DNA of 64,000 bases from Adineta ricciae. Lineage: Eukaryota; Rotifera; Eurotatoria; Adinetida; Adinetidae. A program made the position numbers and the translations under genes. The notes under the pieces were generated by a model. That model saw only the letters and a list, made by a program, of their open reading frames with translations, made no database searches and was not told the origin of the DNA. Numbering within the stretch: the first letter of the stretch is position 1; every line of letters begins with the position of its first letter. The stretch lies in assembly GCA_905250025.1 (NCBI GenBank), contig CAJNOJ010000141.1, positions 43,126 through 107,125 on the forward strand. The letters are read 5' to 3'. Of the stretch, positions 1 through 64,000 are shown in pieces.

Positions 1-376
1 CTCAAAGACAAAGACGTGGTAGGAAAAAACGATGCGTACGTTGAAGTTTATGTGGATAAAGATTACAAGCAGCGAACGGTTACCGTCAAAGATACAAATG
101 ATCCAACATGGAACCAAAGATTTACTTTGTGAGTGGACGAAAAAAATATGTTCGAATAATCATGTGACTGGTTTTAGTAATTTGAAAAGCAATCCTGATT
201 ATTTGTATTTGAATGTTTACGACGAGGATGTGGTGGGCCGTGACTCCGTTGGTTCAGCAAAGATTGACTTGAGAAAGCATGTTTATGGCAAAAGTATGTA
301 TAATGTTTGGGTGCCATTGCCACAAATGCTCGGCCTTCGTTCCAATGGCGAGATTCATGTCATCGTCGAACATCGA
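1..376 (+). CDS. C2-domain protein, 5'-truncated by the window edge
   Basis: Frame 1 is open from base 1 and reads as the first half of a C2 domain (DKDVVGKNDAYVEVYVD, then NDPTWNQRFTF). A 49-bp GT-AG intron at 129-177 (GTGAGT donor, TTTTAG acceptor) joins it to a second exon with NPDYLYLNVYDEDVVGRDS and VGSAKIDL. The split phenylalanine codon keeps the frame. C2 domains are usually Ca2+-dependent phospholipid- or protein-binding modules, and the paired acidic loops (DKD, DEDVVGRD) fit Ca2+ ligands. A GTAAGG donor at 377 probably ends the exon; reading through it gives a hydrophobic tail to a stop at 469, most likely translated intron. I could not place the next exon. The 5' end lies outside the window, so the full protein is unknown. 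Confidence 0.72.
129..177 (+). other. Intron in the C2-domain gene (49 bp)
   Basis: GTGAGT donor and GGTTTTAG acceptor. Removing it joins two halves of a C2 domain in frame. The size matches the shortest introns elsewhere in the window. Confidence 0.7.
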
Positions 377-560
377 GTAAGGTGTTCGACTTTTTTAATA
401 TTTATTCTAATTATCGTTTTGTGTATAGCCATAAAACTTATCAACATCAAGATGTGCTTCCTGAACTGATGAAAACTCTCTTTTTCTTCTCGAATATATT
501 TATTGTATCATATTCCATCATATAAAATCGGTTCGTTTGATCATGAAAGTTGTCACTTAC

Positions 561-768
561 ACCAGGAAATGTGTTGGTGTTTTGTTCCGATAACGGCATG
601 TAATTCCATATTTGATTTTATATGAATGACATTTTCTAAGCTGCCAGTTGGCTTGAGTAGTGCTTGTGCTGTTTTATGTGCGTTATTAAACAATGACTTG
701 ACGTTATCGGAATGAATGAAAACGGGAGGGATCAGCTCAAATGGTTCCATCGTCAGTTTTCTTGTTGA
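561..768 (-). CDS. Possible internal exon of an unidentified minus-strand gene
   Basis: The minus strand is open here and reads like coding sequence (for example FELIPPVFIHSDNVKSLF and TGSLENVIHIKSNMELHAV). It is flanked by a CTTCAG acceptor just above 768 and a strong GTAAGT donor just below 561. I recognise no domain and found no partner exons. An in-frame ATG within the exon could be a start. It may be an isolated exon, a decayed gene, or chance. Confidence 0.3.
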
Positions 769-1054
769 CTGAAGTAGCTGAGTGTTTCGAGATGAATAGA
801 TAAATGAAAAGAATAAATTTCTACGCAGTCTACAGGTATTCTCGCACAAATTTTCGATCGATGGATTTATTTTGCACGTCGCGACTTAATGAAAAGAGTG
901 CAAACGCCACTTTAACAAATATAATTAATATGAAAAACATGTTTATCTGACCTTGAAATTATTCACAACCAATATGTTTACTCTGTATTATTCATAGAGC
1001 AGAAAAAATAATTAAAAACGTGTAGGTGCGCCATAGGTGGGTGTAAAACGAAGG

Positions 1055-1061
1055 TATATAG
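1055..1061 (+). promoter_or_regulatory. TATA-like box of the secreted peptide gene
   Basis: TATATAG lies 45-51 bp upstream of the ATG at 1106 and is followed by an ATCAGTGA stretch that could hold the transcription start. The spacing suits a short 5' leader. Confidence 0.4.
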
Positions 1062-1105
1062 TATCAGTGAATATTCGTACACATTGGAATATTGAAGGCG
1101 GCAAG

Positions 1106-1502
1106 ATGATCGGCAAAGTTATGATAGTTTGTTTTGCTTTAGCTATGATGGTATTTCTGGTGAATTGCAAAAGTTTCTATTCTGATAATGATGATGATAG
1201 TTTTGAACGACGCGACAACGTTGTGCAATCGTTATTACGAAGACGATTACAAAAGCGCGGAGAGTGTGGTGGTGATGATGATGACCTTCTCAAAGTTGGA
1301 AAACCCTGTCATCATCATTTTGAGTGTTGCAGCGCTTACTGTGCTCGTACTTGTAAACCTTGTGGTAATGTCGCTCATTGTTTAGATTGCAATCGTAAAG
1401 ATATCAGTGGTCCCACTTGCTCTCTTTCACCTAGTAAGTACGCATACATTTAGCTCTACTGGTAAATTATATAATACAAATATCGTTCTAGGCGACGAGT
1501 GA
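1106..1502 (+). CDS. Secreted cysteine-rich (knottin-like) peptide precursor
   Basis: Two exons, 1106-1433 and 1492-1502, separated by a 58-bp GTAAGT...TTCTAG intron; the second exon adds only a few codons before TGA. Product of 112 residues. The start at 1106 is preferred over an upstream in-frame ATG at 1037 because it puts a hydrophobic signal sequence (VMIVCFALAMMVFLVNC) at the N-terminus. An acidic/basic propeptide follows, ending in a Lys-Arg processing site. The mature part has nine cysteines in the order C-x12-C-x5-CC-x3-C-x3-C-x2-C-x5-C-x2-C, then a distal cysteine; the C...C...CC...C...C core is that of inhibitor-cystine-knot peptides. Such folds serve as toxins, antimicrobials or signalling peptides; which one applies cannot be told here. 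A TATA-like box lies upstream and AATAAA at 1565-1570. Confidence 0.75.
1434..1491 (+). other. Intron in the cysteine-rich peptide gene (58 bp)
   Basis: GTAAGTACG donor and TTCTAG acceptor, phase 1. Splicing gives AGC GAC GAG TGA, ending the protein at once. Confidence 0.65.
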
Positions 1503-1564
1503 CGTGCTGAAGATATCGGTTTCCGTCATGAGGTGTTTTTTGTTTTTAATGTCATAAAAGAGTA

Positions 1565-1570
1565 AATAAA
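1565..1570 (+). terminator. Poly(A) signal AATAAA for the peptide gene at 1106
   Basis: Canonical AATAAA 63 bp after the stop codon, in AT-rich sequence. Confidence 0.45.
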
Positions 1571-2453
1571 ATAGCTGCATTCATACAACTACCATATCAT
1601 TCTTTCATGGTATGTGAGTTACTTTTCAAGAGAACGAATGTTTGATTATGAATTATGCAGCCAAAGATATTGTTGATCATTCAGAAGGATTATTGCATCG
1701 AACGAATTTTTGGTTTACGTTCAATGTACGCGAGACGAGAGAACGATGAGAAATCGTTTTCTTGAAAATTGATGATGCTCGAGCAGGAAGCAAAGCGTCA
1801 TTCACATATTACTCGAACATTTGGCTCTGTCCGTGATTCAAAGTATTCCCAATGAAGACAATACAATCATACTTTTGCAAGAACATGCGTTTGACGGGCG
1901 TCATTCGGAGAGAAATATTGTTAAAATTGTGGATCTCAGTCTCAGTAGACATAATCAACTCTACTTGAGACTTACATTGTTTAAATCATCAGTTGCTTAG
2001 GCCAAACACAGAACGAGATGAACATGGTGTTTCTCACCTGAAGATCGTCATACGTCTGGTGAACTGAAACATCTTTTTTTCCCAACAACCAAAAGAATAT
2101 AGAGGACTCATTGAGTAGCAAGAGAAACAATATCTATCCAGTCACCACATCGAAATAAACCAAACTGCGGCGTTCAGCTTTTCTTACAAAGTGGGTCTTC
2201 TCCGCACTGCTTATTAATGTATGAAAAATCAAAGCGAATCGTACACAATACACATACGTTTGAAAAAATAGTGAAAAACGCTTCTATTGTCATTGCAGAG
2301 CAAGCATGAATCTACACTTCATGTTTATATATGACTGCTTTCATTCAATCTTTCGAATAATACTTTTACATACGAAAATCGCAAATGCTCAACCTTCATG
2401 TCTGCACTGTCATGCAAAAAATTTCATTTAGACTACACTCCCTACGATAACCA
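1571..2453. other. Intergenic stretch, no confident gene
   Basis: No complete gene seen. On the plus strand 1785-2000 is open without an in-frame start and has a protein-like composition. A short start-to-stop frame just before it (about 1647-1750) has similar character. These could be remnants of one decayed gene, but I recognise no domain. Confidence 0.3.
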
Positions 2454-2459
2454 TTTATT
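2454..2459 (-). terminator. Poly(A) signal for the minus-strand peptide gene
   Basis: AATAAA on the minus strand, 36 bases past the TAA stop at 2495-2497. Confidence 0.45.
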
Positions 2460-2494
2460 CAATCATATGAAAATTTAAACAATATTCATTATTC

Positions 2495-2761
2495 TTAACC
2501 ACAACGACAATCGGGATAGTAACCACCACAAAATGCTGGGCAACCACCAGCAGAACGTTTATGACGACTAATCATATCATGAAATACGGCTTGCTGCTGC
2601 TCGCTGTTGTTGAAAGCCAATACATTCGCTAAATATTTCAAGAAAAGGCACTACAACAGACACGAAAGGTCATTGTTTTTACTTTCAGTTATCATTTCAA
2701 AAGAGAAAACAGCACCCAACAACAAAGTAATAAGAAGACCAGTGAAGATAAGTCGCTGCAT
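2495..2761 (-). CDS. Secreted four-cysteine peptide precursor (70 aa), minus strand
   Basis: Two exons on the minus strand, 2761-2683 and 2628-2495, joined across a 54-bp GTAAAA...ATTTAG intron with matching phase. The start ATG opens a clear signal peptide (MQRLIFTGLLITLLLGAVFS). A propeptide of about 30 residues follows, then the dibasic site RHKR. The predicted 19-residue mature peptide has four cysteines spaced C-x3-C-x6-C-x-C and ends in glycine directly before the stop, a typical C-terminal amidation donor. This is the design of a processed neuropeptide, antimicrobial or toxin-like peptide; I cannot choose among them. The gene is too small and too split to stand out as an open frame. 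A TATATAA box lies about 50 bp upstream and AATAAA downstream, which supports a real transcription unit. Confidence 0.72.
2629..2682 (-). other. Intron in the minus-strand peptide gene (54 bp)
   Basis: GTAAAA donor (2682) and ATTTAG acceptor (2629), phase 1. Of the possible acceptors, only this one joins the signal-peptide exon in frame to the Cys-rich exon. An earlier TTGTAG would leave a 32-bp intron and break the frame. Confidence 0.6.
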
Positions 2762-2807
2762 GTTTCACAGTAGAAATTTAAATGAACGTTGATTAGACAA
2801 CGTTCCG

Positions 2808-2814
2808 TTATATA
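2808..2814 (-). promoter_or_regulatory. TATA box of the minus-strand peptide gene
   Basis: TATATAA on the minus strand, 47-53 bases before the ATG at 2761, the same geometry as the peptide gene at 1106. Confidence 0.5.
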
Positions 2815-3923
2815 CAGAGTGTAAGTCATTGTTGTAGCGAAACAATGCTCGTCTGTCGATTTTATCGGTGAAAGACGAAACAAACGGTCAGCATCTCGAA
2901 AAGTGGACGCGTTGACATTCATTTCAGTTTCGAAAGCGTGTATGAAAAATTATTATGACATGTGCCTGATCCTAATCTAATCGTAAGATGTTCTCGGGCG
3001 TCGAACATTTCTCGTAACTGGTTGAGTGAAGGAACACGGCAATTCATTCTTTACACTAGATTTCTTTTTTTAGAAATCAAGTTTAAAAGGTAGAAGCAAA
3101 GTGTGCTGATTGAGGAAAAGAATTTCACTGACTTTGCTTCACGAGATTATTTGTGATAAAAATTGAAACGTCCTCACTACCGATTATTATTCTAGTTGAA
3201 TTAGTTAATGAAAACTAAATGAAAGTGGAGGAGAAGCTTTTACTGGTATATAGGAATCGAAAAGGAGGGAGAGACTCGAGAGTTAGACGTTAAAAGCATA
3301 AAAACGTATGCTTCAGGTATTACAGAATGAGTTCTTTTTCAGAGAAAAAACTTATATTGAAACCATTAAGATACCTTTATATAACTTCAAAGTGCAGACT
3401 AAACGCTTCTCAACGTGTTTGGTATATCATGCAGAGCAGTACCACTTCGTCAATAAAACTACCGTTGACTTCTATATAAGTACACCTGAGCACGTCTAAA
3501 ACGGGAAGACCTTTTATTAAGGGATCACTGGAAATGCTTTTTCAATAGTACGTTGTTTATAGAAAAAATTTACCTCGTTGTCTCTACTATCAGAGAGTGC
3601 AAAATAACGATTGATAAAAAAATATAAACAAACTTTATAACAATCGATGGGAATACCAAATATTTCATTCGTCGAATCAAATAATTTCTTTCTCGATAAA
3701 ACGCACCTTGAAGTATCAAGCATTGTTTCTGTCGCGTTTAATGCAGTCAGACTCTACTTTCCTGAACACATTATTTCCAGTCTGTTATTCAATATATATA
3801 TCGATAGCGACTGGAAATATCTGCACAAATTAGAATCTTTTATTTTGCAATGAAAAGATGCGACTGAAGAGCAGAAGTGTTATGTGAAAAACACAAGTTT
3901 GCTTTCAAAATCGAGTACTGTGA
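2815..3923. other. Intergenic, AT-rich; no confident gene
   Basis: Several short open frames exist (for example 3308-3499 and 3647-3853, plus) but none shows a domain, signal peptide or supported splicing. A TATATAG at about 3246-3252 sits 56 bp before the ATG at 3308, a spacing like the two peptide genes, so an undetected small gene or the leader of the GPCR gene is possible. Confidence 0.3.
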
Positions 3924-4849
3924 ATGGATAACGAGACTGAATCAAGTTCAGACGGTTCCTTCACAACCAACTTCATTGTTTTTCTCGCAATGATAATTGC
4001 AGACGTTCTCGGACCCATATGTGCAATTTTCATTTTGGTATACATTTTTTCTCATTGGTATTCAATGATGAGGCAAACTCTCCATCAACATGCTATTTTT
4101 CTTCTACCTACTGTATCATTCTTATGTATGACATCAGACTTACCATTTTCTATTAGTCACTTCCGTCTTGCTTATGATTATTATCGATTACCATCATTTT
4201 GCCTTTGGTGGTATTGGATCGACGATGTACTTTTGTCCTCAAATCTTCTACTTGCCACAACAGCTAGCATTCAAAGACATTTTCTCATATTTCATCGTCA
4301 TTGGTTTCGTATTAAACGCACACGATGGTTAATCCATTTTACGCCTTGGATCTTCTGTACGCTGTATCCAGTCGTATGGTATTGTATTTTTATTTATCTT
4401 TATCCTTTGTGTAACTGTTTTCGCTGAAGAAAAAAACAAAATGTAACTATCCTTGTTACATCGACATATATCTTGCGTATGATATCGGTTGGTCTCTAAA
4501 CTACTTCGCACCGATATTTGTGATCGTTCTATCAAAGGTTGTATTATTATGTCGGGTTATATATTCGAGATACAAATTACGTCAACACCGAGGAAATACT
4601 TGGAAAAAACAAAGGAAATTAGCTTTACAATTACTTGGATTTTCACTACTTTTTATTTTTGGCTGGAGTCCAGCAGCATTCATAAAACCGGATCTTTTGA
4701 TTATTAATTATTCTAACATAAGTACTGTTCAAAATTCTGTTTACTTAATTTGTCCACTGCAGACACTTATTTGTGTGTTTGCAATGCCGCAGATACGTAA
4801 CTTTCTGAAAAATCCAGTAACTTACCGGCAAAGAGTTATATTCCTATAA
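3924..4849 (+). pseudogene. Rhodopsin-like GPCR with one frameshift
   Basis: The first reading frame (from ATG 3924) gives an acidic N-terminus and five hydrophobic helices: TM1 near NFIVFLAMIIADVLGP, a WWYWIDDVLLSSNLLLATTASIQRH segment typical of TM3 with its cytoplasmic end, and TM4 near WIFCTLYPVVWYCIF. It stops at about 4426. The rest of the receptor continues in another frame from about 4415 to 4849, with TM5 (NYFAPIFVIVLSKVVLLCRVI), a basic third loop, TM6 (LALQLLGFSLLFIFGWSP) and TM7 (PLQTLICVFAMPQIRNF). Overlap of the open frames puts the shift within 4415-4425, at a TTTT run. No GT-AG intron of believable size fits, so this is either a real frameshift or a base error. Without the shift the protein would be about 308 residues, normal for this class. 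Ligand unknown. Confidence 0.65.
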
Positions 4850-5478
4850 TGACTATGTGTTGTTATGAAGAAGAATATTGAAATTAACTCGAGCTTTTAC
4901 ATCCACCCTCAATAGTTTTATTCGGAATTGTTTCACATTTTTCTAAATGACGGAAAGAAATATTCGCCAATATAATGCGCCGATATCACGACGGGATTCA
5001 TCTCGTAAGTGAATTTCCTTTTTTTCACTAATTTCATTTTTTTCCTTTCGCAGAAATCAAATTTAGTAAGCGGAAACGAGTTAGTTAACTCGTCATCAAA
5101 ATTGTCTCGATAAAAATAGAAACTTGAGGGTGTGGGTGAGGGTGGTAGTTGAATAGTTTAAAACTGGAGTACTCGAATTCTAAACTGAAAGATTCAGAAT
5201 TTCAACGATAGTTTCAATACCGGACTCGAGTTAACGATTTCTACAATATTCCAACATGGCGCAGAACGTAAACCAGGAAAATATGATTTTTCCGGGAAAG
5301 TCTGATGAAAAATGAGAAAAGGCTTTCTGCTATATTACTTCTTTTTCTTCGCATTGCATTCTCGCCAGACTTATAAACAAGAAAACCGATTCATTCAAGT
5401 AATTACCGATCATACATCGTCCACCATTACACTTGTTTTACCGATCTTTCTCATTGGGTTTACTTTGAATTAAAAAAA
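4850..5478. other. Intergenic region carrying a dispersed repeat
   Basis: AT-rich, no gene seen. Holds the telomere-like motif and hairpin repeat listed separately at 5124-5252. Confidence 0.5.
5124..5252. repeat. Short dispersed repeat with telomere-like GGGTG tract and hairpin
   Basis: Begins with GAGGGTGTGGGTGAGGGTGG, then TTTAAAACTGGAGTACTCGAATTC and CTAAACTGAAAGATT, and ends GAGTTAACGATTTCTAC. The same order of parts occurs at 12732-13130 in a longer element, so both belong to one family. The hairpin arm (5173-5184) is imperfect here but perfect in the other copy. Confidence 0.55.
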
Positions 5479-8400
5479 ATGGCATCGATTTATAGTAGTG
5501 AATGGTTGTTGATTGGCATTCTCTTGCATTTGAGTGCGGGTAACGTATTTCCTAGTTACAATACAGTTGTAATTCTCTCTGTTTGAGCTTTTCGTATGGT
5601 GTAAGTGTTTCTACTTTTCTCTCTTAAGCAAAATAACATCTCGAGTTAATTTATATGACTGTCCTGCTGTTTATTCATCACAGATACAATATAGATTTTC
5701 TAATATTCGTAAAACATTGGTAAACATCAATTAAAATGTCTTTTATTAATAGGTATATCGTTCAATCAGCCAAAATTTTCTCCATGTGCGTACTGGAATC
5801 CGAATGGAACTTTTTTTGCTAATGCCAGCTCAAAACCTTTTGGATTGTTCGTCAGTGTGAACAACATTGTTTATGCCTCTGAACAAGCTACCAACCGTTT
5901 TCAGGTATGGTCTAATTCAGGTGACACTCCAATTAGAACAGCATCTGCTGGCCTGTCCAACCCAGCTGCTATCTTTGTTCATGACAATGGCGACGTTTAT
6001 ATTGACAAAGGCAGTACGGTTGCCAAGTGGACTTCCAACTCAACCAGCAGCATCGACGTGATGAATGTCGATGCACAATGCATGGGAATGTTTGTTGATA
6101 TGAACAATGCGCTGTATTGCAGTGCTGGCGGCTCCAACAAAGTGCTGAAACGAGCCCTGAATTCCAGTACAATGAATGCAACGGTCATTGCCGGTAATGG
6201 CACTTGTTCATCGCAACCAAATACAATTTGTAATCCTCATGGAATCTTTATTGATAATAATCTCACTCTATATATAGCTGAATATGGTCTCAGTAGAATA
6301 AATCGCTTTAGGAACGGTGAAGTCAATGGAACAGCTATAGTTGGAAGCATGGTACCAGGAACATTTTCTTTAAGTTCTCCGATGGGTGTTGTGCTTGATG
6401 TCGATGGCTATCTCTTCATTGTGGATCAAGGAAATAATAGAATTGTTGGATCGGGACCACTTGGATTTCGATGTATAGTTGGATGTTCTGGTAGTAGTGG
6501 CTCAGCACTCAATCAGTTACAAGGTCCACGGTCACTTGCTTTCGATACTGATGGGAATTTATACGTTAGCGATCGGGAAAATGATCGCATCATGACATAC
6601 ACTTTATTTAACAGCTCATGTGGTAAGTTGCATCCAAATATTCTTGAATTAGTGATGGCGACCATGAGAGGATTATGTCTATGCTAGTGAGTACTATCAG
6701 TAAGGTTTACTTGAAACACAAGAGCATATGAAGATAGCCATAAAAGAGTCATAGGAAGTTGTTGTAGAGTCGATCTTGTTTCGTATTACGACACAATCAT
6801 CGTTGATTCCGACTACGTAGTTGTAATACTTTATCAAGTTTCGTTTACTCATGGAATTCTGTCAAAGTTTTAAATAAGTCTAATATGAAAACGACAGTCA
6901 GTAATCAGCAGCAACTTGATTCTATTAAGTTAAGAAATTAGAACAAATGAGTCTTGTATAGTTTACACCACGACTACATCAACATCGACAAGTTCAACCT
7001 CGACAACCTCAACCTCGACAACGTCAACATCAACCTCAACAACGTCAACCTCAACAAGTTCAACCTCATCAACATCAACAACGTCAACCTCAACCTCAAC
7101 AACGTCAACATCAACAAGTTCAACCTCAACAACATCAACAAAAACAACGTCAACATCAACATCAACAACGTCAACAAGTTCAACCTCATCAACATCAACA
7201 ACGTCAACCTCAACCTCAACAACGTCAACATCAACAAGTTCAACCTCAACAACGTCAACATCAACAACGTCAACCTCAACAACATCAACAAAAACAACGT
7301 CGACATCAACATTAACAACGTCAACGAGTTCAACCTCATCAACATCAACAACGTCAACCTCAACCTCAACAACGTCAACATCAACCTCAACAAGTTCAAC
7401 CTCATCAACAAAAACAACGTCAACATCAACATCAACATCAACAACGTCAACAAGTTCAACCTCAACAACATCAACAAGTTCAACCTCGACAACCTCAACA
7501 TCAACAAAAACAACGTCAACATCAACATCAACAACATCAACATCAACCTCAACAACGTCAACATCAACAAGTTCAACCTCAACAACATCAACAAAAACAA
7601 CGTCGACATCAACATTAACATCAACAACATCAATAATATCGACCTCAACGACGGTATACTCAGGTAAATGTGCTCTCTGTAATTTTAAATGATGTGAAGG
7701 AAAACTATAATTCAAATTTGGATAATGGTAATTGAAATGCGCATTATGATATTGAAAGTGTCGCCTCTTGTCTTTTGAATTATCGTTCTATGTAGCCAAC
7801 TCTTCATGATTTATTCATAAATGTAACAACAATTAGTAGTTGATCGAAATTATCTCTCACGCTCTCGCTTATAAGATCATCTATATTTTTAGTCTCGAAT
7901 GTCTCAAATTGCAGTTTCACGAAATATTCATCTTATCTTGTCTCAAACGTTAAATCAGATTTTACTAGTGCTCAAATCTGCTGTGAATCGATGAACATGA
8001 CACTTATAGAAATCGAGTCAGCCAACGAGCAAGCGCGCATACTCAATATAACCACGTTGATACAAGCTCCTTTTCTCATCGGACTCAATCAAACATGTGG
8101 TACTAACAATTACAGTGCATGGCTTTCAGGCAAACCAGTTTTATTCAGTAATTTCGGTATGTTTAAAATTCGAATGCTATCAGATTGATTCCATTTCTCG
8201 CTTGAGCATCTAAGCTTTGTATATATTTAATACTAATAAATTTTTCCAACGAATATAATAATTGCTCGTTTTAGGCCAACCTTCAGACTGTTCACGCTCG
8301 AAACAGTGCTTCGTTTATGAGAACAATTCTGATGCTCGATGGATAGCTGTAAACTGTTCACTTTTATCCCATTTCGTTTGCGAATCCTATCAAGATATTT

Positions 8401-8606
8401 CTTATCAATGGAGGCGAAGTGCAGGTGATGGAACAAATAATATTCAAACTGCTTATTTATCTCACAAAAACGAGCGAACCACTGTATATCAGCAAGTTAA
8501 TTTAGGAGAAACAAGTTTACTACGTTGTTCTAAATCATGTTTCAAGAACAGCAACTGTATCGCAATCAAATATGAGCAAAGCAACTGCCAGCTGTTTCTT
8601 AGCTGA
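5479..8606 (+). CDS. Secreted NHL-propeller / mucin-linker / C-type lectin / PAN-like protein (720 aa)
   Basis: Five exons, all joined in phase 1: 5479-5539, 5753-6622, 6962-7663, 7959-8156, 8275-8606. Exon 1 is a 20-codon signal peptide (WLLIGILLHLSAG). Exon 2 encodes NHL beta-propeller blades (GVVLDVDGYLFIVDQGNNRI, LAFDTDGNLYVSDRENDRI). Exon 3 is almost pure Thr/Ser, a mucin-like stalk likely to be O-glycosylated. Exons 4-5 make a C-type-lectin-like domain (CCESMNMTLIEIESANEQA ... ARWIAVNCSLLSHFVCES). The tail has CSKSCFKNSNCIAIKY, resembling a PAN/apple module. Many N-glycosylation sequons. Likely extracellular recognition or adhesion; ligand unknown. Each module sits on its own phase-1 exon, the usual setting for exon shuffling. 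Poly(A) signal at 8732. A second allele-like partial copy is at 10448-12198. Confidence 0.85.
5540..5752 (+). other. Intron 1 of the NHL/lectin gene (213 bp)
   Basis: GTAACG donor after the signal-peptide exon and TTAATAG acceptor; phase 1 on both sides restores SAG-ISFNQPKF. Confidence 0.65.
6623..6961 (+). other. Intron 2 of the NHL/lectin gene (339 bp)
   Basis: GTAAGT donor and TTGTATAG acceptor. Conserved in the second copy (10695-11033). Confidence 0.7.
6962..7663 (+). repeat. Thr/Ser-coding minisatellite (long allele, 702 bp exon)
   Basis: Tandem variants of TCAACAACGTCAACCTCAAC and TCAACAAGTTCAACCTCATC. In the gene frame (codons from 6964) it reads only Thr and Ser with rare Leu/Ile. 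Other frames give long Asn-rich or Val/Asp-rich shadows with no biological support. Larger blocks are themselves duplicated: the stretch around 7061-7150 is nearly repeated at 7181-7270, suggesting growth by unequal exchange or slippage. Confidence 0.85.
7664..7958 (+). other. Intron 3 of the NHL/lectin gene (295 bp)
   Basis: GTAAAT donor and TTAAATCAG acceptor, phase 1. Matched by 11256-11550 in the second copy. Confidence 0.65.
8157..8274 (+). other. Intron 4 of the NHL/lectin gene (118 bp)
   Basis: GTATGT donor and CGTTTTAG acceptor. It splits the lectin domain and the join restores NFG-QPSDC. Confidence 0.7.
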
Positions 8607-8731
8607 CCACTGAGACGTTTCTCAATCTAAACTTGAGTTTTTTCTTTTGCTTTAACTATCAATTCAATGAACTTCATCCAAAGTCTTTTCACTCGATGTA
8701 TTGTGCACCATCCAGTTAACGTTTTATACTC

Positions 8732-8737
8732 AATAAA
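8732..8737 (+). terminator. Poly(A) signal AATAAA of the NHL/lectin gene
   Basis: Canonical signal 126 bp past the TGA stop, conserved at 12324-12329 in the second copy. Confidence 0.5.
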
Positions 8738-10183
8738 TTCCACTAATCTTTCTGCTCAACTAATTTTTAACGATCAAAAAGGGTACTAGCTGAAACACTG
8801 TCAAATAGCGCGTCAAGTCTCATCTTTACCTTGAAAGTAGATAAAAAATATGTCATGTCTCACGATAGACTCCGCGCTTCATTGCACTCTAAAAACCGGA
8901 AACAATGTGTTATTAAAATTTTCTTGTTATCGTAAACATCTCTTCGCGCTGTTACCGACATGTACATGCACATATCTTCACATCCTTCTCTCCAACTGTT
9001 TCTGTTACCATCGCGATAGATTCTTTTGCTAGGTTTTTGAATCAATAGATTAAGTTTCGCTTCTTGAGCGAAGACAACACTACTAGTGTGCACGATGATA
9101 GGGTGTTAGTTTATAATCATCATGTGCTTTTATACCCACTTTCATCTAGGCATGTTCCAATCCCGACTTCAATTCTAGATTCGAAATCGAATGGAATTGA
9201 TTCGAGGTAGACTCAAATATATTACTAGTTTTAACTCTACCAAGACTGGTTGCGAACAGTCTTCATTATTGTCAGACGAATCTCCAGTACGAACAGGCAT
9301 GTAGAATTAGTTCTCTATTAGATCTCACGAAGTCGGTCAAAGTTGTTGACTATGTCATGCCAGTTTCAAATCAATTTCATTCGACTCTAGAATCGAGATT
9401 GTTGCATGCATATAATCCATCCTCAAATTCTTTTTTTTAAAGAAAATAGGCTGTCGAGCCGCAAAATTTTCTGACGTCTTATTTGCTTTAACCTCTTGAA
9501 TACCACTATCCACAGGCTAAAGATAATATAGAGGCATAAAATATTCTCTTGCGTTCTATCACATTACTTGCCAGCTAAATTCGCTAAAGAGAGAGAGAGA
9601 ACAACAACAACTCCCAATCATACAAAGAGAGAGAAGAAGCCCATTTTTTCAAAGAACGAGAATAAATCAACAGGTGAGTTTGTTTTGGATGAAAAAAATC
9701 ATTTTCACTCCGACATGCAAAATTCCCACTGTCATCCAACTACGTTTTTTCGCTTTATTACAAAAAACTATAGTGATCCATACCTAACAATGTCAGTGAA
9801 ATAGCAGATAGAATCATGTAAGCATATCCTTCTAGAGAATATCCTATTCGAGTAACTAATAAAACTTTAACCCAGAGCGTATATAGTTCTTTAAATAGTC
9901 TCAATTCAGCTTTAGCATATACATGAGGATGTCACTGTATATAGAGATATAAATCAGCTTGAAACTGAGGTACCGGCACCTACTCTCACTCATCTAGACA
10001 TCACGCCTCGCATCTATCAAAATCCACCTACATCCAAAACTTCACCCACACTCACACCCTGTCTAACGTTGTATCGTGTGGTGTTAAACCCTATGAAAGA
10101 ATGTCATGAATATTGAAATTTTCTTTTAAGATTACAATATTTGGTATTGATTATTCGATACACAGTTTTTTGAGTTTTTAAAC
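8738..10183. other. Intergenic region and presumed promoter/5' leader of the giant gene (copy A)
   Basis: No gene recognised. 8738-8970 and 9390-10183 align with 12330-12565 and 13140-13934, but the middle (about 8975-9385) does not; the other copy carries a repeat element there. A GTGAGT donor at 9674 after a purine-rich GAGAGA/ACAACA tract, with a CACAG acceptor near 10165, suggests a 5'-UTR intron of about 490 bp just before the ATG at 10184; the same signals exist near 13425 and 13915. A TATATAGAGATATAAAT stretch lies at about 9937-9955. Confidence 0.4.
10042..10060 (-). repeat. Telomere-like CCCACACTCACACCC tract
   Basis: C-rich strand of a GGGTGTGAGTGTGGGTG-like stretch upstream of the giant gene; the allelic position 13792-13810 reads CCCACACCCACAC. 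Confidence 0.45.
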
Positions 10184-10446
10184 ATGGCACAAGCTACGCG
10201 CTCTGCGAAGAGCACAACTGCTAGTGCAGCTCCTAATGCTGTCATTCGAGAGATGACCTCTTCATTCGCTCGATCATTGGCAGATGCGAATTCCTCACTG
10301 ATTCGACAATCGCTTGATCGCTTACGAACTTATATTGGTGATTCAGTCGATAGTGATGAAAATATTTCAAAAGCATTCAAGTACTTGAAAGATAGAATTC
10401 ATCATGAGAGAGAAAGCGACGATGGTGAATCGCTTGCTTCCTTGAT
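10184..10446 (+). CDS. Giant midasin-like AAA+/VWA protein, start of gene (block A copy, cut at N)
   Basis: Opens MAQATRSAKSTTASAAPNAV and matches the first 88 codons at 13935 with a handful of substitutions (R for G at residue 6, N for S, AN.S for EN.P). It is cut by the single N at 10447, after which the sequence returns to the NHL gene. It is the second copy of the giant-gene start, not a separate short gene; a frame read across the N into NHL sequence is a false fusion. The upstream 800 bp matches the sequence before 13935, so both copies share a promoter region. Confidence 0.75.
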
Positions 10447-10447
10447 N
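10447..10447. other. Single-N contig junction A/B
   Basis: The left side is the giant-gene 5' end. The right side (10448) equals position 6376 in the NHL gene, a step back of about 4 kb in the locus. Confidence 0.85.
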
Positions 10448-12198
10448 TATCCGATGGGTGTTGTGCTTGATGTCGATGGATATCTCTTCATTGTGGATCA
10501 AGGAAATAATAGAATTGTTGGATCGGGACCACTTGGATTTCGATGTATAGTTGGATGTTCTGGTAGTAGTGGCTCAGCACTCAATCAGTTACAAGGTCCA
10601 CGGTCACTTGCTTTCGATACTGATGGGAATTTATATGTTAGCGATCGGGAAAATGATCGCATCATGACATACACTTTATTTAACAGCTCATGTGGTAAGT
10701 TTCATCCAAATGTTCTTGAATTAGTGAGGGCGATCACGAGAGAATTATGTCTATGGTAGTGAGTACTGTCAGTAAGATTTACTTGAAACACAAGAGCATA
10801 TGAAGATAACTATAAAAGAGTCATAGGAAGTTGTTGTAGAATCGATCTTGTTTCGTACTACGACACAATCATCGTTGACTCTGACTACGTAGTTGTAATA
10901 CTTTATCAAGTTTCGTTTACTCATGGAATTTTGTCAAAGTTTTGAATAAGTCTAATGTGAAAACGACAGTCAGCAATCACCAGCAGCTTGATTCTATTAA
11001 GTTAAGAAATTAGAACAAATGAGTCTTGTATAGTTTACACCACGACTACATCAACATCAACAAGTTCAACCTCAACATCAACAACATCAACAAGTTCAAC
11101 CTCAACATCAACAACATCAACACCAACAACGTCAACATCAACATCAACAAAAACAACGTCAACATCAACATCAACAACGTCAACAACGTCAACATCAACA
11201 AGTTCAACATCAACATCAACAAAAACAACGTCAACATCAACGACGGCATACTCAGGTAAATGTGCTGTCTGTAATTTAAAATGATGTGAAGGAAAATTAT
11301 AATTTAAATTTGGATAATGGTAATTGAAATGCGCATTATGATATTGAAAGTGTCGCCTCTTGTCTTTTGAATCATCGTTCTATGTAGCCAACTCTTCACG
11401 ATTCATTCATAAATGTAACAACAATTAGTAGTTGATCGAAGTTATCTCTCACGCTCTCGCTCACAAGATCATCTGTATTTTTAGTCTCGAACGTCTCAAA
11501 TTGCAGTTTCACGAAGTATTCATCTTATCTTGTCTCAAACGTTAAATCAGATTTTACCAGTGCCCAAATCTGCTGTGAATCGATGAACATGACTCTTATA
11601 GAAATCGAGTCAGCCAACGAGCAAGCGCGCGTACTCAATATAACCACATTGATACAAGCTCCTTTTTTCATCGGACTCAATCAAACATGTGGTACTAACA
11701 ATTACAGTACATGGCTCTCAGGCAAACCAGTTTTATTCAGTAATTTCGGTATGTTTCAAATTCGAATGCTATCAGATTGATTCCATTTCTCGCTTGAGCA
11801 TCTAAGCTTTGTATCCATTTAATACTAATCAACTTTTCCAACGAATGCAATAATTGCTCGTTTTAGGTCAACCTTCAGACTGTTCACGCTCGAAACAGTG
11901 CTTCGTTTATGAAAACAATACTGATGCTCGATGGATAGCTGTAAACTGTTCACTTTTATTTCATTTCGTTTGCGAATCCTATCAAGATATTTCTTATCAA
12001 TGGAGGCGAAGTGTAGGTAATGGAACAAATAATATTCAAACTGCTTATTTATCTCACAAAAACGAGCGAACCACTGTATATCAGCAAATTAATTTAGGAG
12101 AAACAAGTTTACTACGTTGTTCTAAATCATGTTTCAAGGACAGCAACTGTATCGCAATCAAATATGAGCAAAGCAACTGCCAGCTGTTTCTTAGCTGA
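10448..12198 (+). CDS. NHL/mucin/C-type lectin/PAN protein, second copy, 5'-truncated at N
   Basis: Same gene as 5479-8606, starting inside NHL exon 2. Exons 10448-10694, 11034-11255, 11551-11748 and 11867-12198 have the same splice signals and phases. Protein differences are few (I/V, L/F, S/T changes in the lectin part). The main difference is the Thr/Ser exon: 222 bp here against 702 bp in the first copy, both divisible by three, so this stalk is 160 residues shorter. Read as the other allele (or a very recent duplicate) joined by the assembler. Poly(A) signal at 12324. Confidence 0.8.
11034..11255 (+). repeat. Thr/Ser-coding minisatellite (short allele, 222 bp exon)
   Basis: Same TCAACAACGTCAACATCAAC-type repeats as 6962-7663, with fewer units; intron borders at both ends are conserved. 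Confidence 0.8.
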
Positions 12199-12323
12199 CC
12201 ACTGAGACGTTTCTCAATCTAAACTTGAGTTTTTTCTTTTGCTTTGACTATCAATTCGATGAACTTCATCCAAAGTCTTTTCACTCGATGTATTGTGTTC
12301 CATCCAGTTAACGTTTTATACTC

Positions 12324-12329
12324 AATAAA
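12324..12329 (+). terminator. Poly(A) signal of the second NHL/lectin copy
   Basis: AATAAA 126 bp after the stop at 12198, aligned with 8732-8737. Confidence 0.45.
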
Positions 12330-12565
12330 TTCTACTGATCTTTCTGCTCAAGTACTTTTTAACGACCAAAGAGGGTACTAGCTGAAACACTGTCAAATAG
12401 CGCGTCGAGTCTCATCTTTAGCTTGAAAGTAGATCAAAATATGTCGTGTCTCACGATAGACTTCGCGCTTCATTGTATTCTAAAAAACCGGCAACAATGT
12501 ATTAATAAAATTTTCTTGTTGTCATAAATGCCTGTCTGTGCTGTTACCGACATGTAGATGCATAC

Positions 12566-13137
12566 ATGTAAAAGTCGAAGACTCGATTCGCGTATTAAAA
12601 CTATAAATTCGAGTTTTAAACTCTTAACTAATTGGCTATTAAACATTCACTAACTAAATGCTAATTATTAAATGACTAACTACCTATCATCTACTAGCTA
12701 ACTGATTAGCAATTATTAACTAATTGATTATCTTGAGGGTGAGGGTGAGGGTGTGGGTGCAGCGTACAACGGCACAGCCAGGGTCAATGTGAACGGCATT
12801 CGTTACCGTTAGTTGCTGATAACTGATAGTCTTATAGTTAATAAATGATTATGTAGTATTTTATAGTCATATGCCGATTACTTGATAGTCGGTTGACTGA
12901 TAAGTAATTGCTTGGTAAATATCTAGTTAACTGTTACATAATAGGTAATAATTAGTCATTCAACGATTTACGGTTAATCACTGACGAATTGGTAAGCGGA
13001 TAGCTCGAAACTTCGAATTATAGATTTATAAGTTTATAAGTTTAAAACTCGAGTGCTCGAATTCTAAACTGAAAGATTTAGAATTCGAATGAAAGTTTTA
13101 AAACTCGAATCGAATTAACGATTTCTACACTACTCTC
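12566..13137. mobile_element. Repeat element with short inverted ends, present in copy B only (MITE-like candidate)
   Basis: About 570 bp replacing about 410 bp of unrelated sequence in copy A. Near the left end is ATTCGAGTTTTAAAC (12607-12621); near the right end is its inverse complement (13095-13110). Inside are many TTAACTA/TAACTGATA-like AT-rich words, a telomere-like GAGGGTGAGGGTGAGGGTG tract at 12734, and a perfect 12-bp hairpin (13057-13068 with 13077-13088, 8-nt loop). No coding capacity. The parts recur at 5124-5252, so it is a repeat family. Non-autonomous DNA element is one reading; the target-site duplication is not clear. Confidence 0.45.
12734..12759 (+). repeat. Interstitial telomere-like repeat
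   Basis: GAGGGTGAGGGTGAGGGTG followed by TGGGTG. Resembles bdelloid TGTGGG telomere repeats but irregular; lies inside the element at 12566-13137. Confidence 0.5.
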
Positions 13138-13934
13138 GACCCTAGAATCGAGATTGTTGCATGCATATATCCATCCTCAAATTCTTTTTTTTTTCAAAGA
13201 AGACAGGCTGTCGAGTGGCAAAATTTTCTGACGTCTTATTTCCTTTAACCTCTTGAATACTGCTATCCACAGGCTGAAGAGAAGATAGAAGCACAATATT
13301 TTCTCTTGCGCTCTGTCACATTGTTTACCAGCTAAATTCGCTAGAGAGAGAGAACAACAACAACTCCCAATCATACAGAGAGAGAAGAAGCCCATTTTTT
13401 CAAAGAACGAGAATAAATCAACAAGTGAGTTTGTTTTGGATGAAAAAAAATCATTTTCACAACGACATACAAAATTCCCACTGTCATCCAGCTACGTTTT
13501 TTCGCTTTATTACAAAAAATATAGTGATCCATACCTAACAATGTCAGTGAAATAGCAGATAGAATCATGTAAGCATATCCTTTTAGAGAATATCCTTTTC
13601 GAGTAACTAATAAAACTTGAACCCAGAGTGTATATAGTTCTTTAAATAATCTCAACTCAGCTTTGGCATATACATGAGGATGTCACTGTATATAGAGATA
13701 TGAATGAGCTCGAAACTGATGTGCCAGCACCTACTCTCACTCATCTAGACTCGACGCCTCGCATCTATCAAAATCCACCTACATCTAAAACTTCACCCAC
13801 ACCCACACTCTGTCTAACGTTGTATCGTGTGGTGTTAAGCCCTATGAAAGAATGTCATGAATATTGAAATTTTCTTTTAAGATTATAATATTTGGTATTG
13901 ATTATTCGATACACAGTTTCTTGAGTTTTTAAAC
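13138..13934. other. Presumed promoter and 5' leader of the giant gene (copy B)
   Basis: Aligned with 9390-10183. Contains the GAGAGA/ACAACA tract, a GTGAGT donor at 13425, and CACAG about 15-20 bp before ATG 13935, compatible with a 5'-UTR intron of about 490 bp. TATATAGAGAT is conserved but the neighbouring ATATAAAT of copy A is ATATGAAT here. A CCCACACCCACAC tract sits at 13795-13808. Confidence 0.4.
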
Positions 13935-16900
13935 ATGGCACAAGCTACGGGCTCTGCGAAGAGCACAACTGCTAGTGCAGCTCCTAGTGCTGTCATTCGA
14001 GAGATGACCTCTTCATTCGCTCGATCATTGGCAGACGAGAATCCCTCACTGATTCGACAATCGCTTGATCGCTTACGAACTTATATTGGTGATTCAGTCG
14101 ATAGTGATGAAAATATTTCAAAAGCATTCAAGTACTTGAAAGATAGAATTCATCATGAGAGAGAAAGCGACGATGGTGAATCGCTTGCTTCCTTGATTAC
14201 TGCCACATTGATCATTCCGTGTTATCGTTTCTATTCGACCAACGAGAAGTTTTCATTGCATTTTTTCCAATTATTCGAACTGATATTAACACATTCGTCG
14301 GTAGTGCGCAATGAAAACTTTCTCTTCTCAATTGCCGTATTTATTTCGCGTACAAATGTTTATCGACCAAACTTAGCTTTAACTCGACTTGATAAATGGA
14401 CCATCAAAATGTGGCTTGGAAAACCGGTGAGTCAAAATCCCGCAACAAACAAAGTACGCTTTGCATCTGGCAAACCATTTCCGTTCACTCCCGACTCACC
14501 CGTTTGTACTGTTTTATGCGATAATACCAAGTACCCACTTGATATCACCAATCAATTCGATGTATTCATCGCCAAAGCCAGTGAAAATCAAAACACTAAT
14601 GCGGACGAATTATTTACTCTTGAGAACATTCTCAATCAATTATTTCGCTGTCAATTCATTCTTCAAGCATTTTTAAATGCAGATCAATGCTTATCGTCGA
14701 TGTTATCGTTTGCCGTTCGCCGTCAACGAATCGTAGACATTCGGTTAACAAATGAAAGCAACGCTCAAGCTCTAACGGAATTAACGTCAATCAAAGATCG
14801 AATGCTGAACAAGTTCAATTATTTACCAGGTTCATGCGAGGGAGATTTTAAATTTATTCAAAGCGAATGTCGAGTTCAATGGACTGATGGTAAAACATTC
14901 ATCTATTCAACCAATACCATCCATCCGCGACCATCATTCTTGTCACCGATAGCGAAATTACTTCGCTATGCGCATCACCAACAGGAGAACATCGAAGATT
15001 CAGAAGCAAAAAAGCCTTGGAGTTTATTATTACAAACAATTCATCAAACAATTACGTCATATTTGGGAGATGCAACAACGAGTGATGCTATCAACGATTT
15101 CTTCGTCTATTTCCTGACTGACAACGATGAACAAATACGAAATATGGGTGGCAAACTTCTCACAACATTCGTCAACGAACTACTCATGTCAAGCGATGAA
15201 AATCTCCCTCCATTAATATCCTGTTCAATCCTAGAGAAGATTCTCCAATCAATGATAAATCATGAGCAATATACAATCAACGAAAGCCTGTTGAGCCAAT
15301 GTTTACAGCCATCCTTAGAATGGCCCATCAATGATTTATGCTCGTTACTAACCATGTTAGCTGTGAAATCAATGCAAACAGCAGACCATTGGATACAATA
15401 TTTCGTTAATTTAATGAATTTGAACCGAGAACAATGGGTGTCGTCATCAATAAAGACAAATCCAAGTTTTCTCGAGTTCTGTCGGCAAATTCCAGCGTCA
15501 TTATTCACACGATTGTTCGAACCGATGATGAGAGACTCATTTCATGTTCTCAAATTCATAATTATCAACTGTAAAAAAGACTGGACTAAGGTTTTACTGG
15601 AAATCATGGAGACACAAATGAAAGACAATCGCCTACAAGAAAATCTTCATGAATTGCTGAAAGATGCTCGTTTACACGCATTTAGTAACTGGAAAGTCTC
15701 GTCAACTTTCGATCTTTTACTTTCATTAATCAAACTAACCACAGACAAATACCCATTATTGCTCTTCGAACTTCTCCTTCTCTTGGAGAAAGTCTACGAT
15801 GAACACTTAAGTCCGAGAAACTTGAATATTCCTACAACAATTCAACCGATGGTTAATATTCTTCATTTAATATTTTCCAATGAGAGTTTTCTTTGCAACT
15901 CTACAACTCGTCGCGGTATTTTATTATCAACCACGTCGATTCTTCTTCATCTAATCGATCACATGAATCTGCAAGCATTCATCATGAATCCAGATGAAAT
16001 GAAACAACTCATTCAATCAACAATAGTGTGCTCGATCAATTACAAACAAACGTTACGTTTGTTCAATTATGTCCTTCGATCCAAACAACAAATTTTGATC
16101 AAAGATTGGTTCGAACAACTACTAACCTTAGCATTATCAACAAATGATAATCTCTCAGACGATGAACAACCATCAACGGTTCACTTCAACCCATCGACAA
16201 TAACCGAACTGATCGGTATGTACACTTATGAAATGATTGAACTATTACATGAGAAACTCGATCATACAAGAAATTTGATTTGCTTAACTACATTCAATTT
16301 TCTGTCGACTTTTATTCAACAATGTTTACCAACGTGTATTCAATGTTTGCTACATAGAAATGCTCGTATACGTATATCGATTGCACGATTGGTAGGTCGA
16401 GCGCTGAATATGCAATCGAGCGATCTTATCAAACTTCTGCAAAGTTTGCAAGATTCAACTGATGAACAAATTGACTTAACACCGGACACGTCATTAAACG
16501 TAATGAGTGATCAACAGCAAGCGGTTGCGCATATACATACGACGCCAGTGTATCTTCTCGAGCGTGAAAAGAAACGTTCGAAGTCTCAAATACCTTTCCG
16601 TACAATTAAACAGTCAGATTTTGGTTTATTATCAAAACATTTGAAAGCGTTAACACATGTCGAGGATGCATCAAACACTAACGCAGCAGATTTCGATGCG
16701 ATTAAAAGTTCGATTAGCGAATGTTCAGAAGAATTCCGTCACCTTATACCAAGCCGTCGTCAGTTACCGTCGTTAGTGCAAACCAGTACAATGCGAAATA
16801 ATCGGCAACGCATTGTCGAATGTATACGAACACCTATTCATTTGTTATTACAAGGCGAAACTGGGGTTGGAAAAAGTAGTTTGATACTCGACGTGGCTGC

Positions 16901-19900
16901 TGATCTTCGAAAACCATTAGTTCGTTTTAATCTTTCGTCGAAGACTGATATCGGCGCATTATTCGGGTCGGTCAAAATGAAAACAGTTAAGAGTGGGGAT
17001 GGCCAACATCAGGAAATTGAATTAGAATATGAAGAAGGTCCATTTACGACGGCATATCGTCACGGGCACTGGCTTCTATTGGATGAAATGAATCTAGCAC
17101 CACCGAATGTTCTTCAAGCAATTGAACAAGCGCTAGAATCCGGTGTTCTGACAATTCCGAATATTGAAGACGAGAATGATGTCAAAGATCAACCAAATCA
17201 AGTGAAACAGAACTGTCGTGTCTATCGAATACATTCAGATTTTCGTCTTTTCGCAACACAAAATCCATCCGCAGGCAAATATAAAGATGCGCGTGATACA
17301 CAATCAACCGCTCTGTTAAACCGCTTTAGTATTTTCATCGTCGAAGGTCCAAAGGAGAACGAGTTAGGTGATATTGTCACAAATAAATTAAAAACCGAGA
17401 ACTTTCCTTTTGTAACTCAAGCAGCACAAATGGTTGGATTGCATTTGAAAATCATGGCGACAATAAAAGAATCTAATTTCAAAGAACGAAATAGGAACTA
17501 CTCCGAAATAACTATTCGTGAACTTTTCCGTTGGTGTCAAAGTTTATGTGACTATGAAAAAATGTTAATGAAATCTTCCCAAACCATTAGCAAGCTTCCT
17601 TCAAGCACGTTCAATGCCATTCTAACTGAACAAGCATATGCCATTTATGGTTTACGATTTCGTGAAGCACAAAGTCGAGAAGAAATAGCGCAAATGATTG
17701 AGAACTTTTTTCATGTCAATCCAATACCATCATCAAAATTGTCGATTGAACATCGTCCAAACAATAACACGGTTGCATTTCTGTCCCAACAACGTTTACT
17801 ATTACAAATGCCAACGGTTTATCTCGAACGTATCGATCAAGACTGGCCATCAAATCTGAACCGATTGAGTAATTCAGAACTTACAAAAATGATCAAAATT
17901 CATAATTATGCGTTTCAATACTTTCATCATGAACATCTATTGCAAATTTATGATTGTTCTTACACATTATTCTGGTCAATGGTAGAACGGCGATCTCGCG
18001 AAAGTTCGACTCTAGTAGCCATCGTTGTTGAAACTTATACAAGTTTATGTCGAAATGAAAAGCAACGAAAAGAAATCGTCAAGTATATTTCAACAGAGTT
18101 CGGCGAACCGGAAAGCTCACTCGCAGAATACCAATCATCACTATCGTCGGCTCAATCATCATTTTACCTTGACGAAGAAGCCCATCGTATTGCACAATTT
18201 ATTCTAGCTGCATCGCCCTCACAACCCATTCTCATCGTTGGCCCCGAAGGTTGTGGCAAAAGTCATCTCGTACAATCAATCGCTACACTAACAAATGTTC
18301 GTTGTCAACACTTATACCTAACGCCCCAGACTGAGCCTGCAGCTCTTGTCGGCTCTCTTGTACCACATCCCAAACTACCAAGTTGGCACGATGGTGCCGT
18401 AAGCGAAGCTGTCAGTAAAGGGCATTGGCTGGTTCTTGAAAATTTTTCCGAAGCGTCGTCTGCTGTTCTCGAGCGCTTAAATCCTGTTTTAGAACAGCCA
18501 GCTCAGTGGGTTAAAGTCGAAAACAATGAAACACAACCTGTCGCGGTTCATCCGAATTTTCGCATCATCGCAACGATGTCGCCGCCAACTGGTCGCTTAC
18601 AAAATGCTTCAATTGAAACCAATCACGAACTTTCACCAGCTCTATACAATCGTTTTTTGATTATTTTTTATCAAGGCTTGAACTTATCGTCGCCGGACGT
18701 TTATAGAAACTTGTTCACAGCATACTTTCCAACTAATGAAATACAATTGATTGATACGCTTTGTGAGAAACTTCGTTCGGAGCAATTAACCCCGCGACAA
18801 TTGGTTCAGTTTATTGACTGTGCGTTCAAATTACAACATTCAAGAGTTGTCACCGAACGCAAAATCGATTTACCCTCGGTTTTACTCTCCGCTTACGAAC
18901 TTGTCTTCAGTAGTGATTCCAACAAACCATTAGCATCACCGGTTAAACTATACCTAGAAAAAGAAGCCCGACATGGTTCGATTAATTTCTTCAATTTATC
19001 TGTTTCTGAAAAAGCACGTAAAGAACATCGCGAACATATTATTGATCCTGACAAAACACCAACACGGTACGACGCTGCAAAACGCCTATGCGCATCGGTG
19101 ATTTGTTCACGTCCAGTCCTTCTCGAAGGTCCGGCTGCCACGGGAAAAACCAGTTTAGTCGAATACTTAGCACACTGTGACAAAAAAAAACTCTACCGAG
19201 TTAACAATACTAAAGGTACGACTATCCAAGACTATTTTGGTTCGTATATGCCGAATGGCGAATTTTTGAATGGCGCGCTATCTAGTGCAATGCTTCGTGG
19301 TGATTGGTTTGTTGCCGATGAGTTTGATTTAGCTGAGCCAGCTGTCATGAATGTTTTGTATCCGATTTTAGAAGGACAAAAATGTCTCACTGTACCAAAC
19401 ACTGGCCAGACTCTAATTGCGCGAGATGGATTTCGGTTCTTTGCAACACAAAACGGTACAAGTTATGTCGGACGAAAACAGTTACCAAAAACATTACGTT
19501 CAAGATTCTTAGAAATACAATTTCACTCTTTTACAGAAAACGAATTGCAATTCATTATTGTTCAACGTAAATCAACGTCCACTGTTTCGAAATCATCGAC
19601 AGCATTCGATGAAGATTTGAAAAAAGTCGCGCCGCAGATAGCATCAATGGTTAAAAATCTCAATCAACAAATCGACGAAAAGCAACTGCCGATCCTAGGC
19701 GCACCGAAACTCGGTCTAACAATGCGTGAAGTTATCAAATGGATTAATCGAAAACAACGAAAGGTCGATGTCGATTGGGATGAGCACGCACTAAGATTAT
19801 TAGAATCACGTGTACCGAGAAAACATAGTACTGCATTTATCACGTGTCTTCAAATTTCATTTCCACATTTGATAGATTCACCATCTCAGGTGAAAATCGA

Positions 19901-21391
19901 GGGAAATAAAATCTCGCTCAATCGACCATCTCGTCTACCAATATCGTACACTTTTACAGATTTCGATGCAGCTATTCATTTACAATTGGCATCAGCATCG
20001 CAAAATTTGTTACTGGCACTTTGGCGTGTGTTCGCTGCTGCTGAACAGCATGAACCAGTTCTTCTACTAGGGCCAACTTGTTATAAATCTGAACTAATCA
20101 AAATCTGGTCGAAATTGATGGCAAAGGAGTCCGAAGTTTGTGTTATAAACTGCTCAACATCAACTGAAACAAATGATCTGATCGGATCGATCAGGTATTC
20201 GTAGGAAGTTATTCCATATTTAGGAAATGAGCTTGTTTTTTATTTAGACCTTATACACATGCCGATGCATTGAGTTTATTATTGAACTGTTTAAATCAAC
20301 TGTATGAACGTGCGAAAAAGAATCTCGCAAGTGCTTCTCCAGCAGACATTGAAAGTTTTTCTCAATTTCGTACAAATTGTGATGAACTTGCAACTGACGT
20401 CGATAAATTTATCAGTGAAACCAAAAAACAGTCAGGAAAAAGAGCCGTTCGACAACGTCCGACAACAAAGCTTACCGAACAACCCCCTGGACCAGCCGTG
20501 GAATCTGAAGATACTGAAATTGATTGCGAACCAGATGAATTGAATAATTATACACCTCTACCAACATCTAGTTTACCCCCCAGGTCAATAGCAACAGCAG
20601 AACAATTGAGTAGCACAAAGAATCGTCCCTCTAGTGACGACGATGACGACGGTCAATATTTCGAAAAAGTTTATCGTACAAAAGAAGTCGTTGATATGAT
20701 GACTAATGATGAAGATGAAGATGATCCATTTGCAATGCCGTACAACACTGAAGATGAAGAAGAAGACGAAATTGATCCTTTCAGCACTGCTTCCGCAAAC
20801 GCTCCGAAGGAATCAGACGACAAAGAAGAAGCGATTGATCCTTTCAGCACTGCCCCTGCACACGTCCCTGTAAAATTAGACGCAGAAGAGGAAGAAGACG
20901 ACCCATTCAGCACACAACAATCATCACAACTATCAGCTGAATTAAACATTTTAGACTTTTTCAATGCAGTACAGTTCGATGATCAACCAACAATGCACTC
21001 TTCGACTTCTTCATCACGAACGAATGGTAATCCTATTGCTGAAGCGTATCAATCTATAAAAAACCGATTGGAGATAATAGCCTCCAGTCTCAACGGTATA
21101 TGCAGCATTGGATCAAACGAAAGTGGCATTTTGTTAATCAAAGTTCGTTGTGAAAGTATAATTAGCGAAGTTGAACGTGCAATTCAGCAAGGCAAATCGA
21201 ATATCTTCTTATTTCAAGATGGTCCTGTTACAAGTGCTGTCAAAGAGGGTAAAGTCTTAGTTTTAGAGGATATTAACGAACCATCCCAAGCTGTCATCGA
21301 ACGGCTGAATAGTTTATTCGAAACTGAACCGTCATTTATTCTCTATGAGGATTTTACTGCCCAAGGATCGAAAATAACTGCAATCGATCCG
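13935..21391 (+). CDS. Giant midasin-like AAA+/VWA protein, residues 1-2468 (block B, main copy of the 5' half)
   Basis: Exon 1 is 13935-20194 and exon 2 starts at 20248 (53-bp intron), continuing past the N into block F at 26713. The start ATG follows AAAC and matches the other copy at 10184. Residues 1-950 are helical, HEAT/ARM-like, with no named domain found. Then come AAA1 (P-loop GETGVGKS at residue 974, Walker B DE at 1050), AAA2 (GPEGCGKS at 1436), AAA3 (GPAATGKT at 1732, DE at 1795) and the first part of AAA4 with a damaged P-loop (GPTCYKS at 2046). The LLLDEMNLAP Walker B and ALLNRF motifs are of midasin type. AAA4 is interrupted by an acidic insert with four DPF motifs. Midasin remodels pre-60S ribosomes through a six-AAA+ ring; this chain shares the ring type but differs in length and extras, so a different or added role is likely. 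Substrate unknown. Confidence 0.85.
16780..17550 (+). other. AAA1 module
   Basis: Walker A GETGVGKSS, Walker B LLLDEMNLAPPNVLQAIEQA with intact Asp-Glu, sensor region LFATQNPS and arginine motif ALLNRF. All key residues are present, so this module should be able to bind and hydrolyse ATP. Confidence 0.85.
18190..18800 (+). other. AAA2 module, Walker B altered
   Basis: Walker A GPEGCGKSH is intact, but the Walker B end reads LVLENFSEA: Asp is Glu and the catalytic Glu is Asn. The arginine motif ALYNRF is present. The other copy (from 23428) has the same LVLEN, so it is not a sequence error. ATP binding is likely, hydrolysis doubtful. Confidence 0.8.
19070..19620 (+). other. AAA3 module
   Basis: Walker A GPAATGKTS, Walker B WFVADEFDLAEPAVMNVL, sensor RFFATQNG, arginine motif TLRSRF. 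Complete in both copies (also 24080-24640). Confidence 0.85.
20195..20247 (+). other. Intron 1 of the giant gene (53 bp)
   Basis: GTATTC donor and TTATTTAG acceptor, phase 2; splicing restores GSIR-RPYTHADALS inside AAA4. The same intron occurs at 25213-25265 and 25300-25352 in the other copy, with one base different. Confidence 0.8.
20690..20935 (+). other. Acidic insert with four DPF motifs
   Basis: Runs of Asp/Glu (DEDEDDPFAMP, EIDPFSTA, AIDPFSTA, EEDDPFSTQ). DPF/DPW are the classic peptides bound by the appendage of the AP-2 clathrin adaptor. In the other copy (25790-26040) the spacers differ a great deal but all four DPF remain. Binding to AP-2 is inference. Confidence 0.7.
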
Positions 21392-21392
21392 N
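21392..21392. other. Single-N contig junction B/C
   Basis: The right side (21393) equals about 14696, a step back of 6.7 kb within the same gene. Confidence 0.85.
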
Positions 21393-23426
21393 GTCGATGT
21401 TATCGTTTGCCGTTCGCCGTCAACGAATCGTAGACATTCGGTTAACAAATGAAAGCAACGCTCAAGCTCTAACGGAATTAACGTCAATCAAAGATCGAAT
21501 GCTGAACAAGTTCGATTATTTACCAGGTTCATGCGAGGGAGATTTTAAATTTATTCAAAGCGAATGTCGAGTTCAATGGACTGACGGTAAAACATTCATC
21601 TATTCAACCAATACTATCCATCCGCGACCATCATTCTTGTCACCGATAGCGAAATTACTTCGCTATGCGCATCACCAACAGGAGAACATCGAAGATTCAG
21701 AAGCCCAAAAGCCTTGGAGTTTATTATTACAAACAATTCATCAAACAATTACATCATATTTGGGAGATGCAACAACGAGCGATGCTATCAGCGATTTCTT
21801 CGTCTATTTCCTGACTGACAACGATGAACAAATACGAAATATGGGTGGCAAACTTCTCACAACATTCGTCCACGAACTACTCATATCAAGCGATGAAAAT
21901 CTCCCTCCGTTAATATCCTGTTCAATCCTAGAGAAGATTCTCCAATCAATGATAAATCATGAGCAATATACAATCAACGAAAGCCTGTTGAACCAATGTT
22001 TACAGCCGTCGTTAGAATGGTCCATCAATGATTTATGCTCGTTACTAACCGTGTTAGCTGTGAAATCAATGCAAACAGCAGACCATTGGATACAATATTT
22101 CATTAATTTAATGAATTTGAACCGAGAACAATGGATGTCGTCATCAATAAAGACAAATCCAAGTTTTCTCGAGTTCTGTCGGCAAATTCCAGCGTCATTA
22201 TTCACACGATTGTTCGAACCGATGATGCGAGACTCATTTCATGTTCTCAAATTCATCATTATCAACTGTAAAAAAGATTGGATTAAAGTCCTATTGGAAA
22301 TCATCGATACACAAATGAAAGACAATCGCCTACAAGAAAATCTTCATGAATTATTAAAAGATGCTCGATTACATGCATTTGGCGATTGGAAAGTCGCATC
22401 AACGTTCGATCTTTTACTTTCATTAATCAAACTAACCACAGACAAATACCCATTATTGCTCTCCGAATTTCTCCTTCTCTTGGAGAAAGTCTTCGACGGA
22501 CAACTAAGTCCGAGAAACTTCAACATTCCGTCAACAATTCAACCGATGGCTAATATTCTTAATTTAATATTTTCCAATGACAGCTTTCTTTGCAATTCCA
22601 CAATTCGTCGCAGTATTCTTCTATCAACCACATCGATTCTTCTTCATCTAATCGATCACATGAATTTGCAAGCATTTGTCATGAATACCGATGATATGAA
22701 ACAACTGATTCAATCGACAATATTCTGCTCGATCAATTATAAACAAACGTTACGTTTGTTCAATTATATCCTTCGATTAAAACAACAAATTTTGATCAAA
22801 GATTGGTTCGAACAACTACTAACCTTAGCATTATCAACAAATGATAATCTCTCAGACGATGAACGACCATCAACGGTTCACCTCAACCCATCGACAATAA
22901 CCGAACTCATCGGTATGTACACGTATGAAATGATTGAACTATTACATGAGAAACTCGATCATACAAGAAATTTGATTTGCTTAACCACATTCAATTTTCT
23001 GTCGACTTTTATTCAACAATGTTTACCTACGTGTATTCAATGTTTGCTACATAGAAATGCTCGTATACGTATATCGATTGCACGATTGGTAGGCCGAGCG
23101 CTGAATATGCAATCGGGAGATCTTATCAAACTTCTACAAAGTTTACAAGATTCAACTGATGAACGAATTGACTTAACAACGGACACGTCATTAAACGTAA
23201 TGAGCGATCAACAGCAAGCGGTTGCGCATATACATACGACGCCAGTGTATCTTCTCGAGCGTGAAAAGAAACGTTCGAAGTCTCAAATACCTTTCCGTAC
23301 AATTAAACAGTCAGATTTTGGTTTATTATCAAAACATTTGAAAGCGTTAACACATGTCGAGGATGCATCAAACACTAACGCAGCAGATTTCGATGCGATT
23401 AAAAGTTCGATTAGCGAATGTTCAGA
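21393..23426 (+). CDS. Giant gene, other copy, internal exon 1 fragment (block C, about residues 254-932)
   Basis: Collinear with 14696-16729 in block B, a few percent different, no stop in frame. It covers only the N-terminal helical region before AAA1. Substitutions are scattered and mild (S/N, V/I, D/E), with clusters around residues 550-640. The block begins and ends inside coding sequence at N junctions; starts predicted here are artefacts of truncation. Read as the second allele. Confidence 0.8.
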
Positions 23427-23427
23427 N
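23427..23427. other. Single-N contig junction C/D
   Basis: The left side ends at the equivalent of 16729 and the right side resumes at the equivalent of about 18410, so about 1.7 kb (all of AAA1) is missing from this copy. Codons read across it are not real. Confidence 0.85.
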
Positions 23428-25290
23428 TATCACTAAAGGGCATTGGCTGGTTCTTGAAAATTTTTCCGAAGCATCGTCTGCTGTTCTCGAGCGCTTAAAT
23501 CCTGTTCTAGAACAGCCAGCTCAGTGGGTTAAAGTCGAAAACAATGAAACACAACCCGTCGTGGTTCATCCGAATTTTCGCATCGTCGCAACGATGTCGC
23601 CGCCAACTGGTCGCTTACAAAATGCTTCAATTGAAACCAATCACGAACTTTCACCAGCTCTATACAATCGATTTTTGATTATTTTTTATCAAGGCTTGAA
23701 TTTATCGTCGCCGGACGTTTATAAAAACTTGTTCACAGCATACTTGCCAACCAATGAAATACAACTGATTGATACGCTTTGTGAGAAACTTCGCTCGGAG
23801 CAATTAACCCCGCGACAATTGGTTCAATTTATTGACTGTGCATTCAAATTACAACATTCACGAGTCGTCACAGAACACAAAATCGATTTACCCTCGGTTT
23901 TACTCTCCGCTTACGAACTTGTCTTCAGTAGTGATTCCAACAAACCATTAGCATCACCGGTTAAACTATACCTAGAAAAAGAAGCCCAACATGGTTCGAT
24001 AAATTTCTTCAATTTATCTGTTTCTGAAAAAGCACGTAAAGAACATCGCGAACATATCATTGATCCTGACAAAACACCAACACGATACGACGCTGCAAAA
24101 CGCCTATGCGCATCGGTGATTTGCTCACGTCCAGTCCTTCTCGAAGGTCCGGCTGCCACGGGTAAAACTAGTTTAGTCGAATACTTAGCACACTGTGACA
24201 ACAAAAAACTCTACAGAGTTAACAATACCAAAGGTACGACTATCCAAGACTATTTTGGTTCGTATATGCCGAATGGCGAATTTTTGAATGGCGCGCTATC
24301 TAGTGCAATGCTTCGTGGTGATTGGTTTGTTGCCGATGAGTTCGATTTAGCTGAGCCAGCTGTCATGAATGTTTTGTATCCGATTTTAGAGGGACAAAAA
24401 TGTCTCACCGTACCAAACACTGGCCAGACTCTAGTTGCGCGGGATGGATTTCGATTTTTTGCAACACAAAACGGTACAAGTTATGTCGGACGAAAACAGC
24501 TACCAAAAACATTACGTTCAAGATTCTTAGAAATACAATTTCACTCTTTTACAGAAAACGAATTGCAATTCATTATTGTCCAACGTAAATCAACGTCCAC
24601 CGCTCCGAAATCATCGACAGTATTCGATGAAGATCTGGAAAAAGTCGCACCACAGATAGCATCAATGGTTAAAAGTCTCAATCAACAAATCGACGAAAAG
24701 CAACTACCGATCCTAGGCGCACCGAAACTCGGTCTAACAATGCGTGAAGTTATCAAATGGATTAATCGAAAACAACGAAAGATCGATGTCGATTGGGATG
24801 AGCACGCACTAAGATTATTAGAATCACGTGTACCAAAAAAACATAGTACTGCATTCATCACGTGTCTTCAAACTTCATTTCCACATCTGATAGATTCACC
24901 ATCTCAGGTGAAAATCGAAGGAAATAAAATCTCGCTGAATCGACCATCTCGTCTACCAATATCGTACACTTTTACAGATTTCGATGCAGCTATTCATTTA
25001 CAATTGGCATCAGCATCGCAAAATTTGCTCCTGGCACTTTGGCGTGTGTTCGCTGCTGCTGAACAGCACGAACCAGTTCTTCTACTAGGGCCAACTTGTT
25101 ATAAATCTGAACTAATCAAAATCTGGTCGAAATTGATGGCAAAGGAGTCCGAAGTTTGTGTTATAAACTGCTCAACATCAACTGAAACAAATGATCTGAT
25201 CGGATCGATCAGGTATTCGTAGGAAGTTATTCCATATTTAGGCAATGAGCTTGTTTTTTATTTAGACCTTATACACATGCCGATGCATTG
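23428..25290 (+). CDS. Giant gene, other copy, AAA2 end to AAA4 start (block D)
   Basis: Collinear with about 18410-20272: exon 1 to 25212, intron 25213-25265, then 25 bp of exon 2. Carries the second half of AAA2 (LVLENFSEA), all of AAA3 (GPAATGKTS, VADEFDLAEP) and the damaged AAA4 P-loop GPTCYKSE. Agreement of these unusual residues between copies supports them as real. Its 3' end repeats in block E. Confidence 0.8.
25213..25265 (+). other. Intron 1 of the giant gene, other copy (block D)
   Basis: Same 53-bp intron as 20195-20247, one base different (GGCAATG for GGAAATG). Confidence 0.75.
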
Positions 25291-25291
25291 N
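25291..25291. other. Single-N contig junction D/E
   Basis: About 80 bp before the N (25210-25290) are repeated just after it (25297-25377). The two contig ends overlap and share the GGCAATG intron variant, so D and E are one haplotype. Confidence 0.85.
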
Positions 25292-26490
25292 TCGAGCAGG
25301 TATTCGTAGGAAGTTATTCCATATTTAGGCAATGAGCTTGTTTTTTATTTAGACCTTATACACATGCCGATGCATTGAGTTTATTATTGAACTGTTTAAA
25401 TCAACTGTATGAACGTGCGAAAAAGAATCTCTCAAGTGCTTCTCCAGCAGACATTGAAAGTTTTTCTCAATTTCGTACAAATTGTGATGAACTTGCAATT
25501 GACGTCGATAAATTTATCAGCGAAACTAAAAAACAACCGGGTAAAAGAGCCGTTCGACAACGTCCGACAACAAAGCTTACCGAACAACCCCCTGGACCTG
25601 CTGTGGAATCTGAAGATACTGAAATTGATTGCGAATTAGATGAATTGAATAATTATACACCTCTGCCAACATCTAGTTTACCCCCAAGGTCAATAGCAAC
25701 AGCAGAACAATTGAGCAGCACAAAGAATCGTCCCTCTAGTGACGACGATGACGACGGTCAATATTTCGAAAAAGTTTATCATACCAAAGACGTTGTTGAT
25801 ATGATGGCTAATGGTGAAGATGAAGATGATCCATTTGCCGTGCCGCACATCGCTGAAGATGAAGGAGAAGAAGTTGATCCTTTTAGCACTGTCTCCGCAA
25901 ATGCTACCGAAGAAACAGAAGACAACGAGGAAGAAGCTGATCCTTTTAGCACTGCCCCTACAAACGTTCCTCTGACATCAGATAAAGAAGAGGAAGCTGA
26001 CCCATTCAGTATACGACAATCATCACAGTTATCAGCTGATCTCGAAATTATAGACTTTTTCAATGGAATGCAGTTTGATGATCAATCAACAATATACTCC
26101 TCGACTTCTTCATCAGGAACGAACGGCAATCCTATTGCTGAGGCGTATGAATCAATTAAAAACCGACTGGAGATAATAACGTCTAGTCTCGATGGTATAT
26201 GTCACGTTGGGTCGAAGGAAAGTGGTCTTTTGTTAATCAAAGTTCGTTGTGAAAGTATAATTAACGAAATTGAACGTGCAATTCAGCAAGGCAAATCGAA
26301 TATCTTCTTATTTCAAGATGGTCCTGTTACAAGTGCTGTCAAAGAGGGTAAAGTCTTAGTTTTAGAGGATATTAACGAACCATCCCAAGCTGTCATCGAA
26401 CGGCTGAATAGTTTATTCGAAACTGAACCGTCATTTATTCTCTATGAAGATTTTACTGCCCAAGGATCGAAAACAACTGCAATCGATCCG
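25292..26490 (+). CDS. Giant gene, other copy, AAA4 with acidic DPF insert (block E)
   Basis: Last 8 bp of exon 1, a 53-bp intron (25300-25352), then exon 2 to 26490, ending at the same base as block B. Includes the acidic insert with DDPFAVP, VDPFSTV, ADPFSTA and ADPFSIR, and the AAA4 Walker B VLVLEDINEP. The acidic insert is clearly more diverged from block B than the flanks, apart from the DPF cores. Reading across the N at 26491 stays open by chance and repeats about 73 codons; that duplication is not in the gene. Confidence 0.8.
25300..25352 (+). other. Intron 1 of the giant gene, block E copy
   Basis: GTATTC...TTATTTAG, 53 bp, same as block D. Confidence 0.75.
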
Positions 26491-26491
26491 N
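26491..26491. other. Single-N contig junction E/F
   Basis: 26492-26712 is identical base for base to 21171-21391 (end of block B) but differs from block E at two positions, so F continues B, not E. Confidence 0.85.
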
Positions 26492-29400
26492 TTGAACGTG
26501 CAATTCAGCAAGGCAAATCGAATATCTTCTTATTTCAAGATGGTCCTGTTACAAGTGCTGTCAAAGAGGGTAAAGTCTTAGTTTTAGAGGATATTAACGA
26601 ACCATCCCAAGCTGTCATCGAACGGCTGAATAGTTTATTCGAAACTGAACCGTCATTTATTCTCTATGAGGATTTTACTGCCCAAGGATCGAAAATAACT
26701 GCAATCGATCCGCAACGTGCGAAATTTCCGATTTTACCAACATTCCAAGTCTTCGCTACAGTACACACCGATGAAAAGACCGAAAATCGTCTACAACTAA
26801 GTGCAGCCACGCGTTCACGAATGACAGAAATTCGTGTTCAACCCTACGATAACAGCGAATTGAAACAGTTGGCAATCAAATCAGCGATGAATAAATCTCT
26901 AGAGAAACACAACCAGAATGAAATCACGAAAGTTATCAATATTTTAGCTGATGATCTTGCCTTACAGCTTGCTCAAACAATGAAAATCGATTCCTTGGAC
27001 TCGCGTCATTTTGTTCGATTTGGTGAATGTTTAGGTTTACACGCCGAGCATATGCCGGCTGCACAAGCAGCTGCTATTTGCGTGAAATTTCTCTTTCTTG
27101 ACAGCGTTGTTGAACCGAAAAAAACCAAGAATTCCAATATTGATCCATCCACTAAAATCTGGCATAAAGTCTTGACCGCATTCAAATGTGAGATGAATTT
27201 TCTGTCAACCGATGAAAAGGATTCGACGAATGAGAATTCTGAGCAAGTGACTGTTTTTGCCGATTTAAGTAAATGGTGCTCGATCGAAGATATGACAATC
27301 ATCGATCCGGAAACAAAACACCCGCGGGCACATTGGGGTTTAAGATTGAAATCAAATAATTTAATCGCACCATTTGCACCAAAAGTACAATCACGACCTG
27401 AAAATCTTTCGTTTGGTCTTGCACTAACGAAATCAGTATTGAATAACATTTCACGAATCGTATTTTCCTTACATTCATCCAATCGACAATTGCTCGCTGG
27501 GCCACCCGGTGTCGGAAAAACGAAGATTATCCAAGTTTTAGCTGAAATGTTAGGCTATGAAGTTGTTCGCATTAATTTTAGCAGTAATACTACGTTCGAA
27601 GATCTAATTGGGTCGTTTGTACCGCGTGTGGTCAATGGTCAACGAGTGTTTGAGTTTCAAGAAGGTCCACTGTGTACCTCGTTGAAGAAGAATCGTCGAA
27701 ATACGGTTATTCTACTCGATGAATTGAATTTGGCACGAAAAGAATTGTTAAATCAGCTGATGCCATTATTTGCCAACGAGAGTCAACTGTTTATTCCAGC
27801 ATTAGCCAAATCTATTCCGATCGATGGATCAATTATTGTAGCGGCAATGAATCCAGCATCGATCGGCGGCGGACGAGAGAAACTACCTCGATCAACTCAA
27901 GCACACTTTATTCAAGTTCAACTGTCAACCTTCGATGCACCTGAGCTAATGAATATTACAATCAAACTATTATCCGGTCATTTGATGGCGGGTTATCTAA
28001 CCGGACCCTTAGTGGAAAAAATCAATATATTTCATTTTGAAATCGGTGAAAAAGCTCGATTAAGACAAATCGGACGAGTGGGCGGACCATATGACTTTAA
28101 TCTTCGTGATATCGAGAAATTATCGCAATTGATTGGAGCGCTTTCTCTGACGCATCGTGCGCATATGAATCTTTCCGAGGAAGTCAAACCAACAAATCAA
28201 ACTGATGACGAAAATCTGCGTCGAATCGAAGAACAAAATATCATTCGTAGCTTGCGGGTTTATCTTGACATTGTTTATGCTTCTCGATTCGAAAGTATTC
28301 AAGATCAGGATGAGGTACGTGATATGATTAAAAAGAGGTTTCCATTGGACACAAATCCGACTAGTTCAATAGCTCAGAACCAAACAGAACTGATTGATAG
28401 TGATTTAAATTTGCAAGGTTATGTCCGTCTCGGATTCGTCTATATTGAGAAAAAGGAATACCAGTCAGTTTATCGACCTTTAATTCACAGTCAACGAACA
28501 TTAGAAAAACTACAATTATTAGCAGCAGCAACAGTCAGTAAAGCAACTGTCTTAATCGAAGGTGGTGATTGCTCAGGAAAAACTGCACTTGTGTGCGAAC
28601 TGGCGCGATTGTGTGGTCGACGATTACTTGTTTTAAATTTAAATCATGAAACAACAACTTCCGATTTACTTGGCTCATGGACAGTCATTAACAAGCAATC
28701 ATATGAAAAAAGGCGAAAGCAAACTAGCAAACAATTGCTCAGCGATATTGTTCGTTTTGCATTAGCAGTTCTTATTCCATTATCACAAAGATTTTATGAA
28801 ATCGAACAACTCATTCGAACCATTACACGCTTGATCCATCAGTGGGAACACGGTAAGTAGAAATTTTCGACCTTATAAGGGTGTGGGTGAAATACACCTA
28901 AATGATCTTCTGTATTTGTTGACATTAAGGTTTTCGTTCTGAATTTGCTGAGTAATGTAAAGTGCAGAAATTTGATGAAAAAAAAACAGCTATTTTTAAA
29001 GATGCGGGTCTCAATTGAAGAGAATCAGCACATTACTAAACGAATTAACTAATCAGTTTTTTCCTCCATCTGTTCATTTACATAGTGACTCTTAGAAGAC
29101 TAATCCGATTATGATGAACTGTTGAACACTACTGCTATTTTTCTATGATTCCTCGAGCCTTCTGTCTCATACAGTTTTTGCAGTACACATATCTTCAGGA
29201 AAAAAGCTGAAGTTTCCACATACGTTTGTAGAAAATACTGACCAAGCTCAAGATGCATTTCAACAATGTCGTTCATTTTTGGAACACGAATTGAAACAGG
29301 CGGATGAAGTTCATGGACAAGCGATTGTAGAAGAAATAGAGAAATATTTGAATACACTCGATCAAGTTGAAGATGAATTTAAATTGGTCAAAAATCTTGG

Positions 29401-30442
29401 TGAAGGGTTAACATTCACATTCAATAAAGGGCCATTGATCCAAGCAATGGAACGTGGAGATTGGATTCTATTCGACAATATCAATTGCGCACGTGGAGAT
29501 GTTATTGAACGTCTCAATTCCTTAGCTGAAGCTGATCCCACATTGACTCTATACGAGTCATCAGAAGCAGAAGAATACAGCCGTGGCAACGGTATACATA
29601 AAGATTTTCGCTTATTTGCTATCGCCAATAATAATCGTAAGATGGCAAATAAATTATCCAGTGCTTGGCGAAATCGATGTTTAATTATTCGAATGCAGCC
29701 ATTGGATAATCAATTAACATTTGAGAATATTCATAAGCATGACCTAGCTGATGTAGTCAAAGGAGAGTTACAAGGTATCAATGGTGGACAAGAGCTCGCA
29801 CATACACTATTACGAACACACGCATCAGCCAGACAACTTTCCGATAAAAAAGAATTACAATTTATCACATCGTATCAATTATCTTATCAGAATCTCAAAC
29901 GGTCAGCGCGTATTTTGCGCACCTATGTTTCCAATAAACACGATCCAGTATTTGCTATAAAACCGGCTGTTTTTCGAAGTTATCTTGATCCGATATTGAA
30001 TGAAGGTGGAAAAACTGCGTTGCTTGATGCATTGGCCGTGCATTTATTACATTCGGAATTGAACAAAGCTTCGTTTACTACTCTACCAATCATAACCATC
30101 GAAGATCAACAACAACAAATGGATTGGTATGCTCCAGCACAGAACCTTCACGAATTGATCGCATCTATTGAAGAATGTGTGATTGATCTTCACTTGAAGA
30201 TCGTCACGACTCACATACATGAAGACATATGTAAAAAACAAGAATTTACCGATTATGGCATCAGTCTACTTGATTATCTGCAACCGTTGGTCAAAACTAA
30301 ACAAGAAAATCAATCTGATGAAGGTCTGCACTTCGAAGCATCGTCAATTCGATCGAAATTATTAACCAACGATGTACAACAGTCATTAGAATTCAGCTCG
30401 CATCTGAAAAAATGGTTCTTCAAAACACATCAGTATCTTCAC
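26492..30442 (+). CDS. Giant gene, residues about 2395-3596 (block F: AAA4 end, AAA5, AAA6)
   Basis: Exon 2 runs to 28852, then a 346-bp intron, then exon 3 from 29199 to the N at 30443. Exon 2 completes AAA4, then holds AAA5 (P-loop GPPGVGKT at residue 2731, Walker B LLDELNLARKELLNQLMPLF, DE at 2804) and the P-loop of AAA6 (GGDCSGKT at 3085). Exon 3 starts KKLKFPH and supplies the AAA6 Walker B (WILFDNINCARGDVIERLN) and arginine motif AWRNRC. The intron acceptor at 29199 is chosen because only it keeps frame in both copies. The last 2.4 kb are repeated in block G. Confidence 0.82.
27400..28000 (+). other. AAA5 module, arginine motif lost
   Basis: P-loop GPPGVGKT and Walker B VILLDELNLARKE are intact. 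Where other modules have N-R-F or S-R-F, this one reads STQAHFIQVQL, with histidine in place of arginine. Only one copy covers this segment. Confidence 0.75.
28500..29800 (+). other. AAA6 module, split by intron 2; Walker B Asp-Asn
   Basis: P-loop EGGDCSGKTALVCELARL in exon 2; Walker B WILFDNINCARGD with Asn for the catalytic Glu in exon 3; AWRNRC arginine motif. Both copies (F and G) agree. Confidence 0.75.
28853..29198 (+). other. Intron 2 of the giant gene (346 bp, block F)
   Basis: GTAAGT donor and ATCTTCAG acceptor. Three AGs (29174, 29183, 29198) would all keep frame in this copy. In the other copy a 1-bp insertion just before the last AG means only that AG works, so it is taken as the true site. 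Contains AAGGGTGTGGGTGA at 28878-28891. Confidence 0.7.
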
Positions 30443-30443
30443 N
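30443..30443. other. Single-N contig junction F/G
   Basis: The right side (30444) equals 28013, a step back of 2.4 kb. Confidence 0.85.
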
Positions 30444-33400
30444 TGGAAAAAATCAATATATTTCATTTTGAAATCGGTGAAAAAGCTCGATTAAGACAAA
30501 TCGGACGAGTGGGCGGACCATATGACTTTAATCTTCGTGATATCGAGAAATTATCGCAATTGATTGGAGCGCTTTCTCTGACGCATCGTGCGCATATGAA
30601 TCTTTCCGAGGAAGTTAAACCAACCAATCAAGCTGATGACGAAAATCTGCGTCGAATCGAAGAACAAAATATCATTCGTAGCTTGCGGGTTTATCTTGAC
30701 ATTGTTTATGCTTCTCGATTCGAAAGTATTCAAGATCAGGGTGAGGTACGTGATATGATTAAAAAGATGTTTCCATTGGACACAAGTCCGACTAGTTCAA
30801 TAGCTCAGAACCAAACAGAGCTGATTGACAGTGATTTAAATTTGCAAGGTTATGTCCGTCTCGGATTCGTCTATATCGAGAAAAAGGAATACCAGTCAGT
30901 TTATCGACCTTTAATTCACAGTCAACGAACATTAGAAAAACTACAATTATTAGCAGCAGCAACAGTCAGCAAAGCCACTGTCTTAATCGAAGGTGGTGAC
31001 TGTTCAGGAAAAACTGCACTTGTGTGCGAACTGGCGCGATTGTGTGGTCGACGATTACTTGTTTTAAATTTAAATCATGAAACAACAACTTCCGATTTAC
31101 TTGGCTCATGGACAGTGATTAACAAGCAATCATATGAAAAAAGGCGAAAGCAAACTAGCAAACAATTGCTCAGTGATATTGTTCGTTTTGCATTAGCAGT
31201 TCTTATTCCATTATCACAAAGATTTTATGAAATCGAGCAACTCATTCGAACGATTACACGCTTGATCCATCAGTGGGAACACGGTAAGTAGAAATTTTCG
31301 ACCTTGAGGGTATGGGTGAAATTCACCCAAGTGATCTTCTGTGTTTGTTGTCATTAAGGTATTCGTTCTGAATTTGCTGAGTAATGTAAAGTGCAGAAAT
31401 TTGATGAAAAAACACAGCTATTTTTAAAGATGCGGGTCTCAACTGGAGATAGTCAACGCATTACTAAAAGAATCAATCGATCAGTGTTTCCTCCATCTGT
31501 TCATTTACATAGTGACTCTTAGAAGAGTAATCCGATTATGATGAACTATTGAACACTACTGCTATTTTTCTATGATACCTCGAGTCTTCTGTCTCATACA
31601 GTTTTTGCAGTACACATATCTTTCAGGAAAAAAACTGAAGTTTCCACATATGTTTGTAGAAAATACTGACCAAGCTCAAGATGCTTTTCAACAATGTCGT
31701 TCATTTCTGGAACATGAATTGAAACAGGCGGATGAAGTTCATGGACAAGCGATCGTAGAAGAAATAGAGAAATATTTGAATACACTCGATCAAGTTGAAG
31801 ATGAATTTAAATTGGTCAAAAATCTTGGTGAAGGGTTAACATTCACATTTAATAAAGGACCATTGATCCAAGCAATGGAACGTGGAGATTGGATTCTATT
31901 CGACAATATCAATTGCGCACGTGGAGATGTTATTGAACGTCTGAATTCCTTAGCTGAAGCCGATCCCACATTGACTCTATACGAGTCATCAGAAGCAGAA
32001 CAATACAGCCGTGGCAACGGTATACATAAAGATTTTCGCTTATTTGCCATCGCCAATAATAATCGTAAGATGGCAAATAAATTATCCAGTGCTTGGCGAA
32101 ATCGATGTTTAATTATTCGAATGCAGCCATTGGATAATCAATTAACATTTGAGAATATTCATCAACATGACCTAGCTGATGTAGTCAAAGGAGAGTTACA
32201 AGGTATCAATGGTGGACAAGAGCTTGCACATACACTATTACGAACACACGCATCAGCCAGACAACTTTCCGATAAAAAAGAATTGCAATTTATCACATCG
32301 TATCAATTATCTTATCAAAATCTCAAACGGTCAGCGCGTATTTTGCGCACCTATGTTTCGAATAAACACGATCCAGTATTTGCTATAAAACCGGCTGTCT
32401 TTCGAAGTTATCTTGATCCGATATTGAATGAAGGTGGAAAAGCTGCGTTGCTTGGTGCATTGGCCGTGCATTTATTACATTCGGAATTGAACAAAGCTTC
32501 GTTTACTACTCTACCAATCATAACCATCGAAGATCAACAACAACAAATGGCTTGGTATGCTCCAGCACAGAACCTTCACGAATTGATCGCATCTATTGAA
32601 GAATGTGTGATTGATCTTCACTTGAAGATCGTCACGACTCACATACATGAAGACATATGTAAAAAACAAGAATTTACCGATTATGGCATCAGTCTACTTG
32701 ATTATCTGCAACCGTTGGTCAAAACTAAACAAGAAAATCAATCTGATGAAGGTCTGCACTTCGAAGCATCGTCAATTCGATCGAAATTATTAACCAACGA
32801 TGTACAACAGTCATTAGAATTCAGCTCGCATCTGAAAAAATGGTTCTTCAAAACACATCAGTATCTTCACTCCAACAAGATTATTCTCTCATTCGATAGA
32901 ACTGAAGATTCATTGAATTTACTAAATGTAACCAGTACCGAATGTTACAAACGAATCATTGAATTCGCACAAGGAACTTCATTTCTCGATGCACAACATC
33001 GTTTGACTGAATTACAGCAAGTCAATAACACAGTTAATCAATTATCCTCTCTTTCACGAAAACTCCAATCAATCTGCAAAATTTCTCATTCATTAAATCC
33101 ACTGAAATGGTGCGCCCAAATTCAAGAGTCGATCAGTATCCTTTTGATCACTGAAACATATATGAAATGGGTTGCTTTTCCATGTCAACCAATGGCAAAG
33201 AACGATTTGCATATCGTTTCCCAAACTCAAGAATCCATTCGACAACGAAATCAAACGAATGTTGATGATGACCAACAGGAATCGAAGTCGGCTTTGAAAC
33301 TAATCAATGTCCATTTACAGAAAGTTCAGTCCATTCCGATCATCTCATCTGCTGATCAACGTTTGGACATCATGTCAAAATTGTACCATTATCTATCCGT

Positions 33401-36400
33401 GACAGAAGATGACAAATACATTTTATTAGCGGCGTCGAAGTTAGAATTGAATGTTGCGTGTAAACTAACGATGAATTTCACGATCAAATCACAGTTTATC
33501 GAAAAGATGGATGAACAGCAAACATTATTAAATTCGTCGAATTTACTCGCGAGTTTGAACTGCCTGTATTTCATGCATACAATTCTGCGTGAGATCTACG
33601 CAGAGATCAAGTCATGCCATGGACAAATCGATAAAATTCGTGACAAATACGATTCCGAAAAAAATAAATTAAGTGGGAATGTCAGCGAGATTGATTTAGA
33701 AATCGAAAAGATTTGTGCGAAGCGAGATCAGTTATTCGAACCGCGATCTCCAAGTGATGAAACGATTAGCATCGAAGATGAACTAGAGAAACTTCGAAGT
33801 GAAGAACAAAAACTAGTCGATGAAAAAGAGCGTCATTCGCGTGCGCTGAAAGCAATTGAAGGCATCTATGAAGATGTGTACAATTTATTCTTATCACTAC
33901 GAGAAAGTTTGAAGAAGTTTCAAGCAAACGGATGGTTCCAAACCATTCGGGAATACGGTCGACGTCGGCAAGAGAATCAAATAAGTGAATTGCTGGAAAT
34001 CATGTCACGAATCTATAGAGCAGAATACGAATTGAACTTAACTTATTCATCGTCAAACAAAATTGACGAAGAACAAAAACAATTGAAACCGGAAGTTCTA
34101 CGACAAACTGTTTTCAATCAAATGAACTTCGATGATATCAACACTCCGCATGGGCGTGCAAGTTTGACGCTGATGCAACTGATCTATCCAAATTTATTCC
34201 AGCAAAATATGTTAATCTATGTGTTGAAGGAAGATACACTGAAAACAATCATCGAAAAATGTTTAGAAACAGAAACGACAATCGATATTCTCATCAATGT
34301 TCAGCTAACAAATATTTTACTTGTCGATAAACGGAAGTATAACCGATATACGACAGATGAAACTGGAATGGCACGCTTAAACGAACAACTTCTTCTCCAA
34401 CATTTTGCCATCAATTATGGAAGCGAGAAAACGTCACTTGACGATGTTTTCATTCAATTTGCTGATCGATTTGTCACTGAAGTCAAACAGCGGTCTTCAA
34501 GTACAGAAATCGATACACAACGACAAATTATTCCACTGGAAATCGATCCGACAATGTTTCAATTTGCTTTGTCATGTTTCATTCAGAAGATGATTGAACA
34601 TCGACCCATGGAAGATTTTCTCATTGAACCCAGTCAGATCGAACGATTGGATCAAGATATTCAACGATGGATGCGAGAACAACAATCAGCAGGTACAATT
34701 CGTACTGAACAAGTCTACGACAATCAGGTGGAAAACGATATTCAGAAGGATATCTCATTTTTCTTGAATATCATCGAACAGACAGAATATGTTGCTAAAC
34801 AAACATTGACATCTACCGATATTAACTTTAGAGAACTTATTCAAACGGTAAACAAAGCGCGAACCACTCTGACACTGCCGATTCTGGAGAAGCTCGAGAA
34901 GAAATTAGACGATACGTTAGTTCTATGTGTGCCGAAAGAACCCATTGCGAAAGCACGAACATTGACTATTGTCGAAGCAAAACAATTTCGTTATCCCGTT
35001 TTAAATCTTCTCAAATCACATCTCGCCGATTCAGAAACGAAATTTCATGCTTGCATTTCGACATTCATCGATCGTATCCACATGATTCAGGCGAAATTTC
35101 TACAAACTCTTTTGATGCACCAATCGAACATGAACGAAATCGATCTATATAAAAAATCGCATCAAATATCGAAGCTATTGATTTCAATTGTCGAATTCGT
35201 TATGAACAACATCGATGCGTATGGACTTACGACCTCAGTGGAACGTTTCTACCAAAGTATTCAATCATTCGAGCGCGAGATTATCGAACAAGTTGCGCAT
35301 ATACAGTCCAAACCAGAAGAAGAATTGACTGTAGAAGATAAGCATAGTTTCCAATTGTTTACGAAAACTGAACTCGAAGATGCGATTCAACATGTTGCTG
35401 TTAATTCAACTGAAAACAACAACCCGACAACAATCATGGAACAGACCGAACCGAAAATAACTAAGAAGAACGCCGAAGAAACGATGCTCGAACGTCAAAA
35501 TGAAGAATTAACAAAAGTTGAAAAAGAGCTCGAGCAACTACGACAATTGGCGAAACAAAACGGCCTCTCCAGAATTCAGTATGCAATCGTTATGCTACTC
35601 ATGGAATTGAATGAAATCAAACGTAATAAAAACGTGTTGAACGAAGTTAGTTTATTGAAATGGAGAAACTATCCAAAACAATTGCAACGTCGAATTGCGA
35701 GTGAATCAATCGAACATAAGAAAACCGATATTTTCAATATTAAACGAGTGAAATACGAGAAGACATTCGAAATCACTCCCGAAATGCTTGACAAATCGAC
35801 TTATCATTCCAGTGGAAGCGAACATCGACTTTCCGAAGAAGATCGAAGAAATCTTTTGACTTCAGCGAACTCGTTAACCGATGGAACATGTTCAGAAAAG
35901 GATATCATATTGGAATTTCTCACTGAATACTTCCACCAACAAACATTCGAATCCATGTGGAAAAATGTCGAAAAGATAATCTATGACTTCTGCTCTCCAA
36001 CGGAACAAAATCGCTCGAGCCAATGGATTATCGACAACTTAAAACATCTCATGGCAATCTTTATCTTTCTCGACTCAGCTTCACTAGCTGAAATTTGCAA
36101 AGATTTGTTGCAATTCTGCCAAGAGCACGCACACGATCAAACTGAACAATTTCATTTACCAACATCGAAATTAGAACTTCTTCGTACGAAAACTTTGGAA
36201 AACGCCATTCAGCAACGCGCGAGTCAATTGCAAAAGCTTAATCCATGTGACAAATCGAAACTTCTGCTGATCTCATTCGAGGATCAAGATAGTCAAACAT
36301 ATGAATTAGTACATATCTATCCACGTTTGATTCGATTATATGAGCAACATAAAACGCTAACACGAATTTTACATGATCAGTCAAATTATAATCAAGAAAT

Positions 36401-39400
36401 AGGTTTGCAGCTGTTATACCTTCGACTATCCGATTGTATTGCTCTTCTTTTCCCTGAGTTGCCAATACTCTTCATGAGTTCACTACAATTAGATGACTTT
36501 GACTTCGAAAAAGTTCATCATCTAGAGACTTATCTCTCCAGTCAAGAATTTCGAATATCGATTAAAGATTTGTACGAGAAACGGTTTGTTTTACAAGCCA
36601 CGACAGGTGATTCGATATCTCTTCTTTCCAGCAACAACGAAACAGCCAGTCAGACACTAATCGACGCGTTGAAAAACGTTGTTCAAACAATGACAAACGT
36701 GGCAACTATCGAAGATCTACATAAACATTGGCTCTCTCAGTTATTTGAAAGCAATGAATATCATGCATTTTTCGCATTGGAAATGCAGTTATTCGTAAGT
36801 AATTTCTTCGATGAAATGAAAGATAATCTATCGGAACTCAAAAATAAGTTCAACGATACAGGAACTGTCAAAGCAACGAACTACTTGAAATTTTCCGACT
36901 CGATTGTCACTGAATGTGGGCAAGAACTTCATCGATGCCGGTCGCGAAAAGTAACCGTTGAAAAAGAATTGAATGAATTACCGTCGTCTAGTACTAGACG
37001 AGATGATTTAGAAAGATCTGTTGAGAAGGCCACTCGAGAATATAACAACATCGAAAAAGAGTATCAAATGAAATTGAATAAAGTTGCGAACGAACAGATA
37101 CGTCGACTGTTACAAGTCAATCGTCAGTTACAAGTCAAAGGAAGTGCTTTGTCATTGGAAATCATCGACAAGATCCAAAACAAACAGCGTGAAGGAGTTG
37201 AAAACCAAGACAAGCAACAGGTTTACACATCCAGCGAATTCTATGCGTATTTATTCCAGGCGAAAGCCACTCTACTCAAACTTGACAAGGCACAATTCGA
37301 GAAAGTCAGAACTCGAGTTCAGCAAATTCTCAAACAACTTCAGCAAGAACTCACACAATGCTACGATGATTATGAAAAAGCTCTGCAATGGCTTCAATCC
37401 GATGATAAGCTACACAAAATCTTCCACAATTATCTGCTCGCTTACAAATTAATCCACATTCAACTGTTTAATTCCGTACGAAATTGGCTACACGATATGA
37501 GCAATCAACGAAATTTGTATTTGCAACAAATGGAAGATGTGATCAATCGAACAAACACGGCGATTATCGAATCAACTGAGATGATCGAGCAGATTATCAA
37601 AGCACCACATATCACGGCGATTGCAACAAGTCTGGAGACAGTTCATGGAAGAGTCGAACATCTCAGTCAAATCGCCTTTCAGATTAATGAAGATGCAAAT
37701 ACCACACGTGTTGTCTATTCTTCGAAAGTACTTTCGACTTTACTACAATATTGCGCAGGTTTATACGCTCGTATCGCAATTTTCCTCTTTCAGCTGTTCA
37801 AAACTCAACAAACAAATCCATTAATTTTCGGTCAATTGAAAACCATGTCAATTCAAATCAATGATCAGTCATATGAATGGGAGGATCACATGAGACGATT
37901 GATCAGTCTCAGCGGATATCGTGAGCATTCGGATTTACCTGGCACAACCTTACCGGTCGATGAATATTCCTTAAAAGAATTTCATAAATCCCTCTCCTAT
38001 GATTTTCGAATGTTGCAACATAGTTTCACCCTTCGATATAGCCATACATTCGGTGAAATCTGTTACAATCCGGCAGCACTAATCGATCATGTCGAACGAA
38101 AAATGAAAGATCTTTTACAAATTGGCGATTGGAATGAAGGTGGAAAGGCGACGGACGCACCAGCAAAAACATATCCTTTAGTGCAGGTCAGTTATAACCT
38201 TAATGTACTTGCTAATAATACTCAATGTTTGATATCAAAACTCCTGGAAAATCCGTCGGATATCTTGGAAAGCGACACGATCAAAAATTTACAACTATTT
38301 TTAGAGAATCTCAAACGTGCCATATGTTTATCGTGTTCATCGTCGTTAGACACAATGCATACGGAGTTCTTAGATTATATTCATAAAGATCATCTGGATC
38401 TTTTGTTAGAACAAGGCCTTCAATTCATGAAGTGCTTATTTAACGAACGAAAGAAATTGATCGAACCGTTGAGTCACATTCGATCAGTTTTAGAAAATTT
38501 CATCGACCAATTTATTCTATTTTTCATTCAGTTAATTCAACAACAGCAACAAAAACAAGTCGATATCTTGGAAAAAGATTACAACAAAACCATCAATACA
38601 CGTGTGAGTTTCGAAGATATTCACTTATTAGAAACATTGTCCAAAGCGAATTTGATTCGTCATTTTCGACTTGTGGAAGGCATTGATGTAGAAATCGATT
38701 GGTACAGTCAACTGGTACAATTTCTTCTTCAAGGTTGGCTGCAAGCTTCGAAAATTCTTCGCGCATTTGCAGCTCCGTCCAGTGGAGAACATGATTCTAC
38801 ATCGAAGCGTTTACGCTATTCATTTGTCTTCAAATTATTAAACGACGAAGGGCAACAAATCTTCATATTTATCAGACAAACTATCGGACAACTAAAAGAA
38901 AAATATCCGAGAAGAGAAATGCTTAACGATGAACCTGTTGTTGTTTATTTGATTCGACTGACGAAATTACTTCGATATGAATTATTGCGAATGTCGACGG
39001 TTAATTTGAAAGACTTGAAAATTGAATTGAATAAAACAGTTCGAAACACTCTACGCCCGAATGCATCGCAAATTCAATCGATCAGTGATGATTGGAGAAA
39101 AGAAATTGATCTATTATTATTACAAAGAAAAAAAATCAAAGAATCATGGCTAGACAAAATTAGAACTGCATATAAATTTCGTGTTCAGACGATTGAAGAA
39201 GAAAATGCACGAAAAAAGAAGGAACATGATTTAGCATGTCGACAAGTGGAAGAAAGAATTCAACGTACAAAACAACTTTCATCTGACATATTCAATGATA
39301 TTAAACTCATTGGACAACTTTTACACGAATCGAAATTTGCATCGAGTAAATTCGAGATTGACAATGTCGACACTCTACTTGGTGAGACAGTACAACTTGT

Positions 39401-42400
39401 AAGACGGCTGCTGAAAATTCAAGAAACCATTCCAAAAGAATGCCGACTGGACGATGACAAAGAAGGCAAAGAGTTAATGAATATGATTAGCATAGAGTCA
39501 ATTCGAATTGAAGTGAAAGAAGTATGTTATGGGAATGTTAAACCTGACCACTTCCGAAGAGTATGGTACAAGGCGGACGATTGGGATAATCAAATTCGAC
39601 TTGTTCTAGAGGCAGAAGATAAAAAAGAAATTGAAGGTATAGTAAAGCCATTAAATCATACACATTGGTCGAAAACGGTAAACAATCTATTTTCCCATTC
39701 AATACCGATATCATTCGATGGTATTTCAACTGAAGCACGTCAATTTTGGTATTTAGAACTCCGAGCCGGTGAAGAAAGTAAGAACAAATGGACGAAAATG
39801 ACCCGTAAGCGTTTGCATGTTCTCGAATCTCCATTCTACGATCAAAAAACAGAATCTTACAATTTCGGATACCTTGATGGAGGGATCATTTCAGTACAAT
39901 TTACGCCGAATATCAATATCGGCATTTTTCAGGTATCTGCTGAAGATGCTTTCAAAATGACCATTGGGCCTGATACTACAACTGAAGGAACAGTAATAGT
40001 TATAAGCGAAGACCGTTCCCTTACTTTAACTTTAAGATTAGAATATCAAAATCTTAGTTGCTTCGAAAGAAGAAGAAAACTGGAAAAATGGCTAATCGAG
40101 CTTCGATCGAAATGCGAAGATATCGAACGTAAAAAGCCGTATGACTTTGAGATGCCACGAGAACCCGTTGCCAAAGAGATACCTCCTCCGGAAACAACGG
40201 AGAATCTACCAGAGATTGGAATGAGAGCCGATATTCGAAACCTAGATGTTTTAACACCGCCCACGCATCATTGTCTCATGACTCAACTTCCACCGAAGCA
40301 CGAACAATTAGATAAAATAATAACTCAAACGATAGACAATCTAAATAAGAGTATCAGCGATGATGAACTGAATAAGATTCAAGATGGTATTGTCCGACGA
40401 TTTGATTCCGCTGATAATTTGAAACAAGGAATTAAAGTGTTCAAAGAAACGTTCCGTTTCGACAAATTATTATCCACTCTTTTACATCTCCATAAAATAT
40501 CAATAGAAACACAAAAATCTCTTCGATCCGGCAAAGAATACGAAGAAAGATTAAAGAGCATTTGCGATGATCTGATACGACACAGTTTTCTCATCCGTTT
40601 ATCTGAAAATGAAGGTACAATATCTCGAGAATCAATCGAAAAGCTCTACACGTCTGAAATGAAAACATTACTTCAAGAAGCAAGCTCGTTAGCAAAAAAA
40701 GAACTGACCTTCGGTATACTTGTCTATTGTTACTTGATTTCAACAGAATTGAATCTTATTCAACTGATCGTTTATTCACTTGAGACAAAAGAACACGCCG
40801 AACAAGCTCTACAAGAAATCGAAATAATCAAACAATACTGTCTCGACAAAACCCAACAGATATTCATTGACGATAAGCAGATTGATTCATGTCGACGAAT
40901 TCTTCAAGATACGATCAATCAAATTCACGAACGAAAGAAACAGATTCGCACGACAGTCCATCAACCTACACGTCTAGCTAATTTGAATGAAATCAGCAAA
41001 GCCATCAATGTCAAATCGCTTTTGAAATCAACTGGATCACCATTCATGAATAAGATCACAATTGATAAACAAGACGGTGAATACTTTCCTTCACAAACAT
41101 CGATAATAATTCAATTTGAACAAATTATTCAAAACTGGTCTTATGCACAATTGAAAACTAAAGCACTTGAACTTGTCAATAATACCGACGATGAGCTCGA
41201 TTTTGAACTACTGTCTGTTACACAAGAACGTTCGTTGTCCGTCTTCACTGTCCAATCCTCATCGTCAACGATCGAGCCACATGATTCGAAAACTCTCAAG
41301 ATACTACCCAAAAGCGAAGTAGGTGAAGGAAAATATCGAGAAGAATGGAAATTGCAACTGGCGAACAAACGATTGTCGATTGGGGTCAAGCTTTGTTGCG
41401 AAATCAAACAATTCTTTGTCGGGATTGATCTACCGTTAATGACAACGAGAAGTGCGGATGAGGAAATCAAAACTTATGAAATCAATTTCGGTACTGTTCT
41501 CGCCTGTCCTCGTGCACAGCGATCTCGTTCATTTACCATCGAAAATCCCATGTCTCTCGATCTCCGAGTTAAATTACGTCGAGAAGAAGGCGCAACTGGC
41601 AAATTCGAGATCGACAAAGCAGACTTCCATCTATTTGCTTATGAATCCAAAGAGATGACTATCGACTGGCATATTCTCGACGTGATACAAGATTCGAAAT
41701 GTGTCTATGAAATCTACTTCAGTAAAGATCTCAAATATCGAATCATCTGTTTAGGAAAAATACGAAAGATCTGCTACGACATTCTGTATAAATCGATACA
41801 TTTATCAGAGAAACAATATCGCAGTGAACTACCGGCATGTCTGCCTGATACAATTCATTACGAAGAATTGACAATACACAACACAGGAGAAGTCAAAATG
41901 ACGATAGAATCAAAGGCGGAAAACAAATCCACAGACGCAGTGACGATCAGTTTATCACATAATCAAGTTGTTTTAGAGCCAAATGCATTGGCAGTGTTAA
42001 AAATCGAACTGCAAATGAATAAACCACACGGAAGTCTTGAAAATATTGTTAATTTGAACTTTCCTGACTCAACTCAACGATCAGCATTTAAATTCATTCT
42101 GAAAACCTCAGCTGGCTGGCCTGAATTAGATCAAGACCTTCTCAAGCCCTTGAAAATGTTGAAGGTCGAAGAAAATGCAAATGAAGAGACTGGTCAAATT
42201 GTTTTGTTCAACAAAGGTTTAGTTGAAATGCTAATTGATAAGTTTCATTCCACTTCATCACATGTATCCATCGAATATTCAAATCCCTATCCACATTCGA
42301 TATTACCTCGTCAGAGGATTGAATATGACTTCGTTTACAAAGTTCTGAAGAAACTCCCTTCGTTCGATTGTGAGTTCGTCCTGCACACCAATTGTAAAGA

Positions 42401-43171
42401 ATCCACACAGCGTATTCCGTTTCATTGTAAACGTTTAGCACCAATTATCGCTATCGATCAAAATGTTTTACATTGTGGCACAACACACCCTCTAGCGAAA
42501 CATTCCTTCGAAATAAAAATGAAAAATGATGGACATGCACGTGGAATACTAGAATGCGAACCATACGAGAATGATAATGTTATTTCCTTCAGAGTCAGTA
42601 ATGATACTAAAAGTGTTCCGATAGCTGCATTGGATTCACGAAAGATCAAGTGTATTGTCGAGATTAAAAAGGCTGCGCCATTAGGAGATTTCAAGATTGA
42701 TATTCCGTTAGTAGTTTCATCGAGCACAGGCTTACCAAAGAAATACAAGTTGGTAGTAACTGGACGAACGAAACCAAAAGACGAATCGAAAGGATCGAGT
42801 TCACTTATTGATCTCCCATCATCATCGCAGCAGATAGCACAGTCAACGACTGGAAAACGATTGATGAGTTTACTTGAAGACGAAACCTATGCATATCGGC
42901 GACGTGCAGCAACTGCCATTGCTCCAATCATTACTCAACTCGATGAATTGATACATCATGAACCTAAACCTTCGGATATTCCCGATAATTTGACATGTGA
43001 TGAAATTCTCTCTGAACTCGAATCCGATGAACGTGAAATATCTTCGTACACAGAAAAAGTTCAAGAGAGTGTCAAGAAAACCTTCGATCTGTTTTCTGGA
43101 AAGCACTGGAGTAGTCTATACAAAAGCATCGACGGTATTTTGAACGAACAATTGGCGCCGGCGATCATCGG
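30444..43171 (+). CDS. Giant gene, residues about 2902-7030 (block G: AAA6, long linker, beta-sandwich region)
   Basis: Exon 2 end 30444-31283, intron 31284-31626 (343 bp), then 11,545 bp of uninterrupted exon 3. After AAA6 the chain is a linker of nearly 3,200 residues, mostly helical. Coiled-coil-like segments lie near 33650-33870 (EDELEKLRSEEQKLVDEKER), 35470-35570, 36940-37120 and 39150-39290. Then come tandem beta-rich segments at 41130-42770 resembling ASH/MSP-type Ig-like domains (FTIENPMSLDLRVKL, EELTIHNTGEVKMTI, FEIKMKNDGHARG). A long helical arm between ring and VWA fits midasin, whose linker acts as a lever; the beta-sandwiches are not known from midasin. The frame opened by an ATG at 31572 lies in the intron and is not the start. 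Confidence 0.82.
31284..31626 (+). other. Intron 2 of the giant gene (343 bp, block G)
   Basis: GTAAGT donor and TCTTTCAG acceptor, phase 1, giving G-KKLKFPH. Includes GAGGGTATGGGTGAA at about 31307-31320, aligned with the tract in block F. Confidence 0.72.
33650..33870 (+). other. Predicted coiled coil in the linker
   Basis: Heptad-like, highly charged helix (DLEIEKICAKRDQLF, EDELEKLRSEEQKLVDEKER) around a short SPSDE break, which could be a hairpin. Same in block H near 44090-44290. Confidence 0.55.
41130..42770 (+). other. Tandem Ig-like (ASH/MSP-type) beta-sandwich region
   Basis: About four or five beta-rich units of roughly 100 residues, each with a hydrophobic-Asn-Thr/Pro-Gly pattern (LVNNTDDELDFELL, TIENPMSLDLRVKL, TIHNTGEVKMTIES, LFNKGLVEMLID, MKNDGHARGILE). 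This is the pattern of ASH/SPD-2/Hydin and MSP domains common in ciliary and centrosomal proteins. Recognition is from pattern only. Block H equivalent: 51570-53200. Confidence 0.5.
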
Positions 43172-43172
43172 N
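43172..43172. other. Single-N contig junction G/H
   Basis: The right side (43173) equals 32741, a step back of 10.4 kb, the largest overlap in the window. Confidence 0.85.
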
Positions 43173-46100
43173 ATCTGATGAAGGTCTGCACTTCGAAGCA
43201 TCGTCAATTCGATCGAAATTATTAACCAACGATGTACAACAGTCATTAGAATTCAGCTCGCATCTGAAAAAATGGTTCTTCAAAACACATCAGCATCTTC
43301 ACTCCAACAAAATTATTCTCTCATTCGATAGAACTGAAGATTCACTGAATTTACTAAGTGTAACCAGTGCCGAATGTTACAAACGAATCATCGAATTCGC
43401 GCAAGGAACTTCATTTCTCGATGCACAACATCGTTTGACTGAATTACAGCAAGTCAATAACACAGTCAACCAATTATCCTCTCTATCACGAAAACTGCAA
43501 TCTATCTGCAAAATTTCTCATTCATTAAATCCACTGAAATGGTGCGCCCAAATTCAAGAGTCGATCAGTGTCCTTTTAATCACTGAAACATATATGAAAT
43601 GGGTTGCTTTTCCGTGCCAACCAATGGCAAAGAACGATTTGCATATCGTTTCCCAAACTCAAGAATCCATTCGACAACGAAATCAAACGAATGTTGATGA
43701 TGACCAACAGGAATCGAAATCGGCTTTGAAACTAATCAATGTTCATTTACAGAAAGTTCAATCCATTCCGATCATCTCATCTGCTGATCAACGTTTGGAC
43801 ATCATGTCGAAATTGTATCACTATCTGTCCGTGACGGAAGATGACAAGTACATTTTATTAGCGGCATCGAAGTTAGAATTGAATGTTGCGTGTAAACTAA
43901 CGATGAATTTCACGATCAAATCACAGTTTATCGAAAAGATGGATGAGCAGCAAACGTTATTAAATTCGTCGAATTTACTCGCGAGTTTGAACTGTTTGTA
44001 TTTCATGCATACAATTCTGCGTGAGATCTACGCAGAGATCAAGTCATGTCATGGACAAATCGATAAAATTCGTGACAAATACGATTCCGAAAGCAATAAA
44101 TTAAGTGGGAATGTCAGCGAGATTGATTTAGAAATCGAAAAGATTCGTGTGAAACGAGAGAAGTTATTCGAACCGCGATCTCCCAGTGATGAAACGATTA
44201 ACATCGACGAAGAACTAGAGAAACTTCGAAGTGAAGAACAAAAACTAGTCGACAAAAAAGAGCGTCATTCGCGTGCGCTGAAAGCAATCGAAGGCATCTA
44301 TGAAGATGTGTACAATTTATTCTTATCACTACGAGAAAGTTTGAAGAAGTTTCAAGCGAACGGGTGGCTCCAAACCATTCGGGAATACGGTCGACGTCGA
44401 CAGGAGAATCAGATAAGTGAATTGCTGGAGATCATCTCGCGAATCTATAGAGCAGAATACCAATTGAACCAAACCTATTCGTCGTCGAATAAAATCGATG
44501 ACGAGCAAAAACAGCTGAAATCGGAGGTTCTACGACAATCTGTTTTCAATCAAATGAACTTTCATGATATCAATACTCCGCATGGGCGCGCAAGTTTGAC
44601 GCTGATGCAACTGATCTATCCAAATTTATTCCAGCAAAATATGTTAATCTATGTGTTGAAGGAAGATACACTGAAAGCAATCATCGAAAGATGTTTAGAA
44701 ACGGAAACGACAATCGATATTCTCATCAATGTTCAGCTAACTAATATTTTACTTGTCGATAAACGGAAGTACAACCGATATACGACAGATGAAACTGGAA
44801 TGGCACGCTTAAACGAACAACTTCTTCTCCAGCATTTTGCCATCAATTATGGAAGCGAGAAAACGTCACTTGACGATGCTTTCATTCAATTTGCTGATCG
44901 ATTTGTCACTGAAGTCAAACAGCGGTCTTCAAGTACAGAAATCGATACACAACGACAAATCATTCAACTGGAAATCGATGATCCGACAATGTTTCAATTT
45001 ACTTTGTCATGTTTCATTCAGAAGATGATTGAACATCGACCAATGGAAGATTTTCTCATCGAACCCAGTCAGATCGAACGGTTAGATCAAGATATTCAAC
45101 GATGGATTCGAGAACAACAATTGGCAGGCACAATTCGTACTGAACAAGTCTACGACAATCAGGTGGAAAACGATATTCAGAAAGATATCTCATTTTTCTT
45201 GAATATCATCGAACAGACAGAATATATTGCTAAACAAACATTGACATCTACTGATATTAACTTTAGAGAACTTATTCAAACGGTAAACAAAGCGCGAACC
45301 ACTCTGACGCTGCCGATTCTGGAGAAGCTCGAGAAGAAATTAGACGATACGTTAGTCCTATGTGTGCCGAAAGAACCCATTGCGAAAGCACGAACATTGA
45401 CTATTGTCGAAGCAAAACAGTTTCGTTATCCCGTTTTAAATCTTCTCAAATCACATCTCGCCGATTCAGAAACGAAATTTCATGCTTGTATTTCGACATT
45501 CATCGATCGTATCCACATGATTCAGGCGAAATTTCTACAAACTCTTTTGATGCACCGATCGAACATGAACGAAATCGATCTATATAAAAAATCGCATCAA
45601 ATATCGAAGCTATTGATCTCAATTGTCGAATTCGTTATGAACAACATCGATGCGTACGGACTTACGACCTCAGTGGAACGTTTCTACGAAAGTATTCAAT
45701 CATTCGAGCGCGAGATTATCGAACACGTTGCGCATATACAATCCAAACCAAAAGAAGAATTGACTGTAGACGATAAGCAGAGTTTCCAATTGTTTACGAA
45801 AACTGAACTCGAAGACGCGATTCAACATGTTGCTGTCAATTCAACTGAAAACAACAACCCGACAACAACCATGGAACAGACCGAACCGAAAATAACTAAG
45901 AAGAATGCCGAAGAAACGATGCTCGAACGTCAAAATGAAGAATTAACAAAAGTTGAAAAAGAGCTCGAGCAACTACGACAATTGGCGAAACAAAATGGCC
46001 TCTCTAGAATTCAGTATGCAATCGTTATGCTACTCATGGAATTGAATGAAATCAAACGTAATAAAAACGTGTTGAACGAAGTTAGTTTATTGAAATGGAG

Positions 46101-49100
46101 AAACTATCCAAAACAATTGCAACGTCGAATTGCGAGTGAATCAATCGAACATAAGAAAACCGATATTTTCAATATTAAACGAGTGAAATACGAGAAGACA
46201 TTCGAAATCACTCCCGAAATGCTTGACAAATCGACTCATCATTCCAGTGGAAGCGAATATCGACTTTCCGAAGAAGATCGAAGAAATCTTTTGACTTTAG
46301 CGAACTCGTTAACCGATGGAACATGTTCAGAAAAGGATATCACATTGGAATTTCTCACTGAATACTTCCACCAACGAACATTCGAATCCATGTGGAAAAA
46401 TGTCGAAAAGATGATCTATGACTTCTGCTCTCCAACAGAACAAAATCGCTCGGCTCAATGGATTATCGACAACTTAAAACATCTCATGGCAATCTTTATC
46501 TTTCTCGACTCAGCTTCGCTAGCTGAAATTTGCAAAGATTTGTTGCAATTCTGCCAAGAACACGCACACGATCAAACTGAGCAATTTCATTTGCCAGCAT
46601 CGAAATTAGAACTTCTTCGTACGAAAACTTTGGAAAATGCCATTCAGCAGCGCGCGAGTCAATTACAAAAGCTCAATCCATGTGACAAATCGAAACTTCT
46701 GCTGATCTCATTTGAGGATCAAGATAGTCAAACATATGAATTAGTACATATCTATCCACGTTTGATTCGATTATATGAGCAACATAAAACGCTAACACGA
46801 ATTTTATATGACCAGTCAAATTATAATCAAGAAATAGGTTTACAACTGTCATACCTTCGACTATCCGATTGTATTGCTCTTCTTTTCCCTGAATTGCCAA
46901 TACTCTTCATGAGTTCACTACAATTAGATGACTTTGACTTCGAAAAAGTTCATCATCTAGAGACTTATCTCTCCAGTCAAGAATTTCGAATATCGATTAA
47001 AGATTTGTACGATAAACGTTTTGTTTTACAAGCCACGACAGGTGATTCAATATCTCTTCTTTCGAGCAACAACGAAACAGCCAGTCAGACACTAATCGAC
47101 GCGTTGAAAGCCGTTGTTCAAACAATGACAAACGTGGCAACTACCGAAGATCTACATAAACATTGGCTCTCTCAGTTATTTGAAAGCAATGAATATCATG
47201 CATTTTTCGCATTGGAAATGCAGTTATTCGTGAGTAATTTCTTCGATGAAATGAAAGATAATCTATCGGAACTCAAAAATAAGTTCAACGATACAGGAAC
47301 TATTATCAAAGCAACGAACTACTTGAAATTTTCCGACTCGATTGTCACTGAATGTGGACAAGAACTTCAACGATGCCGTTCGCGAAAAGTAACCGCTGAA
47401 AAAGAATTGAATGAATTACCATCGCACAGTGCTAGACGAGATGATTTACAAAGATCTGTTGAGAAGGCCAATCGAGAATATAACAACATCGAAAAAGAGT
47501 ATCAAATGAAATTGAATAAAGTTGCGAACGAACAGATACGTCGATTGTTACAAGTCAATCGTCAGTTACAAGTCAAAGGAAGTGCTTTGTCATTGGAAAT
47601 CATCGACAAGATCCAAGACAAACAGCGTGAAGGAGCTGAAAGCCAAGACAAGCAACAGGTTTACACATCCAGCGAATTCTATGCGTATTTATTCCAAGCG
47701 AAAGCCACTCTACTCAAACTTGACAAGGCACAATTCGAGAAAGTCAGAACTCGCGTTCAGCAAATTCTCAAACAACTTCAACAAGAACTCACACAATGCT
47801 ACGACGATTATGAAAAGGCTCTGCAATGGCTTCAGTCCGATGATAAACTACACAAAATCTTTCACAATTATCTGCTCGCTTACAAATTAATCCACATTCA
47901 ACTATTTAATTCCGTACGAAATTGGCTACACGATATGAACAATCAACGAAATTTGTATTTGCAACAAATGGAAGATGTGATCAATCGAACAAACACAGCG
48001 ATTATCGAATCAACTGAGATAATCGAGCAGATTATCAAAGCACCACACATCACGGCGATTGCAACAAGTTTGGAGACAGTTCACGGAAGAGTCAAACGTC
48101 TCAGTCAAATCGCCTTTCAGATTAATGAAGATGCAAATACCACCCGTGTTGTCTATTCTTCGAAAGTACTTTCGACTTTACTACAATATTGCGCAGGTTT
48201 ATACGCTCGTATCGCAATTTTCCTCGTTCAGCTGTTCAAAACTCAACAAACAAATCCATTAATTTTCGGTCAATTGAAAACCATGCCGATGCAAATCAAT
48301 GATCAGTCATATGAATGGGAGGATCACATGAGACGATTGATCAGTCTCAGCGGATATCGTGAGCATTCGGATTTACCTGGCACAACCTTACCGGTCGATG
48401 AATATTCGTTAAAAGAATTTCATAAATCTCTCTCCTATGATTTTCGAATGTTGCAACATAGTTTCATCCTTCGATATAGCCATACATTCGGCGAAATCTG
48501 TTACAATCCAGCAGCACTGATCGATCATATCGAACGAAAAATGAAAGATCTTTTACAAATTGGCGATTGGAATGAAGGTGGAAAGGCGACGGACGCACCA
48601 GCAAAAACATATCCTTTAGTGCAGGTCAGTTATAACCTTAATGTACTTGCTAATAATACTCAATGTTTGATATCAAAACTCCTGGAAAATCCGTCGGATA
48701 TGATGGAAAGTGACACGATCAAAAATTTACGACCATTTTTGGAGAATCTCAAACGTGCCATATGTTTATCGTGTTCATCGTCGTTAGACACAATGCATAC
48801 GGAGTTCTTAGATTATATTCATAAAGATCATCTGGATCTTTTGTTAGAACAAGGCCTTCTATTCATGAAGTGTTTATTCGACGAACGAAAGAAATTGATC
48901 GAACCGCTGAGTCACATTCGATCAGTTTTAGAAAATTTCGTCGACCAATTTATTGTGTTTTTCATTCAGTTAATTCAACAACAGCAACAAAAACAAGTCG
49001 ATATCTTGGAAAAAGATTACAACAAAACCATTAATATGCGTGTGAGTTTCGAAGATATTCACTTATTAGAAACATTGTCCAAAGCGAATTTGATTCGTCA

Positions 49101-52100
49101 TTTTCGACATATGGAAGGCATTGACGTAGAAATCGATTGGTACAGTCAACTGGTACAATTTCTTCTTCAAGGTTGGCTACAAGCTTCGAAAATTCTTCGC
49201 GCATTTGCAGCTCCGTCCAGTGGAGAACATGATTCTACATCGAAGCGTTTACGCTATTCATTTGTCTTCAAATTATTAAATGACGAAGGGCAACAAATTT
49301 TCATATTTATCAGACAAACTATCGGACAACTAAAAGAAAAATATCCGAGAAGAGAAATGCTTAACGATGAACCTGTTGTTGTTTATTTGATTCGACTGAC
49401 GAAATTACTTCGATATGAATTATTGCGAATGTCGACGGTTAATTTGAAAGACTTGAAAATTGAGTTGAACAAAACAGTTCGAAACACTCTACGCCCGAGT
49501 GCATCGCAAATCCAATCGATCAGTGATGATTGGAGAAAAGAAATTAATCTTCTATTATTGCAACGGAAAAAAACCAACGAATCTCTGTTAGAAAAAATAA
49601 AAGATCGATACAGAATTCATGTTCAAACGATTGAAGAAGAAAATGCAAGGAGAAAACAGGAACATGGTTTGGCATGTCGACAAGTGAAAGAAAGAATTCA
49701 ACGTACAAAGCAACTTTCATGTGAGATTTTCAACGATATCAAACTCATCGGACAACTTTTACACGAATCGAAATTTGCATCGAGTAAATTCGAGATTGAC
49801 AATGTCGACACTCTACTTGGTGAGACAGTACAACTTGTAAGACGGTTGCTGAAAATTCAAGAAACCATTCCAAAAGAATGCCGACTGGACGATGACAAAG
49901 AAGGCAAAGAGTTAATGAATATGATTAGCATAGAGTCAATTCGAATTGAAGTGAAAGAAGTATGTTATGGGGATATTAAGCCTGAACATCATAGAGGAAT
50001 ATTAGTTTATAATTGGGACAGTCAAATTCGACTTGTTTCAGAGGGAGAGAATAAAAAGGAAATTGAAGGTAAAGTGAAATCATTGAATCACACACATTTG
50101 TCGAAAACGGTATACAATCTATTCTCCGAAATAATACCTACTTTATTCGATGGTAGTTCAACGGAAGCACACCAATCTTGGTATTTAGAACTCCAAGCTG
50201 GTGAAGAAAGTAAAAATAAATGGACGAAGATGACTCGTAAGCGTTTGAATGTTCTCGATTCACCCTTCTATGATAAAAAAACCGAATCTTACAAATTCGG
50301 GTACCGTGACACTGGAACCATTTCAGTACAATTTACGCCGAATATCAATATTGGTATGTTTCAGGCATCCGCCGAAGATATGTGCAAAATGATAATTGAA
50401 CCTGATACAACAATCGAAGGAACAACAGTGATTATAAGTGGAGATCGTTCCCTTGCTTTAAGGCTAGAATACCAAGACCTTACTCGATTTGATAGAAGAA
50501 GAAAACTGGAAAAATGGTTAACGGAGCTTCGACTTAAATGTGCGGATATCGAAAGTAATAAGTCGTATGACTTTGAGATGCCACGAGAGCCTGTTGCCAA
50601 AGAGATACCTCCTCCCGAAGCGACAAATGACCTACCAGAGATTGGAATGAGAGCCGATACCCAAAAACTGAACGTATCAACACCACCCACGCATCATTAT
50701 CTCATGACTCAACTCCCGCCGAAACACGAACAATTAGATAAAATAATCACTCACACAATAGACACCTTGAATAAGAGTATCAGCGATGATGAACTGAATA
50801 AGATTCAAGATGGTATTGTCCGACGATTTGATTCCGCTGATGATTTGAAACAAGGAATTAAAATGTTCAAAGAAACGTTCCGTTTCGACAAATTATTATC
50901 CACTCTTTTGCATCTCCATAAAATATCAATAGAAACACAAAAATCTCTTCGATCCGGCAAAGAATACGAAGAAAGATTGAAGAGCATTTGCGATGACCTG
51001 ATACGACACAATTTTCTCATCCGTTTATCTGAAAATGAAGGTACAATATCACGAGAATCAATAGAAAAGCTCCACACGTCTGAAATGAAAACATTACTTC
51101 AAGAAGCAAGCTCGTTAGCAAAAAAAGAACTGACCTTCGGTATACTTGTCTATCGTTACTTGATTTCAACAGAATTGAATCTTATTCAACTGATCGTTTA
51201 TTCACTTGAAACAAAAGAAAATGCCGAACAAGCTCTACAAGAAATCGAAATAATCAAACAATACTGTCTCGACAAAACCCAACAGATATTCATTGGCGAT
51301 AAGCAGATTGATTCATGTCGACGAATTCTTCAAGATACGATCAATCAAATTCACGAACGAAAGAAACAGATTCGCACGACAGTCCATCAACCTACACGTC
51401 TAGCCAATTTGAATGAAATAAGCAAAGCCATCAATGTCAAATCGCTTTTGAAATCAACTGGATCACCATCCATGAATAAGATCACAATTGATAAACAAGA
51501 CGGTGAATACTTTCCTTCACAAACATCGATAATCATCCAATTCGAACAAATTATTCAAAACTGGTCTTATGCACAATTGAAAACTAAAGCGCTCGAACTT
51601 GTCAATAATACCGACGATGAGCTCGATTTCGAAATCCTACCTGTTACACAAGAACGTTCGTTGTCCATCTTCACTGTTCAACATCCGTCGTCAACGATCG
51701 AACCTCATGATTCGAACATTCTGAAGATAATCCCGAAAAGCGAAGTAGGTGAAGGGAAATATCGAGAAGAATGGAAAGCACAACTGGCGAACAAACGATT
51801 GTCGATTGTGGTCAAGCTTTGTTGCGAGATCAAACAGTTCTTTATCGGAATCGATTTACCATTGATGAAAACAAAAGGCGCAGATGACCAAATCAATACG
51901 TATGAAATCAATTTTGGTACTGTTCTCGCGTGTTCTCGTTCACGGCGATCTCGTTCGTTCACCATCGAAAATCCCATGTCTCTCGATCTCCGAGTTAAAT
52001 TACGCCGAGAAGAAGGCGCAACTGGCAAATTCGAGATCGACAAAGCGGACTTCCATCTATTTGCTTATGAATCCAAAGAGATGACTATCGACTGGCATAT

Positions 52101-55100
52101 TGTCGACATGATACAAGATTCAAAATGTGTCTATGAAATCTACTTCAGTAAAGATCTCAAATATCGAATCATCTGTTTAGGAAAAATACGAAAGATCTGC
52201 TACGACATTATGTATAAATCGATACATTTATCAGAGAAACAATATCGCAGTGAACTACCGGCATGTCTGCCTGATACAATTCATTACGAAGAATTGACAG
52301 TACACAACACAGGAGAAGTCAAAATGACAATAGAATCGAAGGCGGAAAACAAATCCACAGACGCAGTGACGATCAGTTTATCACATAATCAAGTTGTTTT
52401 AGAGCCAAATGCATTGGTGGTGTTAAAAATCGAACTGAAAGCGAGTAAATCACATGAAAGTCTTGAAAATGTTATTAATTTGAACTTTCCTGACGCAAAT
52501 CAACGATCAGCATTTAAATTCATTCTGAAAACCTCAGCTGGCTGGCCTGAATTAGATCAAGATCTTCTCAAGCCCTTGAAAACGTTGAAGGTCGAAGAAA
52601 ATGCAAATGAAGAGACCGGTCAAATTGTTTTGTTCAACAAAGGTTTAGTTGAAATGCTAATTGATGAGTTTCGTTCCACTTCACCACATGTATCCATCGA
52701 GAATTCAAATACCTATCTACATTCGATATTACCTCGTCAGAGAATTGAATATAAATTCATTTACAAAGTTCAGAAGAAATTTCCTTCATTCGATTGCGAA
52801 TTTGTTCTTCACACCAATTGTAAAGAACCCATGCAACGTATTCCATTTAAGTGCAAACGTTTAGCACCAATCATCACTATCGATCAGAATGTTTTGCATT
52901 GTGGCACAACATATCCTTCTAACAAGCATATCTTCGAAATAGCAATGAAGAACGATGGACACGCACGTGGACAACTAGAATGCGAACCATATGAGAACGA
53001 TGACGTCATTTCCTTCAGAATCACCAATGATACTAAAAGTGTTCCGATAGCTGCATTGGATTCACGAAAGATCAAATGTATTGTCGAGATTAAAAAGTCT
53101 GCGCCATTGGGAGATTTCAAGATTGACCTACCATTAACAATTCGATCAGGAACAGGTTTATCAAAGAAATACAAGTTGGTAGTAACTGGACGAACTAAAC
53201 CAAAAGACGAATCGAAAGGACCGAGTTCACTTATTGATCTCCCATCATCATCGCAGCAGATAGCACAGTCAACGACTGGAAAACGATTGATGAATTTACT
53301 TGAAGATGAAACCTATGCATATCGGCGACGTGCAGCAACTGCTATTGCTCCAATCATTACTCAACTCGATGAATTAATACATCATGAACCTAAACCTTCG
53401 GATATTCCCGATAATTTGACATGTGATGAAATTCTCTCTGAACTCGAATCCGATGAACGTGAAATATCTTCGTACACAGAAAAAGTTCAAGAGAGTGTCA
53501 AGAAAACCTTCGATCTGTTTTCTGGAAAGCACTGGAGTAGTCTATACAAAAGCATCGACGGTATTTTGAACGAACAATTGGCGCCGGCGATCATCGGTTC
53601 ACCCTATAAGAGCGAATCAGAGAATCTTCTATTACCTCTTGAATGTGCAAAGAAATTATCTGTTCTCTTCGAAGAACAATCACGAACAAGCGACAAGCAG
53701 ATCCTAGGACGTCTATTGGAATATGAACATCATTCTTTCGAGAGAAATGCCGATGATTTGACAGCTAGAAAACGTTTACTCGATTACACAACGGAATTGA
53801 TTTCAAATCAAAATACACAACTGACAGGCAAAGAGAAACAACAGATGAAAATGTTTACAGATAAAGTTGCGAATGTCGTGCAGTGTATCGAGGAAAAAGG
53901 CCATCCGGAACAAGCATTCAGTAACTTGATATCCGAAATGAAAACAGAAACTAATGGAAACTCTGTGAGTTTTCTCGATCAAATCTTACAATTAGCAGTG
54001 AATGAAACACCATTAGATGAGAAGACGGTTTTACAAAAACTATACGAATCCGATGTACCACTAGTCGACACGGAATTAGTTACACAAGCCATTTCCGCTT
54101 CGGAAAATGAACTTTCAGCTAGATCAGCACTCGACTTCCTGCAAACACATTTGGATGATTCAGAGGAGGCAATGAATGCAATTGAATTAATGAAGCTAAG
54201 TGAAAAATTATCACATGAAGATTATCAACCATCCGTGAGAGATATCGCAACACTACCCTATGTCATGGCTTCATTGTCATCAGATTTAGAAGCGAATGAA
54301 AAAGAAAATATTCGTGGTTTCCAACGTCTAATCTCAAACTTAACTAATGGTATTAAAAAATTAGCCGATTCGAGTTGTGACTGGTCGAAGTTCATCGAAG
54401 ATCTATGTGCGACATTGAGTCTACATATTGATAAAACAATCGTCAATTCATTGAGAACTGTTTTGACTATAGTCCTATTAGTAGATCGAACATCTATCTG
54501 CAGCAAGGAAACGTATATTGCTATCGTTTCAGCAATGTTAAATTTTGGCAATGATCGTTGCCGAAGTTTATCATCCGATTTGGAAAAACTAACTGTACAA
54601 AGAGATCCATTTGATCTCTTTGAAACAATCTTATCAGTTACTTACAATTGCCGTCGATTGAAAGCAACACAAGTTACATGGATCAAAGTGATTCGTGATA
54701 CAATGACAACATTTCGATCGCCATCTCATTCACCAAAATCGCTCGTCAGTCTCGTTAGAACATTGGAAGATTCGTTGCTAGAACAATTAGGAGTATCTGA
54801 GCATAAGAAATTGCATGATACTCTCGCAGCGATCATATCCGATATGGAAAAAAGCCACACTCTTGGAGTAATGCAAAGTGTTTCTGATCTATGTGACTTG
54901 ATGCATCCGGAAAATACCGAACAAAAAGCAAACAGTGTATTCATACAAATCATCTCGAATATCGATACAGTGGCCATGACGCAAATGGAAGTGTTAGAAC
55001 TAGGTATTCAGTTAACGAGCCGGTTAAATGATGGTGGCAACGGACGCAAGACTCTCGATCATTTGAATACATTACTCGAGTCTTATCAAAATTTAATGCC

Positions 55101-55472
55101 CGTGATGAACGGTGAATTAACTCGATCCAACGTGTCACAGTTAGTTGAACAAACGATTCAGTGCATTCCTGATGAAACTACCAAAGAACTTTTGAGACCA
55201 ATTTCAACTGTCTTGCATAGATTGAGTACCAGTGAACGTGTCACTATGGAGACTGTTGTTAATCTTCTAGATATCATTCCAGATCAACATTTATCCGAAC
55301 ATGTCAAATGTATTTTCTCAACGGCACCGGAAATACTCAATGGTGACATCAAGCAGTCGGTGATGGAATTAGCACAACAACTAATTAGTAGCGAACTGGC
55401 AGATGTTAGTGAAATAAGTCTGAAAACAATCATGGATCAAGGCGTTTCTGCACCAACGAAAGCATTAAAATC
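43173..55472 (+). CDS. Giant gene, residues about 3554-7655 (block H: linker, beta-sandwiches, start of helical solenoid)
   Basis: 12.3 kb of exon 3 with no stop. 43173-53597 is the second copy of 32741-43171, and 53598-55472 extends beyond block G. Most of the overlap differs by a few percent, with in-frame single-codon insertions (EIDDPT for EIDPT; GTIIKA for GTVKA). Three stretches differ much more (49555-49700, 49970-50690, 52660-53190). The new part is a helical, HEAT-like array beginning after the SPYKSESENLLLP segment. The ATG at 43435 is an internal methionine in this copy (Leu in block G), so it is not a start. H and F overlap by 131 bp with one mismatch and may be the same haplotype. 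Confidence 0.82.
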
Positions 55473-55473
55473 N
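55473..55473. other. Single-N contig junction H/I
   Basis: The right side (55474) equals 53763, a step back of 1.7 kb. Confidence 0.85.
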
Positions 55474-58400
55474 AGCTAGAAAACGTTTACTCGATTACAC
55501 AACGGAATTGATTTCAAATCAAAATACACAACTGACAGGCAAAGAGAAACAACAGATGAAAATGTTTACAGATAAAGTTGCGAATGTCGTGCAGCGTATC
55601 GAGGAAAAAGGCCGTCCGGAACAAGCACTCAGTAACCTGATATCCGAAATGAAAACAGAAACTAATGGAAACTCTGTGAGTTTTCTTGATCAAATCTTAC
55701 AATTAGCAGCGAATGAAACACCATTAGATGAGAAGACGGTTTTACAAAAACTATACGAATCCGATGTACCATTAGTCGACACGGAATTAGTTACACAAGC
55801 CATTTCCGCTTCGGAAAATGAACTTTCAGCTAGTTCAGCACTGGACTTCCTGCAAACACATTTGGATGATTCAGAGGAGACAATGAATGCAATTGAATTA
55901 ATGAAGCTAAGTGAAAAATTGTCACATGAAGATTATCAACCATCCGTGAGAGATATCGCAACACTACCCTATGTCATGGCTTTATTGTCATCAGATTTAG
56001 AAGCGAATGAAAAAGAAAATATTCGTGGTTTCCAACGTCTGATCTCAAACTTAACTAATGGTATTAAAAAATTAGCCGATTCGAGCTGTGACTGGTCGAA
56101 GTTCATCGAAGATCTATGTGCGACATTGAGTCTACACATTGATAAAACAGTTGTCAATTCATTAAGAACTGTTTTGACTATTGTCCTATTAGTAGATCGG
56201 ACATCTATCTGCATCAATGAAACGTATATTACTATCGTTTCAGCAATGTTAAATTTTGGTAATGATCGTTGCCGAAGTTTATCATCCGATTTGGAAAAAC
56301 TAACTGTACAAAGAGATCCATTTGATCTGTTTGAAACAATCTTATCAGTTACTTACAATTGCCGTCGGTTGAAAGCAACACAGGTTACATGGATCAAAGT
56401 GATTCGTGATACAATGACAACATTTCGATCGCCATCTCATTCACCAAAATCGCTCGGCAGTCTCGTTACAATATTGGAAGATTCATTGCTAGAACAATTA
56501 GGAGTATCTGAGCATAAGAAATTGCATGATACTCTCGCAGCGATCATATCCGATATGGAAAAAAGCCACATCCTTGGAGTAATGCAAAGTGTTTCTGATC
56601 TATGTGACTTGATGCATCCGGAAAATACCGAACAAAAAGCAAACAGTGTATTCATACAAATCATTTCGAATATCGATACAGTGGCCATGACGCAAATGGA
56701 AGTGTTAGAACTAGGTATTCAGTTAACGACCCGGTTAAATGATGGTGGCAACGGACGGAAGACTCTCGATCATTTGAATACATTACTCGAGTCTTATCAA
56801 AATTTAATGCCCGTGATGAACGGTGAATTAACTCGATCCAATGTGTCAGAATTAGTTGAACAAACGATTCAGTGTATTCCTGACGAAACTATCAAGGAAC
56901 TGTTGAGACCAATTTCAACTGTCTTGCACAGATTGAGTACCAGTGAACATATCACTATGGGAACTGTTGTTAATCTTCTAGATATCATTCCAGATCAACA
57001 TTTATCCGAACATGTCAAATGTATTTTCTCAACGGCACCGGAAATACTCAATGGTGACATCAAGCAGTCGGTGATGGAATTAGCACAACAACTAATTAGT
57101 AGCGAACTGGCAGATGTTAGTGAAATAAGTCTGAAAACAATCATGGATCAAGGCGTTTCTGCACCAACGAAAGCATTAAAATCAATCTCTGCTCGGCTTC
57201 CTGACGGTCTTCGACTTGGATTCAATTTCGGCATCGAACAATTGTCTTCGACAAAACTCTCGCAAGAACAAATTGTTAAGGAAGTGTCTAAGCTATACAA
57301 TCAAGACACAGCAAATGCTTTACAAACTTCATTTAATGTGTTGACTGCTTTGAAAACCGACAAATTGCAAGCATTGAGAAGTCTTGTAGAATTGGTACCA
57401 GACGAACGTGCAAAAGCAATCTTCGATGCTCTCGAGCATATCAGCAAACGTGAGTCATGTGATATGCAAGATGTGATTAAGACAACATTAGAACTGGCAT
57501 CGATAATGGCACCGAAGAAAATGTCGGAAACATTCGAAACGATCGGCAATGTTTATGTGAAAATAGTCAGTCATCAAGAAATTGATGCAATTAAAGATGC
57601 ACTTCGACTTCTGCCATTTGTTCCGGAACAAGCTCATCATGTTATAGATTCGTTAACTAATCTATCGAAACAAGAGATAACAGCAGAAAATGTACTCAGT
57701 TGTGCATTTGATACAACACTTAACATCGTTGATCCGAAAACTGCAAAAGCATTACGCACTGTACGAATTGTGATCGATCAAGTACAAAACCATGATGTAC
57801 AAGGGGCAGTGCATTCGATTGCTAGTGAATTCTTTCCTGAATATGCTACGAGGATCAATACTGCGATGGAAATCACAAGTTCAATTACTGATACATTGTC
57901 GCGAACAAATGATCCTTTGCAAGCATTGGACAGTCTGATGAATAATGAGAAATTAAAGTCATATCTACCATCGGAAATTCAAAACGTTTATGATATAGCA
58001 CAAGAACTACGAAGTATTATTGATAGCAAAGATATAGCGAAAGAAGAACTAACTAAACGTGCATTGCAACTAGGCGCTTCATTTTTACCACCGGAACACG
58101 CCAAGAAAGTCAACGACGTCGTTAAATTGATCGATGCAGTTCGTTCTGATGACCCACAGAAAATACTAGATCAATCATTGAACGTTGCTGCAAGTTATCT
58201 TCCACCCGAAATCAACAATCATATTCAACCAGTGATACCAATAATACGTAAAAAGCTCAACAATCAAAAGATCAGCTATGAAGACGTAATGGATGTAGCC
58301 GGTTCATACATTGGTGGACGAGGACAACAAATAATTAACGCTGCTAAACCTTTCGTATCAGCATTAATAAATGGAAAGCGCTTGTCAGGTGATCAATATC

Positions 58401-61400
58401 TTGATCTTCTTGACACTGCCATGACTACTTTGGGTGTGAAAAAAGAAGTAATGGACATAGTACACAAAGCTAAAACCGTATACAAAAATGTTCGCCAAAT
58501 ACAACAAGCCACATCGGCGCTGATGAAAGCAACCACAATAGCATCGAAAGCAGCGCAGATTAGTTCAATAGCAGCAGCTGCCCTGTCATTGCTGACTGAA
58601 CTTATACCCGACTTGCCAGAAGATGTTAAAACAGCTATTGATATAATCGCCGGAATTGCGTTACTCTTAACCGCCACAAATCCTGTTGGACTCGTACTAG
58701 CAGCCATCGGTCTAGTGTTCTCCCTCTCCAAACTATTTGGTGGAGGCAAAGGTGGTGGTGGTGGCGGAGGTTCCGGTGGAAAATCTGGTGGAGCAGGTTC
58801 AGGCGGCGCAGGTCAAGGCGGTAATAGTGGAGGCGCATCTGGTGGTGGTACCGGTGGAAAATCTGGTGGAGCAGGCTCAGGCAGTAGTAGTGGAGGAGCA
58901 ACTAGTGGTGGTACCAGTGGAAAATCTGGTGGCGCAGGTTCAGGCGGCGCAGGTCAAGGCGGTAATAGTGGAGGCGCATCTGGTGGTGGTACCGGTGGAA
59001 AATCTGGTGGAGCAGGCTCAGGCGGTAGTAGTGGAGGAGCATCTGGTAGTGGTACAGCCGCAGGCGCAAGCTCAGGAAAAAGTAGTGCTGGTGCAAGTGG
59101 CGGAAGCTCTTCTCATGCTACTACGGGCGCAGGTAAAGATGGTGCTAGTAGTGCCAGTTCTAGCGGCGGCGGAAGTACAAACTCGGGCAAAGGTGGTGCC
59201 GGTACAAGTGGCAGTGTAGGTTCAAGTTCTACTGGTGCTACTGGTACAAGTACGGGCAAAGTTAAAACGAGTGAAGGTTCTATTCATCCGACAAAGGCAT
59301 ATACAAGTAAGGGCGACAGCGGTAGTAGCTACGGTGAAGATGCACATTATCCTGGAGCTGAAGATACAGGTGATCCTACTATTCCGGCGAGTCCACTGTT
59401 AATGGATGAAATCGGTTTAGGAGCAAGAGAAGCCGCAAAAAACAAAGTAGAAACACTCGCATCAGAAGCAGCTACATTAAACGAAGAATCAGAAGCACAA
59501 GTATCAAACATAATAAAACAGGATGAATTGTTATTACCAGAAACAATCACATGTTTGACAACAGCAGCTAAAATCAACAACAAAATTCAAGCAACTATGC
59601 ATGCTGTTCAGCAAATGGCAGCCAACAATATGAGAAAAGAAATAGACAATCTAGCCAAAACAACTTTACCTAAAGTTATTCAAACATCACTACAATTATA
59701 TCAATCGTTGGAATTCATTGATTCATGTTCAGGTGATGTCAATGGTCACATAAGACGAACTTGCCAAGAAATACAAAGAGATTTAATCCAAGTGTTGGAT
59801 AAATTAAGCGAATCAGAATCCTTACGTAAATTATGCAAACTAAGCAAGAAGAACGATTTGGCGGCTGACTACGATATACCCGAAGACAGCCACGTTTCGG
59901 AGTTGAACTATCAGGGACAAGGCCAGCAACAACAAACAAATTTGGACAATATCAAACAACTCTTAAAAGGATTCGAAGATTCAAAATTTGAGCAAGGCCA
60001 AATAATGGGTGACCCGTTATTACATCAACTGGGTATTCGGCTCGATAATCTTCTAGCAAATTATGACAATGACCTAGCCACTGGTCTCGACGAAACGAGC
60101 AAAGATGGAGACAAAAAAAAAGATCCTTCTACACCGATTGCTGAACCTCCAACAACCGCGAATCGTGATATAGTTCTAGAGATAAACGACGACGGAATGA
60201 CGACCAAAGCTGGATCAGAAAATGTAACCACAGTCAAAGATGGTAATAAATTTTCTGGAGTGATCCGCGTTGATTTTGGTCCAAGTTTAGATGGAGGCCC
60301 ATCACCAGATAAAAAACGGACGAAACACGACAGTTCAAAAGTCAGCATTAGCAAGGAACAATTAGAGACTTTCCAGAAGCGATCTGCGGACATGTGCTCT
60401 GCTCTTTTACTATCAGCCAACAAATATGATATTGGAACCATCACTGAACAGTGTGATCCCGAACATTTACCAGAAACGGCATTAGATAAACCCCGTTATG
60501 CTCTACTTGCTCGCATTACACGAAATATACAGTTAATGTTATTCACGCGTTTGCGTTCGGCATTACAAAAACAATACGGCAAACAACAAACAACACCCAA
60601 CGATGATTTACAATTCGAATTCATTTTCTGTGTGGATAACAGTGGAAGTATGAGTGGAAAAAAGATTCGCGAAGCATTAAATACATTAGTTATTCTAATT
60701 GAAACATTTCATCGTCTCGAATGGAAATTCGGCGTTGTTCGATTCGGTGCGGAACAAAAGATACTTAAACCCTTGGGACATGAATCCATGTATAGCACAG
60801 TATCAACGACAAGCTCTACTCAAAGCGTCCAGCAAGCAGCCATCGCACGGGGACAATATATTCTTGAATCGTTCACAACCGACGAAAAGACCTTACCAGC
60901 AACAGCCTTGAAACAAATTGCTACGAACAAAGATCTATACGGTACTCAAATTAAACCAAACGTCAAGCGATATATCGTTATGATCACTGATGGTATTTCA
61001 TCTCAAGATGAAACTGATATGTACACGAATCAATTACGCCAGGCCAATGCCGATCTCTATGTGGTTTGTATTATCCCCGAAAAGCCGAAGGACGACGATG
61101 CAAAATTTTCCAACGAATACAAACAATTTGCCATTGAACATGAGAGAAAGGCAAATGATTTTATTCGACGTATAGCACCTGAACGAAATCGACTTATTGA
61201 AACGGGACAATTAGATAACTTAACAAAGGAAGTTGTCAATGATCTTTTTCATATGATCGAACAATCGATTGTTCTCTACACAAGTCGACCCGTTGATCCT
61301 TCCAAAATCTCTATGGCACTGAGTACAAATGACGGACTGAAATTTCATCCAATGATCCCATTTGTCCTCTCCGACGTAAAAGACATCACATTATGGGGAC

Positions 61401-62890
61401 ATGGAGCAATTCCATACATCGGTCAATTCTATGTCAATGATGCGCAAGAAAAACTCAAACAGCAAACGTTTCAACAACAGATAAATATGAATTTCACGTC
61501 GGACTCAGATGAATATATCAAGCATTTCGACGAAACACTCGATGCACTGGAAAAAAGTTATTCAAATCTAGAACTGCATGATGCAGTTCTCGCACAAACT
61601 GATCGAATTTTGCAACAAACCGAACAACAGTTTGACGAATATATCAGTGAGTTAGTTCGTGCGATGGAAGATTACGTTCTTCCAGCGTATAAACCAACAC
61701 AATCGTTGCCCGACACACGAGGAAGTCGATTATACATCCCGGGTATAGTGAAATTCATTTGTACGCAAGGACAATACAATCGAATCTATTTGAATCAAAT
61801 CGGCTCGCAAAAACCCGAGTACCGCATTGCCTTACTTCTCGATCAATCGGTTTCAATGACTGGGCCAACGTACTTCGCATCAGTTGATATTTTACTTTCA
61901 ATGTGTGCAGCATTAAATCGAATCGGTATTGAAGATTTCAATGTTTTGACATTCGGAAGACGAGTCGAATTAATTAAAAGTTACAAACAAAAATACGATC
62001 GTTCATTCATACATCATCTCACCAATTCATTGAAAATCGATGGTGAAACAACGCTATTATGCGATGCAATATTTGCCGCGACTGAATTGCTACAACAACA
62101 AGCCTCATACAATAACAATCACGGTCCAATGTTCATTTTTGCACTTACCGATGGCTATGATAAACGAGGAAGTTTCATACAGACCGTCATTGCGTATGCT
62201 GAACAACGCTCGGTCACAGTGATTGGAATCGGCGTTGGCCTCGAGGCCACCGGTGTTTCGCTAGCATTTAACGACTGGATCATCGCACAAAATCCACGTT
62301 TACTCTCTGATGCACTAATCAATTGGTCGAATGAACAAAGTAATGGAGAAAAACCGTACGAATCACCTTATATAGATAAGACAACAGACTTTCAAGGAGA
62401 AGACGGAAAAAAATATTCCACCACAGATGACGTTTGGAACGAAGAAATGAAGACACATTTTGATGCGATAACACAAAGTACAAAACGTACGATTGACTTA
62501 ACATTTTCTAACAATACTCATAGTTCACCGTTAACAGTGGAGATTTGTTTCGTTATGGATTGTACTGGTTCGATGGGACGTTGGATTGCGGCATGTAAAC
62601 AACATATCAAAGCTATTGCTGATGGCATACAGAAGGAAATGAAAGAAAAGTATGACAAAGATAGTGTTCTACGCATGGCATTTGTTGCCTATCGTGATTA
62701 TGGAGATTCGAATCGTTTTGATGTAATTGATTTCCATCAGACACCGAACCTTGCACCAGTTGAAGCAAAAATTGCGAGTCAACAAGCCAGTGGTGGTGCA
62801 GATGAATGTGAAGATGTTCAAGGTGGTTTTGACAAAGCATTGAAATTAAGTTGGACAAAAGACAAAAGTTCACGAGCGGCACAGATATTG
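55474..62890 (+). CDS. Giant gene, residues about 7085-9557 (block I: solenoid, hydrophobic stretch, Gly/Ser tract, three VWA domains)
   Basis: 7.4 kb of open exon 3. 55474-57183 repeats the end of block H; the rest is new. In order: helical solenoid (to about 58490), an Ala/Ile/Leu-rich hydrophobic part (58550-58735), a Gly/Ser-rich tract (58738-59270), a mixed helical part with a Gln-rich patch (GQGQQQQT), VWA1 (MIDAS DNSGS, residue 8806), VWA2 (DQSVS, 9208) and VWA3 (DCTGS, 9447). VWA1 and VWA2 also show the later MIDAS TDG. A C-terminal MIDAS VWA is the substrate-binding end of midasin, where it grips UBL domains; three in a row is unusual. The frame is cut in VWA3 by the N at 62891, so the C-terminus is unseen. 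Confidence 0.85.
57370..58490 (+). other. Alpha-solenoid with a repeat of about 38-40 residues
   Basis: Successive helical pairs share a pattern with a short hydrophobic-Pro-Glu turn: LVELVPDERAKAI, LRLLPFVPEQAHHVI, IASEFFPEYATRI, LKSYLPSEIQNVY, LGASFLPPEHAKKV, VAASYLPPEINNHI, VAGSYIGGRGQQII. Spacing between the later turns is about 38-40 residues. I do not recognise a named family; HEAT/ARM-like is the nearest description. Confidence 0.6.
58550..58735 (+). other. Hydrophobic segment, possible membrane hairpin
   Basis: Contains ISSIAAAALSLLTELI and, after a charged PDLPEDVK turn, IIAGIALLLTATNPVGLVLA running on through AIGLVFSLSKLF. The second stretch is over 30 uncharged residues with a central Asn-Pro, long enough for a re-entrant or hairpin insertion. 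A buried soluble helix bundle is the alternative. Confidence 0.4.
58738..59270 (+). repeat. Gly/Ser-rich tract with 141-bp tandem duplication
   Basis: Starts with a glycine run, then a 47-codon unit (58778-58918) directly repeated (58919-59059) with few changes; each unit holds two GGKSGGAGSG half-units. The remainder is Gly/Ser/Ala/Thr without order. Codon use is strongly GGT/GGC. Likely a flexible tether between solenoid and VWA modules. Confidence 0.75.
60614..61290 (+). other. VWA domain 1 with MIDAS
   Basis: FIFCVDNSGSMSGKKIREAL gives DxSxS, and YIVMITDGISS gives the later Asp. Complete metal-site pattern. Confidence 0.8.
61800..62340 (+). other. VWA domain 2 with MIDAS
   Basis: IALLLDQSVSMTGPTYFASV gives DxSxS; GETTLLCDAI supplies the Thr and FIFALTDGYDKRG the Asp. 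Confidence 0.78.
62525..62890 (+). other. VWA domain 3 (alpha-kinase/VwkA-like type), truncated by N
   Basis: ICFVMDCTGSMGRWIAACKQ gives the DxTxS variant; GGADECEDVQGGFDKALKL follows. From memory this pattern is typical of VWA domains seen next to alpha-kinase domains (VwkA). The remainder lies beyond the N, so whether a kinase follows cannot be seen. Confidence 0.6.
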
Positions 62891-62891
62891 N
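62891..62891. other. Single-N contig junction I/J
   Basis: The right side (62892) equals 59240, a step back of 3.65 kb into the Gly/Ser tract. Confidence 0.85.
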
Positions 62892-64000
62892 ACTGGTACA
62901 AGTACGGGCAAAGTTAAAACGAGTGAAGGTTCTATTCATCCGACAAAGGCATATACAAGTAAGGGCGACAGCGGTAGTAGCTACGGTGAAGATGCACATT
63001 ATCCTGGAGCTGGAGATACAGTTGATCCTACTATTCCGGCGAGTCCACTGTTAATGGATGAAATTGGTTTAGGAGCAAGAGAAGCAGCAAAAAATAAAGT
63101 AGAAACACTCGCATCAGAGGCAGCTGAATTAAATAAAGAATCAGAAGCACAAGTATCAAATATAATAAAACAGGATGAGCTATTGCTACCAGAAACAATC
63201 ACATGTTTGACAACAGCTGCTAAAATTAATAATAAGATTCAAGCAACTATGAATGCTGTTCAACAAATGGCAGCCAACAATATGAGAAAAGAAATAGACA
63301 ATTTGGCCAAGACAACTTTGCCCAAAGTTATTCAGACATCATTACAATTATATCAATCGTTGGAATTCATTGATTCATGTTCAGGTGATGTCAGTGGTCA
63401 CATAAAACGAAGTTGCCAAGAAATACAAAGAGATTTAATACAAGTTTTGGATAAATTAAGCGAATCAGAATCCTTACGTAAGCTGTGCAAACTAAGCAAG
63501 AAGAACGATCTGGCGGCTGACTACGATATACCTGAAGACAGCCACGTTTCGGAGTTGAACTATCAGGGACAAGGCCAGCAACAGCAAACAAATTTGGATA
63601 ATATTAAACAGCTCTTAAAAGGATTCGAAGATTCAAAATTTGAGCAAGGTCAGATGATGGGTGACCCGTTACTACATCAACTGGGTATTCGGCTCGATAA
63701 TCTTCTAGCAAATTATGACACTGACCTAGCCACTGGTCTCGACGAAACGAACAAAGATGGAGACAACAAAAAAGATCCTTCTACACCGCTTGTTGAACTT
63801 CCAACAACCGCGAATCGCGATATAGTTCTAGAGATAAACGATGACGGAAAGACGACCAAAGCTGGATCAGAAAATGTAACAACAGTCAAAGATGGTAATA
63901 AATTTTCTGGAGTGATCCGCGTTGATTTCGGCTCAAGTTCAGATGGAGGCCCATCACCAGAGAAAAAACCGACGAAACACGACAGTTCAAAAGTCAGCAT
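62892..64000 (+). CDS. Giant gene, other copy, residues about 8341-8710 (block J, runs off the window)
   Basis: Second copy of 59240-60348, from the end of the Gly/Ser tract (TGTSTGKVKTSEG) through the helical part and Gln-rich patch to just before VWA1. Open in frame to the window end. Differences from block I are scattered (E/K, T/E, S/N) and cluster near the DPSTP segment, which is probably disordered. It presumably continues into VWA1-3 and the true C-terminus downstream. Confidence 0.8.

What the first reader, a model, noticed from the sequence alone, without database searches (positions are those of the whole stretch)
13935..62890. A giant single-chain six-AAA+ / triple-VWA protein (at least about 9,557 residues, unfinished)
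Joining the non-redundant parts of blocks B, F, G, H and I gives an open frame of 28,671 nt (a multiple of three) across two well-supported introns. The order of AAA+ ring, long linker and C-terminal MIDAS VWA is that of midasin (MDN1/Rea1; the human protein is about 5,600 residues), but here the N-terminus is about 950 residues, AAA4 carries an acidic DPF insert, the arm has Ig-like and solenoid parts, and there are three VWA domains. I know of no named family with this order. A new machine of the midasin/MoxR-VWA type is a fair reading; the substrate is unknown.
Basis: partly seen in the sequence, partly recalled or inferred. Interest (0 to 1): 0.88.

Follow-up and report, generated by a model that had tools for sequence, protein, structure and literature searches.

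The report
Giant midasin-like ring motor, new family
The genome of what is likely a bdelloid rotifer carries a gene for a 9,651-residue protein with six ATPase modules in one chain and three VWA domains at its end; it belongs to a family shared with algae and separate from the ribosome-assembly ATPase midasin, which this animal also has, and it is predicted to pull protein complexes apart.

Summary
Collapsing them gives one frame from an ATG at 13935 to a stop 2,858 bases past the window end: 9,651 residues, two introns. A paralogue on contig C75 reads cleanly as 9,281 residues. Six such giant genes were seen, plus a separate intron-rich MDN1, so this is not the animal's midasin. Relatives occur in other bdelloids, green algae, a brown alga, a thraustochytrid and a haptophyte. 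Distinctive: catalytic Walker B only in AAA1, 3 and 5 (midasin: AAA2-5); a degenerate AAA4 with an acidic insert; a lost AAA5 arginine finger; an ASH/PapD-like Ig domain in a long arm; no midasin D/E-rich region; a midasin-type MIDAS domain between two further VWAs. DPF arrays in the insert are patchy (8 of 42 proteins). Best reading: a midasin-like, ATP-driven remodelling machine with three alternating working sites, substrate unknown. No paper describing the family was found; one mentions a 7,479-residue bdelloid protein partly similar to midasin.

The parts
13935..20194 (+). exon 1: start codon, N-terminal region of about 970 residues, AAA1-AAA3 and start of AAA4
   Evidence: Rotaria socialis relative starts with the same MAQA
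20195..20247 (+). intron 1 (53 nt, GT..AG), same place in C48 and C75B
20248..28852 (+). exon 2 (AAA4-AAA5, start of AAA6), interrupted by alternative-haplotype pieces 21393-26490 and a repeated 26492-26712
28853..29231 (+). intron 2 (379 nt)
   Evidence: C48 has an intron at the matching place, C75B does not
29232..62890 (+). exon 3 (rest of AAA6, arm, three VWAs), with repeated haplotype stretches 30444-32870, 43173-53597, 55474-57183; it ends at extended coordinate 66857 outside the window
16854..17099 (+). AAA1, Walker A GETGVGKS to Walker B LLLDE
18240..18455 (+). AAA2, Walker A GPEGCGKS to Walker B LVLEN (no catalytic Glu)
19128..19334 (+). AAA3, Walker A GPAATGKT to Walker B FVADE
20070..21283 (+). 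AAA4, degenerate Walker A GPTCYKS, acidic insert, Walker B LVLED (span includes intron 1)
20723..20902 (+). four DPF motifs in the acidic AAA4 insert
27499..27735 (+). AAA5, Walker A GPPGVGKT to Walker B ILLDE; arginine finger replaced (LPRSTQAHF)
28561..29491 (+). AAA6, Walker A GGDCSGKT to Walker B ILFDN (no catalytic Glu), spans intron 2
41046..41984 (+). Ig-like (ASH/PapD-fold) region of the arm; first 121 residues modelled well
60623..61096 (+). VWA1, MIDAS DNSGS
61829..62155 (+). VWA2, midasin-type MIDAS domain, DQSVS
62543..62854 (+). VWA3, VWA_4 type, DCTGS; continues outside the window
21393..26490 (+). three alternative-haplotype pieces, copies of 14696-16729, 18412-20272 and 20187-21391
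43173..53597 (+). second haplotype copy of 32741-43171 (94% identical, 10.4 kb)

Best explanation
This is a single-chain six-AAA+ ring protein of a eukaryotic family related to but separate from midasin, and it is predicted to work like midasin: ATP hydrolysis in the ring would move the long arm and VWA tail so that a substrate gripped by the VWAs is pulled out of a larger assembly. Shown: the gene and its 9,651-residue frame, the family, the separate MDN1, the motif pattern and the domain identities. Inferred: hydrolysis at three alternating sites (AAA1, AAA3, AAA5), with AAA2 and AAA6 binding ATP without hydrolysing it and AAA4 empty; gripping through the three MIDAS motifs; force from arm remodelling as published for Rea1. 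Guessed: in the members that carry DPF arrays, these and the ASH-type domain bring the machine to endocytic coats or the ciliary base.
For: Family profile scores 1,149-3,336 bits for relatives against 780 for the best recognisable midasin. All twelve module groups are single clades; AAA3 of the two families are sisters, 99/88. Walker B DE in AAA1 (9 of 9 located), AAA3 (10 of 10), AAA5 (10 of 10) and not in AAA2 (0 of 10), AAA4 (0 of 9), AAA6 (0 of 9) of ten family proteins. VWA2 is homologous to midasin's MIDAS domain (midasins up to 62 bits; 51 of 69 proteins hit). MIDAS DxSxS/DxTxS in all three VWAs of W, C48 and C75B. dN/dS 0.12-0.21 between haplotype copies. Rea1 mechanism: PMC11603028, passages.
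Against: No biochemistry. The DPF array is patchy: 8 of 42 proteins, absent from the second bdelloid clade and most algal members, so it may be convergent and says little about the family's function. The arm is mostly unassigned. Tail and Ig models are weak overall (mean pLDDT 51 and 54), and the Ig model's top hit is a pilus chaperone. ASH and Cep192 Pfam matches are below their cut-offs. Cross-family module links other than AAA3 are weak, and the ring tree carries a long-branch warning.
Confidence: 0.62

Rival explanations
1. It is a diverged duplicate of midasin that still works in ribosome assembly.
For: Same order of ring, arm and MIDAS; midasin is the best solved relative; VWA2 is midasin-type; PF17867, the Midasin lid, matches both.
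Against: Separate MDN1 on C135; modules in separate clades; different catalytic sites; no D/E-rich region: at most 0.19 D+E per 300 residues in the last 40% of five family proteins against 0.35-0.50 in three midasins.
Confidence: 0.15
2. It is a trafficking or ciliary scaffold in which the ring is mainly structural and hydrolysis matters little.
For: Half of the ring positions lack a catalytic Glu; ASH/PapD-like domain and DPF arrays in some members; arm of about 5,300 residues.
Against: DE pairs in AAA1, 3 and 5 are kept in every family protein where the module was located.
Confidence: 0.15
3. The giant frame is an assembly artefact that fuses separate genes.
For: The window is mis-assembled at nine joins.
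Against: C75B reads 9,281 residues with one intron and no N inside the gene; C48 reads 9,476 residues to the contig end; Apatococcus has a 7,295-residue predicted protein with AAA, Cep192-type and VWA domains.
Confidence: 0.03

Closest known systems
Midasin (MDN1/Rea1)
   Same: Six AAA+ modules in one chain, long arm, midasin-type MIDAS VWA near the C-terminus; best solved relative
   Different: Active sites AAA1/3/5 instead of AAA2-5; degenerate AAA4; two more VWAs; no D/E-rich region; Ig-like arm; separate module clades; about 9,300-9,650 residues here against about 5,500
Cytoplasmic dynein heavy chain
   Same: Six AAA+ modules in one chain
   Different: Weak sequence match (30 bits against 231 for midasin); VWA tail present here; dynein lacks a VWA partner according to PMC7159879 (passage)
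MoxR-VWA ternary conflict systems of bacteria (PMC7159879, passages)
   Same: AAA+ of the MoxR/midasin clade working with VWA; PF20030 (bpMoxR) matches above cut-off in AAA2
   Different: Separate small proteins in operons there; one giant eukaryotic chain here
7,479-residue Rotaria magnacalcarata protein (PMC7943196, passages)
   Same: Giant bdelloid protein, about 25% identical to midasins over about 1,000 residues; probably a member of this family by size and description (sequence not compared)
   Different: Mentioned because a retrotransposon interrupts it; no domains or family described in the passages I saw

Membership tests
Midasin (MDN1) | six AAA+ modules in one chain | tested here: met
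Midasin (MDN1) | modules group with midasin modules | tested here: not met
   twelve separate clades, AAA3 pair sisters
Midasin (MDN1) | catalytic AAA2-AAA5 | tested here: not met
   AAA1/3/5 in ten family proteins; AAA2-5 in three midasins
Midasin (MDN1) | midasin-specific Pfam models MDN1_4th and AAA_lid_5 | tested here: not met
   match only C135 in this genome; the other lid model PF17867 matches both
Midasin (MDN1) | D/E-rich region before the MIDAS domain | tested here: not met
Midasin (MDN1) | MIDAS VWA domain | tested here: met
   VWA2 homologous, but followed by VWA3 rather than terminal
Midasin (MDN1) | binding of UBL domains and action on pre-60S particles | not testable with these tools
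   needs experiment
Dynein heavy chain | microtubule-binding stalk between AAA4 and AAA5 | not tested
   only a weak match to dynein seen
RNF213 | RING E3 module | tested here: inconclusive
   no RING model among the families listed for the window ORFs and C75B pieces, but two lists were cut at 25 and the first 252 residues of C75B were not in a piece

The most novel reading that the evidence does not exclude
A third ancient kind of single-chain six-AAA+ ring motor in eukaryotes, beside midasin and dynein: a machine with strictly alternating live and dead sites and a triple-VWA hand, which in some lineages is docked to endocytic coats by DPF arrays and strips coat or transport complexes. It was kept in bdelloid rotifers and algae, lost or unrecognised elsewhere, and hidden in databases under the name midasin.
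Probability: 0.17. Interest if true: 0.9.

Novelty: new variant of a known kind. Interest (0 to 1): 0.7.

Why it matters
Single-chain six-AAA+ rings are rare. A family present in green algae, stramenopiles, a haptophyte and bdelloid rotifers would add a branch beside midasin and offers natural rings in which only the odd-numbered sites look live, a direct test of how ring motors coordinate hydrolysis. It also shows that database entries named Midasin mix two families, which misleads annotation and orthology work.

Tried and rejected
Rejected: ordinary midasin (membership tests); fusion by assembly (intact paralogues); the DPF array as a family-wide feature. I first thought it widespread, where my pattern located the insert in only 9 of 42 proteins; the recount over all 42 found a cluster of three or more in 8 (W, C48, C75B, P0002, P0003, P0010, Apatococcus, Hondaea), and in 0 of 69 midasin-side proteins. 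Three of the 42 (P0001, P0007, P0012) show no AAA5 and may end before the array. A hydrophobic hairpin in the arm of the window protein (from residue 8131) is not seen in C75B or C48.

Led nowhere: the viral-contig search (alignment not conserved enough); the prokaryote scan with the tail gave one weak VWA match in a KSB1 bacterium; the protein search with the algal arm and tail gave only Apatococcus besides the query. A whole-genome count of copies did not complete (tool busy), so 'at least six' rests. Protein searches take candidates of 0.55-1.75 times the query length, so relatives of about 9,000 residues in other animals could have been missed.

No description of the family was found in searches; most subscription papers and preprints are not held, so this does not show that none exists.

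Full report
What the window is. The window is C141:43126-107125 of a 130.5 Mb, 1,033-contig genome. The closest named relatives of the first exon are bdelloid rotifer proteins (Rotaria socialis 74%, Adineta vaga 57%); an unnamed protein is 83% identical. The source is very likely a bdelloid.

The repeated blocks are haplotypes. A self-comparison finds head-to-tail repeats of 0.2 to 10.4 kb. The window contains nine N's, and directly after each the sequence repeats an earlier stretch at 94-100% identity. Three pieces (21393-26490) lie wholly inside the preceding piece. Differences fall mostly on third codon positions, and dN/dS is 0.12-0.21 in the five pairs tested. This fits two alleles laid in tandem by the assembler, both under purifying selection; read depth was not available.

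The complete gene. Collapsing the repeats and adding sequence beyond the window gives one frame from ATG 13935 to a stop at extended coordinate 66858 (C141:109,983): 9,651 residues with introns of 53 and 379 nt. The same genome has a cleaner paralogue, C75B (9,281 residues, one intron, same last residues), and C48 (9,476 residues up to the contig end). More distant giant frames lie on C75 (a second one, 7,493 codons), C112 (7,430) and C12 (7,717). Six loci were seen; a full count did not complete.

Not the ordinary midasin. The Pfam models MDN1_4th and AAA_lid_5 match only contig C135; the other midasin lid model, PF17867, matches both kinds. A 387-residue exon on C135 scores 707 bits to yeast midasin chains; the 2,089-residue first exon of the window gene scores 306 to the same chains and 352 to its best one. 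The animal has a separate canonical MDN1.

A family across eukaryotes. With a ten-sequence profile, 234 of 7,979 scored candidates reached E<=1e-10 and 120 were listed. Relatives from bdelloids, Tetradesmus, Cymbomonas, Bryopsis, Ectocarpus, Hondaea, a Prymnesium MAG and unnamed sources score 1,149-3,336 bits; the best recognisable midasin scores 780. Five proteins at 782-880 bits were not assigned, and some short fragments that one search had also found score below 780 among the midasins, so the gap is clear only for long proteins. A further search found Apatococcus lobatus, 7,295 residues. P0047, an unnamed protein 56% identical to the Tetradesmus one, shares the tail with C75B: 27% over 495 columns, E 4e-45. 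Databases call several members Midasin, and one dynein heavy chain.

Module phylogeny. In a tree of 77 AAA modules (seven family members, six midasins) each of the twelve positional groups is one clade with at least 98% bootstrap, and AAA3 of the two families are sisters (99/88). Other cross-family links are weak. The simplest reading is that the six-module ring predates the split. A whole-ring tree of 37 proteins puts the bdelloid proteins in two separate clades, with a long-branch warning. Vertical loss and horizontal transfer were not told apart.

Alternating catalytic sites. In ten family proteins the Walker B Asp-Glu pair is present in AAA1 (9 of 9 located), AAA3 (10 of 10) and AAA5 (10 of 10). 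The Glu is replaced by Asn or Gly in AAA2 (10 of 10) and by Asn in AAA6 (9 of 9 located), and AAA4 has Glu-Asp instead (9 of 9 located), with no Gly-Lys in its Walker A (9 of 9 located) (some by eye). The AAA5 arginine finger, which would complete the AAA4 site, is missing in 15 of 15 located of 18 proteins; midasins keep RNRF in 9 of 9 located of 10. Three midasins show DE in AAA2-5, as published (PMC11603028, passages). That the ring uses three sites is inference.

Insert, arm and tail. The AAA4 insert is 14-20% D+E in the nine proteins where it was located. DPF arrays of three or four lie in it in W, C48, C75B, Rotaria socialis, Adineta vaga, P0003, Apatococcus and Hondaea: 8 of 42 family proteins and 0 of 69 midasin-side proteins. 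The second bdelloid clade and the other algal members lack them. In five of the eight tested, shuffling 145 residues around the array reached the count in 0 of 20,000. The arm holds an Ig-like region: the first 121 of 313 residues are modelled mostly with good confidence, and Foldseek matches pilus chaperones, HYDIN, ciliary central-apparatus proteins and OCRL1 at E 3e-5 to 1e-4, all PapD/ASH/MSP-like folds. The ASH and Cep192 Pfam matches are below cut-off. The tail has three VWAs with MIDAS motifs DNSGS, DQSVS and DCTGS in the window protein. VWA2 is homologous to midasin's MIDAS domain (best 65 bits in an unassigned protein, up to 62 in midasins; 51 of 69 proteins hit); VWA1 only marginally (11 bits), VWA3 not. 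Foldseek on the weak tail model (mean pLDDT 51) returns VWA structures, tandem mussel VWAs first and human MDN1-MIDAS at rank 7.

How it likely works. Rea1 pulls assembly factors off pre-ribosomes through ATP-driven remodelling of its arm onto a substrate-bound MIDAS domain (PMC11603028, passages). The same parts are here, so a puller or remodeller is the best-supported mechanism; the substrate is unknown. DPF arrays of Eps15 bind endocytic adaptors (abstract starts of PMC4731787 and PMC4921775 in the listing) and ASH domains occur in centrosomal and trafficking proteins (listing). That is the only basis for the coat or cilium guess, which is untested and, given, applies to part of the family at most.

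What is in print. One paper mentions a 7,479-residue Rotaria magnacalcarata protein with partial similarity to midasin, interrupted by a retrotransposon (PMC7943196, passages). Searches found no description of the family.

Noticed in passing
window 10151-10446: The first contig piece ends with the start of the other allele of the same gene (frame with MAQAT at about 10184), cut off at the N at 10447.
   Followed up: partly
window 5713-6684: Frame with NHL repeats (PF01436), another gene upstream of the giant gene; a partial copy follows the N at 10447.
   Followed up: no
window 6907-7787 and 11048-11241: Long array of imperfect 15-30 bp repeats (CAACATCAACATCAA type), open in several frames.
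   Followed up: no
window 58762-59097: Gly-Ser-rich repeats of 63-141 bp within the arm, encoding GGGTGGKS-like strings next to a hydrophobic hairpin seen only in the window protein among W, C48 and C75B.
   Followed up: partly
G000:C10:851700-853170: The strongest AAA_5 matches of the genome lie in another gene on contig C10, one with a stop inside (perhaps an intron); its identity was not checked.
   Followed up: no
tree: Odd-numbered modules of both families (AAA1, 3, 5) fall on one side of the tree with moderate support (94/84), and midasin's AAA2, 4 and 6 group together (91/72), as if the ring grew by triplication of a pair.
   Followed up: no
G000:C106:120206-120478: A further match to the Midasin lid model PF17867 outside the loci studied.
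   Followed up: no
L028: A KSB1 bacterium encodes a VWA resembling VWA3 (32% identity over query residues 730-854).
   Followed up: no
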